Source: Chloranthus sessilifolius
Lineage: Eukaryota > Streptophyta > Magnoliopsida > Chloranthales > Chloranthaceae
Assembly: GCA_021018995.1 (NCBI GenBank)
Contig: CM037588.1
Coordinates: 88,262,765-88,326,764, forward strand
DNA length: 64,000 nt
Reading direction: 5' to 3'
Positions 1 to 64,000 of the stretch are shown in pieces. Under the pieces are notes generated by a model that was given only the letters and a program-made list of their open reading frames with translations, did no database searches and was not told the DNA's origin. Position 1 is the first letter of the stretch, and every line of letters begins with the position of its first letter. Both the position numbers and the translations under genes were made by a program.

Positions 1-318
1 GGTAACTAAACAATGGTCTAATTTCGTAACGACTTGCGTTAAACCATATCAACTTATACCCATATAGTCAAGAATAATGATGATAAAATTTTATACTATC
101 AGGTATTTCCACCATTATGATACTAATGGATCGTATGATAAAACTATAGTCAATTGCCATTATGGTATCAATCCCCAAAATATCTGTGACAACCATGTCA
201 CAATAGTTTATGTAGTCAAAAAGCCACATCACCATCAAAGCGATCATATCCAAAATATTACCAACAAATTATTATAACCAAATTTCATTACCGTTCCAAC
301 GAAAAGTAAAATGACTAT
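1..318. other. AT-rich internal sequence of element A, no gene
   Basis: This stretch lies downstream of the extra ORF of element A, so it should be its 3' untranslated region ahead of the off-window 3' LTR. No coding frame is convincing; the two short overlapping frames here are shadows. A perfect inverted repeat, TGTGACA-ACCA-TGTCACA, lies at 185-202 and resembles the two termini of this LTR family (LTRs start TGTGACAG and end GTCACA). Confidence 0.5.
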
Positions 319-1614
319 CTAATCATCATCCTCCTCATACTCGTCATCCTCGTCGCCGGAGCCATCATCATCGTCGTAGTCCTCGTCATCCTCATCCTCA
401 TCAACCACCCTGGCGGTAGTGGTACCCCCTGTAGTGCTCCTCATAGCAGGGCCCGAGCTAGACGCTCCAAAAATAGCATCTCTCATGGCACCAACGCGCT
501 CCATATATGACTGCGGGTATGCCTGGCCCATGAGGTCTATGAGTAGCGCCTCCTGAAACCTCTAATGTAACCTGATCTCCCGCCCCTGCTGGAGGAGCTC
601 TCGCATCATGCCGGTGTCGATGGTAGGTAGGGGCTGTGAAGATGAAGTAGAGGGAGCAGTTGGTCCCGCCGATGGTTGTTGCGTGGCTTGTCCGGAAATT
701 CGGCGGTCTCATTTCTTATTGACACTAGTTTGAAGGCTCTTTAAGTTTCGGCTCCAGTCTTGGGCTAAATAGGGGACGACGTTATCGGTAAGAGATAACT
801 CGTCGGTTCGAATCCTGAATCCCTCTTTTCCATTTCGGGAGTCGAGGAGTCGGGAAATCAAACGTGCATATGGTAGGCGGTTGATAGGTGGAGGAACAGC
901 GCCCCTGACATTTCTTCTATAGGCATGCACCATGCCTTTGATAACTACCATGGGTGCGCTAAACCACCTGTTGTGAAAGGCGAAGTGCAGGGCTCGCAAG
1001 AATGCGTCTCGGCGCTCTTGATCATGGCCGGTAGGGTGTAAATTCTTCTTAAAAATAATATCTAAAAGCCACATGTGTGGCGGTAGCTGGGATCGGGTGA
1101 TTGATTGGCCTGATGCGGACGTGCCACCAGTAATATTCGAAATGATAGTTGGGAATTCTACGTTCCCGATAAAAGGTGGTTGAATGTGTGGGCTCGGGGC
1201 GTATGTATTAGGGCAGTTCATGGCGGTGGAAACATCGCCACTTCCAAAGGTAAACTCTTTTTCGTCGATTGTGACGAGGATGGTGTCCTCATTCACATTC
1301 GTATTGAGAGTTTGATAAAACGGTTTTACGAGCCTCGGGTAGTACCAAGCTCCGAATGGTGTTAGCAATGGTCGTAGTTGGTTGTTTGTTAGAAAATCCG
1401 AAGTCCATTTGGTGGACGTCGGATCGACAAAACAAGAGGGATGAATTTCCCATTCGGTTTCCATGATCTTGGCTCCCCACCAATCATTTAATTGGATAGG
1501 AGTGGTTGATGGGCATGGTGGTGGTGGTGGTGGTTGTGGTGCCTTGTTGCGCGATGATGGCGATCGAATCGCCATTCGTTTCTTTGGTTGGGGATTTGGG
1601 CTTGAAGAAGCCAT
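319..1614 (-). pseudogene. Extra ORF of element A, 'putative plant transposon protein' domain (PF20167-like)
   Basis: The ATG is at 1614. The protein starts with a basic NLS-like stretch (PKKRM) and a poly-proline run, then about 230 residues that match the ORFs at 14800-15336 and 41466-42675: a 'YPRLV..FY' segment, 'L.DIIF..NL.PTGH..ERR.', and 'LPYARLISRLL'. This is the domain I know as Pfam PF20167, found with plant gypsy elements; its function is not established. After residue 301 there is an in-frame TGA (709-711) and further on a TAG (562-564). The same frame then runs on to a strongly acidic Asp/Glu tail ending at 319, so the ancestral product was about 430 residues. It lies 3' of the chromodomain on the same strand, behind its own TATA box and palindrome array. 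An envelope-like protein is the older label for ORFs in this position, but I see no signal peptide or membrane segment. Confidence 0.72.
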
Positions 1615-1803
1615 AATGCTTGTTTAGAACAAAAAGAAGTGGAATAGGATAGAAATTGGGTAGATTTTACATTTTGAATCATTTTGGATGGATCAGATCG
1701 TTCGAATCGAATGGAAGAGGTTGAAGATCAAAAGCCCTAAGCCCTCGCTTGGCTAGGGCTCGTCGCTTGAAGATGAAATGGGCGTTTAACATTCCGTTCA
1801 CAA
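1615..1803 (-). other. Putative 5' leader of the A extra ORF
   Basis: About 190 bases between the TATA-like box and the ATG at 1614. No upstream ORF of note. It is included because the spacing fits a dedicated promoter for the extra ORF rather than read-through from pol. Confidence 0.35.
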
Positions 1804-1810
1804 TTTATAG
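1804..1810 (-). promoter_or_regulatory. TATA-like box for the A extra ORF
   Basis: On the minus strand the sequence reads CTATAAAT about 190 bases upstream of the ATG at 1614, directly downstream of the palindrome array at 1810-1995. The equivalent position in element F also has a TATA box. Confidence 0.45.
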
Positions 1811-1995
1811 TTTGTCCTCGCTCGAACGGTCGTTAGTTATCGCTCGAGTGAGCCCAGAATGCTCACTGATATAATTTATGGCCTCGCTCGAGCGAATACT
1901 AATCCTCGCTCGAGCGATGCCAGAATACTTCCTGTTTATTATTTCATGTGGCTTGCTCGAGCGAGTATAATTTCTCGCTCGAGCGAGCCAAGCGA
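1810..1995. repeat. TCGCTCGAGCGA palindrome array, internal copy (element A)
   Basis: Six copies of a degenerate 12-16 bp palindrome (consensus CTCGCTCGAGCGAG) with non-repetitive spacers, at about 1816, 1839, 1883, 1905, 1953 and 1974. The same motif forms a 14-copy array in the 5' LTR of this element (11268-11660). The sequence on either side does not match between the two places, so it is not simply an LTR copy. Confidence 0.85.
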
Positions 1996-2245
1996 CGTTG
2001 TTCTGGTTCTCTTAAGTTAACATCTTCACTGGTCTCTTCTCGCATTTAGAACACCTCTCACACATGACTTTGTATGTTGCACATTTACATTTTAAATCAC
2101 ATGAAAAGTTGTTCAGGCAAAAAGCTGATTTATTATGCACGAATTTGTAATTGCCCTCATTTGATTTGTTCAACTATGAATTGATAGACTGTCAATTTTT
2201 ATTTTTTTTACACCTTATGATATTTAAGAAAAACAAAAAAAATAA
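1996..2245. other. Spacer between array and chromodomain end
   Basis: AT-rich, no gene; it separates the pol stop codon from the palindrome array. A homopurine/T-rich stretch lies at about 2205-2245. Confidence 0.4.
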
Positions 2246-3745
2246 CTAGATAGCGTTCTCAAACAAGTTGGGATATTGTTCTCTGACATCTGCCTCCCGC
2301 TCCCATGTGTCTTCCTCGGCTGCATGATTCTTCCATCAAACAAGTACTAAGGGAATGACTTTCGTACGTAGCACCCGTTCCTTCTTATCCAATATCTCCG
2401 CCGGTTCCTCTATCATGCTCATGTCTTCGTGCATCTCTAGTGGTTGACCTTCCAAAATGTGGGAGGGGTCACCCACATACTTCCTGAGCATAGAAACGTG
2501 GAAAACATTATGTACCTGATCGAACACTGGAGGTAATCCAATGCGATATGCAACTTCGCCAACTCGGCCCAACACTTCGAATGGTCCAAGATATGGTAGA
2601 CTCAGTTTCCCTCTTTTTCCAAATCTCATAACGCCCTTCATCGGTGACACTTTTACGAAAACGTGTTCACCCACCTTATAATCTACACTGGTTCGTTTGA
2701 TATCAGCGTAGCTTTTCTGCCTGCTTTGAGCCGACTTAAGTTTTTCTCTAATCATTCTGACGACTGTAGCATTATCCTCTAGTAACTCGGGCCCTAAAAC
2801 AAATTTCTCACCAGTCTCTTCCCAATTGATGGGTGATTTACACAGTCTTCCGTATAATGCTTCATACGGTGCCATCCCAATGCTCATCTGAAAACTGTTG
2901 TTATATGGAAATTCGATCAATGGTGGATGTTGATCCCACGATCCTTGCATTTCTAGCATACACGCTCTGAGCATGTCTTCTATTCCTTGATTTACTCGCT
3001 CTGTCTGTCTGTCTGTTTGCGGATGGAAAGCTGAACTAAAATCTAGTCGCGTTCCCATTCCTTGAAATTTTTTCCACAACTTTGATGTATATAACGGATC
3101 TCGATCGGACACTATCCTTCATATAGAGTTCTACGAGTTTTCCTGCCGTGTACATTGTATTGTAAGGTAAGAAGTGTGCTGACTTGGTCAGTCGGTCGAC
3201 GATTACCCAAATGGCATTATATCTCTTTGCCGTACGCGGTAGTCCAACGATGAAGTCCATAGATATTGATTCCCATTTCCATTCTGGTATAGGTAGGGGC
3301 TGCAATAAGTCTGCGGGATGTCTATGATCAATTTTGACTTGCTGACACATCAAACATCGTGATACGTACTCTGCCACGTCTTGCTTCAAACCTCTCCACC
3401 AATAATTCTTTTTCAGATCTTGATACATCTTCGTGCTCCCCGGGTGGATAGCATAGCTTGACTTGTGGGATTCATCAAGAATCATTTGTCGTAAATCGGC
3501 ATTGTCCGGAATACAGAGATGGCCCTTAAACAATAAGGAGCCATCCTCCTTGATTGAAAAGTCGGATCTGATGCCCTCGGTAACATCTTGACGTATCTTG
3601 GTCCGTACTGGGTCTTCTACCTGAAGTTCTCGTATATGTTCGAATATCACCGATTTCACTGATATATTGGCCAAAAAGGCTCCTGTAGCTGGTGACTTGA
3701 TGTCCGCACCATATAGTGCTAGATCTTCCAATAGTTTCCATCGGT
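2246..3745 (-). pseudogene. Integrase with GPF motif and C-terminal chromodomain (element A pol, broken)
   Basis: Catalyses insertion of the cDNA. In minus order I see the HHCC zinc finger (the 'YAIHPGS.KM' stretch and 'CLMCQQVK'), the first catalytic Asp in 'SMDFIVGLP', the second in 'SDRDP', the catalytic Glu region 'HPQTD.QTERVNQ', the GPY/F motif as 'LGPF', and a chromodomain ending near 2246. Breaks: a short deletion with frameshift near 3110 removes about ten residues just before 'SDRDP' (element F keeps them), and an in-frame TGA at 2336-2338 lies in the chromodomain where chromoviruses normally have a residue before Trp-Lys; CGA to TGA is the simplest reading. The frame then runs on to the natural stop at 2246-2248. 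Chromodomains of this class are thought to direct integration to heterochromatin. Confidence 0.88.
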
Positions 3746-4253
3746 GTATACCCAAAACTAGACTAGCCAACTGAGCTGAACTCTTCCGATTCAAGGCATC
3801 GGCCACTACATTAGCCTTGCCTGGATGGTACTGTATGGAACAGTCATAGTCCTTGAGGAACTTCATCCATCTGTGCTGCCTCATATTTAGTTCCTTCTGT
3901 TTAAACAGATATCTGAGGCTCTTATGGTCGGTGAAGATTTCAAACGTTTCTCCGTATAAATAATGTCGCCATATCTTCAATGCGAATATGACCGCTGCTA
4001 GTTCCAGATCATGTGTCGAATAGTTCTTCTCGTGCACTTTCAATTGTCATGACCCATAAGCTATTACCTTTTTATGTTGATTTAGTACACAACCCAAACC
4101 GTTACACGAAGCATCACTGTAGACCGTGAATCTTCCACTGCCTGATGGAATGGCTAACATTAGAGCTGAAGTGAGTCTCCTTTTGAGTTCTTGAAAACTC
4201 TTCTCGCACGCTTCACTCCACTCAAATCTTGAATCTTTTCTTGTAAGCCTCAT
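3746..4253 (-). pseudogene. RNase H domain (element A pol, broken)
   Basis: Degrades the RNA strand during reverse transcription. Catalytic-type residues are visible in 'YSDAS', 'LELAA', '[10 protein letters not shown]' and 'VADALNRK'. An in-frame TGA at 4047-4049 interrupts the domain shortly after 'AYGS' where an Arg or Gln codon is usual. The frame is otherwise continuous with the integrase. Confidence 0.87.
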
Positions 4254-5130
4254 AAGAGGTCCCGATATCTTTGAAAACCCCTCAACGAAACATCAATAAT
4301 AACCTGCCAGTCCAAGGAAACTTCGGACGTCTGTCACGGTCTTTGGTTGCTCCCAGTTAACTACTGCCTCGATCTTAGCGGGATCTACTGTGACACCATG
4401 CTTTGAGACGATATGTCCCAAAAAGCTAACCTCTTCTAACCGGAAATCATATTTGCTGAGCTTGGCATATAATTGGTGTTCATGCAAAGTTTATAGAGCA
4501 ACCCACAAATGTTCTTCATGCTCCGTCTTTGATTTTGAGTAAATCAGAATGTTGTCAACAAACACGACAACGCAGGAGTCTAAGTGGGGTTTAAATACCC
4601 GATTCATTAAGTCCATAAATGATGCTGGTGCGTTAGTCAATCCGAACAGCATCACCAAAAATTCATAGTGTCCATACCGTGTTCTGAATGTCGTCTTCTG
4701 TATGTCCTCAGCCTTGACTCTTAACTGATGGTATCCAGATCTCAGATCGATCTTGGAAAAGTAATTCGCTCCTTGTAACTTATCAAACAAGTCATCTATT
4801 CTTGGCAACAGGTATCGATTCTTCACAGTGAGTTTGTTCAATTGTCGATAGTCAATGGACAACCGCATCGACCCATCTTTCTTTTTCACAAACAGAACTG
4901 GTGCTCCCCATGGAGACACGCTTGGTCTTATGAACCTCTTATCCATGAGCTCTTGCAACTATTCTTTTAATTCTTTCAACTCAGCGGGAGCCATCCTGTA
5001 TGGTGCCTTTGAAACTGGCTCCGTTCCTGGTGCTAAGTCGATAGCGAATTCCACTTCTCTCTCTGGGGGTAATCCTAGCAATCTTCGAGAAATACGTCTT
5101 CAAATTTCCGCACTACTGCTATTTCAGAGA
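4254..5130 (-). pseudogene. Reverse transcriptase (element A pol, broken; YXDD box is FVDN)
   Basis: The RT core is clear: '[21 protein letters not shown]', '[22 protein letters not shown]', '[14 protein letters not shown]', '[12 protein letters not shown]' and 'SFLGLAGYY'. The catalytic box reads F-V-D-N instead of F-V-D-D, which removes one metal-binding Asp; the related element F keeps FVDD. Stops or frameshifts occur near 4258-4290, 4488-4490 and 4959. This copy could not make active RT. Confidence 0.88.
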
Positions 5131-5650
5131 TAACATTCTTTTCTTCTTTGTCTCCCTTCAGAAATGCCAAATAACCGCTGCACCCCTTTTTGATTAAACG
5201 TTCTGCTCTGACTGCAGAGATGAGTGGCACTTGTGTCGACCCCTATCCTTGAAACCGAAACAATCTCCTCGTGTTTGGTCATAAAATAACAACCTTGTTC
5301 TTGCAATCCACCGTTGCACAATGATGGGACAACCAATCCATGCCAAGGATCACATCGAATCCTTGCATCTCTAACAATATTAATTATGCCTCCAATTCGT
5401 AGACAGCGTCATCCCGGACGCCCACTACTACCGATTTGCAGACTAACTCTGTGTCCACTAATTCTCCCGTTGGGATAGACACTGATAACACAAAGTCCAG
5501 TGTCTCCGGAACAATCTTCATTTTCTTTGCAAATCTAGGGGTGATGAAAGAGTGGGTAGACCCTAGGTCTATCAACACTCGTGCGTCACGTGCTACATAG
5601 CACCCTTTTTCATAGACTTGTAGCGTACCTATAACACATACATATACATA
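5131..5650 (-). pseudogene. Retroviral-type aspartic protease region (element A pol, broken)
   Basis: The active-site segment reads 'VLIDLGSTHSFITPRF', a pepsin-family 'D(S/T)G' loop with Leu in the middle position, followed by 'ETLDFVLSVS.PTGE', typical of chromovirus proteases. The 'GFDVILGMDWL' strand follows just beyond an in-frame stop at 5384. A linker with several frame changes then leads into RT. Confidence 0.8.
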
Positions 5651-5869
5651 CTTAGCACATAATTTCTTTAGAATTTTCTAACGTATAAACACGGTCCTAC
5701 ACACTGTTCTAATGAATGCACCTTCTCTATCTAAAATTGTATTAAATTGAAATTCTTCAATAAAAAAGAAATCTTACCTTGAATGACGTCATGTACATTC
5801 TCTGCTTCTTGGGCGGTAACTGGGTAAGCTCTCCCTTGAACAACTGGCTTCCGTGATTGAATAAGTCAT
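5651..5869 (-). other. gag-protease linker of element A, left part
   Basis: AT-rich linker aligned by order and by short matches with 46880-47060 of element F. It is cut at 5869/5870 by solo LTR B and resumes at 8332. The last five bases, GTCAT, are the left half of an imperfect target duplication. Confidence 0.55.
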
Positions 5870-6064
5870 TGTTAAGACCTAAAAAGTACACTTTTCACCC
5901 CTTAACTTAACCTTTGATTAGACCCTTAGCCACCTAATAAGTTCTTGTTAAGTGTTTTGTGTAGTTAATAATCAGCAGTGAAATAAGGCCAGGAATCCTG
6001 TTAAAGAGCCTACTTTGGCACCAGATATCCCTCAGAAGAATGAACTCTGAATCCAAACCTGAAA

Positions 6065-6760
6065 TGAGCCTCGCGCAGCTGACCCAAGCTTTAGAGGATT
6101 CAGGAGAAATATTCCTCGCGCAGTTCAACTGAGCTTCCCAAGACTTTACAGCAACCTCTCGCGCAGATGAGTGACTGAAGAACTTCAGAAACTCAAACTC
6201 GCGCAGCTCTCGCAAAGCTCAAGAGTAGAACACATCACACAATGTTGCGCAGTTCAAAGCAGACCTCTCTCAATCTCGCGAAGTTCGCTCAGAATGGCTG
6301 AGGAGAGAGAGCATCAGAAGAAGAATGCCTCGCGCAGTTCTTGTGCCATTCAAGAAAGAAAACATGCTGGCGAAGGCAAAGCCAACCTCGCGAAGATCAA
6401 ATGAGACATAGAACCTCACGCAGTTCAGAACTCAGTAGAGCCTCGTGAGGTAACTCGCGAAGTCCAGTAAACAGAAGTGCTCGCGAAGTTATCACGCTAC
6501 TCAAATTCACTCTCGCGAAGATCAGCCCAGCGAAGATCGAGCGACCTCACGACTGCTTGAATTTCAACCCCGCGACACTTGAGACTGTGTTTTCTATTCA
6601 ACCTCGCGAAGCCCAATCCAGCGAGAGCGCAATTCTCTACCGCGCGACTGCCTAAAGAGAAAACCAAGGCAACCTCGCGACGGCTAAAGCTTCAATGTCA
6701 AATCATCCTAGCGAAGAGCAAAGAGCTACCACGCGACAAGTCTGGGAAACTATAGCTACC
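6065..6760. repeat. CTCGCGAAG motif array in U3 of LTR B
   Basis: More than twenty occurrences of CTCGCGA/CGCGCAG-like words (core palindrome TCGCGA) spaced irregularly through about 700 bases, for example near 6070, 6113, 6159, 6275, 6330, 6449, 6605 and 6673. It ends about 190 bases upstream of the TATA box at 6951. Coding frames crossing it are chance. Confidence 0.8.
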
Positions 6761-6950
6761 TAGCAAAGCTCTGACCCTAAACTTCCATCTCTTCAGTAGA
6801 GGACCTTCTGGGTATTTCCAGCAATTAGGGCACGCACTCTCATGCTCAAATCTCTGTGCACACACCCCGAGGCATCCAAGGATCATTATTAGGCCATGTG
6901 GCATCATTAAAATTAGGGTTTCCTAACCCTAATGTGCCGCCACCCCACTG

Positions 6951-6959
6951 TTATATAAA
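6951..6959 (+). promoter_or_regulatory. TATA box of LTR B
   Basis: TTATATAAA in a CG-neutral stretch after the motif array, at the place expected for the U3/R boundary of this LTR family. Confidence 0.6.
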
Positions 6960-8331
6960 CCCATACATAGCTTAGGTTTAGGTATCTGGGAACCCATCTC
7001 AGATCATTTTTTCTTTTCTCTTTCTTTTTAGCAGTAAGTAATTTTCTTTTTCTTTCCTTCTCTCTATAGTCTAGCACTTGCTGGCTATGCCTTTGTATGT
7101 GTTTTTGAATTAGATCAATGGAAGTTCTGTAATAGGATCTGTACTTTATGGGATTGGTATTTATGTGTGAGATGCTCTGTGCAAGGTTGCTGCCTTGTGA
7201 TCTGCCATAACTTTGGTTGTATTTCAAAGCAATGGAGGACTGATTCTAAGGGCCATTCAGATCCAAGTGACCTATGTGTTTGAGCTATCATGGTCCTATA
7301 GCCTTAGCCCCACCACAGGACCCACTAGATCTGAAATCCCCATGGGAGCTTGAGCTAGTAGCCTTGTGAACGTGGTGGTAGTAGCAATATTCTTGTTTTG
7401 TTTTGGGCTCCGTGAGGAGGATAACCTCTGGGATAGTCTGTGACCATTTAAGTGGACAGATTATAGCCTTAAGGTGATTCTAATCCACCAATCCAAGATG
7501 AATCCTTCTTCCTTACACCTGAGCTTGTAGAAGCCTGGTGAGAGATTGTACAGAGGCAGACTCCCATATATTTGTATAGATCTACCATCAGATGTTGGAT
7601 CTGATCTGGTTATAGAGATTGTAGGTTGGTGACTAGACCATTGTAGCCTCGCTCAAACAATGGACAGCTAGATCGAAGGTTGTACTCAATCTCTTACTGG
7701 TTCTATGTGTCTGGGCTATCATGGTCCTACAGCCTTAGCCCCACATATAGAACTTTAGAGGTTGAGGTTCCCTATGGATTCTTGAGCTGGTAGCCTAGAT
7801 GAAATAGTGCCTGCAATGATTTACTTGTTATCTTTTGACCCATCCCTGGATAGTGGCTCCCCTATGGGATAATCTGTGACCATTTAAGTGGACAGGTTAT
7901 ATCCTTAAGGGTGGAATCATGGCAGAGTGATGGGTTGGATCCTTTCTCCTCAGTGGTGATAATGTAGCCTCTGGACAGGATTTCTATAACATCAGATCTA
8001 AATCTGAGTTACAAAATTCGCTGACCTTGGCTCAATAACGTACTTCTCACCCTTTTTATACTTATTTTCCACACTCCATACATCCTCTCAACCCTTTCTG
8101 TAGTTTAGATATTAAAATACATAGAATAAGTGACCTTAAACTCCCCTCCTTCTAGGACTGTCAGATTTGTAGACAGATCTGGAGGGACTACTAGATATGG
8201 ATCCCTAGGAGCTCTAGATCACCTTTCCCTATGGGACAAACTCTTACTTATCAAAACTTGCTACAAAGGACCCTATATCTTGCAGGTCTAGGACTTCTGA
8301 GTTGTGCTCGATTCACCCCCTGTTTTACTCA

Positions 8332-9710
8332 GTCTTTGATTTTTAAATAACTTTCACCACCAACCAATAATGTAAGCACACCAGAAGTCATCAACAGTCG
8401 TGGCATGGAAGCTGTGACCATCTTTTCCTTAATTGCTTTAAGGCAATCTCTAATTACGTGGCCTATCTTGCCACATTTAAAACAGCCTCGCATTCCTTGC
8501 CTACAATCCGCCGTTTTGTGGGACTTGCCACACTTGGCACAAGTCTCCCTTGGTGTTGAAGAAGCAGCTCTTGAAAAGCCTTGTGTAGCTGTAGTTTCAT
8601 TGGAAATAGTAGGACCCTCATACCTCATCGGTCTCCCTGATGCTAGCAATGGAAATTTTTGATGAGTAGTTTGTAGTGCGGCTCTCCCATACACTGTTTG
8701 GGATGGTTGCCTCTGATTCGGTGCTATGAACCTCAGCTTCTTATTCATTGATTCATAACTCCCAGTCCTGCTTTGATCTATACTTCCTCTTCCCTATTGT
8801 TCCTTCTGACGGTATCGGTTATTGTTTTCTTCTTCGACCACTAATGCCTTACTCATGACCTCTCCGTAGGTCTTTAGCTGAAAGGGCGCAGCCCCTCCTC
8901 GGATGTTCGACCTTAAACCCTGTTGGAACCTCTTTGCTTTCATCACATTAGAAATTACGTACTCTGAAGTGAAACGAGCCAGTCTCATAAATTCTACTCC
9001 ATACTCTCTCATGGTCATCCTTCCTTGCATTAGTTGCAAAAATTGAGTCTCCATTTGATTTCTCACAACCTCCGAAAAATACTGCTTATTGAACTCTTCA
9101 AAGAATTCATCCCAAGTCTAGGGCATATATGGAGTTTCTTGAGCTCTAGTTCGTGAAACAGATTTCCACCAAGGTCCAGCTTCTCCATCTAGCATATACG
9201 CTGCCAACGGACGCTCTCGTCCTCTGTGCATGTCAGTACGCTAAACACCTTCTCCATTTCACCCAACCAGTTTTCGACTGCCATGGTGTCTGCCTGCCCT
9301 GAAAAGTTAGGAGGTCTCATCCTCCTGAATTCGGTAAATGCTGAAGCCACTGGTAATGTAGGTCCTACTGGAGGCATAGGTGTCTGATGTGATTCTGGGG
9401 CTGCATGTGCTACCAAGGATGCTGCTTGCTGTGCCATGGCAGTTTCCATGGTTTCCATTGTGTGCATCATCCTCTGACGCTCCTCTCTTTCTTCATTTCT
9501 CTCCCTCACTCTATCTTGTTCCCTTTGATCTCGATCCTGACGATCTCGATTTTGATTTTCTTCTTGATTTTGATTTTCTCCTTGGCCACGGCCCTCGGGA
9601 ATCTCCCTATTTCCTAATGGTACCCTGTTGGTAGGCGAGACGAACCCATATCTACTGCGCAAATTCCTATCATGACCACCCCTTGGTCGACCTCTTCTTC
9701 CAGAACACAT
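8332..9710 (-). pseudogene. Gag of element A (broken)
   Basis: Capsid/nucleocapsid precursor. The ATG is at 9710; an Arg/Glu/Gln-rich N-terminus (about residues 30-75) is followed by the capsid core ('FRRMRPPNFSGQADTMAVENWLGEMEKVF', a retrotrans_gag-type start), a frameshift near 9189, then 'QLMQGRMTMREYGVEFMRLARF' and 'F..GLR.NIR'. The nucleocapsid has two knuckles: CAKCGKSHKTADC (CX2CX3HX4C, one residue short) and CFKCGKIGHVIRDC (canonical CX2CX4HX4C). A stop lies near 8793. Homologous to 46960-48282 in element F. Confidence 0.85.
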
Positions 9711-9800
9711 TACGATCTGCGTATGAAACTAACTCTCATCAGCAGAAGTCCCTATGCTCTGACAAAAAGAGTGATTGTAAGAATTTCTAGAAGAAACCAC

Positions 9801-9812
9801 TTTGATACCAAC
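9801..9812 (-). promoter_or_regulatory. Primer binding site of element A
   Basis: The minus strand next to the LTR reads TTGGTATCAAAG; the canonical initiator-Met tRNA complement is TGGTATCAGAGC, so there is one substitution. It is immediately inside the LTR edge at 9813. Confidence 0.7.
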
Positions 9813-11214
9813 TGTGACAGCCCAAATTTTAGTGCCTCAAAATCCGTGCCATAATCACGACCCTCAAGGTCATGCACCTTAGATCTATGTAGGACATCCA
9901 TAAACAAGCAAAAGCCAACAATTTAAAATAGCCCGAGCTTTAAACTAGTTAAGTCTCAATGTGTTAATGAAAGTCTAGCAACATAGCAGACAATTATAGT
10001 CTCATGCCAATTCATGAGCAGAAGAACTGCCCCGAACCATCGGTGATAACCCGATCACCCCTGATGGTTCGCTAGAATAATTTATGGCATTTAGTTACAT
10101 TTAAAAGAATAAAGCTTGACATACCAAGCCAACGTTACTCTCTACTCACTCACAGTACGTAAAGAAACTTTTAAAAGAATTCTTCAGGAGGAAGTTCTAA
10201 CGCTTCTTTGGTCACATAATCCAGATCTTCTGGGTCAACGTCTCCCTAAGCCTCAGCTGCCGCTAGAATTGGACCTGTGACGTATAGTCTAAGGGGTGAG
10301 CTACATCCTAGCTCAATAGGGAAGCAAAATGAACATACAGATTAACTCTCACATATGTGTTAGCAGTTTTAAAAGCACACTTTATCAGATATCTCTTTTG
10401 GAAAACAATTGAAATAAATGGAATAAAATAATGATTTCGACTGTTACTTTGCATGGTTTTGTTTGTTCTCACTTTACTAGTTTAGTTGTGAAGTCGGCCT
10501 AATCACTTAAATCTTTAACTTAATTAGTCCCCGACAATATAGCATTGAGCCCCGATGGAATACCCGCCATCGTCGTCCAACTAGACAGTTCTCATATGTA
10601 TTCCCTGGGAATATTGCCCAAGCCTTTTCTCATAGGTGGCGGGGTCTACTAACAAATTTACATCCCTGGGATGTGCTATAAGTGTACAGATTGGCCGCCA
10701 TACCAGTCACGGATATCCTGCCGAGTCAGTCGTGGGTATCCCGCCACGTCGGTGGGGTATTCTAATCAAACCTTAAAGAACAAAAATATCGAATGTGCTC
10801 TACATATAGTTATTCTCCGTGATTGTGCTAATTTTATTATATTAGGCCTTATCACCTTCTTCTGTTTCACTGTTAGATTTCATCTGCATCCCTGGGATGC
10901 CACTGATTTAATGCATCGTATAAATGCTCACCGTTACATATTTACGTCCCTTGGGGACCTCATGATTGTCGTTTTTAAAACTTACACACACACACTTTTT
11001 CCGAATGGTCATGCAATACTTGACTATTTATATGAAATATGCTACATATATGATTTGACGAAATAATGTACATGTTTCAAGAATATTCCCTACCTCGAAG
11101 CGAAACCTTCGATTCAAAGTACTCCCTTCTCCTAAAGGTGTGGACGCGAAGATTTCACGCCAATCCTACATTGTATATGCCAAGAGTATGCTTAGAATGG
11201 TCATTAGGACCCTA

Positions 11215-11227
11215 GGAGTATATAGCC
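11215..11227 (-). promoter_or_regulatory. Possible TATA box of A LTR
   Basis: Minus strand GGCTATATACTCC, about 45 bases downstream of the palindrome array. A second candidate, TTTTATAAAT, lies at 11249-11258, and a third, CACTATATAAG, lies on the other side of the array at about 11992-12002. Which one is used is unresolved. Confidence 0.3.
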
Positions 11228-11267
11228 CCCCATAAATTGTACTTAAAATTTATAAAATCCAAGTAGG

Positions 11268-11660
11268 GTCTCGCGCGAGCAGGAACTATTCCTCGCTCGA
11301 GCGGTCACTTAACTTCGCTTGAGCGAGTATTTAACCTCGCGCGCGCGGTTAAAACGAGGTATCAACCCTCGCGCATGCGGTCACCCTAAATCGCTCAACT
11401 GACTTCTTTTCATCACACGAGCGGTTAAAATGAGGTGTTCAATCCTCGCGCGAGTGAGTATTATTCATCGCTCGAGCGGTTAAAATGAGATCACTCGAGC
11501 GGTTAAAATGAGCCATCTGAAGCTGTACGTAATGCCTCGCTCGAGCGAGCCTCCCCTTTACTTTGGGTCTCGCTCGAGCGGGCCCAGAATGAAATCTGTT
11601 CTCAAGTTTTATATTTTTTCCTTGCTCGAGATAGCCATTTAGACCGCTCGAGCGGACCAC
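11268..11660. repeat. TCGCTCGAGCGA palindrome array in A LTR
   Basis: About fourteen copies of a degenerate palindrome centred on CTCGAG flanked by CGC/GCG, at about 11271, 11292, 11315, 11334, 11367, 11391, 11411, 11444, 11466, 11490, 11535, 11567, 11619 and 11642. Spacers are unrelated to each other. CpG density is far above the surrounding AT-rich DNA. Confidence 0.85.
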
Positions 11661-12128
11661 GACAGAATTAAGTGCTCGATTAGTTCGAGAAAAAGATTTC
11701 TTTCTCCATTCTAAGGCTTATAAATGTTAAAATCATTCATCTATTATTTCATACTCTATTAAACACACACATAAACATCTCAACCCATACCTCAATCGAT
11801 AGACCCCGTATAATCTCGATCTTAGTTTCGAAACAGATGAAAAGGGTCTCCACAGTTTCTTGTAGTCTACCAGCCTCCATCTTTACAAAACCCTCTCTCC
11901 TTGTTCTCTATTTTTCTCTCCTCTCTATTTTTCCTTCTCTCTAACTAGGAGGAATTAGGTTACGTATGAGAGATTTCTCTCACTTTTCTCTTATATAGTG
12001 AAAACTAGTGTGTTTTGCACACACACACACCCTCAGTGTGTACATGATAGTCTTGGTTTCCTTGTGAACCACACATACATGTGTATGATACATGACGTGT
12101 ACGGTTTACAAAAATCTGAGGTTATGAC

Positions 12129-13297
12129 AATATAAATATTGTGCAGACCAGATCATCAAGAAATGTGTCCCTGGTTGTGATTTCCCCAGTATTCTAAGCA
12201 TATGCCATGAAAATGCCTGTGGGGGTCACTTGGGAAAAGATAGCAACTAAGGTACTGCAGTGTGGATATTATTGGCCTTCCTTGTTCAAGGATGCCCATA
12301 CACACTGTCAGGCCTGTGTCAGATGTCAAAGGAAGGGTGGTATTTCCAAGAGAAATTCAATGCCATTGCAGCCCATCCTTGTTGTGAAAGTATTTGACAT
12401 TTGGGGAATAGACTTTATGGGACCCTTTCTTCCTTCCAATGGTTATAATTTCATCCTTGTGGCTGTGGATTATATTTTCAAATGGGTGGAAGCAGCTGCC
12501 ACAAGGACCAATGACCACAAAGTAGTCCTGAAATTTATAAAAGAAAATATTTTCTCCAGATTTGGCACCCCTAAAGCCAGCATCAGTGATGGGGGCAGCC
12601 ATTTCTGTAACAGAAACTTTGAGAGCTTACACAAGAAGCATGTTGTTACTCATAGGATTGCTACTCTATATCTCCCACAGACCAGTGGGCAAGTGGAGAT
12701 TTTCAACAGGGAAATTAAGTACATCCTGGAGAAGACAGTGAGGACTAATAGGAAGGATTGGGCTGTGAAACTGACTGATGCATTGTGGGCCTATAGGACT
12801 GCCTATAAGATCCAATTAGAATGTCCCCATTTAGAATAGTCTATGGCAAAGCTTGCCATCTGCCAGTACAGTTAGAGCAGAAGGCCTTTTGGGCTATTGA
12901 GAGTTTAAACATGGATCTAACATTTGCTAGTGTACATAGGAAGTTGTAGCTATCTAAGCTGGAGGAGCTGAGATTAGATGATTAAACCAACTCAAGAATC
13001 TATAAGGAGAAAGCTAAGGCATTCTTTGACAAGAGCCTTTTGAGAAAAGACTTTGAGATGGGTGCTAAGGTATGGTTGTTCAACCCCAGGCTAAAAATTT
13101 TCCCAGGAAAGTAGAGAACCAGATGGGATGGTCCTTTTACTGTTCTTCATGCATCCCCATTTAGGGCAGTGGAAATCATGGACCCCACTTCTAGGAAGAT
13201 CATGAAAGTAAATGGTCAGAGGCTTAAACTTTGTGTAGAAAAATCTGTGGAGTCATTTGAGACCATCTACCTTCAAGAACCTCCCACTGATAAGTGA
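12129..13297 (+). pseudogene. Athila integrase, 5'-truncated and broken (element D)
   Basis: The frame enters at the zinc finger (His in '[11 protein letters not shown]', cysteines in 'CQACVRCQ') and contains the D,D,E core: 'GIDFMGPF', 'SDGGSHF' and the Glu in '[12 protein letters not shown]'. The C-terminal part, with '[10 protein letters not shown]', 'NMDL', 'FPGK..RWDGPF' and 'KVNGQRLK', continues in another frame after a frameshift at about 12815-12835, and contains TAG/TAA codons near 12947, 12984 and 13114. The natural stop is at 13295-13297. No chromodomain follows, as expected for Athila. Confidence 0.87.
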
Positions 13298-13687
13298 TCC
13301 ATAGCCTTGTAACTTGTGTATCATAGCTGTTTTGTTTTTGTGTCTTCAGTGTGTGCTTTTAAAATTCCGTTATTTACTGTTGTGTGCGCTGTTAAATTTT
13401 GTGTGAATGTTGAGTGCCTAGAGAATCTGGATCTAGGTTTGAGAATCTTCATCTACTATGTATTGGAACATCTGCATGTGTAATTTGAGTGTAGGGTGGA
13501 CTATGCAATGTAGAGTTTAAGATGATTGGCAGCTATGATCTGTATTTTGAACATTTGTGGGCATGAATTATGCAATAAGCATGGGCCTAATAGTTGTGAT
13601 ATAGGAGAATTGAGACAGAAATTTGGTGCTGGTGGACCATGGCAGAGAGCATGACAGATAAAATGTGAGAATGCAGTGAATTTAGCT
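13298..13687 (+). other. Intergenic region after D integrase
   Basis: No gene seen. T-rich and GT-rich sequence without recognisable signals; it leads into the CTCGCGA array. Confidence 0.4.
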
Positions 13688-14030
13688 GCCTCGCGAAGAT
13701 CAGGTAGCTTAGCGAGCACTTGTCAAGCTAATTTTTGCCCTCTCGCATGGCTTAGTGAACTTCGCGAGCCTCAGTTCGAGTGGACAGGAGGATCTCACTA
13801 GTCTCTAATGTGTAAATCTCATCAGTGCAAGATCCTCGCGAGACCCTTATTCTCAGCGAAAGTGCCTATCGCGAAGCTCATTATGAACTGCATGAATAGT
13901 GAATGATCTTGCACCGGACTGTGCGACAGGTTTATTCCATGCCTATTTCAGGTCGTGAGGCTCAATTGCTCCAATCTCATCCTCACGACATCCTTGTGAG
14001 AGCCTCGCGAAGCACGAGTTTCCTTGTTTT
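13688..14030. repeat. CTCGCGA motif array, internal copy (element D)
   Basis: About twelve TCGCGA-like words (for example near 13690, 13709, 13757, 13836, 13868, 14003) in 340 bases. This is the same motif as in the U3 arrays of LTR B and the D 3' LTR, here placed between the integrase and the extra ORF. I found no clear TATA box between it and the ATG at 14408. Confidence 0.75.
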
Positions 14031-14407
14031 AAGCCCCACGACTGCTTCTTCCTCATTTACTTTCTCTGCCCTAGCTTCCAGAGCACACCCCAGAGGGGTC
14101 ACTTCCACTTTTCTCCTTCATTACCCATTTTTCCACAGCACTTACACCCTGCTCCTGCCACGTTGCTCCGCATCACAAGCCGCAAATTTTGCACCTGGTA
14201 TGGCATGGATTGATTCACTGTGAAGATTCTGGCTAAAACTGTAACTTTGTGAGGGTAAATTCTCATTTTTCTCAGCTATACTGTTGTTTGCTATTTTCCC
14301 TAGATTTTTTTTTTATGCTTGAGGGAAAAGTTGCTCAGGGGAATCATTTGAGCTGTAGACCAATTGGGGTTCACAATTCAAGAGCTATAATCTAGGTGTT
14401 GGGATAA

Positions 14408-17404
14408 ATGGCTGATAAATCCCCATTTGTGGAAGACCTAGTTGCCCTATTGAACCCTCCACCTACTGACCTCCCCATGGCCATAAGAAATTCAGTGAGG
14501 ATTGCTAAGGCTTCCACTGTAGAGGGCGCTGATGCCCCTGTACCCCCATCTAAAAACCCTAAGAAGAGGGCTGCCCCAAAGAAGAGGGCAAGGACTGCCA
14601 CTCTGAGCCCTAAAAAGTCCAAGAAACAGAAGAAGGGAAAGGAGGTTGTCCCTGAAGTTAATCCCCTGACAACTCCTAGTGATTTTATGGCTGCCATCAA
14701 ACTGGAGGCAGAGACGGCCTTTGAAAAGGAATTCTTTGAAAAAGAACCCTTGACTTCTCCATCCATGGACTTCCTTACCAAAGGCTCTTTAGAGCCCTTG
14801 TGAAGCCCTTGTTGGAACTAGTGTACCCCAGATTGGTATATCGATTTTACCAGAACATCAGGGTCAAGAAGGATAATGATGGAAACTCCGTATTGCTGAT
14901 CCTAGTGGATAATTTTGAAATGTTAGTGGATCCATTTGTGATAGCCCATGTCCTAGGGATACCAGTTGCCTACAACCCAGAGTCTACCTTGGGAGGACCT
15001 CTAACTGTCCCCATTGTTGTGATTGCAAAGAAGATAACACAAGGGAAGAAGGCTTCAGGAGACTCCATCAGGAGGAGAGACTTGGAGCCCAGTCTGCTTT
15101 TCACGGATCATGTTCTGGGAAAGAACATCTATGTGACTGGGCACCAACAGGAGAGAAGGGCACCCATAACTGATGCCATCTATAGCTTCTCTCAGGGGCA
15201 TTGCTTTGGTGTTGCCCAACTGATCGTTGATGGAATGATTAACATCCATCTCAAGGTGCAAAAGAAGCAGAAGCCCCACGCACTACCATATAGAAGGCTG
15301 ATTACAACACTGCTAAAAAAGGGGGGTTATCCATAAAAGATAGGGGAGGAAACAGAGACACTGGCCCTTGTGGAATTTGGAAGAAGAGTGTGGACAATTA
15401 GCATCTCCATGATGGGGAAGAAAAAGGAGTCTAAGGTTGCACCTACCATTGAAGAAGCTGCAGCAGCTTCCACCTCTCCAGCCACCTCAGGAGCTGTCAG
15501 CCTACCCACGTTTACCACTACATCAGTAGGCCGTACAACTGCCAGCTATGCCACACTTTCCATACACCATCAGCCACCAAACACCATCAGTCCCTACTCC
15601 ACAACCCACACCCACTCTTACCCTTATACCATCAGCCCCTACTCAACAACCCACACCCACTCCTACCCTAGTGTCAGCTCCAAGTCAACCCACATTCCCA
15701 TTTACTTTACCCACACCACCCATTACCAGAAAATATACCAATAAGAGAGCCTCTAAACCATCTGAAGTACCCACTGAACCTCCCCAACCCATTTCCTTAC
15801 CAGACCTTACTCCTTTACTTCAGTCCATTCAAACCCAAGTGCACCCAACCACTACAGCTGTCCCCATACCAGGCCCTCTTCCAACCTCAATAACCACCTC
15901 GATTTCAGACCTACCTACACCTTTTCCTTATGATGACAGTGAACCTTTCGCCACTGACAGTGACCAACCCAATACCTCTACACCCATTAAACCTGACACA
16001 TTTGACCCCTTTAACCATTTCATTCACTTTTTCTCTTCCCATGACCTAGACTCATACACCACTGAGGGATTCTCAGCCATGTTAGACTCCATTGTGGAGG
16101 GCGTTAGGTATGAGTTCACACCTTTGCCAGATTCACCACAGCCTACCCATTTCACCCCTTCCCCAACATCCCCTCCACCAACCCAATTCAACCATGCCCC
16201 AACCTCATCTTTCCAACCCATCCTAACCACCCGACCCACAATCCCAACCATTCCAGAGCCCTGATACTTTTCCTACTTACCTCGCTACAAACCCATCTTC
16301 TTGCAAATACCTAAAACCAAACCACCCTCTAAACTAGCCTACAATCCATCCAGTCCACACTTCTCAACTTTACCCGAACACCCCACCCACCTACACATAT
16401 CTCCATACCTATAACTACCCCCCTCCTTCACCATAGCCTTTATTTTCAGTACCTACAACCACAGCTTCCACACAAACAAATCCTCATATTGAGGACCTGA
16501 CCGTGGTCCCAGTTCCCCTACCTCACCTTAGCCACTACCTTCTGTGGTGACAGCAACTGCTGCCACACAGACACACATTGAGCCTGTGGAGTTGACCCTT
16601 ATCCAACCAACCCTGGCCTCTACCTCCACCCAGACTGATCCTGAGGTAGAGGAACTGCCCCTCCCACATTTAGCCTTCACCTCTACCTTCACCAAAACTG
16701 ATTTGGAGGAAGAAAAGCTACCCATTTTACCCATTTTCACCTCTACCTCCACTCAATCAGACCCTGAACTAGAAATCCTGCTCCCTATCCCACCTTCCAC
16801 TACCTTTGCGTCCACCCAAACTAATCTTGAGGAGGAGCTGGCAACAACCCGTCCACATCTATCATCTATCCCATCATCCTCATCCACTCCCTACCCTACA
16901 TTTGAGGACCCTACAGAAAGGGTCATGGTTCTTGCTGCCTCCAACCCCATGCCACCTTTCTCAACCCTCACCCGAGCTATGAAGGGAAATCCCTATATCA
17001 TGAGAAGGGTAGCTGAGCTCAACTCCAGGATAAAGCAGCCACTACTAGTTGAGATTGCTCAACAGCAACTAGACCATAGAGGTGAAAAGAGGAAACTAGA
17101 GCAAGCTGTGTTGCAAGCCCTAAAATTATACCAAGTATACAAGGAGAAGGCAGAACAGTTGGCAAAGCTTGCAGACACCCTCGAAGCAACAATCTCAGTC
17201 ATGAAGCCACCCTCAGCAGCAAGAGTGTCAATCAAGGAGCCTTCTCAACAACAGGGCAGCACCAAGCCCAAGAAGCCAGCTGCCAAAAAAACCAAGGTTG
17301 GTGCTGTCAGTGCTGACACAGTGAAGAAAGAGAAGAACAAATATGAAGAGAAATATGGCTGGACCCCTAATTTTGTCCTGAGCTCAGACTTAGATTTAGA
17401 CTAG
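14408..17404 (+). pseudogene. Extra ORF of element D, PF20167-like domain plus Pro/Thr-rich and coiled-coil parts (broken)
   Basis: Starts at the ATG at 14408. Residues 45-80 are Lys/Arg-rich and look like a bipartite nuclear localisation signal. After a frameshift near 14800 comes the domain shared with 319-1614 and 41466-42675 ('YPRLVYRFYQN', 'NIYVTGHQQERRA', 'LPYRRLITTLL'). A second frameshift at the G-run near 15321-15326 leads to a long Pro/Thr/Ser-rich segment (15370-16260), then, after a low-complexity gap, five tandem 21-residue repeats with TQT-like cores, a predicted helical segment ('EKRKLEQAVLQAL' to 'LADTLEATI') and a Lys-rich tail ending at 17404. The G element keeps a homologous C-terminus. 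Ancestral length was about 1000 residues. The position matches the 'env-like' ORF of Athila, but I see no signal peptide or transmembrane segment. Function unknown. Confidence 0.7.
16556..16850 (+). repeat. Tandem 63-bp coding repeat (TQT-motif peptide)
   Basis: Within the D extra ORF five peptide repeats of about 21 residues have cores TQTH, TQTD, TKTD, TQSD and TQTN at residues 8, 29, 50, 70 and 91 of the frame opening at 16544, each followed by an acidic EVEEL-like stretch. The regular phase shows duplication in steps of about 63 bases. Confidence 0.75.
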
Positions 17405-19317
17405 CTTTAGGTTGTAGTGTGGTCAATTGTACTTAGAGGCTGTAATTATTTTCTGTCTAGGTAGATTTTTTCAATCTCATTGTTGTGCTTTACTACACTT
17501 TATAGTCTGTTTATTTTGTAACTGTTGTATTTAGTTCTTATAAATGGAAATTTCTTTTTCTTGTGTGCCTTACTTGCTTTGCTATCATATTTATAATTTC
17601 TGTACAAGTTAGTTTCATATTTTATGCTGATAATTTTAATTGCACCCTACTTCCCCTGGTGTCTCATTCTTTGAAATAGTGGAGACACTATTCCTCATAG
17701 GTTTGGGGGTATGGCAGGGTAAGCCAATGATGTAGTTAACCTAAGTGCAACAGTTTTGATTAAGTGTGTAATAAATAGAGTTAATCCACCTAAGTAATTT
17801 TGAAGAGAAAATTTAAAACTGATGCAAACTGTGTAACATTGAAACTCACTGAAAAATCAATTACTTCCATGAGGTGAGCATCAAGAGAAATCTTTCACAA
17901 TCAAAACTTAGTGAACCAGTAAGGAGAGAATAAGGTGAAAACATGCCTATGAGTTCAATTAAAGACCATACCCAGTGAGCTTTGAGCCTGAAATTTTTTG
18001 ATAGAGTGTCTATGGCAACCTTTTCTGCTGTAAGGACTGACAGATTCAACCTCTTTGCACTAGTAGTTAGGCACCCCAAGTTGAAACTGTTTGACAGTAA
18101 TCATGACACTAAGGAGATGATCAAGGCCTTCATTTTGTCAATTTGAGGCTAAAGTACCAACCCATTGAAATTGCCCTTTTACATACACCCTTTGAGTCCT
18201 AAATTCTAATTTTTCTGTAAGATACACCAGAGTACCTGTACCTAAACCGGTAGACCTAATTAACCTTACCCTCACTCTGAGAATTTAGAAGGTAAAGGAG
18301 AAGGAGATGAAGGTAGATAAGTTGGGTTCAACATTTGGTGAATGAAGGAGTGAAGCAACATGTGGATAGCAGTGTATCTATGGGATAGTGTGGCATTACA
18401 TAAAAATAAAAATAAAAAAATAAAAGGAAAAAAGAGAAGTCAAGATGATAACTTCATCTGAAAATTGAAAGGAAGAAGAGAGGCTGGCCACTTTGAATAT
18501 GAAAAATGTCAATGAAGATGAAGTATGCTGAATTCAAGAAGAGGAAGTCATGAATCACCTCCCTACCTTGCTGATTTCTCAGTTTGAATCCCCTTTGTCC
18601 CTTTCATTCTTCATAAACCTCAATCATAAGCCACATCAAAACCCATCAAAAAGACCATGTTGATCTTAAGTGAAGTGAGCTGCCATGTGGAGACAAAGGA
18701 ATGCCTGATCTATGGAGAGAAGTGTCTGCTGATGTTAGAAATTAGGAGCAAATGCCTATGCTCATGCTTGCAGACCCATTTGGGGTCTATAACTGCTCTT
18801 GAGCTTGTGTGAAATGGTACACCCTTAAAATCAATTATGAGAAACATCCCTGGTAAGCATTGGGTCTGAGATTCGAATCATTGGGGCATTGTTTGAACTT
18901 GAATTTTGATTTACTGGTAAGCTTAGTACTGTTTTGCACATAATGTTTTCTTAGTGTCAGCTAATTGGATGTGATGAGTATGCATGCATGAATGAGGTGT
19001 TAAATTGTTTGCATATACTATTTTGGAACTCATTTAATTTTGATAGAGCAAGGGTGGAATGAAAATTTATTAATTGCAAACTGCTTAGCCACTGTTTACA
19101 CTGTGGTTAATTGTGTTCATAGAGAAGTTTGTGGGTATCTTCACTGAAAACCCTCAGGAGACTTCACTCCTCCACTAAGGATCACCTAGGGGTTTAAAAG
19201 GCTGGATGCATAAGCTAAATGCATTTGTACTCCCTATGAAAGTGGCATTTAAATTTTTGGAGTGGCTATTTAATTTTTCCTTTGCTCGAGGACTAGCAAA
19301 GATTAGGTTTGGGGGTG
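17405..19317 (+). other. 3' untranslated region of element D
   Basis: Non-coding. It contains segments conserved with G (49074-50724) and E (29379-30779): 'AAGACCATACCCAGTGAG' (17963 region), an A-rich 'AAAAATAAAAATAAAA' tract near 18400, the 'CTGAAAACCCTCAGGAGAC' block near 19143, and the closing 'GACTAGCAAAG.TTAGGTTTGGGGGTG', whose purine-rich end serves as polypurine tract at about 19305-19317. Confidence 0.7.
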
Positions 19318-19689
19318 TGTTAAGCACTGAAAAATACCATTTTTCACCTCTTAACCTAGCCTTTACTATACCTTGGAGCTATCTAATAAATCTATTTTGA
19401 GTGTGTTTTATAGTTAGTAATGAAAATGCATCTTAGGACAATAGTCCCCATTTTGAGGCCAAGAAGAGAGAGATTTAAAGCCAAGGGCTGCAGCTGATGG
19501 AAGAACAAATAATACACCAGGGTGGTACACACCATGGTCACTATTTTGGCTGCTGAGGTGGGCCCTAGAAGTCAAATGGATGAAAGAAAGATGGGCAAAG
19601 CAGAGAACACTTCTACAGCAGTATGTGCACTACAGCAAAGCAAAGAAATGTCATACTCACACAGCCCTTGCGTAGTTGAATTTGGTATG

Positions 19690-20110
19690 AAAAGCCCCCT
19701 TGTGCAGCGCTCGCTTCGCTCAAGCCCGCAGCAGTAAAAGAACATGCATAGATCTCATACAGTGCACTGCAACAAACTTAAAGCTCACACACATCTTGTG
19801 CAAATGAAGAGGAGAGAGAGCCCCAGAAAATATTCTCGTGAAGTTCTCGCATATACCCCGCACGCTTCAAAGAGAAAGCCAACCATGAGAGATGTGCATT
19901 CCATCCTAACGATCAACCCCACGCAGCACGAGAGATCCTCGCGACTTGAGCCACCTGGACCACCATCTGCGCCAGCTATAATATCCATATCAAGAGATCC
20001 TCGTGAGATGCACTACTCACTGCAATTCAACTTCACGAGCTATAGTATTTACACCAAAAGATCCTCGCGAGCTACCTTTCATCCACGCGACATCCACGCG
20101 AGATACAGAA
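19690..20110. repeat. CTCGCGA motif array in U3 of D LTR
   Basis: About ten TCGCGA-like words (near 19707, 19831, 19936, 20000, 20066, 20086 and 20095), thinner and more decayed than in LTR B. It ends about 220 bases upstream of the TATA-like box. Confidence 0.7.
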
Positions 20111-20328
20111 ATCAAGCATATTTAGCCTTGCAAGGCTCAGGATCCCCACTTCTCAGTCCATGCACAGGGACACTTCGGGGATTTCCCCACTTCTAGGACA
20201 CGTCCTGAGGTTCTAACCTATTTCCCACTTCTCGAGGCATCCAAGGGTCACAATTGGGCCACATCTTCAAGCAACAATTAGGGTTTTTCTCTTCTGTTTT
20301 CTTATTGGCCAAGGCAGTGAGAGACTTT

Positions 20329-20337
20329 GAATATAAG
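20329..20337 (+). promoter_or_regulatory. TATA-like box of D LTR
   Basis: GAATATAAG, preceded at about 20303 by an inverted CCAAT box (ATTGG). Position relative to the array matches the other Athila LTRs. Confidence 0.4.
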
Positions 20338-21640
20338 TTGTGCTCATGGCTGAAATAAACATCTTCTCCTTTTCTTAAGTTGGCTATGAGCTCCAGAGTG
20401 TTTAGGTCATTTAGGGTTAGGGTTAGGTCATCCTTTTTCTTTTCTTCTTCCTTAGCTCAGCATTTGTTGGCTGAGATCTTTTGTAAGAAGAGAGTATACT
20501 TCAGTTTGTAATGGGTTTGGTTTTGGCTTTGGGAGCTGATTTGGGTTTTTACACTAGCTATTGCCTTATGGGAAAACATTGTAAGTTTCATTTTAAATCA
20601 ATCCAATGCCATGTTTATAGTTTAATTAAATCTGCATTTCCTTGTGTTGGTAACATAGGGTCTTATAGGTTTGATGCACCCATGGCTGCTTGAGCTTTTG
20701 TAGCCCTGTAACCATGGTGGCAGCAGCAGTTTTCTTATTCTATCTCATCATCTGTGAGGAAGATAACCTCTAGGATAGCCTGTGATTATTGAAGTGGACA
20801 GACTATAGCCTTAAGGTTGGTCTTAATCACAAATTTAAGATGAAATCTTCTTCTCTGCACTTGAGCTTGTAGCCAAGTGAGAGATAGTTGCAGAACCAAA
20901 CTCTCCTTTATCTTGCCATGCCATCATCAGTTCTTAGATCTGTTATTCTATAGAGATTGCAGACTTGTGAGTTGGGTCATTACAAGCCTTTTGTAGCAAT
21001 GACCAGATGAATCTAAGTACCCATTCAGCCTCTGATTGTCTATGGTTTCCACTAAATTTTTAAGGGCTAATTGTTCCTATGGATGCACGAGCTTTTGTAG
21101 CTTTGCAAACATAGTGTCTACAATGATGTTTGTGTTATGATTTGATCCATTGAATGGAGGAAATCCCTAGGATAGTCTGTGACCATTGAAGTGGATAGGC
21201 TATAGCCTTAAGATCAATCCATTCCCTTGGGTTAGGTGAGCCTTACAGATGTGCTTTTTTGGTAGCCATCTGAAGCTCTGCTGCAAAGCCATTTCTAGAT
21301 CTGAGTTGCATTACTGAGTTACTCTCAGCTGCTTACTTCTCATCATTTTATCTTTATTTCAACTAACCACCATCATCCTTCGTAAACCCTTTCTCATACT
21401 ATAGGACTACGTTTATTTTATTTTATATTTTAATTTTAGTTGTGACAACCCCAAAACTCCCTTCTTTAGGATTACTAGATTTGTACTTAGATATGGAGAT
21501 CTACTAACATAATCCTTTTTGGGTTCTCGATCAATCATCCCTGCAGGATAACACTTTCTTATCAAAACTTGCTACAACAGGCCCTGGATCTTGCAGGACT
21601 ATGTGTATTTTGAGATTATTATGTTCATCCATTCTACTCA

Positions 21641-22871
21641 ACTTTTTGATGTATTTTTGCCACCATATATTTACCACACATCACACCAATAATCAAGCAA
21701 TCTAAAATTAACCAACACCGGTGACGCACCCCCTGGTGGAAGAAGAGAAGAGCACTGCCCCAAGGAATTACATCAAGAATGCATGAAGCACTCGATCTAC
21801 AGCCACTCCCGACTCCATGACAGGCTTGCAGCACGTCATCACCTCTCAACTCCGAGTGGCATCTCGGAGGAACGAAGCCACTAGTGAACGTGTCAAAGAA
21901 CCAAGTGACACGGACCACTCCTGTCCCCAATCCGCTAAAATGATATGCGACCCCAAGAATTTCCTCGCATACCGCCAGATAGTCCCCGTCCATTCGACAG
22001 GTCACCGGCTCCCCCTCAAACTTAAGTCTAATAATGCAGACCCAATCCTCTGGGGTCGGCAGCATCAGCCCAATTGGGAAGAACAATGCCTGCTGCTCAT
22101 CTCTCCACCTCTCAAAGATCGCTCCGGTCAGACCTCGGTCGACCTAGAAGGGCTTCAACTCTAGAATCGGCCCGAAGCCAAAAGCCATCAACCGTGCCTG
22201 CTGGAACTCAGGTAGGGTATGGTACCAGGAATGGGGCTCTGAACACGCGGTGCTGATAGCCAGCACCAGGGCTCCTAACAGGCGATAAATGAAAAAAAAA
22301 AAAAAGAATAAGATAAGACTAATAATTACACTAAAACTAACGATAATTACAAGTAACAAGTAAACCTAGTAAGATAAAATAGTAATCACAAACCACAACA
22401 ATCATCTATTAAGCACGCAAAACATGATAAAAGACAGAACGATAAAGTAAACGTGCCTAAAACTATACACAGATTATGCATGAATGTGCACTTACACTAG
22501 ATGCAAGTTCGACGTAAATAAAAGGGGTTTTCAAATCCTAGATGTCTACGTTATAACCTAAATGTAAAAGTAGACTCTTGCTTATGGGTACCGACCTGGT
22601 CTTGCGCGAAGAACTCCCCTAGAGGGATGCATATCACACCCTCCCCCTGAGGCGGGGTGGCATCGTCGTCATCATCCTCATCCGCCTCATCACCACCCTC
22701 CAGTGCCTCCTCCCTCACCACCATCTCAGTATCGCCCTCCACCACAGCCTCAATGCCGGTACGAACCACAGAGGTCTCACCAACTACCCTCACCATCATC
22801 TGCTCAAACTCGGAAGCAGTCAAGCCAACTCTGTAATTACCCTCAGACTCTTTCTCAGAAGCAAAGCTCAA
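21641..22871 (-). pseudogene. Plant mobile domain (PMD) ORF, split by a probable intron, truncated by element D
   Basis: ATG at 22871. The first exon (to about 22551) encodes a short acidic protein ('DEADEDDDDD'). The frame then meets AT-rich DNA with a pyrimidine tract and CTGTTAG acceptor near 22283, after which a continuous frame reads 'FGFGPILELKPF', 'ERWRDEQQALFFPIGLMLPTPEDW' and 'LKFEGEPV', the signature of the aminotransferase-like plant mobile domain (PF10536). One TAG lies after 'LELKPF'. The D LTR at 21640 cuts off the C-terminus. PMD proteins occur both as host genes (MAIL1/MAIN family) and inside gypsy or Mutator-like elements. Here the surroundings and the promoter array shared with the K LTR indicate a TE-borne copy, antisense to the plus-strand Tat-type LTR K. 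Confidence 0.65.
22284..22550 (-). other. Probable intron of the PMD ORF
   Basis: AT-rich, non-coding, with a 14-base pyrimidine run followed by CTGTTAG on the minus strand at its 3' end. The exact donor is not certain; one candidate lies near 22590 within the end of the open first exon. Confidence 0.4.
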
Positions 22872-23024
22872 AAAATTGAAAAGAATGGAAGAAATTGTGT
22901 TCTAAATAGACAAACGGATTGCGAGATATCACGAAAACATGAAAATCTAGACACTAGGAAGCAAGGAAAAGTAGAGACTCGTGAAGAAAACGGATAGCAT
23001 AGGCGAAATGAAAATTTTTGAAGC

Positions 23025-23032
23025 TTATATAG
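23025..23032 (-). promoter_or_regulatory. TATA box of the PMD ORF
   Basis: Minus strand CCCTATATAAGC, 155 bases upstream of the ATG at 22871 and directly downstream of the GCGCAATT array. Confidence 0.6.
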
Positions 23033-23044
23033 GGCGTGGCCTGA

Positions 23045-23394
23045 TTGAGCGGCATGAAACAGTTGCTCAATTGGATCAAGCACAAGAACAAGGGCATGTA
23101 ATCCTAATTGTGTGCCTATAAAATCATGCGCAACTATTTTATCGCCCGCCCAAATGTGAATTGTGCGCTCAAATTCTCGTGCGCAATTCAAAAGTCACCC
23201 GCACAGTGACCAGCTAACATCTCCATTACGTGCACCCTACATGGCGCATAACTGGAATATGCACCTTAGAATGGACGTGCAATTGATCCTCCAAACATCT
23301 AGATTATGCAAGTCTATCCTAGCGTGCAAATAGAGTTAAGCGCCCTACGCACTGCGCTTAATTGCCCAGGCATAGCAAAATATACTTGGCTACA
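23045..23394. repeat. GCGCAATT/GAGCGC motif array upstream of the PMD ORF
   Basis: Repeated words of the type GTGCGCAATT, GATTGAGCG and GCGCTTAATTG, in both orientations, between the TATA box and the E insertion site; it continues briefly after E (33005-33015). Alignable in order with 35320-35700 and built from the same words as the array in the K LTR (38815-39262). Confidence 0.7.
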
Positions 23395-23399
23395 ACAGC

Positions 23400-25594
23400 T
23401 GTTAATCAGTGAAAAATACTATTTTTCACCTCCTAACCTGATCTTTGATGGACCTTTGAGTTGACTAATAATGTGTTTTGAGTGTATTTTATAGATAAGC
23501 AATAAATAACAGTCTTAGTGTAGACATCCATCTAAAAGTGCCAAAGAACAGACCTGCTGCCTCAACATGTGCTTATGTAGCCCAAAAAGGCAGCCATCAA
23601 GCATTCCACATAACCCCATAGCTCCAAGGCAATGATATGTGTCAACATGAGCACACAAGGGAGCAAGACCAGCTGCATCTGATGAGGATTGAACCCACCA
23701 AGAGGCCACTGTGTGTTGACAAATTAAAGACAACACACCAAAGATGTGTGCCAGCTGTAGAAGCATCGAGTAGGACATCTCGAGAGGTTGAACCAACCTG
23801 TCAAAAGGTTTTGGTGAAAGAAGAGAAGCTGTTGAGAGGTTGGGTGTTCATATTGAAGCTATCGAGAGCTCCCCAGTACCTGTCGAGAGGTTCTAGAAGT
23901 ATATTATAACATGTTGACATGTGCAACAGTGGAACCCGTCGATGAGTATAGACCATCTTGTTGAGAGCTTACCTAGAGATGCAGAGGAGCTCGTGAGGTT
24001 CCAGCTACTTGTCAAGAGGATCCCCAGAACCTAGTGAGCAGTCGACACCAACCTGCCAAAGCCTTATCTGAAGCTGCACTTATTCTCGTAAGGACGGAAG
24101 CAACTTGTCGAGCACTCAAATGGAACTGTATAACTAGTTGACAGGTTGTTTTATAACCTATCGAATGGATTGAGGGAGCTCGGACAACAGATAAGATTTT
24201 GCTATCAATCCTGTTGACGTGTTCACCAGAACCTGTCGAGAAGCCAAGCAACATATCGAGAGCCTTCAGCAACTTGTAAACGTAAATACAAAGAGGACTC
24301 AGAACCTGTCGAGAGGTTCCCTGAACCTCTTGACATTCAAATTTGGAACCTCTCAGTTACATTTCACAGCAGCTGCTAACTTTAGTGCTTTATGCACACA
24401 TTCCAAGACACATCAGTAACCCCTGAGGGTATTTTTAATACACAACTAGGCACGAATGGGAACTCTAACCACTTCACATGTACTTGTCCAGTTTAGACCA
24501 ATAGATGGAAAGCTTTTAGAAGTAAAATCAGCCACATCAGCAGCTCAGAGTAACATAATTATTCTCTTGATCTCTGATTGGCTGAAATGGATCTGAAGAC
24601 AGAGAGGAAGAGTTTAAAAGCCTGAAGAACTTAGAGAGCTAGGTATCCAATAATTGAGAGAACTAGAGCCAAATCTGAATACCCATCTCCAACATTCCTT
24701 CCCTCTTCCTTCTTCCCCAATTCTCTCCTTAGCCAATAATGGTTGGCTAAACCTCTTCAGTAGCAGGGTGAGGTTGAGAGCTATAAATTGAGAGTTTCAA
24801 AGGCCTTGTAAATGGATTATATGTTGCACAGATTGCAGATCTGATCATAATAGAATTATAAGTTGTATTATTATAGTATAATTGTGATTTTTAAAGTTGA
24901 TTCTAATCTATATTTTACTTTTTCGTATTTATTTTTCCTGGATTAGATATCCTTGTGGATGCTTGAGCTTGTTGCCTGGCACCCATAATATCTGCAATAG
25001 CTTACCTATTTCAATCAAGATCCTTGCATTAGAATGATCTCTGGGATGATCTGTGACCATTCAAGTGGATAGATCATAGCCTTAGGATTGCTATAATTCT
25101 TTGGTTAAGATTAAATTCTTATACCTTGCATTTGAGCTTGTAGTCAGATGAAGGATTGTAGCAAATCTGTCCTATGCACTGCCTTTGATCCAATTGATTT
25201 TTAGTAAAGACCAAAACCCCTAGTTGCTGCTCTCCACCTTTTGATTTTAATTTATTTTTCTTCATTTCCTTAAATATGAATTTCAATTAGTTCTGAATCA
25301 TTTTACATTTGATTTTTGTAGTTCTTAGTAAAGTGACAAATCATAAAAACCTCTCCTCTTTCCTGTTTTGATTTAGTCTAAATTAGGATAGAGTGCAAGA
25401 TCCGTCATAGATCTGGAGCTTTACCTCATTTCCAAGCACATTTCCCTATGGACCTGCCCTAACTTATTAAAACTTGTTGCAACAGCCCTAGTTTTTGCAG
25501 GACTGCTTGCTTACCTTGATCCCATCTCTCTGTGATTGTGCCTTTTATTTTGATGTTTTAACCCTTTAATAATTATAAGGTAAGGAAGACAACA
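23400..25594 (+). repeat. 5' LTR of element E
   Basis: Runs from TGTTAATCAG to GACAACA, about 2.2 kb, aligned along its length with 30780-32977 but with many substitutions and a block difference near 24880-24950, so the insertion is not recent. The U3 array lies at 23760-24345. The TATA position reads GTTTAAAAG (24612-24620) instead of GTATAAAAG in the partner LTR. Confidence 0.9.
23760..24345. repeat. CCTGTCGAGAGGTT motif array in E 5' LTR
   Basis: About eighteen degenerate copies of CCTGTCGAGAGGTTC or its complement in 590 bases, each preceded or followed by AACC. The array ends about 270 bases before the TATA position. The same array occupies 31150-31790 in the 3' LTR and 51090-51690 in G. 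Confidence 0.82.
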
Positions 25595-25600
25595 AGTTTT

Positions 25601-25618
25601 TGGCACTGCTGCCGGGGA
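25601..25618 (+). promoter_or_regulatory. Primer binding site of element E (tRNA-Asp type)
   Basis: TGGCACTGCTGCCGGGGA, a two-substitution variant of TGGCGCCGTTGCCGGGGA, the sequence next to the 5' LTR of many Athila and related elements and complementary to the 3' end of tRNA-Asp. It starts six bases after the LTR. Confidence 0.7.
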
Positions 25619-26053
25619 CTTGTGTTTTTAGAATTTGGCGATCTAAATTTTTCTTATTTTAGATTTTGATTTATAATTGCCTATTTTGTGTTTGACTAAT
25701 TGCTGTTATAGTTTTTTGTAGTTTAATTTTGTATTTCAGATCTAGATCTGTGGTTCTAAGAGGAGCATTATGCTTTTAGGAGATTGGTAATTTTTAGATT
25801 TGTAGCATTAGCTTTGCTGCAGATCTACATTTCCTAACCCTCTTTAGATTTCTAGATCCGTAATTTTTAGATTTGCAACATTAGTTTTGTGTTTTTGAAA
25901 TTATTTTGTTGAAATCTATGGTGTAATTTTTGTGTGTTGTACTTGTTTCCTGTTGTGTGTATGCTTGGTAGGAGATCTCTCAATCCTGAGATTCTCCCTT
26001 TAGATCTTAAAGTTGAGAGGCTTCTCTGACCTATGTAGTCTCCACATACACCT
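25619..26053 (+). other. 5' untranslated leader of element E
   Basis: T-rich leader between PBS and gag; no gene. 'TTTTTAGATTTG.A.CATTAG.TTTG' occurs twice (25790-25813 and 25865-25890). Confidence 0.6.
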
Positions 26054-27742
26054 GTGGTTAATTCTGAGATTTTTACAATGGGTGAGCAACCTAGGACATT
26101 GAAAGAATTCAATGAACTAGGGGTCTACAATTCTCCCTTCTGGATTCAATTCCCTGCTGTCCAAGGGAATTATGAGATCAAATCTTCCATCATACAGATG
26201 CTACCCTCATACCATGGCCTAAGCAAAGAAGACCCATGCAAGCACATTGATGAGTTTCTAAGACTGTGCGCTACTTTCAACATTGCATGTTTGGGGGAGG
26301 AAGCAACTAGGTTGAGACTCTTTCCTTTTTTATTAAAGGATAGGGCCAGAACTTAGTTGTCAATACTCCCAACCAATACTATTCAGTCTTGGAATGACCT
26401 TCAATGTCAATTGTGGGCCATGTTTTTCCTCATGTTCAAAATAAGTCAGCTGAGGAAGAGCATCATTTCATTTGCTCAAGCCCCAACTGAAGACTTTCAC
26501 CAAGCATGGGAGAGATTTGAGGTACTCTTAAAGCAATATCCTCATCACCAAATTCTTGAATGGCAACTTGTTCAAAGTTTCTATTAAGGAATTGATCCCA
26601 AGAGCAGAGATATGGTTGATGCCTCATGTGGTGGTACTTACTTCCACAAGATAGTTGATGAGACTTTGGAGTTTGATACCATTAGTGAAAACTCCATGCC
26701 AAGGGAGACTTTGTCAAGGGACATTGAGACCCCTGTTAGATTGGTGAGAGAGAACACTACAAGAGGAAAAATATATAAGGTTAGTGGATACCATGATTTG
26801 GAAAGGAAGGTAGATAGCTTGACTCAAAAATTTGATATGCTCATAGGAGCAATACAGTCACCAATGGCTGACAAAGTGGAGGAGGCATGTGTGATATGCT
26901 AGTCCCCCACTCACTCCCCTGAGGAATGCCCCTCTGCTGCCCAATTTCCTTACCTTGTTATGGAACATGTGAATACTGCTCAATCCTTTGGACAACAACC
27001 TACTATTGGTTATCATTGGAGAAACCACCCCAACTTGAGGTGGAGACAAGATACCTTCCAAAACCAGCAGCAGTGGTAGCCATAACACCAGTCCATGCCT
27101 TATAGGAATGCCAAACCATACCAACAGAACTACTTCCAAAGGCCCCAGTACCAGCAGCCTATGGCCCAGCCAATGGCATAACCTGTGCATCAAAGTGCAG
27201 CAGCCCCAGCACCCTCTAGATTCCTCTCATTTGAAGAGTAAGTTCTGGCTTCATTGTAAAATTTGGGCCCTTTGTCATAAACTATTAACTCCCATAGCCA
27301 AAGTATTAAAAAGATAGAAGACCACCTTGGTCAGCTATCTAATTCTTTGACTAGGAGAGAGGAGGGAAGACTGCCTAGTCAGCCCATGAACAATCCAAAA
27401 GGGCAGTATATGGTGGGTGAGACTTTTTCACATTAAGAAGCTAAATCTATCACCAGTTTGAGGAGTGGAAGGCAGGTTGATAAAAAAGTTGGTGTTGAGC
27501 CTGATGTGAAAAGAGTAGGGAATGAAAGAACAACCCATGTTGATATGCAGCAGGAGCAACATATGAGAAACAAGGGGGGTGTTGATGTGCCCAAACAGAA
27601 AACTAAAAATAAAAATAAAGAAAAATCTAATGAGATTACTAAGGCAGCAAATGGGAGATCACTCCCCCATTTGTCATTTCTCAATGCATTGCAAGCACCT
27701 TCTCCTTTTGAAAAGGGGATCCTAAAGTTGAGGAGACGATGA
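26054..27742 (+). pseudogene. Athila Gag (element E, broken)
   Basis: The capsid part is clear: 'MLPSYHGLSKEDPCKHIDEFLRLC', 'LRLFPFLLKDRA', 'IQSWNDLQCQLWAMFF' and 'FHQAWERFEVLLKQYPHH', a retrotrans_gag arrangement typical of Athila. A CCHC knuckle remains as 'CVIC' plus a TAG in place of the usual Gly, then 'SPTHSPEEC'. A Gln/Tyr-rich stretch and a Lys-rich linker follow. TAG/TGA/TAA codons at about 26354, 26585, 26900 and 27077-27080 and beyond kill the frame. The true start is uncertain; 26054 is the first Met. Confidence 0.83.
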
Positions 27743-28683
27743 AAACATTCAAACAAGTAAAGATCAACTTGCCTTTACTTGATGCTATCAAACAAGTTCC
27801 AGCCTATGCAAAATTTTTGAAATATTTGTGCACCCACAAAAGATAATCTAGGATACACCTATCCAAGAAGGTCTTTTGTGCTGAGAAAAGGAACCAAGTG
27901 TTGTCCATTACAACTCCTACCAAGCTTCAAGACCCAGGAGTTCCCACAATCCCCTGCATCATTAGGGATCACACTATTGAGAAGGCCTTGTTAGATCTGG
28001 GAGCTAGTACAAACCTACTTCCATACTCAATTTATGAGAAGTTAGGCTTGGGAGAATTGAAGCCCACACATGTGGTGATATAGCTAGCTGACAGATCTGA
28101 AAGGAGGCCAGTGGGAATGATAGAAGATGTGTTAGTTGCGGTTGATAAGTTTTTCTACCCAAGAGATTTTCGAGTTCTTGACATAGAGCCAAGCAAGTGT
28201 ACCACCTCCATTCTTGTGAAATTAGGCAGGCCTTTCTTGGCCACTGCCAATTCTTGTATTCAATGTAGATTAGGAGTAATGGAGATGTCTTTTGGTAACA
28301 TGAAAGTGAAATTGCATGTGTATGATGTAGCAAGTCAGCCTCACTTGGATAGTGAGGATTGCTTTTCGATTGATGTGTTGGATGAGCTTGTGGAAGAGAC
28401 TTTGCCTGAGCTGCTACATTATGATGATTTGAGTGATGTTTTTGAGGATGTGTGGAGTGAAATTGTAGAAGAGAAGGTCCCCACACCTGTGGTTCAAGAG
28501 TTGAAAGCCTTAATTTCTGAAGTGGGGCCAGCAACAAGGTATCCTCCTTAGAAACCTATTGTGTTGCCTCTTCCACCACCATCAAAGACACTTTTGTTGC
28601 CTTCTCTCATATGTCCACCTAATGTGGAGTTGAAATAGCTGCCTAAGACCTTGAAATATACTTTTTTGGGGGCAAACTAGAAG
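27743..28683 (+). pseudogene. Aspartic protease region (element E, broken)
   Basis: After a frameshifted linker the frame reads 'ALLDLGASTNLLPYSIYEKLGLGELKPTHVVI', the Athila/Retand-type protease active site with D-L-G in place of D-S/T-G, then an in-frame TAG (28081-28083), 'LVAVDKFFYPRDF.VLDIE' and 'LGRPFLATA'. All remaining stops up to RT lie in this one frame, so the ancestral pol was a single reading frame here. Confidence 0.8.
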
Positions 28684-29378
28684 TTGCCAGTGATCATTTC
28701 TTCCTCTCTCACTGATGAGCAAGAGGAAGAGTTGTGTGTTCTAAAAGAGCACAAGAGAGCAATAGGCTGGACTATTGCTGACCTTGGGGGCATTAGCCCT
28801 GCTGTGTGCATGCATAAAATCTACTTGGAAGAGGATTCTAAACCCTCTAGAGAAATGCAGAGAAAATTGAACCCCCACATGCAAGAAGGGGTGATCAAAG
28901 AAGTGGTCAACTTGTTAGATGCTGGAGTCATCTACCCCATTTCAAATTCTGAATGAGTGGCACCTACCCAGGTGGTACCTAAGAAATCTGGACTCACTAT
29001 GGTGAAAACTGATTCTGGTGAGCATATTCAAACTAGGGAAACCACAGGTTGGAGGGTGTGTATAGACTATCAAAAGCTCAATTTGAAAACTAGAAAAGGC
29101 CACTTCCCTTTGCCCTTCATTGACCAGATTTTGGATAAGTTGGCAGGCAAGACTTTTTACTGTTTTCTTGATGGATATTCGGGGTATAACCAAATTCCTA
29201 TTTATCCACAAGATCAAGAAAATACAACTTTCACATGCCCATTTGGCACCTTTCTTATAGAAGGATGCCATTTGGATTGTGCAATGCCCCTATAACTTTC
29301 CAAAGGTGCATATAGGTTATATTTTCTGACATGATTGATCAGTTTTTAGAGATATTCATGGAAGACCATCCCCAGTGA
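28684..29378 (+). pseudogene. Reverse transcriptase, 3'-truncated at the YXDD box (element E)
   Basis: Contains 'HKRAIGWTIADL.GISP', 'VIKEVVNLLDAGVIYPISNSE', 'WRVCIDYQKLN', 'HFPLPFIDQILDKLAG' and 'FCFLDGYSGYNQI'-like motifs. After a frameshift near 29265 the frame reads 'RMPFGLCNAP..FQRC' and ends in 'FLEIFMED', the start of the catalytic FMDD box. From there the sequence continues directly in 3' untranslated DNA. TGA at 28954-28956 interrupts the 'SNSEW' motif. Confidence 0.85.
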
Positions 29379-30779
29379 AGATATTCCCTAGATATTTGAT
29401 GAAAGACCATCCCCAGTGAGATTTGGGCCTAAATAAAATTTCTTCGAGTGTTTTGGCAATTTTTCTGCTCGAAGGATTGATTAGATCTAGTTTATCTCAC
29501 TAGAAATTAGGCAAATCCAAGTTAAAACAGCTTGACAGTATTTAGGACATTGAAAGCATGATGTAAGGCCATCCCTTGGACAATTTGAGCATAAAATCTT
29601 TACCCTTTGAACTACCATTGATACACACCACTTGAGCCTTAAAAATTCAAGTTTTTCTTTGATAGAAATCAGAAAATTTGAACTCAAAACTCAGTGACCT
29701 GATGCAGCCTGACCCTCACTCTGAGATTTCAGAAGATAAAGGTGAAGGAATTAAAGAAAATAGAGCTGGTTTGAGAGTTAATTTAAAGGTAGTTGTGTAT
29801 CAGATGTATAGTTGTGGCGTTTCAGCCCATAAAAAAAAAGAAAAAAAAATACAAAAGGAAAAGCTTTCAAAAAGAAAGAAAAACAAAAAAGTAAAACAAA
29901 AATATGAGAGGGAAGTCATTTCATTAGATATTTTGAAAAATAAGAGAAGAAGCTGGCTACTTTTGCTCTGAAAATTCAAAAAGAAGATGAAATTATGCTG
30001 AAATGAAGGTTGTGAAGTTACAAATCACCTCCTTACCTTTCTGATTTCTCAAAATTTGAATCATTTTATTCCCTTGTATTCTTCATAAACCTCACCCATA
30101 AGCCATATTACAACCCAATAAAAAGACCTTACTAATATGAAATGGATTGAGCTATCATTTGGAGATGAGGATTTATTTAATCTATGGTGAAAAGAGTTAG
30201 AAAATTTTATAAATTAGAGCAATGTCTATGCTCATGCTTGGAGTCCTATTTGAGGGCTGCAACTGCTCTTGAGCTGTGAGAAATGTGCACCCTTCATGAT
30301 TATTTTGAGTCACAGCCCTGGTGAGACTTGGGTCTGAAATTAAATTTGTTGGGGGCATTATCAAAACAAAATTCTTAATTTGATGGTAAGCTCTGCATTA
30401 ATTTTCATACAAAATACCTTGACATGAGCTGACTGATTGTGAAGGAATTACAGTAGAATTTCAATTTTAAACTGTTATTTTTCTATTGAGAATCCTCTAA
30501 AATTGAATGAATAGGGTGTGAAATGAATTTTCTTTTGCTTAAAGTTTGCTTTTAACATGCTGCATTGATATTAGCTGAGTCTTAGAGAAGTTTGTTGGTA
30601 CCTTCATTGAAAACCCTCAGGAGACTCACTCCTCCACTAGGGATCACCTAAGGGTTTAAAAGGCTTGATGCATATTCTAAATGCATCTGTGCTTCCTGCA
30701 TAAGTGGCATTTTTCATTTTCAATACTTGCTTTTAATTTCTCCTTTGCTCAGGGACTAGCAAAGCTTAGGTTTGGGGTG
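29379..30779 (+). other. 3' untranslated region and polypurine tract of element E
   Basis: Non-coding, aligned with 49560-50724 of G and 17940-19317 of D. 'AAGACCATCCCCAGTGA' occurs twice (29361-29377 and 29404-29420). An A-rich block at 29830-29910 makes a spurious Lys-rich frame. The purine-rich end 'AGGTTTGGGGTG' (30768-30779) abuts the LTR. Confidence 0.7.
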
Positions 30780-32977
30780 TGTTAATCAGTGAAAAATACC
30801 ATTTTTCACCTCCTAACCCTAACCTTTGATGGACCTTTCAGTTGACTAATAAAGTGTTTTGAGTGTGTTTTATGGATAAGTAATAAATTACAGTCTTAGT
30901 GCAGACATCCACCTAAAAGTGCAGAAGAATAGACCTACTGCCTCAACATGTGTTTATGCAGTCCAAAAAGCCAGCCATCAAGCAGTCCACATAACCCCAG
31001 AGGTCCATGGCAATGATATGTGTCCACATGGGCACACAAGGGAGCAAGACTAGCTGCATCTGATGAGGATTGAACCCACCAAGAGGCCACTGTGTGCTGA
31101 CAGATGAAGGATAGCACACCAAAGATGTGTGTGAGTTGTAGAAGCATAGAGCAGGGCATTTAGAGAGGTTGAACCAACCAGTCGAGAGGTTCTGGTGAAA
31201 GAAGAGAAGTTGTCGAGAGGTTGGGTGTTCATATATGAAGCTATCGAGTGCTCCCCAGTACCTATCGAGAGGTTCTAAAAGTACATTATAACATGTCAAG
31301 AGGTACTGAGGTGGAAATAAGAAGATCTTGAGAGGTTGAACCAACCTGTCGAATGATTCTGGTGCAACAGTGGAACCTATCGATGAGTATAGACCATGCT
31401 GTCGAGAGCTTACCTAGAGATACAGGGGAGCTCGCAAGGTTCTAGTTACTTGTCGAGAGGATCCCTAGAACCTAATGAGCAATTAGCACCAACCTGTCGA
31501 AACCTTACCTGAAGCTGCACTTATTCTCGTGAGGATGGAAGCAACCTGTCGAGCACTCAAATGGAAATGTATAACTAGTCGACAGGTTGTTTTATAACCT
31601 GTCGAGAGGATTGAGGGAGCTCGGATAGCAGATAAGATTTTGATGTCAATCTTGTCGACAAGTTCATCAGAACCTATCGAGAAGTCAAGTAACCTATCGA
31701 GAGTCTTCAACAACTTGACGACGTAAATACAAAGAGGACTCAGAACTTGTCGAGAGGTTCCCTAAACCTCTCGACATTAGAATTTGAAACTTCTCAGCCC
31801 CATTTCACAGCAGCTGCCAACTTCAGTGGTTTGTACACACATTTCGAGACACATCAGTAACCCCTGAGGGTATTTTTAGTACACAACTGGGCACAAATGG
31901 GAACTCTAACCACTTCACATGCACTTGTCAAGTTTGGACCAATAAATGGAAAGCTTATAGAAGTAAAATCAGCGACATTAACAGCTCAGAATAACATAAT
32001 TATTCTCTTGAGCTCTGATTAGCTGAAATGGATCTAAAGACAGAGGGGAAGAGTATAAAAGCACGAAGAACTAAGAGAGCTATGTATCCATAAATTGAGA
32101 GAACTAGAGCCAAATCTGAATTCCCATCTCCAACATTCCTTCCCTCTTTCTTCTTCCCCAATTCTCTCCTTAGCCAATCATGGTTGGCTAAAACTCTTCA
32201 GTAGCTAGGGTGAGGTTGAGAGCTGTAAATTGAGAGTTTCAAAGTCTTTATAAATAGATTGTATGTTGCATAGATTGCAGATCTAAGCACAATAGGATTG
32301 TAAGTTTTATTATTACCATGTAATAATAAAACCACACCCTAGATTAGATATCCCTATGGATGCTAGAGCTTGTAGCCTGGCACCCACAACATCTGCAATA
32401 GCTTATCTATTCCAATCAAGATCCTTGAATTAGATCAATCTCTAAGATGATCTGTGACCATTCAAGTGGACAGAATTAACCTTATGATTGCTCTAATTCT
32501 TTGATTAAGATTAGATTCTTATACCTTGCCTCTGAGCTTGTAGCCAGATGAAGGATTGTAGCAAATCTGTCCTATGCACTGCCTTTGATCCAATTGATTT
32601 TTAGTAAAGACCAAAACCCCTAGCTGCTACTCTCCACCTTTTGATTTTAATTTGTCCTTCTTCATTCCCTTAAATTTGAGTTTCAATCAGTTCTGGATAA
32701 TTTTACATTTGATTTTTGTAGTTCATAGTAAAGTGGCAAATCTTAGAAACCTCTCCTCTTTCCTATTTTGGTTTAGTCTAAATTAGAATAGAGTGTCAAA
32801 TCTATCATAGATATAGAGATTTACGTCATTTCCAAGCACATTCCCCTATGGACCTACCCTGACTTACCTATTAAAACTTGCTACAACAACCCTCGTTCTT
32901 GCAAGACTGCTTGCTTACCTTGATGCCATCTCTCTGTGCACCCTTTAATAATTATAAGGTAATCAAGCAAGACAACT
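30780..32977 (+). repeat. 3' LTR of element E
   Basis: TGTTAATCAG to GACAACT. Contains the CCTGTCGAGAGG array at 31150-31790 and a well-formed TATA box GAGTATAAAAGC at 32051-32062. The final base differs from the canonical A of ...ACA. Confidence 0.9.
32054..32060 (+). promoter_or_regulatory. TATA box of E 3' LTR
   Basis: TATAAAA about 265 bases downstream of the array; the equivalent base in the 5' LTR is mutated (TTTAAAA). Confidence 0.6.
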
Positions 32978-32982
32978 ACAGC

Positions 32983-35296
32983 CAAGGGTGAACTTCTACA
33001 CTTAGGTGCGTTTAGGACTATACCTGCAGCCCAGAGCTAACATGCCTATATCTAAGCACTCCAAAAAGAAAAACAAAAAATGCCTCCCTACACACTTGAA
33101 AATTCAAAACCTCACCACCACTTAACACATCTAAGCACGTCAAAGCCCGTCAAAACCCGAACTGAGTTGACACTAAACTAAGATGTTCCCAAACACTTTA
33201 GATTTCAAAATTCATCGACTGAATCAAAATGCATAAATTAGACTGAACTAAATTAGCTAAATTAAAAAATCAACTTGAATTCAAGTAATTATAAAAAAAG
33301 GCTTTTCTCATAAATATAACGAAATTATTACAAATTACATTGAGGGCATCTCCCCTGAATACACCATTTCAAACAAATTCGAATTTAGGACAAACACTCA
33401 AAGACAACCGAACCCATAAACATAAAGAAGAGATATCTAAAAAAGAAACGCCCAAAATAATAGTGGATAATGGAAAAGCCTGGGGAGGAAGCACATCCTG
33501 AACGAATTCTGACAAAAATCTCCTCTTCACTCTATAATTCTCCTAAGATGCCACCTATAATGAGATCTTTCAAGTTACATGACCAAGTATGGGCATCGTA
33601 GAGCCCCAAGTTGGCGGAAAAGAAAGAGTGACTCATACAAAGATACCCAGAAGTCGATGCAAACGCCCATGAAGAGTTATCACGAAAATCCCCTAAGGAA
33701 AGGCTTGCAAATGATTAATCCTCAAAACCTACCAAGGAGCAACTAACGTTGGTCACGAGAACTCTGGCATAGCACTTTCCTTTTCTTTCCTTTCGCAAAC
33801 CTTGGGCTCTTCCATCTCTTCCACCAATAAGGTGGCACTTCGGGTCAAATTAACATCACCAACCCTAGCACCACCTTGAATTCCCAATATCACTCATCTC
33901 AACAAAAAATAATAATGATAATAACAATAATTACAAGCCTCTTTGAGCAGAACATCTAAAATAACGATAAGAAAATAATAATAAGAATGCCCCAAATACA
34001 CAAAAGATTACAAATTAAATCACAAGTCCAAAATAAAGTTCAAAACAAAAGCCAGACCCTTAGCCCTATTTATAAACCATGTCCCTTCACCACAATGTGC
34101 CAAGTGGCACATTTCCAAACACCCTTCATCTAATTAAATATAAACCAAACACGTACCCCCTAGAAGAACCACAATCCATGATAAACCTAGACTAAGCAAT
34201 AAATGCACAACACTTACCCCTCAATGAAACATAGATCCAAGGCAAATTAGATAAGCCAATAAGATTGAAACATCTAACACCCATGTAGATTTTAGGAATT
34301 AAACTCACACACCTTTAAGTGTCACCTCAAACTAAACCTCAAATCGAAAACAAACAAAACTCATACCTTAAACAAAATAAATGCTAAAAAAAAACTCCTT
34401 AAAACTCCCTATGACCCTAAGATAAAACTCTAATTCATCCGGTCCACATGATAATCTCAGGAAAACTTTAAACCCTCTAAATAAAAGTCAAATCAAATCC
34501 TACAAACCAGATAAGTCCTAAAAAAAAACCAAAATCAAATCCTAAAAATAAACCAAAAATAAATCCTAAATCAAATAAACCAGAATCAAATCCTAAAAAT
34601 AAACCTAAATCAAATCCTAAAAATAAACCTAAATCAAATCCTAAAAAAAACCTAAATAAATTCTAAAGGAGTCAAATAAATTTTAAATAAAATCCTAATA
34701 AACCAAGCAAGTTAAATGAAGTTGAATAAATCCCCGTAAATCCCAGAATAAAATAAAATAGACGCCCAAATAGGTCTAATTAAATCTAATTAACGCTTAG
34801 AACAAAATAAACAATGAGCAATAGACATAAATAAAACAGACATAATAAACAAAACATCTCTTTATTAATATAATAAAATTTTGCATCTGTCACCGGAGGC
34901 ATACCTCCTGAACAGACAATCCGAAACAAAAGCCTAGATCCTAACCTACAACCTAGTGCCTAACATGGAACCCAAAACGGGCACAAACTCAAAACTTGAT
35001 GCATGAAGCATCCAATCAGAAGTAACAGAAAGGTAGGGAGAGGATTTTTTGGGGAACACCCTTTCCATCCATTTGGAGAACTTCACCTCCTAACAATAAT
35101 GAAGGATGTATAGAATCCCTCAATTTCCAATACCTCCCAAGCCATAATTGTATCCCCATTCCAAGCTGACTTTAGGATGAAGAGCTCGCGAAATGATAAA
35201 GAGCGAAGAAATTACATTGGAATCACCCAATAAATATACTCTAAACTCGTTCCCTCATATGAAGAGAGAGAATGAAGAAAAATGAAGGAAATTTGG
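32983..35296. other. Non-coding remains of Tat-lineage element(s) H/K
   Basis: 2.3 kb of A-rich plus-strand DNA with no coding frame. The first bases continue the PMD promoter region interrupted by E. Two short segments, near 33300-33360 and 34855-34920, resemble each other in layout ('AAATTATTACAAATTACATTGAGGGCAT' type). A short tandem repeat occupies 34486-34690. I could not assign protein homology. Confidence 0.45.
34486..34690 (+). repeat. AATCCTAAAAATAAACC short tandem repeat
   Basis: About eight diverged units of roughly 24 bases (AAATCAAATCCTAAAAATAAACCT-like). The reverse complement recalls the TTAGGAT-rich repeats after the K LTR at 40135-40560. Confidence 0.75.
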
Positions 35297-35308
35297 ATAT
35301 ATATATAG
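35297..35308 (-). promoter_or_regulatory. TATA-like box, second H/K-type promoter
   Basis: Minus strand CCTATATATATATCC directly beyond the GCGCAATT array at 35320-35700, as at 23025. The ORF it should drive is not recognisable to the left. Confidence 0.4.
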
Positions 35309-35319
35309 GTACTTGCCAA

Positions 35320-35700
35320 ATTAAGCGTCAGATACATAGCGCGATCAAATTAAGTGCAGTAAAATTTGCTCTCAAACTAGATCATGCGCATAAGATCAGA
35401 CGCTCAACTAAACTGCCATATGCCCTACAGACCCGACGAGTCGATCCCACTCCGAAGAGTCTGCGCGTAATCAAGTTACACGACAATGTTGTCGGGCAAA
35501 ATTCGAAAGGCCACCCGCTCCTGTGGCCGGGTGAATCTCCAATCACGCGCACTGATCAGGGTGCGCAATAGGATTACACACATACATCCAAACGTGCAAT
35601 TGACCCCCTGAGCCTCTCTATCCTGCATGCCCAACTAGGTGCGCAATTAGATTAAAACGCTCCACACCAGGTGTGTAATTACCAGCTATGACACACACTT
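35320..35700. repeat. GCGCAATTAG motif array, second internal copy
   Basis: Repeats of GTGCGCAATTAG, AATTAAGCGT and ACGTGCAATTGA. It aligns in order with 23045-23399, including the shared blocks around 'GGTCAATTGCACGT' and 'GGAGATT..CC.GGCCAC' on the minus strand, so both derive from one promoter type. Confidence 0.7.
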
Positions 35701-35809
35701 CGAAACAAATACACACCCTAACCATAACAAAGACATGCCCTCAATAACAACACTTACAAAACAAATACACAAGACAACATGCCCTGTCAAGACCATGTAT
35801 AGTCATCTA

Positions 35810-37460
35810 GGCCCATCGCAAACTGATCAGGGATGAGGACATCTCCCCGTAGTCCCATCGCAACCAAATCGCCCCTGACGACCTACTGTAAATTCACAAC
35901 CCACCACAATCAAAATTATCTCGCAAAATCTCATCGCGTACTCACAAGTACACGTAGCAATTCCCCAACATCCGCTGCACAAAACAAGCCATCAAAACAA
36001 AATTATGACTCACGGCACCATCGCCCCCTCGTGACACAAAGCGAGAATTAATGACGATGAAGTAGCCAATCACAGTACTTGTCCCATCACGATCAAAATC
36101 GCTCTCCCTTGTCCCGTCGCGTAACCTTGCACATCGACCAGAGAGAGAGCCATTGATATTCCATCACACATCCTCACAATGACATGTCCCGTCGCAACAG
36201 AACACACATAACCAACGCTATTTGATCTAAATCAGCCACGCCCTTGTGTCCCGTTGTGATGCTAAAACCCCACCACATGACTGAAGGTAAGCTCGACCAA
36301 TGTTCCATTGTGGAAAGCCAAGAATGAGCCTCCCAAAAATCCTCCCACATCACTAAGGATAAAGGGCGAGTCCCGTCACGACCCCTAGACATCACCTGTC
36401 AAAGAAAAGAGACACCATCATCATCCCATTATGACGTCAAAGTAGACAAAGAGTCATCAGACCAACACCCCATCGCATACTCATAAACACGTCTTGTCGC
36501 AATGCTGCCACAATATAATCTCATCATATAACCCAATATCTGCTAAAGAAAGAAATAAACATGGCTTTCCTCATCACATAACCCCCAATGTCCCATCGCC
36601 GACTACACTACCTTGAAATTTCATCGCAACCCGCTATGGCACATGACCAGAAGGGAAGGCTCATCTAATATCCCATCGAAAAGAGTTGAACCACCCTCCG
36701 AACGCCTTACCACAGCAACCATCACACCACATCACGACAACTTCTGAATACTCAATCATGCGACAACCACAGACTCCATCATAATTGCAATACACGATCG
36801 CTGACAATAGGGGAGGATAAACTCTCCACCGTCCCATTACGCCGATAACCAGCGAGCCCCTACCATTACAGAAATCAAAAAAATAAAGGAAACCCTTCGA
36901 CATCCCATCGCACCCAACACATATGAAGTCCCATCGTGAACATCTCATCAGGCGATCCAGACAACCCATCACATCGGCAACCATTAGGCCCCACTACAAC
37001 GATCACCGGAGGGGGAGGAATATACCCTCTAATATCCCATCGAGTGACCCCGCACAACCAACAAGAATGAAGGGGAGATCCAACCAATGTCCCATCGCAC
37101 ACCACACCCCTCCAAAATGTCCCATCATGACACTCCCACCGGGATATAAAGCAGCAAAGCAAGTCACTTTAACAATGCATAAACACCATCAAGAAGGCTT
37201 TGAGTTCATGTGGAAAAATTCACACGAAAGCTTAGTAGCCTAAAGTCAACAAAACCCATTGAATGATGTGGGTTGTGGTGTGATTTCGGATTCTTCCACA
37301 ACGAGCTCAAATCTCCTCAATGACTTCACCTTCAGACACTTTTGTCCCATCGCGTAATCTTACATGTCAGGCAAGGGTGACTCAAACAAGAAGGAGGAGT
37401 CACCCATAATCCCATTGCGACGTAACCATGGGAGCAACAGCTAGCCAGTCCCATCGTAAG
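35810..37460. repeat. TCCCATCGCGAC motif array
   Basis: More than twenty-five copies of GTCCCATCGCGA-like words (variants CCCGTCGCGAC, CCCATCGCAAC, CCCATCACGAC) spaced 25-70 bases apart over 1.65 kb. The core contains TCGCGA. A plus-strand GGGATATAAAGC lies inside it at 37140-37151. Coding frames across it are chance. Confidence 0.8.
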
Positions 37461-38120
37461 AAAAAGCCTCCCGTCGGAAACAAATTAGGTAAGTAAAACA
37501 CTTCCTTTTATTCGATATTCCATTTAAAATATAGTTAGCTAAGATTAAGTCAAACATTTTTAAAAACCCATCTCTCTTGACTCGCGAATTACTGTAGTCC
37601 TCCCATAAGAGACAATCATCAGTATTCATCGAGAAGATTAGATGGAGCATGCGGCATACCAAGTGTCGTCTTGACAATCACATGAATGATCAGGTCCCCA
37701 AATCCCGTACCAGTGGATCTGCTTAGCGACGTCTCAGAAGCCACGTTTTCTATTGTTTTGCCATCGAATTGATCTTCAGTTAAAATCTCCAAATTTAAAA
37801 AACATAATAATAAATAAAGAAATAATAATAATAAATAAAGTTTCCTATCTATCAAAAATCACTTCTCATGATTCCAATCCATTCCTTTCCTGGGAAACCG
37901 AACACTAAGTATATTCAACTCTGAGAAATCACAAATGTCCACTAGAAAAGGGATGCCTAACGCGCCATTGGTGTGAGCAATGATGAGCCCGGTCTGACAT
38001 GACTTGCGAAAGCCTTCGCCATTAGATGATATTACATCTTATTATCTGATCTTTGGACCTTGTCTCTGGACATTCATATGACGCCCCCTGGTACCTCGAC
38101 TGCATCATTTTCTTGTGATT
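37461..38120. other. Non-coding region before tandem repeats
   Basis: No gene or repeat recognised; AT-rich around 37795-37840. Part of the region upstream of the K polypurine tract. Confidence 0.4.
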
Positions 38121-38365
38121 TAACTGCCCCTTGAAGCAAGTCGCGCCATGCGACGAGATGCCCCTTGCACCCACAGATGAGGATATGATGATTCTCTTAC
38201 CGTTTGACTGCCCCTTGCAGCAAGTCGTGACACGCGATGGGATGCCCCTTGCACCCGCGAATTAGGATATGCCGATTTCTCCCATTGACTGCTACTCGCA
38301 ACAGGTCATGATACACGACAGGATGCCCCTTGCATCCACGATAAGGAATATGCCTTTCGATAGCT
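38121..38365 (+). repeat. About 83-bp tandem repeat, three copies
   Basis: Units start near 38121, 38206 and 38286, each with 'ACTGCCCCTTG.AGCAAGTCG', 'GATGCCCCTTGCA.CC' and 'GGATATG'. Located just upstream of the K LTR, where Tat/Ogre elements often carry tandem repeats. Confidence 0.8.
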
Positions 38366-38538
38366 ACCACGGGGCTCTGAATGCTCCATTTTAGCTTGCG
38401 TTGATAGATAAGAAAGCCAAACATTTCATGCCAGCATCCCCAGTGCACATTTGTGATTTCACAAAGGAAATGAGAAGGCACCCTCGGGAGAGGGGTGTCT
38501 ACTTCTTCGACGCATTCTTACTTCACAAGAACGCACCG

Positions 38539-38550
38539 AAGAGGGGCATC
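38539..38550 (+). promoter_or_regulatory. Polypurine tract of element K
   Basis: AAGAGGGGCATC directly before the LTR start TATAGACACCC. The same tract, on the other strand, abuts the J LTR at 58685-58699. Confidence 0.7.
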
Positions 38551-40110
38551 TATAGACACCCTAATTTTTCCCTCTCTGAGTATATAAATATGTTCGATCA
38601 ACCTTTGTCCCTGCCCTGATACAGGGACCATATACTGAAACAATAGTGTATGGCTGAGCATATGTTGAAACAATAGTTCTATGCCTCAAACCCCACAACC
38701 CTGATACGAGGCTATATACTAAAACAATAGTATATGGTCAAAGCATAGGCTGAAACAATAGCCCAATGGTTCAGACCCAACCTAGACGGGGAGAATATCA
38801 AATTACGTGTTTTGTAAACTGCACGCAATTAGATTGAGCGCCACACAATTGGTTCGCAATTGGTCCAATTTGGACCAGGACTCACCTTCCCACGGACCGC
38901 CTTAGGAGTGGATTACGCACCCTATAAAGCGTGTGCAATCCGATTGCATGTTCGATCACTGGCGCGCAATTGTTCCCCTTTTGACTTATCCTCTAATTCC
39001 AAGATTGCCTAAACTCCCCTATTAAACGCCTGAAGTAGAGTGCTTAATTAGATTGCATGCTTCAAATAGAGTATGCAATTAGTTCTAAGTAGACTAGAAC
39101 TAGGACATCCGGCTTAGCCAGTCAGCCGGTCACTCACTGAGTCGTGACCGACTCAAAGTGTATTAAGTGCATGGAACAGGGCACGTAATTCAATTAAGCG
39201 ACCCAGACAGGGCGTGTAATTGAATTCCATCGACCAATTAAGTGCACCCCGTAGGGCACGCAATTGCCGGAATACCTAAAAATAAACCCCCTTACCTCGA
39301 ATACACAACACACAACAATTCGAGATATCCAACAATTGAGCTTTTGAGTTCCTTCCTACCGAGCTTTGGAATCTCGAGATCCTCTCTGGCGCCTAGGTAA
39401 TTTCTTAGCTCTAGTTTTTAATTTCCTTTCTAGTTCTAGGTTCTAGTTCTTAAGTTCTAGCTTTTAGTTCTTAGTTTCATAGATCTTAGATTCTAATTTC
39501 TAATCTTAGATTTCAGATTTTGATCCTAGTTTCTAATTCTAGTTCTTAATCTCTTAGCTTCTAGAACTAGGTCTTGACTTTTAATCCTTAAATTTTTATT
39601 CTAGATTTTAGTTTCAAATTTTACTTCCTTGATTAGTTTTTTTTTTCCTCTAGTTTATAGTCTCGCAATTTTTCATATCTTCAATTTTAACTCATACCTT
39701 TTAGTTTCAAACCGGTAATTTTCCCATCTCTGGTTCGAGATCTTAATTTCTAAAACCAGCTCTTAGCTTTAGTCCTTAAGTTTACGGTCCTGATTCTTAA
39801 ATCTCTAGAATCAATTCTTAGTTTTTAATCATTCTAGATCATAGAGTTAATTTTAATTTTAGTTTTAACTTCTCTTAGTTTATAATTCTTTAGTTATAAT
39901 CTTAACCTTAAAAATCCTTCAATTTTAATCTTCAAAATCTCAACTTTCTAATACACAAATCAAATTTTCAATCAATACCATTTTTAACAACCCCTTAGCC
40001 AACCGATTTGCCCAATGGAGCTTACAGAGGGTACTCGGGAACGGGGTTGATCCACCTTAGCATAGCGGGTCCAACCCTTCCCATTTTTTGTAGAGTCCCA
40101 CTAGAAGTAG
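38551..40110 (+). repeat. 3' LTR of element K (Tat lineage), right end uncertain
   Basis: Starts TATAGACACCCTAA, a one-base variant of TGTAGACACCC in J. Contains an 83-bp direct duplication (38614-38781), the GCGCAATTAG array (38815-39262), candidate TATA boxes at 38581-38590 and a weaker AAAAATAAACC near 39272, and the closing segment '...AGCGGGTCCAACCCTTCCC' and 'GTAGAGTCCCAC' near 40065-40105, comparable to the GTGGAGTCGCCACC sequence of Tat-type elements. T-rich 'TTCTAGTTCTTAGTT' low-complexity DNA fills 39390-39660. Confidence 0.65.
38815..39262. repeat. GCAATTAGATTGAGCGC motif array in K LTR
   Basis: About fourteen words of the types GCAATTAGATTGAGCGC, GCACGCAATTG and AATTAAGTGCA in 450 bases, the same vocabulary as the arrays upstream of the PMD ORF. 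Confidence 0.75.
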
Positions 40111-40129
40111 GAAACCTAAAATAAATAAA

Positions 40130-40560
40130 TTTCTAGTAGAAATTGGATATTTAAAAATAATTTGACTCCTAACATAATTAGGACATTTAAGTTAATTAGA
40201 CTTTTTGTAAGAATTAGGGTACTTAAATTAATTAGAGTTTTAATAAAACTAGGATACTTAAATTAATTAGTGTTCTAATAAAATTAGGATATTTAAATTA
40301 ATTAGAGTTCTAATCAAATTAGGATACTTAAATTAATTAAAGTTCTAATAAAAATTAGGATACTTAATTATAGTCCTGATAGAATTAGGGTAGTTGAGTT
40401 AATCAGGATACTTAGATTAATTGGACTCTTAATAGAATTAGGAGACTAATATTAATTAGGCTTCCAGTAAGATTAGGACCCTTTGGATAGTTAGATTCCT
40501 AGTAGAATTAGGAGATTAGTTTAATTAAACTTTTAGAATAATTAAAACTTTCAGAATACA
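40130..40560 (+). repeat. 36-bp AT-rich tandem repeat
   Basis: About ten diverged units of AATTAGGATACTTAAATT plus AATTAGAGTTCTAATAAA. No coding capacity. Confidence 0.8.
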
Positions 40561-40809
40561 GACTCCCAGGAGGAATAGGAAAGACTAAGAATAATCAAAC
40601 TTAAAATAGGATTAGAAAAAGAAAGAAAACAAACTAAACATCCAGGTGACCTAGTGATGCTGACATCAGCAGGTCGACGATTCAGTAAAGAAGTCGAACC
40701 CATATCCCAGAAAGGCGTGATCAGTGACGTGTTGCAGCGTCGATAAACATCAGTAGTTTCCGGGAACTGAAAGGGACCCAGAAAAATCGCGTGCCAATGA
40801 CAGCGTAGC

Positions 40810-41440
40810 CCACTAGAAGAAATCTTCAGGAGGGGGTTTAGTCGCCTCCTTTGGTATATACTATGGATCCTTAGGATCTATGTCCTCAGTACCCGCATTT
40901 ACCTTTATAACTGCGACGTATAGTCAAGGGATGAGCTAACAGTCTAAGCTCAATAGGGAAACATAACTAACATGCATATTTTTACATCACACGTATATCT
41001 CATGACATAATTCAAAATGTACTTTTCTTGCTAAGATTCACAATTTAAAGGTATTTCAATAGACACAAAATAGATATTTGATGCATATTTGAAAGCATAC
41101 TAATCATGGTTTCCAAAACTTGATCATATAACAAAGAAACTTAAATCAATTACTTAAATACAATCCCGAGCATATATAGCATTGGGAGCCACACATATAC
41201 CGATGAGAACCCCAACCATCATCATTCAATGAACTATTTACACAATGCCCAAACTTTAAGTTTCCATAGACAAAGTAAAATATGCAAAACTATCTACATT
41301 CAAAATGTATTCCATCCAAAGGAGGAAACCATGCCACAATAGTTTTAAAGACCGACATATACTTTCCCTGAATTAATTACATATGGTTTCAAAACATCAG
41401 TTGTATAATCAAAAAAATATCCCTGCAATCTCTACTCAAT
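40810..41440 (-). repeat. 3' LTR remnant of element F
   Basis: Contains 'CTTCAGGAGGGGGTTTAG', 'GACGTATAGTCAAGGGATGAG' and 'ATAGCATTGGGAGCCACACA', which match the A LTR (10160-10560) and, for the last segment, the F 5' LTR at 52944. The array-bearing part and both termini are missing. Confidence 0.65.
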
Positions 41441-41465
41441 CCTCCGCATCACATGGCTGCTCATC

Positions 41466-42675
41466 CTAAGCATCACCCAACTGCTCATCCTCGTCGTCAT
41501 GTCCGCCTGCTCTAGAACTAGAAGCGTCAGGAATATAGGCGCGTGCCGCCGCCATGCACTGGAGATGGTTTGATGGGTACATGAAGCGCATGGTCTTAGC
41601 CATCAACACCTCGTGGTAATTTAGACACTGGCTCAACTGATGATTGAGGTGGTGGGGGCACACACATCAGAGCACGCCACTGAGGTGGAGCTGCAGTTGC
41701 TGGCTGGTCCTGATCTAGTGCATCATGTTCACGTTGCTCTTGATCTTGAGGAGCATCGAGTGCAGCATCAAGTGCAGGTGGTACTTGTTCCTCTGCCCAC
41801 AGGCTCTTCTTCAACTGATTATAGGTCTTATTCCAATCCTTGAGAGAGTAGAGCTTCACATTATTGGTCAATTGCAGCTCATCATCCGAAATAGTATACT
41901 CCTCACCTCCCTGATAATCTTCAATCATACTGGATATAAGGCGAGCATATGGAATCTCGTCTACCAGTGTCACTCCCCCTCCAATATCTTTCCTTTTGAA
42001 TACTTCATGCCCCAAACACAACCTTTGGGGCACTAAACCATTGGCCCGAAAATCCAGAAAATAATGCTTGCTGTAAAACCCTAACCTCTCGGTCTTATGT
42101 TTCATAGGGTAAAGGTTGCATTTGAAAATTATATCCAACATTCATAAATGACTAGGCAAATCTACTCTTTTAAATGCCTGACCTGACCCCTGCCTGCCCT
42201 GGGTCATCTTCTCTATGACTATATAAAAATCAACTGGTTTATGATTTGGCTCCCTTAAATTGATCCCGGTACCATAGTCAACATAGCACTCAAGTGTGTT
42301 GGCAGCATGGTCATGAGTGAATTCATACACTTTACCTTCAATTTTAGTACAAACAGTGCTTGGTTTATCACCAATGTACATATTTTGGTAAAATAGTCTT
42401 ACCAAATGGGGGTAGTAGTAGTCGTGAAGTGGTTTGAGTAGGATCTCTAACCTGACCTTAGTAAGGTAATGAAGAGCCCATTGTGTTATACCATGTACAC
42501 CCCGCTCTTCGAAAAGTGCTTGATCAATTATATATTTAGTCTCAAAATCCTTAGACGCCCACCATGCATTAGGTCATTCCCGTGGTGGTGGTGGTGGTAG
42601 CTGCAAAGAACCCGATCGTGTAGTGGGTTCCTTCGATGTCAAAGGTTTAGACGCACGCCTCGTCTTAGGTGCCAT
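41466..42675 (-). pseudogene. Extra ORF of element F, PF20167-like domain (broken)
   Basis: ATG at 42675; a basic N-terminus ('MAPKTRRASK') and poly-Pro run precede the domain, as in element A. Shared features are 'YYPHLVRLFYQN', 'MLDIIFKCNLYPMKH.TERL', 'EIPYARLISSMIEDYQGGEEYTISDDELQLTNN' and an Asp/Glu-rich end, stop near 41466. Breaks: a TGA after the poly-Pro run (about 42572) and a stop/frame change near 42142. Length is about 400 residues. Same strand as pol and directly behind a TATA box and ATCGATCGAT array. Confidence 0.72.
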
Positions 42676-42913
42676 ATCAAATTTCTCAAACAAACTAAAA
42701 ACTAGGGCTAAAAAAATATGCTTGAACTTGAATTCAAAATCTCAAAAAATTTAGGGTTTACCTTTTAAGAGATTAGGATTTAATCTCTTGAAGAATCAAG
42801 CTTTAAAGATGGTTGAAAATCCAAATGGATGATCTCCAAGAACAAGCAAAAGAAAACCCTAAAAAAACCTCCAAAATTTTTTGAAAATTTTGAAACAGGA
42901 AATCCCGATTTCC

Positions 42914-42920
42914 TTATATA
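42914..42920 (-). promoter_or_regulatory. TATA box of the F extra ORF
   Basis: Minus strand GATATATAAGGAAA, about 240 bases upstream of the ATG at 42675, immediately downstream of the palindrome array. Confidence 0.55.
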
Positions 42921-42924
42921 TCGT

Positions 42925-43258
42925 GCAAATCGATCGATCAATTTTCAAATTTGATCGGTCGGTTTTCATATTAACCTTGTCGCCTAATAATATTGATCGA
43001 TCGGTTTCAATTTCGATTGATCAATTTCCAAAATCGATCAATCGGTTTCCATTTCGATCGATCAATTTTCATCAATTTTATCAGTTCATATTTTGCTCTC
43101 TGATTTTTTGAATTTGATCGATCAATGTGCATTTCGATCAATTGGTTTCAAAATCGATTGATCGATTTTAATTTCGATCAATCGGTTTCATAGATAAAGC
43201 CTGTGTCTCTTTTCTATCAAATCGATTGATCGGTTTGTACTTCGATCGGTCAGTTTTG
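42925..43258. repeat. ATCGATCGAT palindrome array, internal copy (element F)
   Basis: About twelve copies of a degenerate palindrome (AATCGATCGATCGATTT family, variants ATCGATTGATCGGTTT) in pairs separated by AAA or TTTC. It matches in motif and layout the LTR array at 53640-54125; the DNA just beyond it (43255-43330) also weakly resembles the LTR past its array (54120-54190). Confidence 0.83.
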
Positions 43259-43420
43259 ACAGAAAACCTCAAAATTTGAGTTTTTCACTCCCAATTGATT
43301 GCAACTTCTTAACTTTCAAACATATTGTTCTTTATAGCTCCATCTAGCCACATTTGCATATCAAAACATCATGTTTTTAAACTCAAGGAAATTTACAAAT
43401 TCCAAAATTTCTCTCGACTC

Positions 43421-44720
43421 TCATTGAAACAAATGAGGGTATTGATCACGGATCTCGGCTTCGCGTTCCCAAGTGGCCTCTTTTGCTAAATGATTTCACC
43501 GATTAACAGGCACTAACGGAATATATTTCGTGTATAAAACTTGTTCCTTTCAATCGAGTATCTGAATTGGCTCCTCTCATGGTCAAATCCTCATAAATCT
43601 CGATCGGTCGATCATCAAAGATGTGTGTAAGGTTCTTCATGTATTTCCTTAATATCGATATGTGAAATACATTGTGTACCCGATCAAGTTGTGGGGGTAA
43701 AGCAACTTTGTATGCAACTTCACCAACCCGGCCCAAAATTTCAAAAGGTCCTATGTAATGTGGGCTTATCTTTCCCTACTTTCTAAAGCGCATCACACCT
43801 TTTATTGGTGAGATCTTGACGAACACATGATCTCCCACTTGAAAATTGACGCTTGTCCTCTTTATATCAGCATAACTTTTCTGTCTACTCTAAGTTGTCT
43901 TGATTCTTTCATGAATCAAACGAACAACTTCGACATTGCACTCTATGAATTTTGGACCCAATATAAACTTTTCTCCGATCTCTTCCAAATTAATTGGGGA
44001 TCTACATCACCGTCCATATAGTGCTTCATAAGGTGCAATACTGATACTCGTCTGAAAACTATTATTGTATGCAAACTCGATCAATGGTAAGTGTTGATCC
44101 CATGATCCCCTAAAATCAAGCATACACGCTCTAAGCATATCTTCTATGATTTGATTCATCCACTCTGATTGTCCATCCGTCTGTAGGTGAATTGCTGAAC
44201 TGAAATCTAATCGTGTTCCCATTCGTTCTTGAAACTTCTGCCAAAACTTTAAAGTACATAATGGGTCACGATCTAATACAATGCTCACTGGAATACCATG
44301 CAATCGGACTATCTCCTTCATATATCTCTGCGAGCCTTCCTGTCATATACATAGTGTTGCATGGTAAGAAGTGAGCTAATTTGGTTAGTCGATCAACGAC
44401 CACCCAAATGGCATTGTGTCTCCTTGTTTTTCATGGTAATCCCAATATGAAGTCCATAGAAATTGACTCCCATTTCCACTCTGGTATTAGCAGAGGTTGC
44501 AAGAAACTTGCTAGATGTCTGTGATCCACTTTCACTTGCTGACATACTAAATACTTTGAAACGTATTCACCAACATCCTATTTCAAACCTCTCCGCCAAT
44601 AATTCTTCTCCAAATCTTGCTACATCTTGGTACCACTAGGATGAATAGCATACTTAGACTAGTGGGCTTCATCTAGAATAGTTTGCCTAAAATCAACATC
44701 GATCGGTATACATAGACATC
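43421..44720 (-). pseudogene. Integrase and chromodomain (element F pol, broken)
   Basis: Zinc-finger remnants near 44550-44660, 'VRLHGIPVSIVLDRDP' with the second Asp, 'TDGQSEWMNQIIEDML' with the Glu, 'EFAYNNSFQTS', 'VGEVAYKVALPP' after the GPF region, 'VFHISILRKY', and a chromodomain end 'EATWE...' stopping at 43421-43423. Many TAG/TGA codons and small frameshifts. Confidence 0.82.
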
Positions 44721-44949
44721 CCCTAAACAATAGCAATCCATCCTCCTTGATGGAGAAATCTGGTCTACTGCCATCAATCACACCCTGTATGATCTTCTCT
44801 AACTCTACAACTTTCATCTATAACTCATAAATATGATTGAAGATCATCGATCAAATCGTGATATTTTTCAACAAGGCTCCTAAAGTTTGTACCTCAATCT
44901 TCGTGTCATATAAAGAAAGATCTTCCAATAGGTTTCATCTACGGATCCC

Positions 44950-45440
44950 CATGATAAGGCTAGACAATAGAGCCAAACTCTTTTAACTCAAAGCATCCGC
45001 TACAAGATTCTCCTTACCTGGGTGATACTGAATGGAGTAATCGTAATCCTTAATAAACTCCATCCATCTTCGCTGCCTCATATTTTATTCCTTCTATATA
45101 AACAGATATCTAAGGCTCTTATGATCCGTGAAGATCTCAAAGGTTTCTCCATACAGTAGTGTCTCCATATCTTCAACACAAAAATAACTGCTACCAATTC
45201 CAAATCATGCGTTGGATAATTCTTCTCATGATCCTTAAGTTGTCTCAACCCAGAAGTAATAACCTTCTTATTCTGGTTGAGCACACAACCTAAGCCACTG
45301 TGTGAAGTGTCACTATACACATCGAACCCTCCACTACCTGATGGAATAGCCAACATTGGTGCGGAGGTTAGTCGCTTCTTAAGCTCTTGAAAACTCTTCT
45401 CACACTCTTCAGTCCACTCGAACTTCACATCTTTTCTCAT
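44950..45440 (-). pseudogene. RNase H domain (element F pol, broken)
   Basis: '[15 protein letters not shown]', '[18 protein letters not shown]' and the 'DHKSLRYLF' segment in a shifted frame. Frameshift near 45165 and stops near 45080. Confidence 0.82.
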
Positions 45441-45469
45441 AAGTTTTGTGAGTGGCCCTAAAATCTTTG

Positions 45470-46160
45470 AAAATCCCTCTACAAACCATCTGTAATACCC
45501 ATCCCAATCAAGGAAATTATGAATTTCAGTCAGTCTTTTATTGTTCCCATTCTTCTACTACCTTGATCTTTGCTAGATCCACTATAACACCTTTCCTCAA
45601 AGACAACATGTCCCAAGAAACTCACTTTCTCTAACCAAAACTCACACTTGTTGAGCTTCACATATAACTGTTGTTCATATAGTGTCTGTAGTGCTATCCT
45701 TAGATGATGTTCATGCTCCTTCTTCATTTTGGAGTAGATGAGGATGTCATCTACGAATAGGACTACACAACTACCAAGGTTTGGTTTGAACACCTGATTC
45801 ATGAGATCCATGAATGAAGCTGGTGTGTTAGTTAAGCCAAAAGGCATCACCAAGAATTCATAGTCTCCATATCTAGTTTTGAATGCCATCTTTTGAATAT
45901 CCTTGGCTTTCACTCTCAACTGATGGTATCCAAATCTTAAGTCGATCTTGAAAAAAAATCTTGCACCTTGCAACTAATCGAAGAGATCATTTATCCTGGG
46001 CAAAGGATACCGATTCTTGATAGCCAACTTGTTCACTTAACGATAGTCAATGCACAATCTCATCGATCCATCCTTCTTCATAAATAAGACCGTTACTCCC
46101 CAGGGAGTCACACTAGGTATTATGAACCCCTTTATCTAAGAGTTCCTGCAACCAGTCCTT
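45470..46160 (-). pseudogene. Reverse transcriptase (element F pol, broken, FVDD intact)
   Basis: '[15 protein letters not shown]', '[15 protein letters not shown]', and the catalytic '[13 protein letters not shown]' with both Asp residues, unlike element A. Frame changes near 45975 and 46120 and a stop before 'LQGARF'. Confidence 0.85.
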
Positions 46161-46800
46161 CAACTCCTTCAACTCAGCAGCAGCCATTCGATATGGTACT
46201 TTAGATACTGGCTCCATTCCGGTGCTAAGTCGATGGCAAACTCCACTTCTCTATCTGGTGGCAATCCTGGCAATTCATCCGTAAACACATCTTGAAACTC
46301 ACGAGCAATCGAAATATCTGTTATTACGTTCTTCTCTTCCTGTTGCTCTTTCAGAAATGCAAAGTATTCGCTACATCCCTTTCTCATCAAACGTTTTGCT
46401 CGGACCACAGAGATAAGCAGTACGAAGGTTGATCGCACTCCTAGAAACTTGAATGATCTACTCTTATTCGGTCAAAAAGTAACCATCTTTCTCCGTCAAT
46501 CAACACTCGCGCCATGCGTGGATAACCAGTCCATGCCAAGGATTACATCGAATCCTTGCATATCCAACAGGATCAAATCCGCCACTAATTCATGACTTTT
46601 GTAATCCCTGATGGCAACTATAACTGACTAAAACACTATACCGGTACTGACTGAATTTCCCGTTGGGACTGATACTGCCAAAATAAAGTCTAAGGTCTCG
46701 GGAATGACCTTCACTTTCTTTGCCAATTGTGGTGTGATGAACAAGTGGGTAGAGCCTGGGTCTATCAACACTCTTGCTTAATAACAAATATAATCGCCCT
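46161..46800 (-). pseudogene. Protease and linker (element F pol, broken)
   Basis: The active-site loop reads 'VLIDPGSTHLFITPQLAKK', with D-P-G instead of D-S/T-G, followed by 'PETLDFIL' and further on 'GFDVILGMDWL'-type sequence. The linker 'CSEYFAFLKEQQEEKN', '[21 protein letters not shown]' leads to RT. An adjacent TAA codon and others interrupt it. Confidence 0.75.
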
Positions 46801-46959
46801 TACTATACATTTGCAAAATACCTACGTCACATACATATTCAACCAATTACATATGCACCAAAAGTTAAGCATGTAGACATTTGGATTGAAAACTACTTTT
46901 AAAATTGATGCACCTTCTCTATCTAAAATACCAATCAATGATATATATACTGAATTTAA

Positions 46960-48282
46960 AAAGAAATTTCACCTTGGATGATATCATTATTATTCTGGGC
47001 ATCCTGAGCTGTAACAGCATATGCATGCCCTTATACAGTAGGCCTTGCAGTCCGTATAGGCCTCGACGTAGCAGCTGATGTCGTCCTCTCCTTTCTCAGC
47101 TCTAGGCAATCCTTGATCATATGCCCCATCTTTTTACACTTGAAGTATCCGCTTATACCTCATTTATAATCTGAGGTCTTGTGAGACTTTCCACACCTGG
47201 CGCACATCTCAACCGGAGTGGATGACGCAGAAAACCCCTAAGTAACTGATACTCCGGTAGTGGTAGCAGGGCCCTCGTAATGGAAAGGTCTCATAGATGT
47301 AGGCATAGGTGGCCTAGAGTAATTTTTCTGAGCAGGTTGCCTTGGGATTAGTGCTATAAATCTTAGCTTTTTGTTCACCAACTCGTACTTGCTTGGTCTC
47401 CCTTGACCTGTCTTGCCCTTATTTTGTTAGTCCCGTCTCTTATACATATCATCGATATCCTTTTTAGCAACCAGCGCCTTTCCCATTACTGCACCATAGG
47501 TCTCCAACTCTAGTACGGTGATCTTATCCCGAATAAGTGGCCTTAAGCCGCTTTCAAACTTGTTGGCCTTCGTCAATTCCGTGGCCACATACTAAGGAGC
47601 AAACCTAGACAGCCTCGTAAACTCCATACCATATTCCTATACGGTCATCACTCCTTGCTCCAATGTCAGAAATTTAGCCGCCTTCTGGTTCCTCACTCGC
47701 TTTGAAAAATACTCCTTGTTGAAAATCTCAACAAACTCTTCCCAAGTCCACAATCCATCTGGACTATCTTGCTCTCTCATTCTTAACACCGACTTCCACC
47801 ATGGATCGACTTCTCCCTCCAACTGAAAAGAGGCCCAACTTCATTTATCCTCTTCAGCACATGGTAATCTCTGGAAGAGTTTCTCAATCTGATTAAGCCA
47901 TTTTTTCGCTTCAAGCGCATCCGTCTGACCATAGAAACTAGGTGGTCTCAATCTCCTAAACTCAACAAATGTTGATGGTGTATGTGGGATCGGAGGTGTA
48001 GGTGACTGCTGATGGTGACTAACATTATTTGTAGCCATCAATGCTGTCTGCTGAGCCAAGGCATTAGCCACAGCTTCTATGGCTTGTGCCATTCTCTACC
48101 TGTCCTCTCTATCTTGATCTCTTTCTTCACCTCTTTCTTGATTTCTCTCTTCCGGAATACTTTCTTTCGGAACGTCTCTGTCACCCAATGGAACCCTATT
48201 GGAACTCGTGGGAATATCATCCACACGTCTCTAGTTCTGCCCACGATCGCCACTCGATCATCCTCTACCTCTAGTGGACATA
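46960..48282 (-). pseudogene. Gag of element F (broken)
   Basis: ATG at 48282; charged N-terminus, then 'FVEFRRLRPPSFYGQTDALEAKKWLNQIEKLF', 'WWKSVLRMRE', 'FVEIFNKEYFSKRVRNQKAAKFLTLEQG' and knuckle remnants 'CARCGKSHKTSD' and 'GYFKCKKMGHMIKDC', the second missing its first Cys. Several TAG/TGA codons. Aligns with 8332-9710. Confidence 0.83.
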
Positions 48283-48398
48283 ATAATATTTTGCAATATA
48301 AAACCAAAAGTGTCATTAGCAGAAGGTCCCTATATTCTGACAAAATCTCAAATATATGAATCACATCTAAGGCTTGTCAGAAATCTCTAAAGCATATG

Positions 48399-48410
48399 CT
48401 CTGATACCAA
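48399..48410 (-). promoter_or_regulatory. Primer binding site of element F
   Basis: Minus strand TTGGTATCAGAGC, an exact match to the initiator-Met tRNA complement, next to the LTR edge at 48412. Confidence 0.82.
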
Positions 48411-48411
48411 C

Positions 48412-48464
48412 TGTGACAGTTCGGATTTTTGCACTCGGAAACCCATGGCGTCGAACGAACTGAG
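48412..48464 (-). repeat. 5' LTR of element F, PBS-side fragment
   Basis: TGTGACAGTTCGG... for 53 bases, then an abrupt change to Athila ORF sequence. By comparison with the A LTR about 0.7 kb of LTR is missing between this fragment and 52944. Confidence 0.75.
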
Positions 48465-49073
48465 TCTATTGTTGTGGAAGAGGAGCTTTAATTGACCCTC
48501 ATTGTACCATCACCACCACTTCCTAAGCTGCCCATCACCCCCTCCTCCATGGATGACCCTCACCGTTGGGCCATTGTCCCATATGGCACCAACACCTTTT
48601 CACCTCTGCCATCCCTCACCAAAGCCATTGAGACCAACCCATATGTCAAAGAGGATGTGCAATTTTTAGTGGATGCAGTCATGGTGTTACTGCAGCAAGC
48701 ACATCAGGAGGAGATTGACCCTATTTTAGAAGCTCATAGGGCAAAGGAGTGGAAATTATGGAAAATAGTCCTCAAATCCCTAGACCTTGACAAGATGTAC
48801 AAGTAGAAATCTGAGATGCTGGCTACGTTAGTTGAGACCCTCTCTCTATACTCAGCCTTGGGTCCCTCAGAAACTAAAGCCCTTTCCATCAGGAAGCCCA
48901 CCATGACTTAGGGCAGCACCAGGCCTCAGAAACCATCTGCAAAAAGAATTAAGGAAGGTGCTGCCAGCACTGAGAAACTAAAGAGGAAAGAGAAGCTCAA
49001 GGAGGAGTATGACAAACTTGCTGCACAACAAGGATGGGAGGCAATGACCATATCTAGCTCTAACTCTTATTAG
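48465..49073 (+). pseudogene. C-terminal fragment of Athila extra ORF (element G)
   Basis: Aligns with the end of the D ORF: 'FSPLPSLTKAIETNPYV' against 'FSTLTRAMKGNPYI', then a helical segment, 'SLDLDKMYK' against 'ALKLYQVYKEK', and a Lys-rich 'GSTRPQKPSAKRIK' tail, stop at 49071-49073. Two TAG codons (48805-48807 and about 48908) interrupt it. Confidence 0.72.
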
Positions 49074-50724
49074 GTGTAGAGTTTTTTGGTGTGTGTAGAT
49101 TCTATAGTACTGAGTCTTAGGAAGTTTGTTTGTATATAGTTTTACTCTTGCATTTTAAATCTCTGTACTCCTTCTGTATACAGTTCATTATAATGAAATG
49201 TTCCATTTCTTTGCATATTGTACTTATCTTTGTTCCTCATGTGTGTAGTTTCATTTTACTTTTCTCTGCTGTTTCCTTTTGTTATACTTCCGAAGTAGTG
49301 AGGACACTGCTCCTCATAGATTTGGGGGTATGGCAGGGGGTACCAATGGAATAATTAATGCTAGTGTAGCAGGGTTGGATAATTTTTTTGAAAATAAAGT
49401 GATTTCCCACCTGATTTTTGAAAAAAGAGGAAAGTAAAAACTTTTTAAACTGAAATTTATTTTAGCTCTAACATTGTCATAAAGCAAATGTCACAAATTT
49501 TTTTTTTTTTTCAAACTTAGTGTTTAGGTGCCGTGAAAAGAGAGAAAATTGTGAGGATATCCCTAGGAATTTGATGGAAGACCATACCCAGTGAGAGTTG
49601 AGCCTGTAAAAAAAATTAATTTTCTTGAACCTCTTGACCTGTTTCAGTTCACCCTCAACTTGAGAAGTCAGGAAGTGAAGGGAGAAGTTAGGATTAGAGG
49701 AGCAAGGTTTAATATTTGGTGGGAGGAAAAGAGAGAAAATTTAAGAAAGGACATTGTGGCAGCTGTGTGTTAGTTGTAAAAAAATTGTGGCATTCCAGCC
49801 CATATAAAAAAAAAATATGAAAAATAAAAGTACAAAAGAAAAGAATACAAAAAGAAAGAGAAAAATGGAAAAGCAAAACAAAAATGAGGAGAAGTCACTT
49901 CAAATCTGAAAATTTAAATAAGAGGAAGATGTGCTGAGATGAAGGTGTTGTCATGACCACGTCCTTACCCTTACTGATTTCTCAATTTTGAATCCCTCAA
50001 TACCCTCTTATTCTTTATAAACCTCACCCATAAGCCACATTACAACCCAATAAAAAGACCCTATTGATCTAAAAATTGATTGAGCTGTCATGTGGAGATT
50101 AGGATTTGTGTAATCTATGGTGAAAAGAGCTAGAAGATTTCAGGAATTAAAGCATTGCCTACGCTCATGCTTGCAGTTCTATTTGAGGGCTATAACTGCT
50201 CATGAACTGTGTGAAATGATGCACCCTTCATGCTTATTGTGAGTGACAGCCCTAGTGAGACTAGGGTCTGAAATTGAATTTGTTTGGGGCATTATCATAA
50301 CAGAATTTTTAAATTGATGGTGAGCTTTACACTAATTTTAACACACAATACCTTGACATGAGCTGATTGATTGTGAATGAATTATAGCAGAATTTCAGTA
50401 TTAAATTGCTGATTTACTATTGAGAATCCCTTAAAAAAAAATATTCTATGAATAAGGTGTGGAATGAATTTTATTTTTGTTTAAATTCTGTTTTGACATG
50501 TTGCAGTGATATTAACTGATTCATTGGAAAAGTTTGTGGGTACCTTCACTGAAAACCCTCAGCAGACTCAACTCCTCCACTAGGGATCACTTAGGGGTTT
50601 AAAAGGCTTGATGCATGTGCTAAATGCATCTGTGCTCCCTATAAAAGTGGCATTTTTCTATTTTCAATAATTGTTTTTAATTTCTCCTTTGCTTAGGGAC
50701 TAGCAAAGCTTAGGTTTGGGGGTG
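49074..50724 (+). other. 3' untranslated region and polypurine tract of G
   Basis: Non-coding; 'GGAAGACCATACCCAGTGAG' near 49585, A-rich blocks near 49805-49900, 'CTGAAAACCCTCAGCAGAC' near 50550, and 'TTAGGTTTGGGGGTG' (50710-50724) abutting the LTR. Confidence 0.7.
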
Positions 50725-52943
50725 TGTTGAGCAGTGAAAAATACCATTTTTGACCTCCTAACCTGACCTTTGATGGACCTATGAGTTGACTAATAATTTG
50801 TTTTGAGTATGTTTTGTAGTTAAGCAATAAAATATAGTCATAGTGCAAACAACCCTCTAAAAATGCCAAAGAAATGGCCTGCTGCTCAACATGTACTCAT
50901 GCAGCCCAAAAGGCCAGCCATCAAGCAGTCACAGAGCCCCTATGGCAGTGGCATGTGTCAACATAAGCACACATCAGAGCAAGAGCAGCTATAGTGAATA
51001 AAGGTTGAACCCCTCAAAAGGTGCTGAGTGCTGGACAGATGAAGAACAACACCCCAAAACTTTGTGCCAGCTGTGGAAGCAAAGGATAAAACTTATCGAG
51101 AGGTTAATTCAACCTGTCGACAGGTTCGCATGCTTAGATATGAAGCTATCGAGAGGTTCCATCAACCTATCAAGAGGATCTGAAGGTATACACGAACCTG
51201 TCGAGGAGTTAAACTTGAAGAAGGTAACCTGTCGAGAGGTACTGAGGTGGAAAAGTGAAGATTTTGACAGGTTGACAGAATCTATCGAAAGGTTTGAGTT
51301 GCAGCATAAGAACCTGTCAAGGACTTACCTAGAGATGTAGGGGAACTCGCGAGGTTCCACCTACATGTCAAGAGGTTCCCCAGAACCTAGCGAGCAATTA
51401 ACACCAACCTGTCGAGGACTTACCTAAAGTTGCATCTATTTTTTACGAGGTTGAGTCAACCTGTCGAGCACAACTTCCAACCTGTCGAAGATTCAACTAG
51501 AACTGTATAAGGAATAGACAGATTATTTTATAACCTATCAAGAGAATAGATGGTGCTCAGACAGAAGTTAAGAATTAATGTCAACCTGTCGAACAGAAGA
51601 AAGATCCTATCGAAAGCTCACTCCAACTTGTCGAATGGGGCACCAATGGAACTCAAAACTTGTCAATAGGTTCCCTGATCCTCTCGAACCACGATTTGGG
51701 AACTTCTCAGTTCCAGCTGTAGCTGCTGCTCACTTCAGTTCTCTGTATACACATTCCAAGGCACTTCAACAACCCTTGGGGGTATTTTTAGAACACAAAT
51801 GGGCATGAATGGGAACTCTCTAACCACTTCTAATGTACCTATCCATTTTGGACCAATTAGTGGAGAGTTTTTAGAAGCAAAATCAGCCACATCAGTAGCT
51901 CAGAAAAACAGAATGATTCCTTTGAGCTATGATTGGCTGAAATAGATCTAAGGACAGAGAGGAAGAGTATAAAAGCCTAAGGAGTTTATAAAAGAACCAT
52001 CTCGAAATTGAGAGAGCTCAGACCAAAATTCAAAAATTCCTTCCGTCTTCCTTCTTCCCCATTCACTCTTTAGACCAACCATGGTGGGCTCTTTTAGTAA
52101 CTAGGGTGAGGTTGAGAGCTATAAATTGAGAGGTTCAAAGCTTTGTAGGAGGATTAGATGTTACACAGATTGCAGAACTGAGAACAATTGAACTGTAAGT
52201 TGTATTGATTCAGTAATTGTTGAATGTAAAGTAAATTTGGATCCATAAATCTCTTGATTTCCACTTGATTTCGCTACATCTAATATCCTTGTGGATGCCT
52301 GAGCTTGTAGCCTTGCATCCATAGCATCTGCAATGGTTTAGTTATTCCAATTAAGACCCTTGAATTAGAGGAATATCTAGGATGATCTGTGACCATTAAA
52401 GTGGATAGATCATAGCCTTAGAATCACTCTAATCCTTTGGTCTAGGTTGAAGTCATATACCTTGCATCTAAACTTGTAGCCAGATGAAGAATTATTGCAG
52501 ATAAGTTCCCTACACTACCTATGAACCAATCAATTTTCAGTAAAAGACTATAATCCCTAGCTGCTACTCTCCTTCTTTTGATTTTAATCCCTTTTTCCAT
52601 TTACTTAAATCTGTATTTTAATCAGTTTTGGATCATTTGCTCTTATCTTTAATTTTTTTATAGTTTTAGTAAAGTGACAACCCTCAAAAACCTCTCCTCT
52701 TTCCTTTCTTGCTTTGTTTTAAACTAGGATAGGCTAGAGTGCGAGATCTATTATAGATCTGGAGATTTACTACATTTTATAGCACATTTCCCTGTGGACC
52801 TACCTGCTTACCCCTTAAAGCTTGCTGCAACAACCCTGGTTCTTGCAGGCCTAATTGCTTACCCTGATCCCATTTCTCTGTGATTTTGCCTCTTAGTTTG
52901 CTAATTTTAACCCTTTAATAATTGCAAGGTAAGCAATACAACA
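50725..52943 (+). repeat. LTR of element G
   Basis: TGTTGAGCAG to ATACAACA, 2.2 kb. CCTGTCGAGAGG array at 51090-51690 (about sixteen words), TATA box GAGTATAAAAGC at 51965-51976. It is followed directly by F LTR sequence at 52944. Confidence 0.87.
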
Positions 52944-54719
52944 GGAGCCACACATATACCGATGGGAACCCTAACCATCGTTGTTCAATGAACTATTTAC
53001 ACAATGCCCAAGCCCCTTCGAATAAAGTAACTTGTGCCGAACAAAGTATTACCGCAGAACGGTAATTAAAGAATGGATATCCCGCTGTACCGGAGCACAA
53101 AGGTTCGTTTTGCATGAATTCTTAAATCAAAGTGCGAAATATAACTTATAGTTTATCACCATGAATTGTGATAATTTATACTAGATTTGAAGTTTAAGTC
53201 TCAAAGCTTACACACATACTTATGAACACCTTTCTGATGTCACACACACACATAGCTGATTTCACACACACACATTTCTGATTTCACACAGACATAAATC
53301 TCTCTCAGTGCACATACACGCACACTTTTTATATTTAAAACCATAAATGAAATTTATGCTTATCAAATGAAAAAATTCATAAATCACACACATTTCCATC
53401 ACATCACTAAATCCATGATAGTTGTAATCAAATACACATGTTACAGAGTTTTTCCTACCTCAAAGCGAAGCTAAAACGAAGACTCCTTTGGTCCAAGCTA
53501 GCCTTTCTCGCACATGCTCATGCTCACACCTAGAACATGCAAATTCACCTCCCGTAAGTCATAAATGATGAGAAACAAGAAGACCTAAAGTTTTCCAAAG
53601 TTCTCCTTACTAAAAGCAGAAAATCTCAGAATCTATCCAAATCGATCGATCGATTTCCTAACCGATCAATTGATTTTCAAAATCGATCGATCGAAATATA
53701 ATTCGAACGGTCGATTTCCTCAAACAACCTACACATTTCTCATGCCACAATCTAAGTGATCATTTCCCAAATCAATCAATCAGATTCCAAATCGATCTAT
53801 CAAATTCCATTTCGATCGATCAGTTTTCTTCAGAAAACCACATACTTTTGGAACTACAATCCGATCGATTGGTTCCCAAATTGATCAATCGGTTTCTAAA
53901 TCGATCGATCAAATTCCATTTTGATCGATCGATTTCTTCATAAACTTTAAACTTCTAATATGCTCACTGTTTTCAGATATCGATCAATCAATTTTCAAAC
54001 CGATCGATCGGTTTCACAAATTGATCGATCGAATTTCATTTCGATAGATCGGTTTTTCCAAAAACCTTCACATTTTTGCTCTGGAAAAATTGATCAATCG
54101 GATACTTATTTCAGTCGATAGGTTTTGTCAGATTTCTCATAAAACAGGTTTCAACTTCCCAATCTCATTTTCCTTCAAATTTAACTCCCATTCTTATAAT
54201 TTTTCACTCACATCATACTTAAAGTCTAACATAACTATAAATCACAATTTCACATATCTTTGCTCACCTCAAAGTAGTTGATTCCCCGATCCACGTGCTC
54301 TCGCCCAAGAAAGGATTTCAGAGTTGAAATTTTGGCGATTCTCTTCGATCCTAAATCCCCAACATCAAGCCTGGACTCAAATCTTACACACACACACACA
54401 AACCATGTTTAGAGCTCTCCTTCCTTCTCTCTCTTCTCAATAAATTCTCAAACAACCAAAACAAAAGAAATGAATTCTCTTATCAAGTGAGCTTTTATAC
54501 TTAAAAGCTTACTCCTTCGGTTTTAAGTCATTACACCGTTCCTTGAGGTACGATATTCCATCCAATGGTCAATATCACTACTAACTCAAACATTTTCACT
54601 CAAAACTTATTCTCCCTCTTTAACTTACTTTAATATTTTTATACTGTCAGGTGCGTGACCAGTCGGGCATGCACACCGAGATGGATTGTTCAGAAGTCGA
54701 AATTTTTCAGGACGTCACA
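52944..54719 (-). repeat. 5' LTR of element F, main part
   Basis: Resumes with GGAGCCACACATATACC, as in the 3' remnant at 41188, and ends GACGTCACA. Holds the ATCGATCGAT array. TATA-like candidates on the minus strand are at 53326-53336 (AAATATAAAAA, downstream of the array) and 54491-54500 (GTATAAAAGC, upstream of it). CA-repeat tracts lie at 53240-53275 and 54389-54403. Confidence 0.8.
53640..54125. repeat. ATCGATCGAT palindrome array in F LTR
   Basis: About seventeen palindromic words in blocks of three or four, starting near 53640, 53767, 53860, 53975 and 54085, separated by 30-50 base spacers; within blocks the words are joined as AAATCGATCGATCGATTTCC. This is a two-level repeat with an outer period near 110 bases. 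Confidence 0.85.
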
Positions 54720-54838
54720 ACTATAGATTCATGTCAGTCCTAAATATCTAAGGAAAAAAAAGACTACTTCTCGAAGTAGTTGAAACTAACATATGTAATT
54801 TGAAAGTGAGTTGTATTAGTTAATGATTGAAAATGCAC
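54720..54838. other. Spacer between F and L
   Basis: Probable target DNA of F. Contains the palindrome ACTACTTC-TCG-AAGTAGT near 54765-54781; otherwise nothing seen. Confidence 0.4.
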
Positions 54839-55890
54839 AGTGACAGCCCGACCTTTCCCCTTCTTGTAAATGGGAAGGGACACACCGTCGGATCACCTAA
54901 CATGATCCTATCATATAAGGGCATCGTGTACAAATAGTTACATTTGTATAATCGAATTTAATTAACTCTGATACGAAGAAATATGGCAACAACCGATAAT
55001 CATTCATCTATCCAAAAGCAAGAAAATATATAAAATATAAACAAAAGCCATGTATAGCTTTCCACTGATGAAGGCCATCCATCATCTAAACAATGAAAAG
55101 AAACCTATACATGAAGTATACCAATATCTCAAAACGCATCATTCTGCTGAATTATACATGTTTTAAAACAAATCTATCTATCACTCTCTCTCACCTATTT
55201 AGGAAAGAATTCTACTGCAGAATCCTCCTCCTCGTCTTCTTCTTCCTCTCCCTCCTCAGGCTAGTATGTCGGGTCACCCTCGTATTCAGGGTCAATATCT
55301 GCAGGTATGGCATGAAGTCATAGGATGAGCTATCATCGAAGCTCAGCAGGAAAATTTAAAGTGCTAAGTAATTTGTTAGATTATCAAATTCACTTCTAGA
55401 TGCATAATAAAATAAAGCACATTATATCTCCTCTTGTCTCTATTCTAGTATCGTATCTATTCTAGCAACATATAATATAACAAGCAATAAATCATGCAAA
55501 TATTGTATCATGCTGACAAATTCATCCTGAATAAATACGAGGAATTATACTGACAAGGAATCATGCTGGACAATTACAGAAATCATACTGAAACAAGACA
55601 TATACAAGAAACAAAGAAATCAAGCTCACGAGTTAGCGAGATCACTTGGACCAAGAAAATCAAGCTCCCGAGTTAGCGGGATCACTTGGATGAGATATCA
55701 GGCTCCCGAGTTAGCGGGATCACTTAGACGAGATATCAAGCTCCCGAGTTAGCGGGATCACTTGTTTCAAGACGAGAATAAAGACGTGTACATGACATTG
55801 AGGATAACAAAACATGAATAATGCATGCTAACATGTATGCAAGAACATCAACACTAAACGTAGCATTTTTCTTCATAACAAAACTCTCTA
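54839..55890. repeat. Partial Tekay-like LTR (L)
   Basis: Starts at TGACAGCCCGACC and carries 'GGATGAGCTATCATCGAAGCTCAGCAGG', the counterpart of 'GGGTGAGCTACATCCTAGCTCAATAGGG' in the A LTR, so it is a third, diverged member of that LTR group in the same orientation. It is cut at 55890 by the CACTA end. Confidence 0.6.
55621..55766 (+). repeat. CTCCCGAGTTAGCGGGATCACTTG repeat, four copies
   Basis: Units start near 55625, 55664, 55702 and 55740. Each has a TCCCG-AGTTAG-CGGGA inverted repeat; the first unit differs (TCACG/CGAGA). Period 36-40 bases. Confidence 0.85.
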
Positions 55891-57086
55891 CACTACGTGA
55901 AAATGCAAAAAAAAACCACAGCCCATGACTGTCATTTTTCAAAAAAATGATAGTTTTAGGCCGTCGAGTGAACTGTCCTAGAAAAGGTAGTAGTATATTT
56001 AAACGACAAATTTAGACCGTCATTTATTTCATCAAAATAACGACTATCTTGGACTGTCGACCATAAATAACAATTTTGAGCTATCATTTTTATACGTAGT
56101 TTTTTAAAAAAAAAATACTCACACCATTTTTTTTACTACCCATTATTACTCGTTTTTCTCTTATACAATGACGGTCATAGATGAGAAGGACAATTTTTAG
56201 CTGTCATTTATATATATTTTTTTTCAAAACAAATAATACATTAATTTGAGAAACCAAAATATATATATTTCAGAAATCCTACGCATCACTCAATCCCAAA
56301 TATATATTTTCATTTCACCCTCCCACTCTATTGCCCAACTTTCTATTATTCTTTACACTTTAAGCATGTTTTTTACCTAAAACTTCCACATGATATAAAG
56401 ACTTGAAAATAATTCGCTTATTTTCACCACTTTAACAAGAGAAATGCGGATAAAAATAAATAAATAAATAAAACTCAACACATATGACCCACCCATCCTT
56501 TGAAAGATTGAGCACAAAACCAATCTTCATCATTTAATTTAAATTAGTCAAATTATATTTTTCACATTACATGCCCTCAGTAATCAGGTAGGAGCGAATA
56601 GAGCAACCCTTTTTACCTAAAAAAAATTGATTAATTTTCAAGCATACATTACATGTGAAGGATAAATAAAAAGTAATAAAAAATAATAAAAAATAAAAAG
56701 TTGCGTTTATCATGCTCACCAACGAGGTCAGTCCGTCAATTAGGCCATCTTCAAGAGGTGTGATCTGCACCATCTCTTCTAGCCACTGCATGCAAAGAGC
56801 ACTGAGCTTGTCATAAAAAAATCATGTTATACATATTACAGAGCAAAGATTTTCTTTAACATTCGGGCACAAAGCCAAATTACAAAATAATTAAAAAAAA
56901 TATGCATATTTATAGATGAACGAATCACCGAACTAACCTGTTCTAGACAATGATGAAATGGCATCGAGTCACAACACTGCCAAGAAACATAATGCACAAG
57001 TAAGTGCGACCTATGCATCTAATTTAGTCACGCATGTGCCCTGCTTCTCCACCAAGGACAACCCACCTTGCCTTGATTTTACCATT
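55891..57086. mobile_element. CACTA (En/Spm) terminus, other end not seen
   Basis: CACTACGTGAAAATGC at 55891 is a typical CACTA terminal sequence and is followed by the expected subterminal repeats (GACCGTCATTT, GACTGTC, AGCTGTCATTT, and inverted ATGACGGTC) to about 56215. Further right, on the minus strand, two short exon-like blocks have good splice signals: about 56950-56990 (TTGGCAG acceptor, CAG/GTTAG donor) and 56725-56785 (TGCAG acceptor, TTG/GTGAGC donor; 'WLEEMVQITPLEDG'). I do not recognise the protein. No matching TAGTG end is present before J. Confidence 0.65.
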
Positions 57087-57790
57087 GTGCGATCGTGGAT
57101 CCTCTCGAACCCGTCGCGGCAATGCGCTCACCTTAAAAATGAAAATGGTGGAGTCGCCACCCGGAGCTTTTGGTGACCCGGGAAACCTTCAAATCGATAT
57201 TTTGAGCACCGGAGTGCTAAATATGACTCTGATTTACCGGTCTATGCCAAAGGCTCTAGGGTAGGGGCTTCGGTTATCGATTGGGAAGGGTTTAGGCACC
57301 CGATCAACCCGCATGTAGCGGTCTCTATCTATGGCCAAAAATAAAAATAAAAAGGGCGGAGTTTCCCCTTGCCCGAAGGCAATACGGTCTTATCAAGCTT
57401 TGAGCCAAACCGAAATTTCGGCGGCGTAACGGCTTGAATCCTTGGATGGAGGAGACACCAAGAAGGTAGAGGAAGAGAGGGGTGAGCCGGAGCACACGGG
57501 CCCTTGTTGCACCGTGGAAGATCTTCGCTTTGGCGTGCTTCCGATGGCTTAAATGGTGTGAAAATGGGTTCTAATGCTAGGATTCAATAAAGTGGGGGGT
57601 GTAGAGTGAAGCTAGAGGCTAGACTTTAGCAAAAGGGAGTAATCTAATGGTGGAAATGGGTTGAAAGGGATGAACTAAGCATGCTGGAATTCTGGAAAAA
57701 TGTGTGCATTTTCTCTCATTAGGGTTCTCTCTTAAGCTCCAAATCCTTAACCTCCAATTTTTCCCAACCCTTAAGGAAGAGGGAGGCCTC

Positions 57791-57800
57791 TCTATTTATA
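57791..57800 (-). promoter_or_regulatory. TATA box of J LTR
   Basis: Minus strand CTATAAATAGAGAGGCC, about 280 bases downstream of the palindrome cluster, at the expected U3/R boundary. Confidence 0.65.
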
Positions 57801-58079
57801 GATAAGGGATGGGTTAGGAGCTTACTTAAGAGCTAATTGGTTTAGCAATTAGGTAATCCCCCATCTAAGGTTTTTTTGGGTTTTCAAGGTCCTAGGGTTT
57901 TGGGAAACTGGTTTCAATGGTGGATGATGGGGTGAGACCATGGGTGACTTAAGGGTTGCCAATAAGCTCAAAGGGGGTGCAACCAATCTCAAGACACCCA
58001 CCCCAACCCAGGGGATGGTCAAAGGGTCAAACTAGATGGAGGAAATTCGAGCTACTGATGACAGTTACTGTAGCTAAGC

Positions 58080-58300
58080 TGGGCGTATATATTATATACA
58101 CCTAGTTTAGGAACAGTAATTTTCACCAAAATCAGGGGAGTTTTGAGAAGATGAAGCCCGTGGTGGGTCCCACCTATACTGGGCGTATCTATTATATACG
58201 CTCGGCCAAATTTTCCCCAAAATAGGTAGGTGTATATAATATATACGCCTGAGTAATCTGGGGTAAAAATGGCTGGGCGTATGTAATATCTACGCCTGAG
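58080..58300. repeat. GGGCGTATATA palindromes in J LTR, four copies
   Basis: Imperfect palindromes of 22-25 bases at about 58080-58102, 58180-58203, 58229-58252 and 58273-58299, built as GGGCGTATATA, central T/A, then the inverted half. Confidence 0.85.
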
Positions 58301-58684
58301 TAAATTTTTATGATTTCGTGTGAAACTTCAATCGGCCATAACATTTGAATCATAGCTCCAAATTGGGTGATCTTTGGCTTGTTGGAAAGCTGAAGAAGTC
58401 CTCTTTCCAATGGTATATGGCTCATCTATGGTACTGGTCTGTGTGAAATTCTGTAGCTCTCCTCCCATCAACCACCAGAAGGATTTAGGTTAGGTTTGGG
58501 AAGGGATTCTAGGGTGTAGGGGTGACTTCTAAGGATTGGGGGAATGGCTCTAAAGGTCTTAGGGTGATTCCTACTGGTCTAGGTAGGTTCCTAAGGGTTC
58601 AGGGGGGTGCCATCAGAAGCACAGGGGTACATCTCTCCCGAATTACAGATTGATCGGGCCTTGGGCCGAATTTGGGTGTCTACA

Positions 58685-58699
58685 GATGCCCCTCTTTGG
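58685..58699 (-). promoter_or_regulatory. Polypurine tract of element J
   Basis: Minus strand CCAAAGAGGGGCATC abutting the LTR start, matching the tract of K. Confidence 0.7.
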
Positions 58700-58730
58700 T
58701 ATTCGATCACTAATGATCGGATGCCAAAGA
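58693..58730 (+). other. 17-bp stem-loop overlapping the J polypurine tract
   Basis: Arms 58693-58709 and 58714-58730, loop CTAA. Fifteen Watson-Crick pairs and two G.T positions that would be G.U wobbles in plus-strand RNA (antisense to J) but mismatches in the sense RNA. Confidence 0.7.
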
Positions 58731-60682
58731 CAAGAGACATCCGAAGAGGTCCAAGGCATGTTTGATGGGTCCGCCTGGTTCAACTCAATTCTCAAACATT
58801 CATGGTGATGGTGAGTGTACGTAAGCCCTCTCATTTCGGGATATCATCCATACCTCAGAGCTAACAGTCCCCAAGTGCATTGCGACATTACTGGGCATAA
58901 CTGCGATGATCACAGAAATTGTAAGCCCGCTAGCCGGGATATCATCCACTTCCTGAGGGAAATTATAGATTTATGATGTTGAGTATTAACCTGAACCAGA
59001 CAGCTCCATGAAACGGGATGATCGATCTATGCTTCGAAATTGATGCGAAGCACCCAAAGCGAAGGCCTACAAATTCGAGCCCAGTCCTGTGGGATATTGA
59101 CAGCTCCACTGGATTGGCCACGGATGCCCTTACCTAGGTAAGGCTCAGAGTCTTTGGGCGAACCCATCAACCTCGAGGTTGCTTTAGCATAATTGGCCCG
59201 AGTGGAGCGAATATTGATGTCGCAACACTTCTTGGGAATGCATGCCCATTTTCTGAGTAATTTTTTTTTTGAGTCATTTTCTGAATTTTCTTTGGCCTCG
59301 AGGCCTCTAAGCAGAGCTCGATGACCTCTGACAATTTTATTTTTGCACAACTCTTTAAGTGGATCAAATGTCAATTGATATGCTTTAAGAATGCGTGCGC
59401 TCTGCCAGGGATAGGTGCGCCTGGGGGATGTGCTCGTTCCAGTGGTGAGGTGCCGCTGATTCACATGAATCAGAATGCCTTAACTCGAGACAAAGCTAAA
59501 AAGATCGGGCTAGAACCAAACATCCCTCGAAAGAGGGGGCTAATTTCTAGCCTCCGTCTCTAATGAAATCACATCCTACTAACTATGCACAGACAGACAC
59601 CCATTAGGGGCGATAAGCAGCAAATAGGCGCGAACAAAAGCCTCGACCCTAAGGTACAATTTACGAGGACAACGACCATCCTATGGATACCCAGACGCAA
59701 GTGCGTACATTCAACAAGGACACCGTGCCTATACAGGTTTTAAGCCTGTGTAAAAGAAAATAAAAAGGGAAAAGAGCCCTTTGGTCTGTATGTTCGCACA
59801 TAGTTTGGTTGGTTGTAATTTCATTTTTGACGGGTCAGTTTCGACTGACAATAGACTTTTTGAATGGTCTGAAGTCGGGGGCACTCTTGGTCAATATCAA
59901 TCCGAAGGCGGATGACTAGAGTGAATGCCAGAAGGTGGGGTCAACCCACTCAAGGTTTTCGCTAAGTAGCAATAAGTTGTTATTTCTTCTCCTTTTCTTT
60001 CTTTCCTTTTTTTTTTCTTCTTCTCTTTTTTCTTTCCTTTTTTCATGTCAGATGGAGACCCTGGGCACGCTCAAACTGCCATTATTTTTGCACGTATCCT
60101 TAGGCGAATCAACTTGCCATGTTGATACACCTTAGGGATGTGTGCATTCCGGTGATGGGTTCTTGGTTTGCCTGCCGGATCAGGCCTTGACTCTTGCTGG
60201 GGGACTCTGTAGGGAACAGTGACCGGAGATGGGCAAAATTACCTGCCTGCCGGGTCAGGTACAAAATGTCCCTGCCTGAAACGGGGTTCGAGAGCTTTCG
60301 GGTGAACCCGATCATTCCGAATTGATTTAACACGGCTCTCGGAGTGGGGCAAACAAGCGTTGCGACGCTCTTTTGAGAACCAGCGTTGTATTTTTTTATT
60401 ATTTTTTTTCTTTCATTATTTTTTTCTCTTTTTTTTTTCTTTTTTTTTTTATTTTGTGGGCGCATTAGGTGGGCGCCTACGGATCTAGATCCGTTTATTG
60501 TAGCACGGTCCCTTTGGGCCAATCAAAGGAAACTCGAAGGGTCATTTGGGGATGCGTGCACCATGGCCGATGACATGTGGGCCTCGAAGGGGGTCCAGAT
60601 CGAGGTCCATAGCATACAAGGGGGCCATTGGGCCTTAAAATCGAAAAAAGGAGCTCGGGCAGTTTAGAAACTGCCATTTTTG
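58731..60682. other. Non-coding 3' region of J, left part
   Basis: About 2 kb without a recognisable protein. Short repeated phrases such as TTGATACACC, GCCGGGTCAGG/CTGCCGGATCAGG (60170-60265) and two T-rich blocks (59985-60045 and 60390-60455) are seen. Open frames here are short and unsupported. Confidence 0.45.
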
Positions 60683-60757
60683 GTCGGGCGTATATAATAT
60701 ATATGCCTGACCAAAATCTGGCGAAAAATGGTCGGGCGTATATATTATATACGCCCG
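60683..60757. repeat. GGGCGTATATA palindromes, internal copy (element J)
   Basis: Two copies: an imperfect one at 60683-60711 and a perfect one at 60733-60757 with 12-base arms CGGGCGTATATA around a single T. Same motif as in the LTR of this element. Confidence 0.88.
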
Positions 60758-61384
60758 TCTAAAATCTAGCAGTTACGAAATTGCCCGAGCCCGAGCACAG
60801 AAGGGGCCCCTCTTTTCAAATTCTCTCTTCCTCCCTCCTTTCTTCTTGAGTCCGGGACAACCCCTTAGGGTTTTTTCATTTGATTTGGCTTGAGTTCTAT
60901 TACCGGCGGCCGCTGGTGTGGATCGAAAGGCGCTTATCCTCCGCCGCTATTTGTTTTTCTCTCCCATTGAAGGTAACCATTACCTTCCCCTTATTTTTCT
61001 TTCAAATTTTTGATGCTATTGCCTCTTTCTTTTTTCTCTGATGAAATGCTTTGTGATGCCTATATTTCCTTTTTTTTCTTTTCTTTTTCTTTTCTTTCTT
61101 CTTCTCTTTTTTTCATATATACACAGCTATATACATTTTGGGTTTTGTTTTTTTGTTGTAAAGAAAGCAGCAAAATAGAAAGTGTGTCATGTCGTTATCT
61201 TTTTGGGACGTGACACTCAGTGGGCAACACCTGTAAAGAAAAGGAATGAAATCTATCCATGCGCTCTCATTTTTCTTTTTGTAATTCTGCAATGTAAGAC
61301 TTTTTATGGGGATTTTTTTTCTTTTCTTTTTTTCACCTAGTGGGGTTTCTCTTTTTTTTTTTATGGACAAGGGGAATCTATTTT
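60758..61384. other. Pyrimidine-rich non-coding DNA
   Basis: CT-rich on the plus strand right after the palindromes (60805-60855), then T-rich. This is where an antisense extra ORF would start by analogy with H/K, but no ORF remains. Confidence 0.4.
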
Positions 61385-62121
61385 CTTCTTCTTTTTTTTT
61401 GTTTTTGGAATTTTCTCCTCCACAGTGTGAGGCTTTTTATGGAAAAGGGAAATTTAATTTCTTTTTTGAAATTTTCTCCTCCTCAGTGTGAGGCTTTTTA
61501 TGGGAAAGGGAAATCTATTATCTTTTTTGGAATTTTCTCCTCCGCAGTGTGAGGCTTTTTATGGGAAAGGGAAATCTATTTTCTTTTTTGGAATTTTCTT
61601 CCTCACAGGGTGAGGTTTTTTATGGGAAAGGGAAATCTATTATCTTTTTTAGAATTTTCTTCCTCACAGGGTGAGATTTTTTATGGGAAAGGGAAATCTA
61701 TTATCTTTTTTGGAATTTTCTTCCTCACAGGGTGAGGTTTTTTTCTAGGAAAGGGAAATCTATTATCTTTTTTGGAATTTTCTTCCTCACAGGGTGAGGT
61801 TTTTTTATGGGAAAGAGAAATCTATTATCTTTTATGGAATCTTCTTCCTCACAGGGTTAGGTTTTTTATGGGAAAGGGAAATCTATTATCTTTTTTGGAA
61901 TTTTCTTCCTCACAGGGTGAGGTTTTTTATGGGAAAGGGAAATCTATTTTCTTTTTTGGAATTTTCTTCCTCACAGGGTGAGGTTTTTTATGGGAAAGGG
62001 AAATCTATTTTCTTTTTTGGAATTTTCTTCCTCACAGGGTGAGGTTTTTTTTATGGGAAAGGGAAATCTATTTTCTTTTTTGGAATTTTCTTCCTCACAT
62101 GGTGAGGTTTTTTTTTTTTAT
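61385..62121 (+). repeat. About 61-bp tandem repeat, twelve copies
   Basis: Each unit has GGAATTTTCTTCCTCACAG, GGTGAGG, TTTTTTATGGGAAAGGGAAA and TCTATTATCTTTTTT; unit starts near 61407, 61467, 61529, 61588, 61650, 61711, 61773, 61835, 61896, 61957, 62018 and 62080. The first three units carry CTCCTCC.CAGTGTGAGG instead. Poly-Phe-rich frames across it are not genes. Confidence 0.93.
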
Positions 62122-62414
62122 GAAGCCAAACCAGTGGGTCCTTTTTTGAGCATGGTCGAACCCTGTTGGTGAGGCACAGGTTTTTTCTGTTAAACATGGG
62201 AAGGTCAGCTGCCCTGGGATTGGTGCAGTCCTCTGTCTTTCCCTTTGGTCATGCGTCAGATGCTGCGGTAGAGATGACATACTTGATTGGGATTTGATCC
62301 AATTTCCAACATGAGTGGCCCATCAAAGGGGAGAAGAGGCTTAAGGGATCCAAACTGAAATAGGCAGGCTGGGACAGATCTTCTCCTAATCTTTCTTTTC
62401 TTGACATTTTTGCT
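62122..62414. other. Spacer between tandem repeats of J
   Basis: No gene or signal recognised. Confidence 0.35.
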
Positions 62415-62600
62415 CATAGCGCCCAAGACGGGTTTTCGCCATGCCTGCCATCCCTGTTTTTACCCGTAGCGCCCTTTCGGGTTTTCACCACGTCCATGGG
62501 TTCGCTCTCTTACCCCAGGTGCCCTTTCAGGTTTTCACCTGGTCCGCGTGAGTTCGCTGTTTTTACCCATGGCGCCCTTTCGGGTTTTCACCACGTCCTT
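62415..62600 (+). repeat. About 50-bp tandem repeat, four copies
   Basis: Units contain GCGCCCTTTCGGGTTTTCACC and end with a TTTTTACCC.. linker; starts near 62415, 62466, 62518 and 62570. The CCCTTTCGGG core is partly palindromic. Confidence 0.85.
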
Positions 62601-63220
62601 CTTGCTTTGAACTCAAATTAATTTTCTTCTACTTTTTTTTTTTTTTTTGAACCAGAAAGCCACGACATGGGCGTCGATTCCGTCATAGCCAGCTGAATGA
62701 AGTTCTGTGCGGTTTGTTAACTCGGCTTGTTCTGATGCAGTAGATGTTATAATCGCTTGTGGACCTTAAAGAGGGCATTCTTCCGGGTTGTAATGTGGTT
62801 GGGGTTCAAACAGGTTGGGTTTTTATGGGGATTTGGATCTAAGTTTGGAGTGATTTCTAGATTGGGTGACTCCTCTTTCTTTCCAAAGGCCTTTTATGCC
62901 CTAGTCATCATTTTGGTTTTTTTTTTTTTTTTTTTTTCGGGTACCCCTATTTTTCTTTGTTGTTGTTTTTTTTTTTTGGGGGGCGCCTTTTTCTTCTTCT
63001 TTTGGTTTGGATTTTTCCTCCCTTCTCTTCTTCTTTTTTGGAATTTTGGGTGGGGTATATGAAAGAAATGGTTGTTGGCCCGAAGTGTGTAGCAAAAAAG
63101 GGGTGAAGGTTTTCAGGGAATATTCTTTTTTGCCACTTGACTTTGAAATGATGGCCTCTTTTATGGAGCCCTTAAGCGGTCACACATCTACTTTTATCAA
63201 AACTTACCTTGTCCCAAGAC
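62601..63220. other. T-rich sequence after J integrase
   Basis: Long T runs at about 62626-62649 and 62914-62938, then T/G-rich DNA. Read on the minus strand this is the start of the 3' region of J; no gene seen. Confidence 0.4.
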
Positions 63221-64000
63221 CTACAAGTAGAACTTATGGAGGTATCCAGCGTTGATGGGCTCAAGAAAGTGGTCTCCGTCCACGGTGGCGAGGCGAACGG
63301 CGTATCCTGGCAGAACTTCTCGGATGACGTAGGGTCCTTCCCAATTTGGCCTAAACTTCCCTCTTGGATCGGCGTGGAGAGACGGAAAATTTTTCTTCAG
63401 TACAGTGTCTCCTATCTTCAGGTCTCGACCGCGGACGCGCTTATTGTAAGCACGTGCAATTCTCCTCTGATAGACCTGAGTGTGGCATAAGGCTAGGATT
63501 CTTTTCTCGTCAATCAAGTCTAGCTGTTCAAAACGATCTCTTTCCCTCTCATCTTCAGGTAGATGGGATTCTAAAAGGATACGGAGTGACGATACCTCGA
63601 TCTCAATGGGTAGCACGGCCTCGGTCCCATACACAAGGGAGAATGGTGTTGCCCCTGTTGCGGTGCAGATAGACGTTCTATAGGCCCAAAGTGCGAAGTG
63701 TAACTGCTCACTCCAATCTCTGTAAGTAACTACCATCTTCTTCAGGATGCGGATCAGAGTTTTGTTGGCTGCCTCTACTACACCATTCGTCTAAGGCCTG
63801 TACGGGGATGAACGATGATGCTTGATCTTGAACCGCTCACCCAAGGCCCGGATGCGCCTATTAGCGAAATTAGTGCCATTATCAGTGATGACATCTTTGG
63901 GTACACTGAATCTGCAAATGATGTTGTTCTTGATGAACTTCTCAACATGGCTAGCTTTAATGCTCATATAGGAGGCCGCCTCTACCCATTTTGTAAAGTA
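63221..64000 (-). pseudogene. Integrase, C-terminal part (element J, partial and broken)
   Basis: Enters from the right edge in the catalytic core: 'KWVEAASYMSIKASHVEKF', 'VITDNGTNF' with the second Asp, then an in-frame TAG (63791-63793) at the Gln of the 'PYRPQTNG' motif, 'VVEAANKTLIRIL' with the Glu, 'WSEQLHFALWAYRTS', 'GATPFSLVYGTEAVLPIEIE', and the C-terminal 'PRGKFRPNWEGPYVIREVL' domain, stop at 63221-63223. Apart from the one stop, the frame is intact over 260 codons, better preserved than A, D, E or F. Tat-lineage integrases have this form and no chromodomain. Confidence 0.9.

Follow-up and report, generated by a model that had tools for sequence, protein, structure and literature searches.

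Short palindromes recur in arrays within the LTRs of several retrotransposon families in a 64-kb stretch of DNA, which we call the window, and in some of these families the same palindrome forms a second array inside the element, ahead of an accessory ORF. This raises the question of what reads the palindromes, and whether it could be the product of the accessory ORF itself. Most of the additional genes found in plant LTR retrotransposons are labelled as envelope-like or unknown. Judging from sequence, we put at close to even the chances that such an ORF encodes a candidate DNA-binding regulator which would act on the LTR and on its own promoter, like the Tas protein of foamy viruses.

Two chromoviruses, A and F, show the layout in most detail. 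The pol pieces of A (RT, RNase H, integrase zinc-binding and Tf2-1-like SH3 matches) lie at 2339..4958 on the minus strand, as do all features of A and F given here. Its LTR array (11260..11670) contains 7 sites of CGCTCGAGCG with at most 1 mismatch and 14 with at most 3, with 22 bp as the commonest spacing. Inside the element a further six sites (1819..1986; spacings 22, 44, 22, 47 and 22 bp) are followed, 9 bp after the last motif, by a TATAAAT box (1803..1809) and then by a PF20167-like ORF of 301 aa (712..1614; E 2.8e-7, 31 bits). In F the LTR array of CGATCGATCG (53643..54122) holds 17 sites with at most 3 mismatches, mostly 20-21 bp apart, and the internal array (42931..43253) holds 12 at the same threshold. 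Here a TATATAA box (42914..42920) lies 10 bp after the last motif, and the accessory ORF (41599..42675) is interrupted by stop codons into the pieces 42574-42675, 42145-42573 and 41599-42141, one of which matches PF20167 at E 0.006. Both elements are of Ty3 type by their pol pieces, which match RVT_1 and the Tf2-1-like SH3 domain and not the copia models. The palindromes of A and F differ by a symmetric change beside a TCGA core.

The LTR arrays are placed differently with regard to TATA boxes. A TATAWAW match lies 5 bp past the lower edge of the A array as delimited here, and the F array does not adjoin any TATA box; in both LTRs there is a further TATA box upstream of the array, in A at a distance of 342 bp. 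The LTR arrays may be transcribed, and the palindromes might act in RNA, in packaging, dimerisation or translation. We regard this as very improbable. The internal arrays of A and F sit upstream of their TATA box, gapless palindromes of 10-12 bases would in general form only a short stem, and nothing obvious in RNA would call for a spacing close to two DNA turns.

The other families of the window share parts of this layout. On the plus strand, the Athila-type LTR of B has an array of CTCGCGAAG/CTCGCGCAG (6050..6780) with 15 irregularly spaced sites at no more than 1 mismatch. The related D has an LTR array with a TCGCGA core (19690..20120; 3 sites with at most 1 mismatch, spacings of 102 and then 30-32 bp) and an internal array of six CTCGCGAAG sites (13690..14012), with no TATAWAW found within 400 bp in the window copy. 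This internal array stands ahead of an accessory ORF region in pieces (14408..17401, plus strand; 14408-14800, 14740-15333, 15530-16261 and 16532-17401), of which 14740-15333 matches PF20167 at 3.4e-8. The E/G LTRs carry AACCTGTCGA-type arrays at 23775..24339 (16 sites of the 14-base form with at most 4 mismatches) and 31156..31780 (20 sites, spaced mainly about 21 and 31 bp), and a similar array of 19 sites (51009..51672) lies in an Athila-type LTR nested in the LTR of F, all three on the plus strand; no internal E/G array was seen within the window. On the minus strand, J has 3 sites of GCGTATATWATATACGC in its LTR (58070..58310) and an internal pair (60680..60765), both at no more than 3 mismatches, and no accessory ORF was identified beside this pair in the window. 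The H arrays of AATTGCGCRC half-sites, also on the minus strand, contain 2 sites in an H-type fragment (23040..23420, at most 1 mismatch), and 2 (35320..35670) and 3 (38830..39280) in H. The accessory-gene case for H consists of a single broken PMD piece in the H-type fragment (21637..22143, minus strand), which matches PF10536 at 7.8e-8 and 32.3 bits, below the cut-off of 34.9. The preliminary description of this DNA had placed a second, internal array in A, F, D, H/K and J, directly ahead of an accessory ORF in A, F, D and H, and a TATA box between the two in A, F and H. The internal arrays hold for A, F, D and the J pair, the position ahead of an ORF for A, F and D, and the TATA box for A and F. 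For H the claims are weak, with two or three matches per array and a TATA box that lies 8 bp after an array edge set by eye.

The arrays are clearly family-specific, as had been claimed. A table of motif counts by array, made at no more than 1 mismatch (3 for J), is nearly block-diagonal. CGCTCGAGCG is found nowhere in the window outside the two A arrays, and CGATCGATCG occurs 9 times in the F LTR array, 7 times in the internal array and once elsewhere. For CTCGCGAAG there are 15 sites in the B LTR, 3 in the D LTR, 6 in the D internal array and 5 elsewhere, and for AACCTGTCGA 11 and 16 in the E/G LTRs, 14 in the LTR nested in F and 4 elsewhere; the J palindrome has no site beyond its LTR and internal copies. 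None of 200 shuffles reached the own-motif counts of A, F, B/D, E/G-type or J arrays, while those of H, with three further matches elsewhere in the window, were reached by 0-2 of 200. The window motifs were in part picked after the arrays had been seen, which is avoided by learning a motif from a single array and by a further family, P, described below. In A, F and J, the top-ranking cluster for a motif learnt from one LTR array was the internal array. Learning from the D internal array gave A's LTR and B's LTR as tied best clusters, and the best 8-mer of one H array (35320..35670) led first to A's LTR and not to the other H arrays.

We surveyed the source plant's own 2.17-Gb genome for loci of the A (n=20), F (n=6), D (n=16) and P (n=8) clades. 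The clade's own palindrome was found ahead of the ORF in 18/20 A, 5/6 F, 8/16 D and 7/8 P loci; any enriched palindrome was present in 7/119 and 2/20 control segments. At the D loci there was no enriched palindrome in 7/16 and a different word in 1/16. Own and foreign motif copies ahead of the ORF numbered 112 and 3 for A, 28 and 2 for F, 58 and 0 for D, and 56 and 0 for P, which bears out at genome scale the idea that the motif goes with the ORF clade. The proposed sharing of one motif by LTR and ORF promoter was likewise borne out, as the motif of the pre-ORF array also filled the LTR region at 19/20 A and 5/6 F loci, and boxes at both places were present at 17/20 A loci, 4/6 F loci and the one P element examined. 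A TATA box follows the pre-ORF array at 11 or 33 bp in 17/18 A loci and at 8-13 bp in 5/5 F loci, and is absent after the array in 7/8 D, 5/7 P and 1/18 A loci. The clade pairing and the sharing between LTR and ORF promoter lend partial support to the earlier interpretation as a whole.

Family P was discovered without a motif prior and belongs to Ty1/copia by RVT_2 and copia-type gag matches. Its palindrome, CGGACGTCCG, carries a CGG-CCG core, the only one among the families here, and each LTR of the examined element contains 2 copies of GGACGTCC. No GACGTC cluster was found in four 5-kb pieces downstream of P copies. P shares this core with the Sireviruses, also Ty1/copia elements, in which palindromic, element-specific and CpG-rich RM boxes occur in the LTR and upstream of the ENV-like gene (PMC2829016). 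A similar array-gene layout has been on record since 2010, a point missing from the preliminary description. LTR boxes together with boxes ahead of the gene are likewise found in A, F and the examined P element. With one exception, the Sirevirus elements have a CGG-CCG core (PMC2829016), whereas the cores of A, F, D, E/G, H and J are different, and A and F are of Ty3 type. Our literature search, made mostly at title level, returned no paper connecting arrays of this kind with PF20167 ORFs of Ty3 elements.

Homology unites the accessory ORFs of A, F and D, which had also been overlooked, and the P ORF is related to them (E 2e-4 to A, 3e-6 to F and 0.026 to D). Against the 45-bit cut-off of PF20167 (Transposase_32) the P ORF scores 66.7 bits; the matches of A (31 bits), D (34), the A-clade locus L012 (32.5) and one F piece (16.9) lie below it, and the other F piece and the F-clade piece L049 do not match the profile. 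In 91 pairs of 14 open A ORFs dN/dS is 0.11. Profile searches found no recognised DNA-binding domain in the accessory ORFs. The A ORF contains a KKR run, and strongly hydrophobic stretches are absent from it; in a plain hydropathy scan the highest 19-residue value is 0.74 in A, 0.83 in the F pieces and 1.83 in the D core piece. Neither the A ORF, the D piece nor their alignment found a relative in protein databases, and searches of viral contigs with the A ORF, the D piece and an A pol piece were likewise negative. An AlphaFold model of the A ORF from a 4-row alignment (mean pLDDT 38) was too poor for use, and the search for a related solved structure returned one match at chance level. We also considered whether the PMD piece is related to the PF20167 family, for which there was no support (hhalign probability 5%). 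PF20167 had previously been seen in a sunflower Athila ORF, and many accessory ORFs of Grande, Retand, Athila and Tekay elements lie near the 3' LTR, some being nuclear or predicted to bind DNA; the available parts of these papers describe no link between an LTR array and a pre-ORF array (PMC7264820, PMC11963269, PMC11728184).

The self-encoded regulator that we favour would make each element a two-site regulatory circuit. The ORF product, presumably nuclear, would bind the CpG-containing palindrome as a dimer, side by side along one face of the DNA, and would activate both its own promoter and the LTR. In foamy viruses, the gene for Tas (Bel1) and its internal promoter are placed downstream of pol. 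Tas is an accessory protein with sites in the LTR and in this internal promoter of its own gene (PMC517496). The order of array, TATA box and ORF in A and F, with the same motif in the LTR, resembles this arrangement, the promoter here being a predicted one. Binding by Tas has been shown experimentally, whereas our regulator is a candidate, and the available part of that report describes no palindromic family code (PMC517496). Tas also has an acidic C-terminal domain; in A an acidic stretch (322..561, minus strand; net charge -21 in 80 aa) lies in the ORF frame by coordinate arithmetic, but beyond stop codons. Palindrome spacing is mostly 20-22 bp in A, F and P. With all spacings counted, helical phasing is significant in the F arrays, in both E/G-type arrays tested and in the LTR of D (p 0.03), and is not in A, in B or in the internal array of D; no array is significant when each spacing class is counted once, and we rejected phasing as evidence.

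The families would have drifted to different palindromes, such as CGCTCGAGCG in A and CGATCGATCG in F, so that each regulator would act on its own kind. The association of motif and ORF clade is partly expected, because both sit in one element and are linked by descent. More telling are the joint change of two separate arrays, the better survival of cores than of spacers (plain in one A clade, weaker in the other) and the TATA distance in A and F. Linkage alone would equally pair motif and ORF if host transcription factors bound the arrays. Different host factors might have been borrowed as LTR enhancers, with the same enhancer used before the accessory gene and its product employed in movement, as an envelope-like protein or in RNA binding. 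Palindromic arrays close to TATA boxes are ordinary for host activators, and a comparison of Sirevirus boxes with host factor sites gave mainly stress-related ones (PMC2829016). The flanks beyond the core are common to LTR and internal arrays, as from copying, which suits this explanation too. We nevertheless consider it rather unlikely, since across four clades the motif shifts together with a homologous ORF, foreign copies are few, and what sets the motifs of A and F apart is a symmetric change round one core. In Sireviruses the second cluster, in the linker, is found in 9 elements with the ENV-like gene and is absent from 4 others, which speaks for a tie to the gene but also fits a host-driven gene promoter; no proposal that the extra-gene product binds the boxes was found in the available part of that study (PMC2829016).

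A self-encoded factor could also work mainly by anti-silencing, binding the arrays and stripping the element of DNA methylation, with transcription following. The preliminary description had drawn this comparison with VANC proteins, whose short target motifs form tandem arrays, specific to each family, in the non-coding DNA of VANDAL elements (PMC5735166). The likeness in arrays stands: in both cases they lie in non-coding DNA of the element that encodes the factor (PMC5735166, PMC10398659). The protein domain does not agree, as VANC has DUF1985, and ten ORF pieces from the window did not match this domain at any E-value up to 10. VANDALs are also DNA transposons, and their motif, YAGTATTAY, is an imperfect palindrome with no TATA link described in the available parts of these papers (PMC5735166, PMC10398659). 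CpG observed/expected is 1.5-2.4 in the A and F arrays and 0.5 in the window as a whole. Of the deviations from the core, 33/41 in F and 11/22 in A are CpG transitions, a sign that these copies may once have been methylated. This would suit an anti-silencing role. The short distance from array to TATA box in A and F points rather to a promoter function, for which the available VANC literature reports no counterpart, and we judge a mainly anti-silencing product to be quite unlikely. In layout, Tas appears to be the closer parallel. Keeping DNA methylation off may belong to the same act as the activation proposed here.

More widely, and slightly more tentatively, we suggest that the proteins of the PF20167 family, at present annotated as putative transposon or envelope-like proteins, form a large set of candidate sequence-specific DNA-binding regulators in Ty1/copia, chromovirus and Athila elements. 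Each clade would have its own palindrome code in the LTR and in the ORF's own promoter, changing by symmetric steps, with each retrotransposon switching on its own family only. The layout common to Ty1/copia and Ty3 elements, with the TATA box between array and gene in A and F, offers a function for these genes that can be tested, namely self-recognition and control of the element's own transcription. If true, this would explain how one retrotransposon family switches on without its neighbours, and would supply naturally matched proteins and palindromes, both to study and to use in targeting chromatin.

Finally, the arrays might be by-products of tandem duplication and of copying between LTR and interior, with no binding protein. 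Their regular units and common flanks would fit, Retand elements bear family-specific tandem repeats of unknown function (PMC11963269), and a 35-bp tandem array of the window (40108-40412) likewise has a palindrome cluster. We think this hardly likely at all. In a second A clade, conservation is 0.90 in cores against 0.70 in spacers, a difference that none of 167 mask shifts reaches; in the close A clade it is weaker (0.89 against 0.81, 14/167 shifts). Per-position motif information was set aside because the copies had been chosen by their cores. Layout and spacing are moreover common to several families, as is the TATA distance to A and F, and the 61-bp and 84-bp tandem arrays of the window are not among the palindrome clusters. 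The words in the cluster of the 35-bp array are AT-only, TAATTA and ATTAAT.

The window is plant DNA in which LTR retrotransposons are nested in one another. In an unbiased count of its 9-mers, four palindrome families (CGCTCGAGC, the AACCTGTCGA group, ATCGATCGA and CTCGCGAAG) supply 12 of the 14 commonest words, the remaining two being poly-A and a word from a 61-bp tandem array. A scan of palindromic 6-mers places nine of the ten top clusters in arrays of elements A, B, D or F. The remaining one, TAATTA, lies inside a tandem array with a 35-bp unit; other words form weaker clusters further down the ranking. When six motifs are counted over 15 arrays the resulting table is nearly block-diagonal. 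Within the 64 kb, the motif of A is confined to its LTR array (7 copies) and its internal array (6 copies), and that of F has 9 and 7 copies in the corresponding arrays and one elsewhere. The B/D motif has 15, 3 and 6 copies in its three arrays and 5 elsewhere, the E/G type 11, 16 and 14 with 4 elsewhere, and the J motif 3 and 2 in two arrays and none elsewhere. The preliminary description had proposed that each family carries its own palindrome array, and the counts confirm this, the weak case being H (2, 3 and 2 copies in three arrays, 3 elsewhere).

It had also been proposed that the same motif recurs in a second, internal array, which in A, F, D and H stands before an accessory ORF. We learnt an 8-mer from a single LTR array and ranked its best clusters elsewhere in the window. 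For A, F and J the internal array of the same element came first, with scores of 13, 15 and 4 against runners-up of 7 (the F LTR), 3 and 2. The 8-mer of the D LTR found the B LTR first (11) and the D internal array second (6). With the B LTR the D arrays were not on top (4 and 3), an E/G-type LTR ranking above them (6), and an 8-mer from one H array ranked the A LTR first. The recurrence thus holds for A, F and J, for D in second place after the B LTR, and weakly for H.

All further loci come from the 2.17 Gb assembly to which the window belongs. From 131 scored matches we took 20 loci of the A clade, ten at 89-93% and ten at 79-85% identity to the A ORF; 16 D loci and 6 F loci were each taken from 150 scored matches. 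For the six F loci and the ten of the second A clade, we picked matches that were listed without a stop. A further family, P, was not noticed in the window and is represented by the eight best PF20167 loci of the genome; its extra gene (L001-L008 and L055) gives the genome's best PF20167 matches among those scored.

At these loci the motif goes with the clade of the accessory ORF, as had been predicted. The top enriched palindrome before the ORF is CTCGAG at 18 of 20 A loci (none in 2), ATCGAT or CGATCG at 5 of 6 F loci (none in 1), TCGCGA at 8 of 16 D loci (none in 7, TCATGA in 1) and GACGTC at 7 of 8 P loci (none in 1). At an equal threshold, any enriched palindrome appears in 7 of 119 non-array window segments and in 2 of 20 ORF segments. 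With a fixed motif set, own and foreign copies before the ORF number 112 and 3 in A, 28 and 2 in F, 58 and 0 in D, and 56 and 0 in P; at least one D motif copy is found at 14 of 16 D loci. LTR regions give 150 own and 5 foreign copies in A, 39 and 1 in F, and the ORFs of A, F and P contain no own-motif copy. An own-motif cluster lies in the LTR region of 19/20 A and 5/6 F loci, and the motif is present at both places in 17/20 and 4/6, respectively. F-like arrays (ATCGAT or CGATCG type) also lie within about 8 kb of six of the 20 A-clade copies (L010, L011, L014, L020, L027 and L028).

The accessory ORFs of A, F and D are themselves related. The A ORF (301 aa) is homologous to the F pieces (31.7% identity, E 9e-43) and to the D piece (28%, E 2e-23); A and D are PF20167-like with scores under the family cut-off, and F is weaker still. 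Elements A and F have Ty3-type domains and are related, their DNA being 70% identical across 3.6 kb; the names chromovirus, Athila and Tat are provisional ones given from the sequence. The ORF is open over more than 295 codons at 13 of the 20 A loci (ten of the 20 having been chosen as open) and in the window copy. The median dN/dS of open A ORFs is 0.11 (range 0.07-0.31, 91 pairs; 0.19 inside the close clade), a value biased toward constrained copies by the use of open frames only.

The arrays are conserved as well. Across the 10 loci of the second A clade, core likeness is 0.90 against 0.70 in the spacers (0/167 mask shifts); across the 8 array-bearing loci of the close A clade it is 0.89 against 0.81 (14/167 mask shifts). 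The cores are CpG-rich, and CpG transitions make up 33 of 41 core departures in F (counted in the arrays at window 42931-43253 and 53643-54122) and 11 of 22 in A, which suggests that the arrays were methylated in the past. A low mutation rate is therefore an unlikely cause of the core conservation. Flanks are common to LTR and internal copies above a shuffled control, which is compatible with copying between the two places.

Past the last motif of the internal array, a TATA box comes after 9 bp in A and 10 bp in F, with the ORF next in line. The proposed order of array, TATA box and ORF thus stands for A and F; for H it is seen with a PMD piece (21637-22143), the other type of accessory gene, in a single fragment only. 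In the genome, 17 of 18 A arrays have their first TATAWA 11 bp (13 loci) or 33 bp (4 loci) past the last motif, and 5/5 F arrays have it at 8-13 bp; it lies 14 bp past the motif in 2/7 P arrays and 18 bp past it in 1/8 D arrays. Successive palindromes are most often 22 bp apart in A (70 cases upstream of the ORF, 78 in the LTR), 20-21 bp in F and 20-22 bp in P, where a second class is about double. E/G-type arrays have spacings of about 21 and 31, the D LTR 30-32, and B is irregular. These spacings are close to whole DNA turns; a helical phasing test was not significant with each spacing class counted once.

Because both arrays differ together between families, one factor of changing specificity should read both. 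The motifs of A and F (CGCTCGAGCG and CGATCGATCG) differ by a symmetric exchange next to a common TCGA core, and their ORFs are homologous; the centre of E/G sites is likewise TCGA. In the simplest reading the ORF product would itself be this factor, binding the palindrome as a dimer and activating its own family specifically. A clade-wise association of motif and gene is already expected from linkage alone, so that a host factor acting on the arrays is possible too. The suggestion that accessory ORF products are sequence-specific factors acting on the LTR and their own promoter is thus borne out in part: what is observed is that the arrays exist, which motif each has, where they lie and how far they are conserved, together with the constraint on the gene, whilst we infer binding, dimer formation, activation and self-specificity. 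The nearest worked-out circuit to an ORF product acting in this way is that of foamy-virus Tas, described as binding response elements in the LTR and an internal promoter and as having a C-terminal acidic activation domain (PMC517496). Beside the latter may be set an acidic stretch downstream of the A ORF, in frame but beyond stop codons. VANC offers a second model (PMC5735166). The claim is strong and testable, and concerns a widespread gene family.

The P element that we followed past its ORF is Ty1/copia, with RVT_2 (134 bits), a copia-type gag and PF20167 (66.7 bits). Its two LTR copies are 99.1% identical across 561 bp, so the element looks young; the LTR may be longer, since the fetched stretch ends within the 3' copy. 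Each LTR has 2 copies of GGACGTCC, and 8 more lie ahead of the ORF ATG; the GACGTC cluster was absent from four 5-kb pieces farther downstream of P copies (one half masked). Pairwise similarity of P is weak (E 2e-4 to A, 3e-6 to F, 0.026 to D), and its putative kinship with the A and F ORFs rests mainly on the Pfam profile. The P core CGGACGTCCG bears the CGG-CCG signature that marks Sirevirus boxes. In 13 Sireviruses, Bousios and colleagues reported palindromic boxes in 2010; these lie in the LTRs and, for the nine elements that have an ENV-like gene, also in the linker, where 77 of the 79 copies precede that gene (PMC2829016). The array-gene layout was therefore already known in Ty1/copia. 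As far as our literature searches show, what appears to be new is the layout in Ty3 families with other cores, a PF20167-like gene in both Ty1/copia and Ty3, and a motif that is tied to the clade of the gene and, for A and F, to TATA distance.

Other repeats were seen in the window. A tract around CTGTGACCATT.AAGTGGA is common to the Athila-type LTRs B, D and E/G and the LTR inside F, with two copies each in B and D (7272-7910, 20679-21237, 25031-25143, 32437-32560 and 52376-52479). The 61-bp tandem array (11.6 copies, 61402-62113) lies downstream of the J integrase-like ORF piece on the minus strand. The 35-bp array (40108-40412) lies near the F LTR remnant and contains TAATTA and ATTAAT, two AT-only palindromes, in clusters, and an 84-bp array (38119-38354) lies in H. 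At 35850-37500, a GATGGGAC-like word, noticed by eye, is repeated many times on the minus strand.
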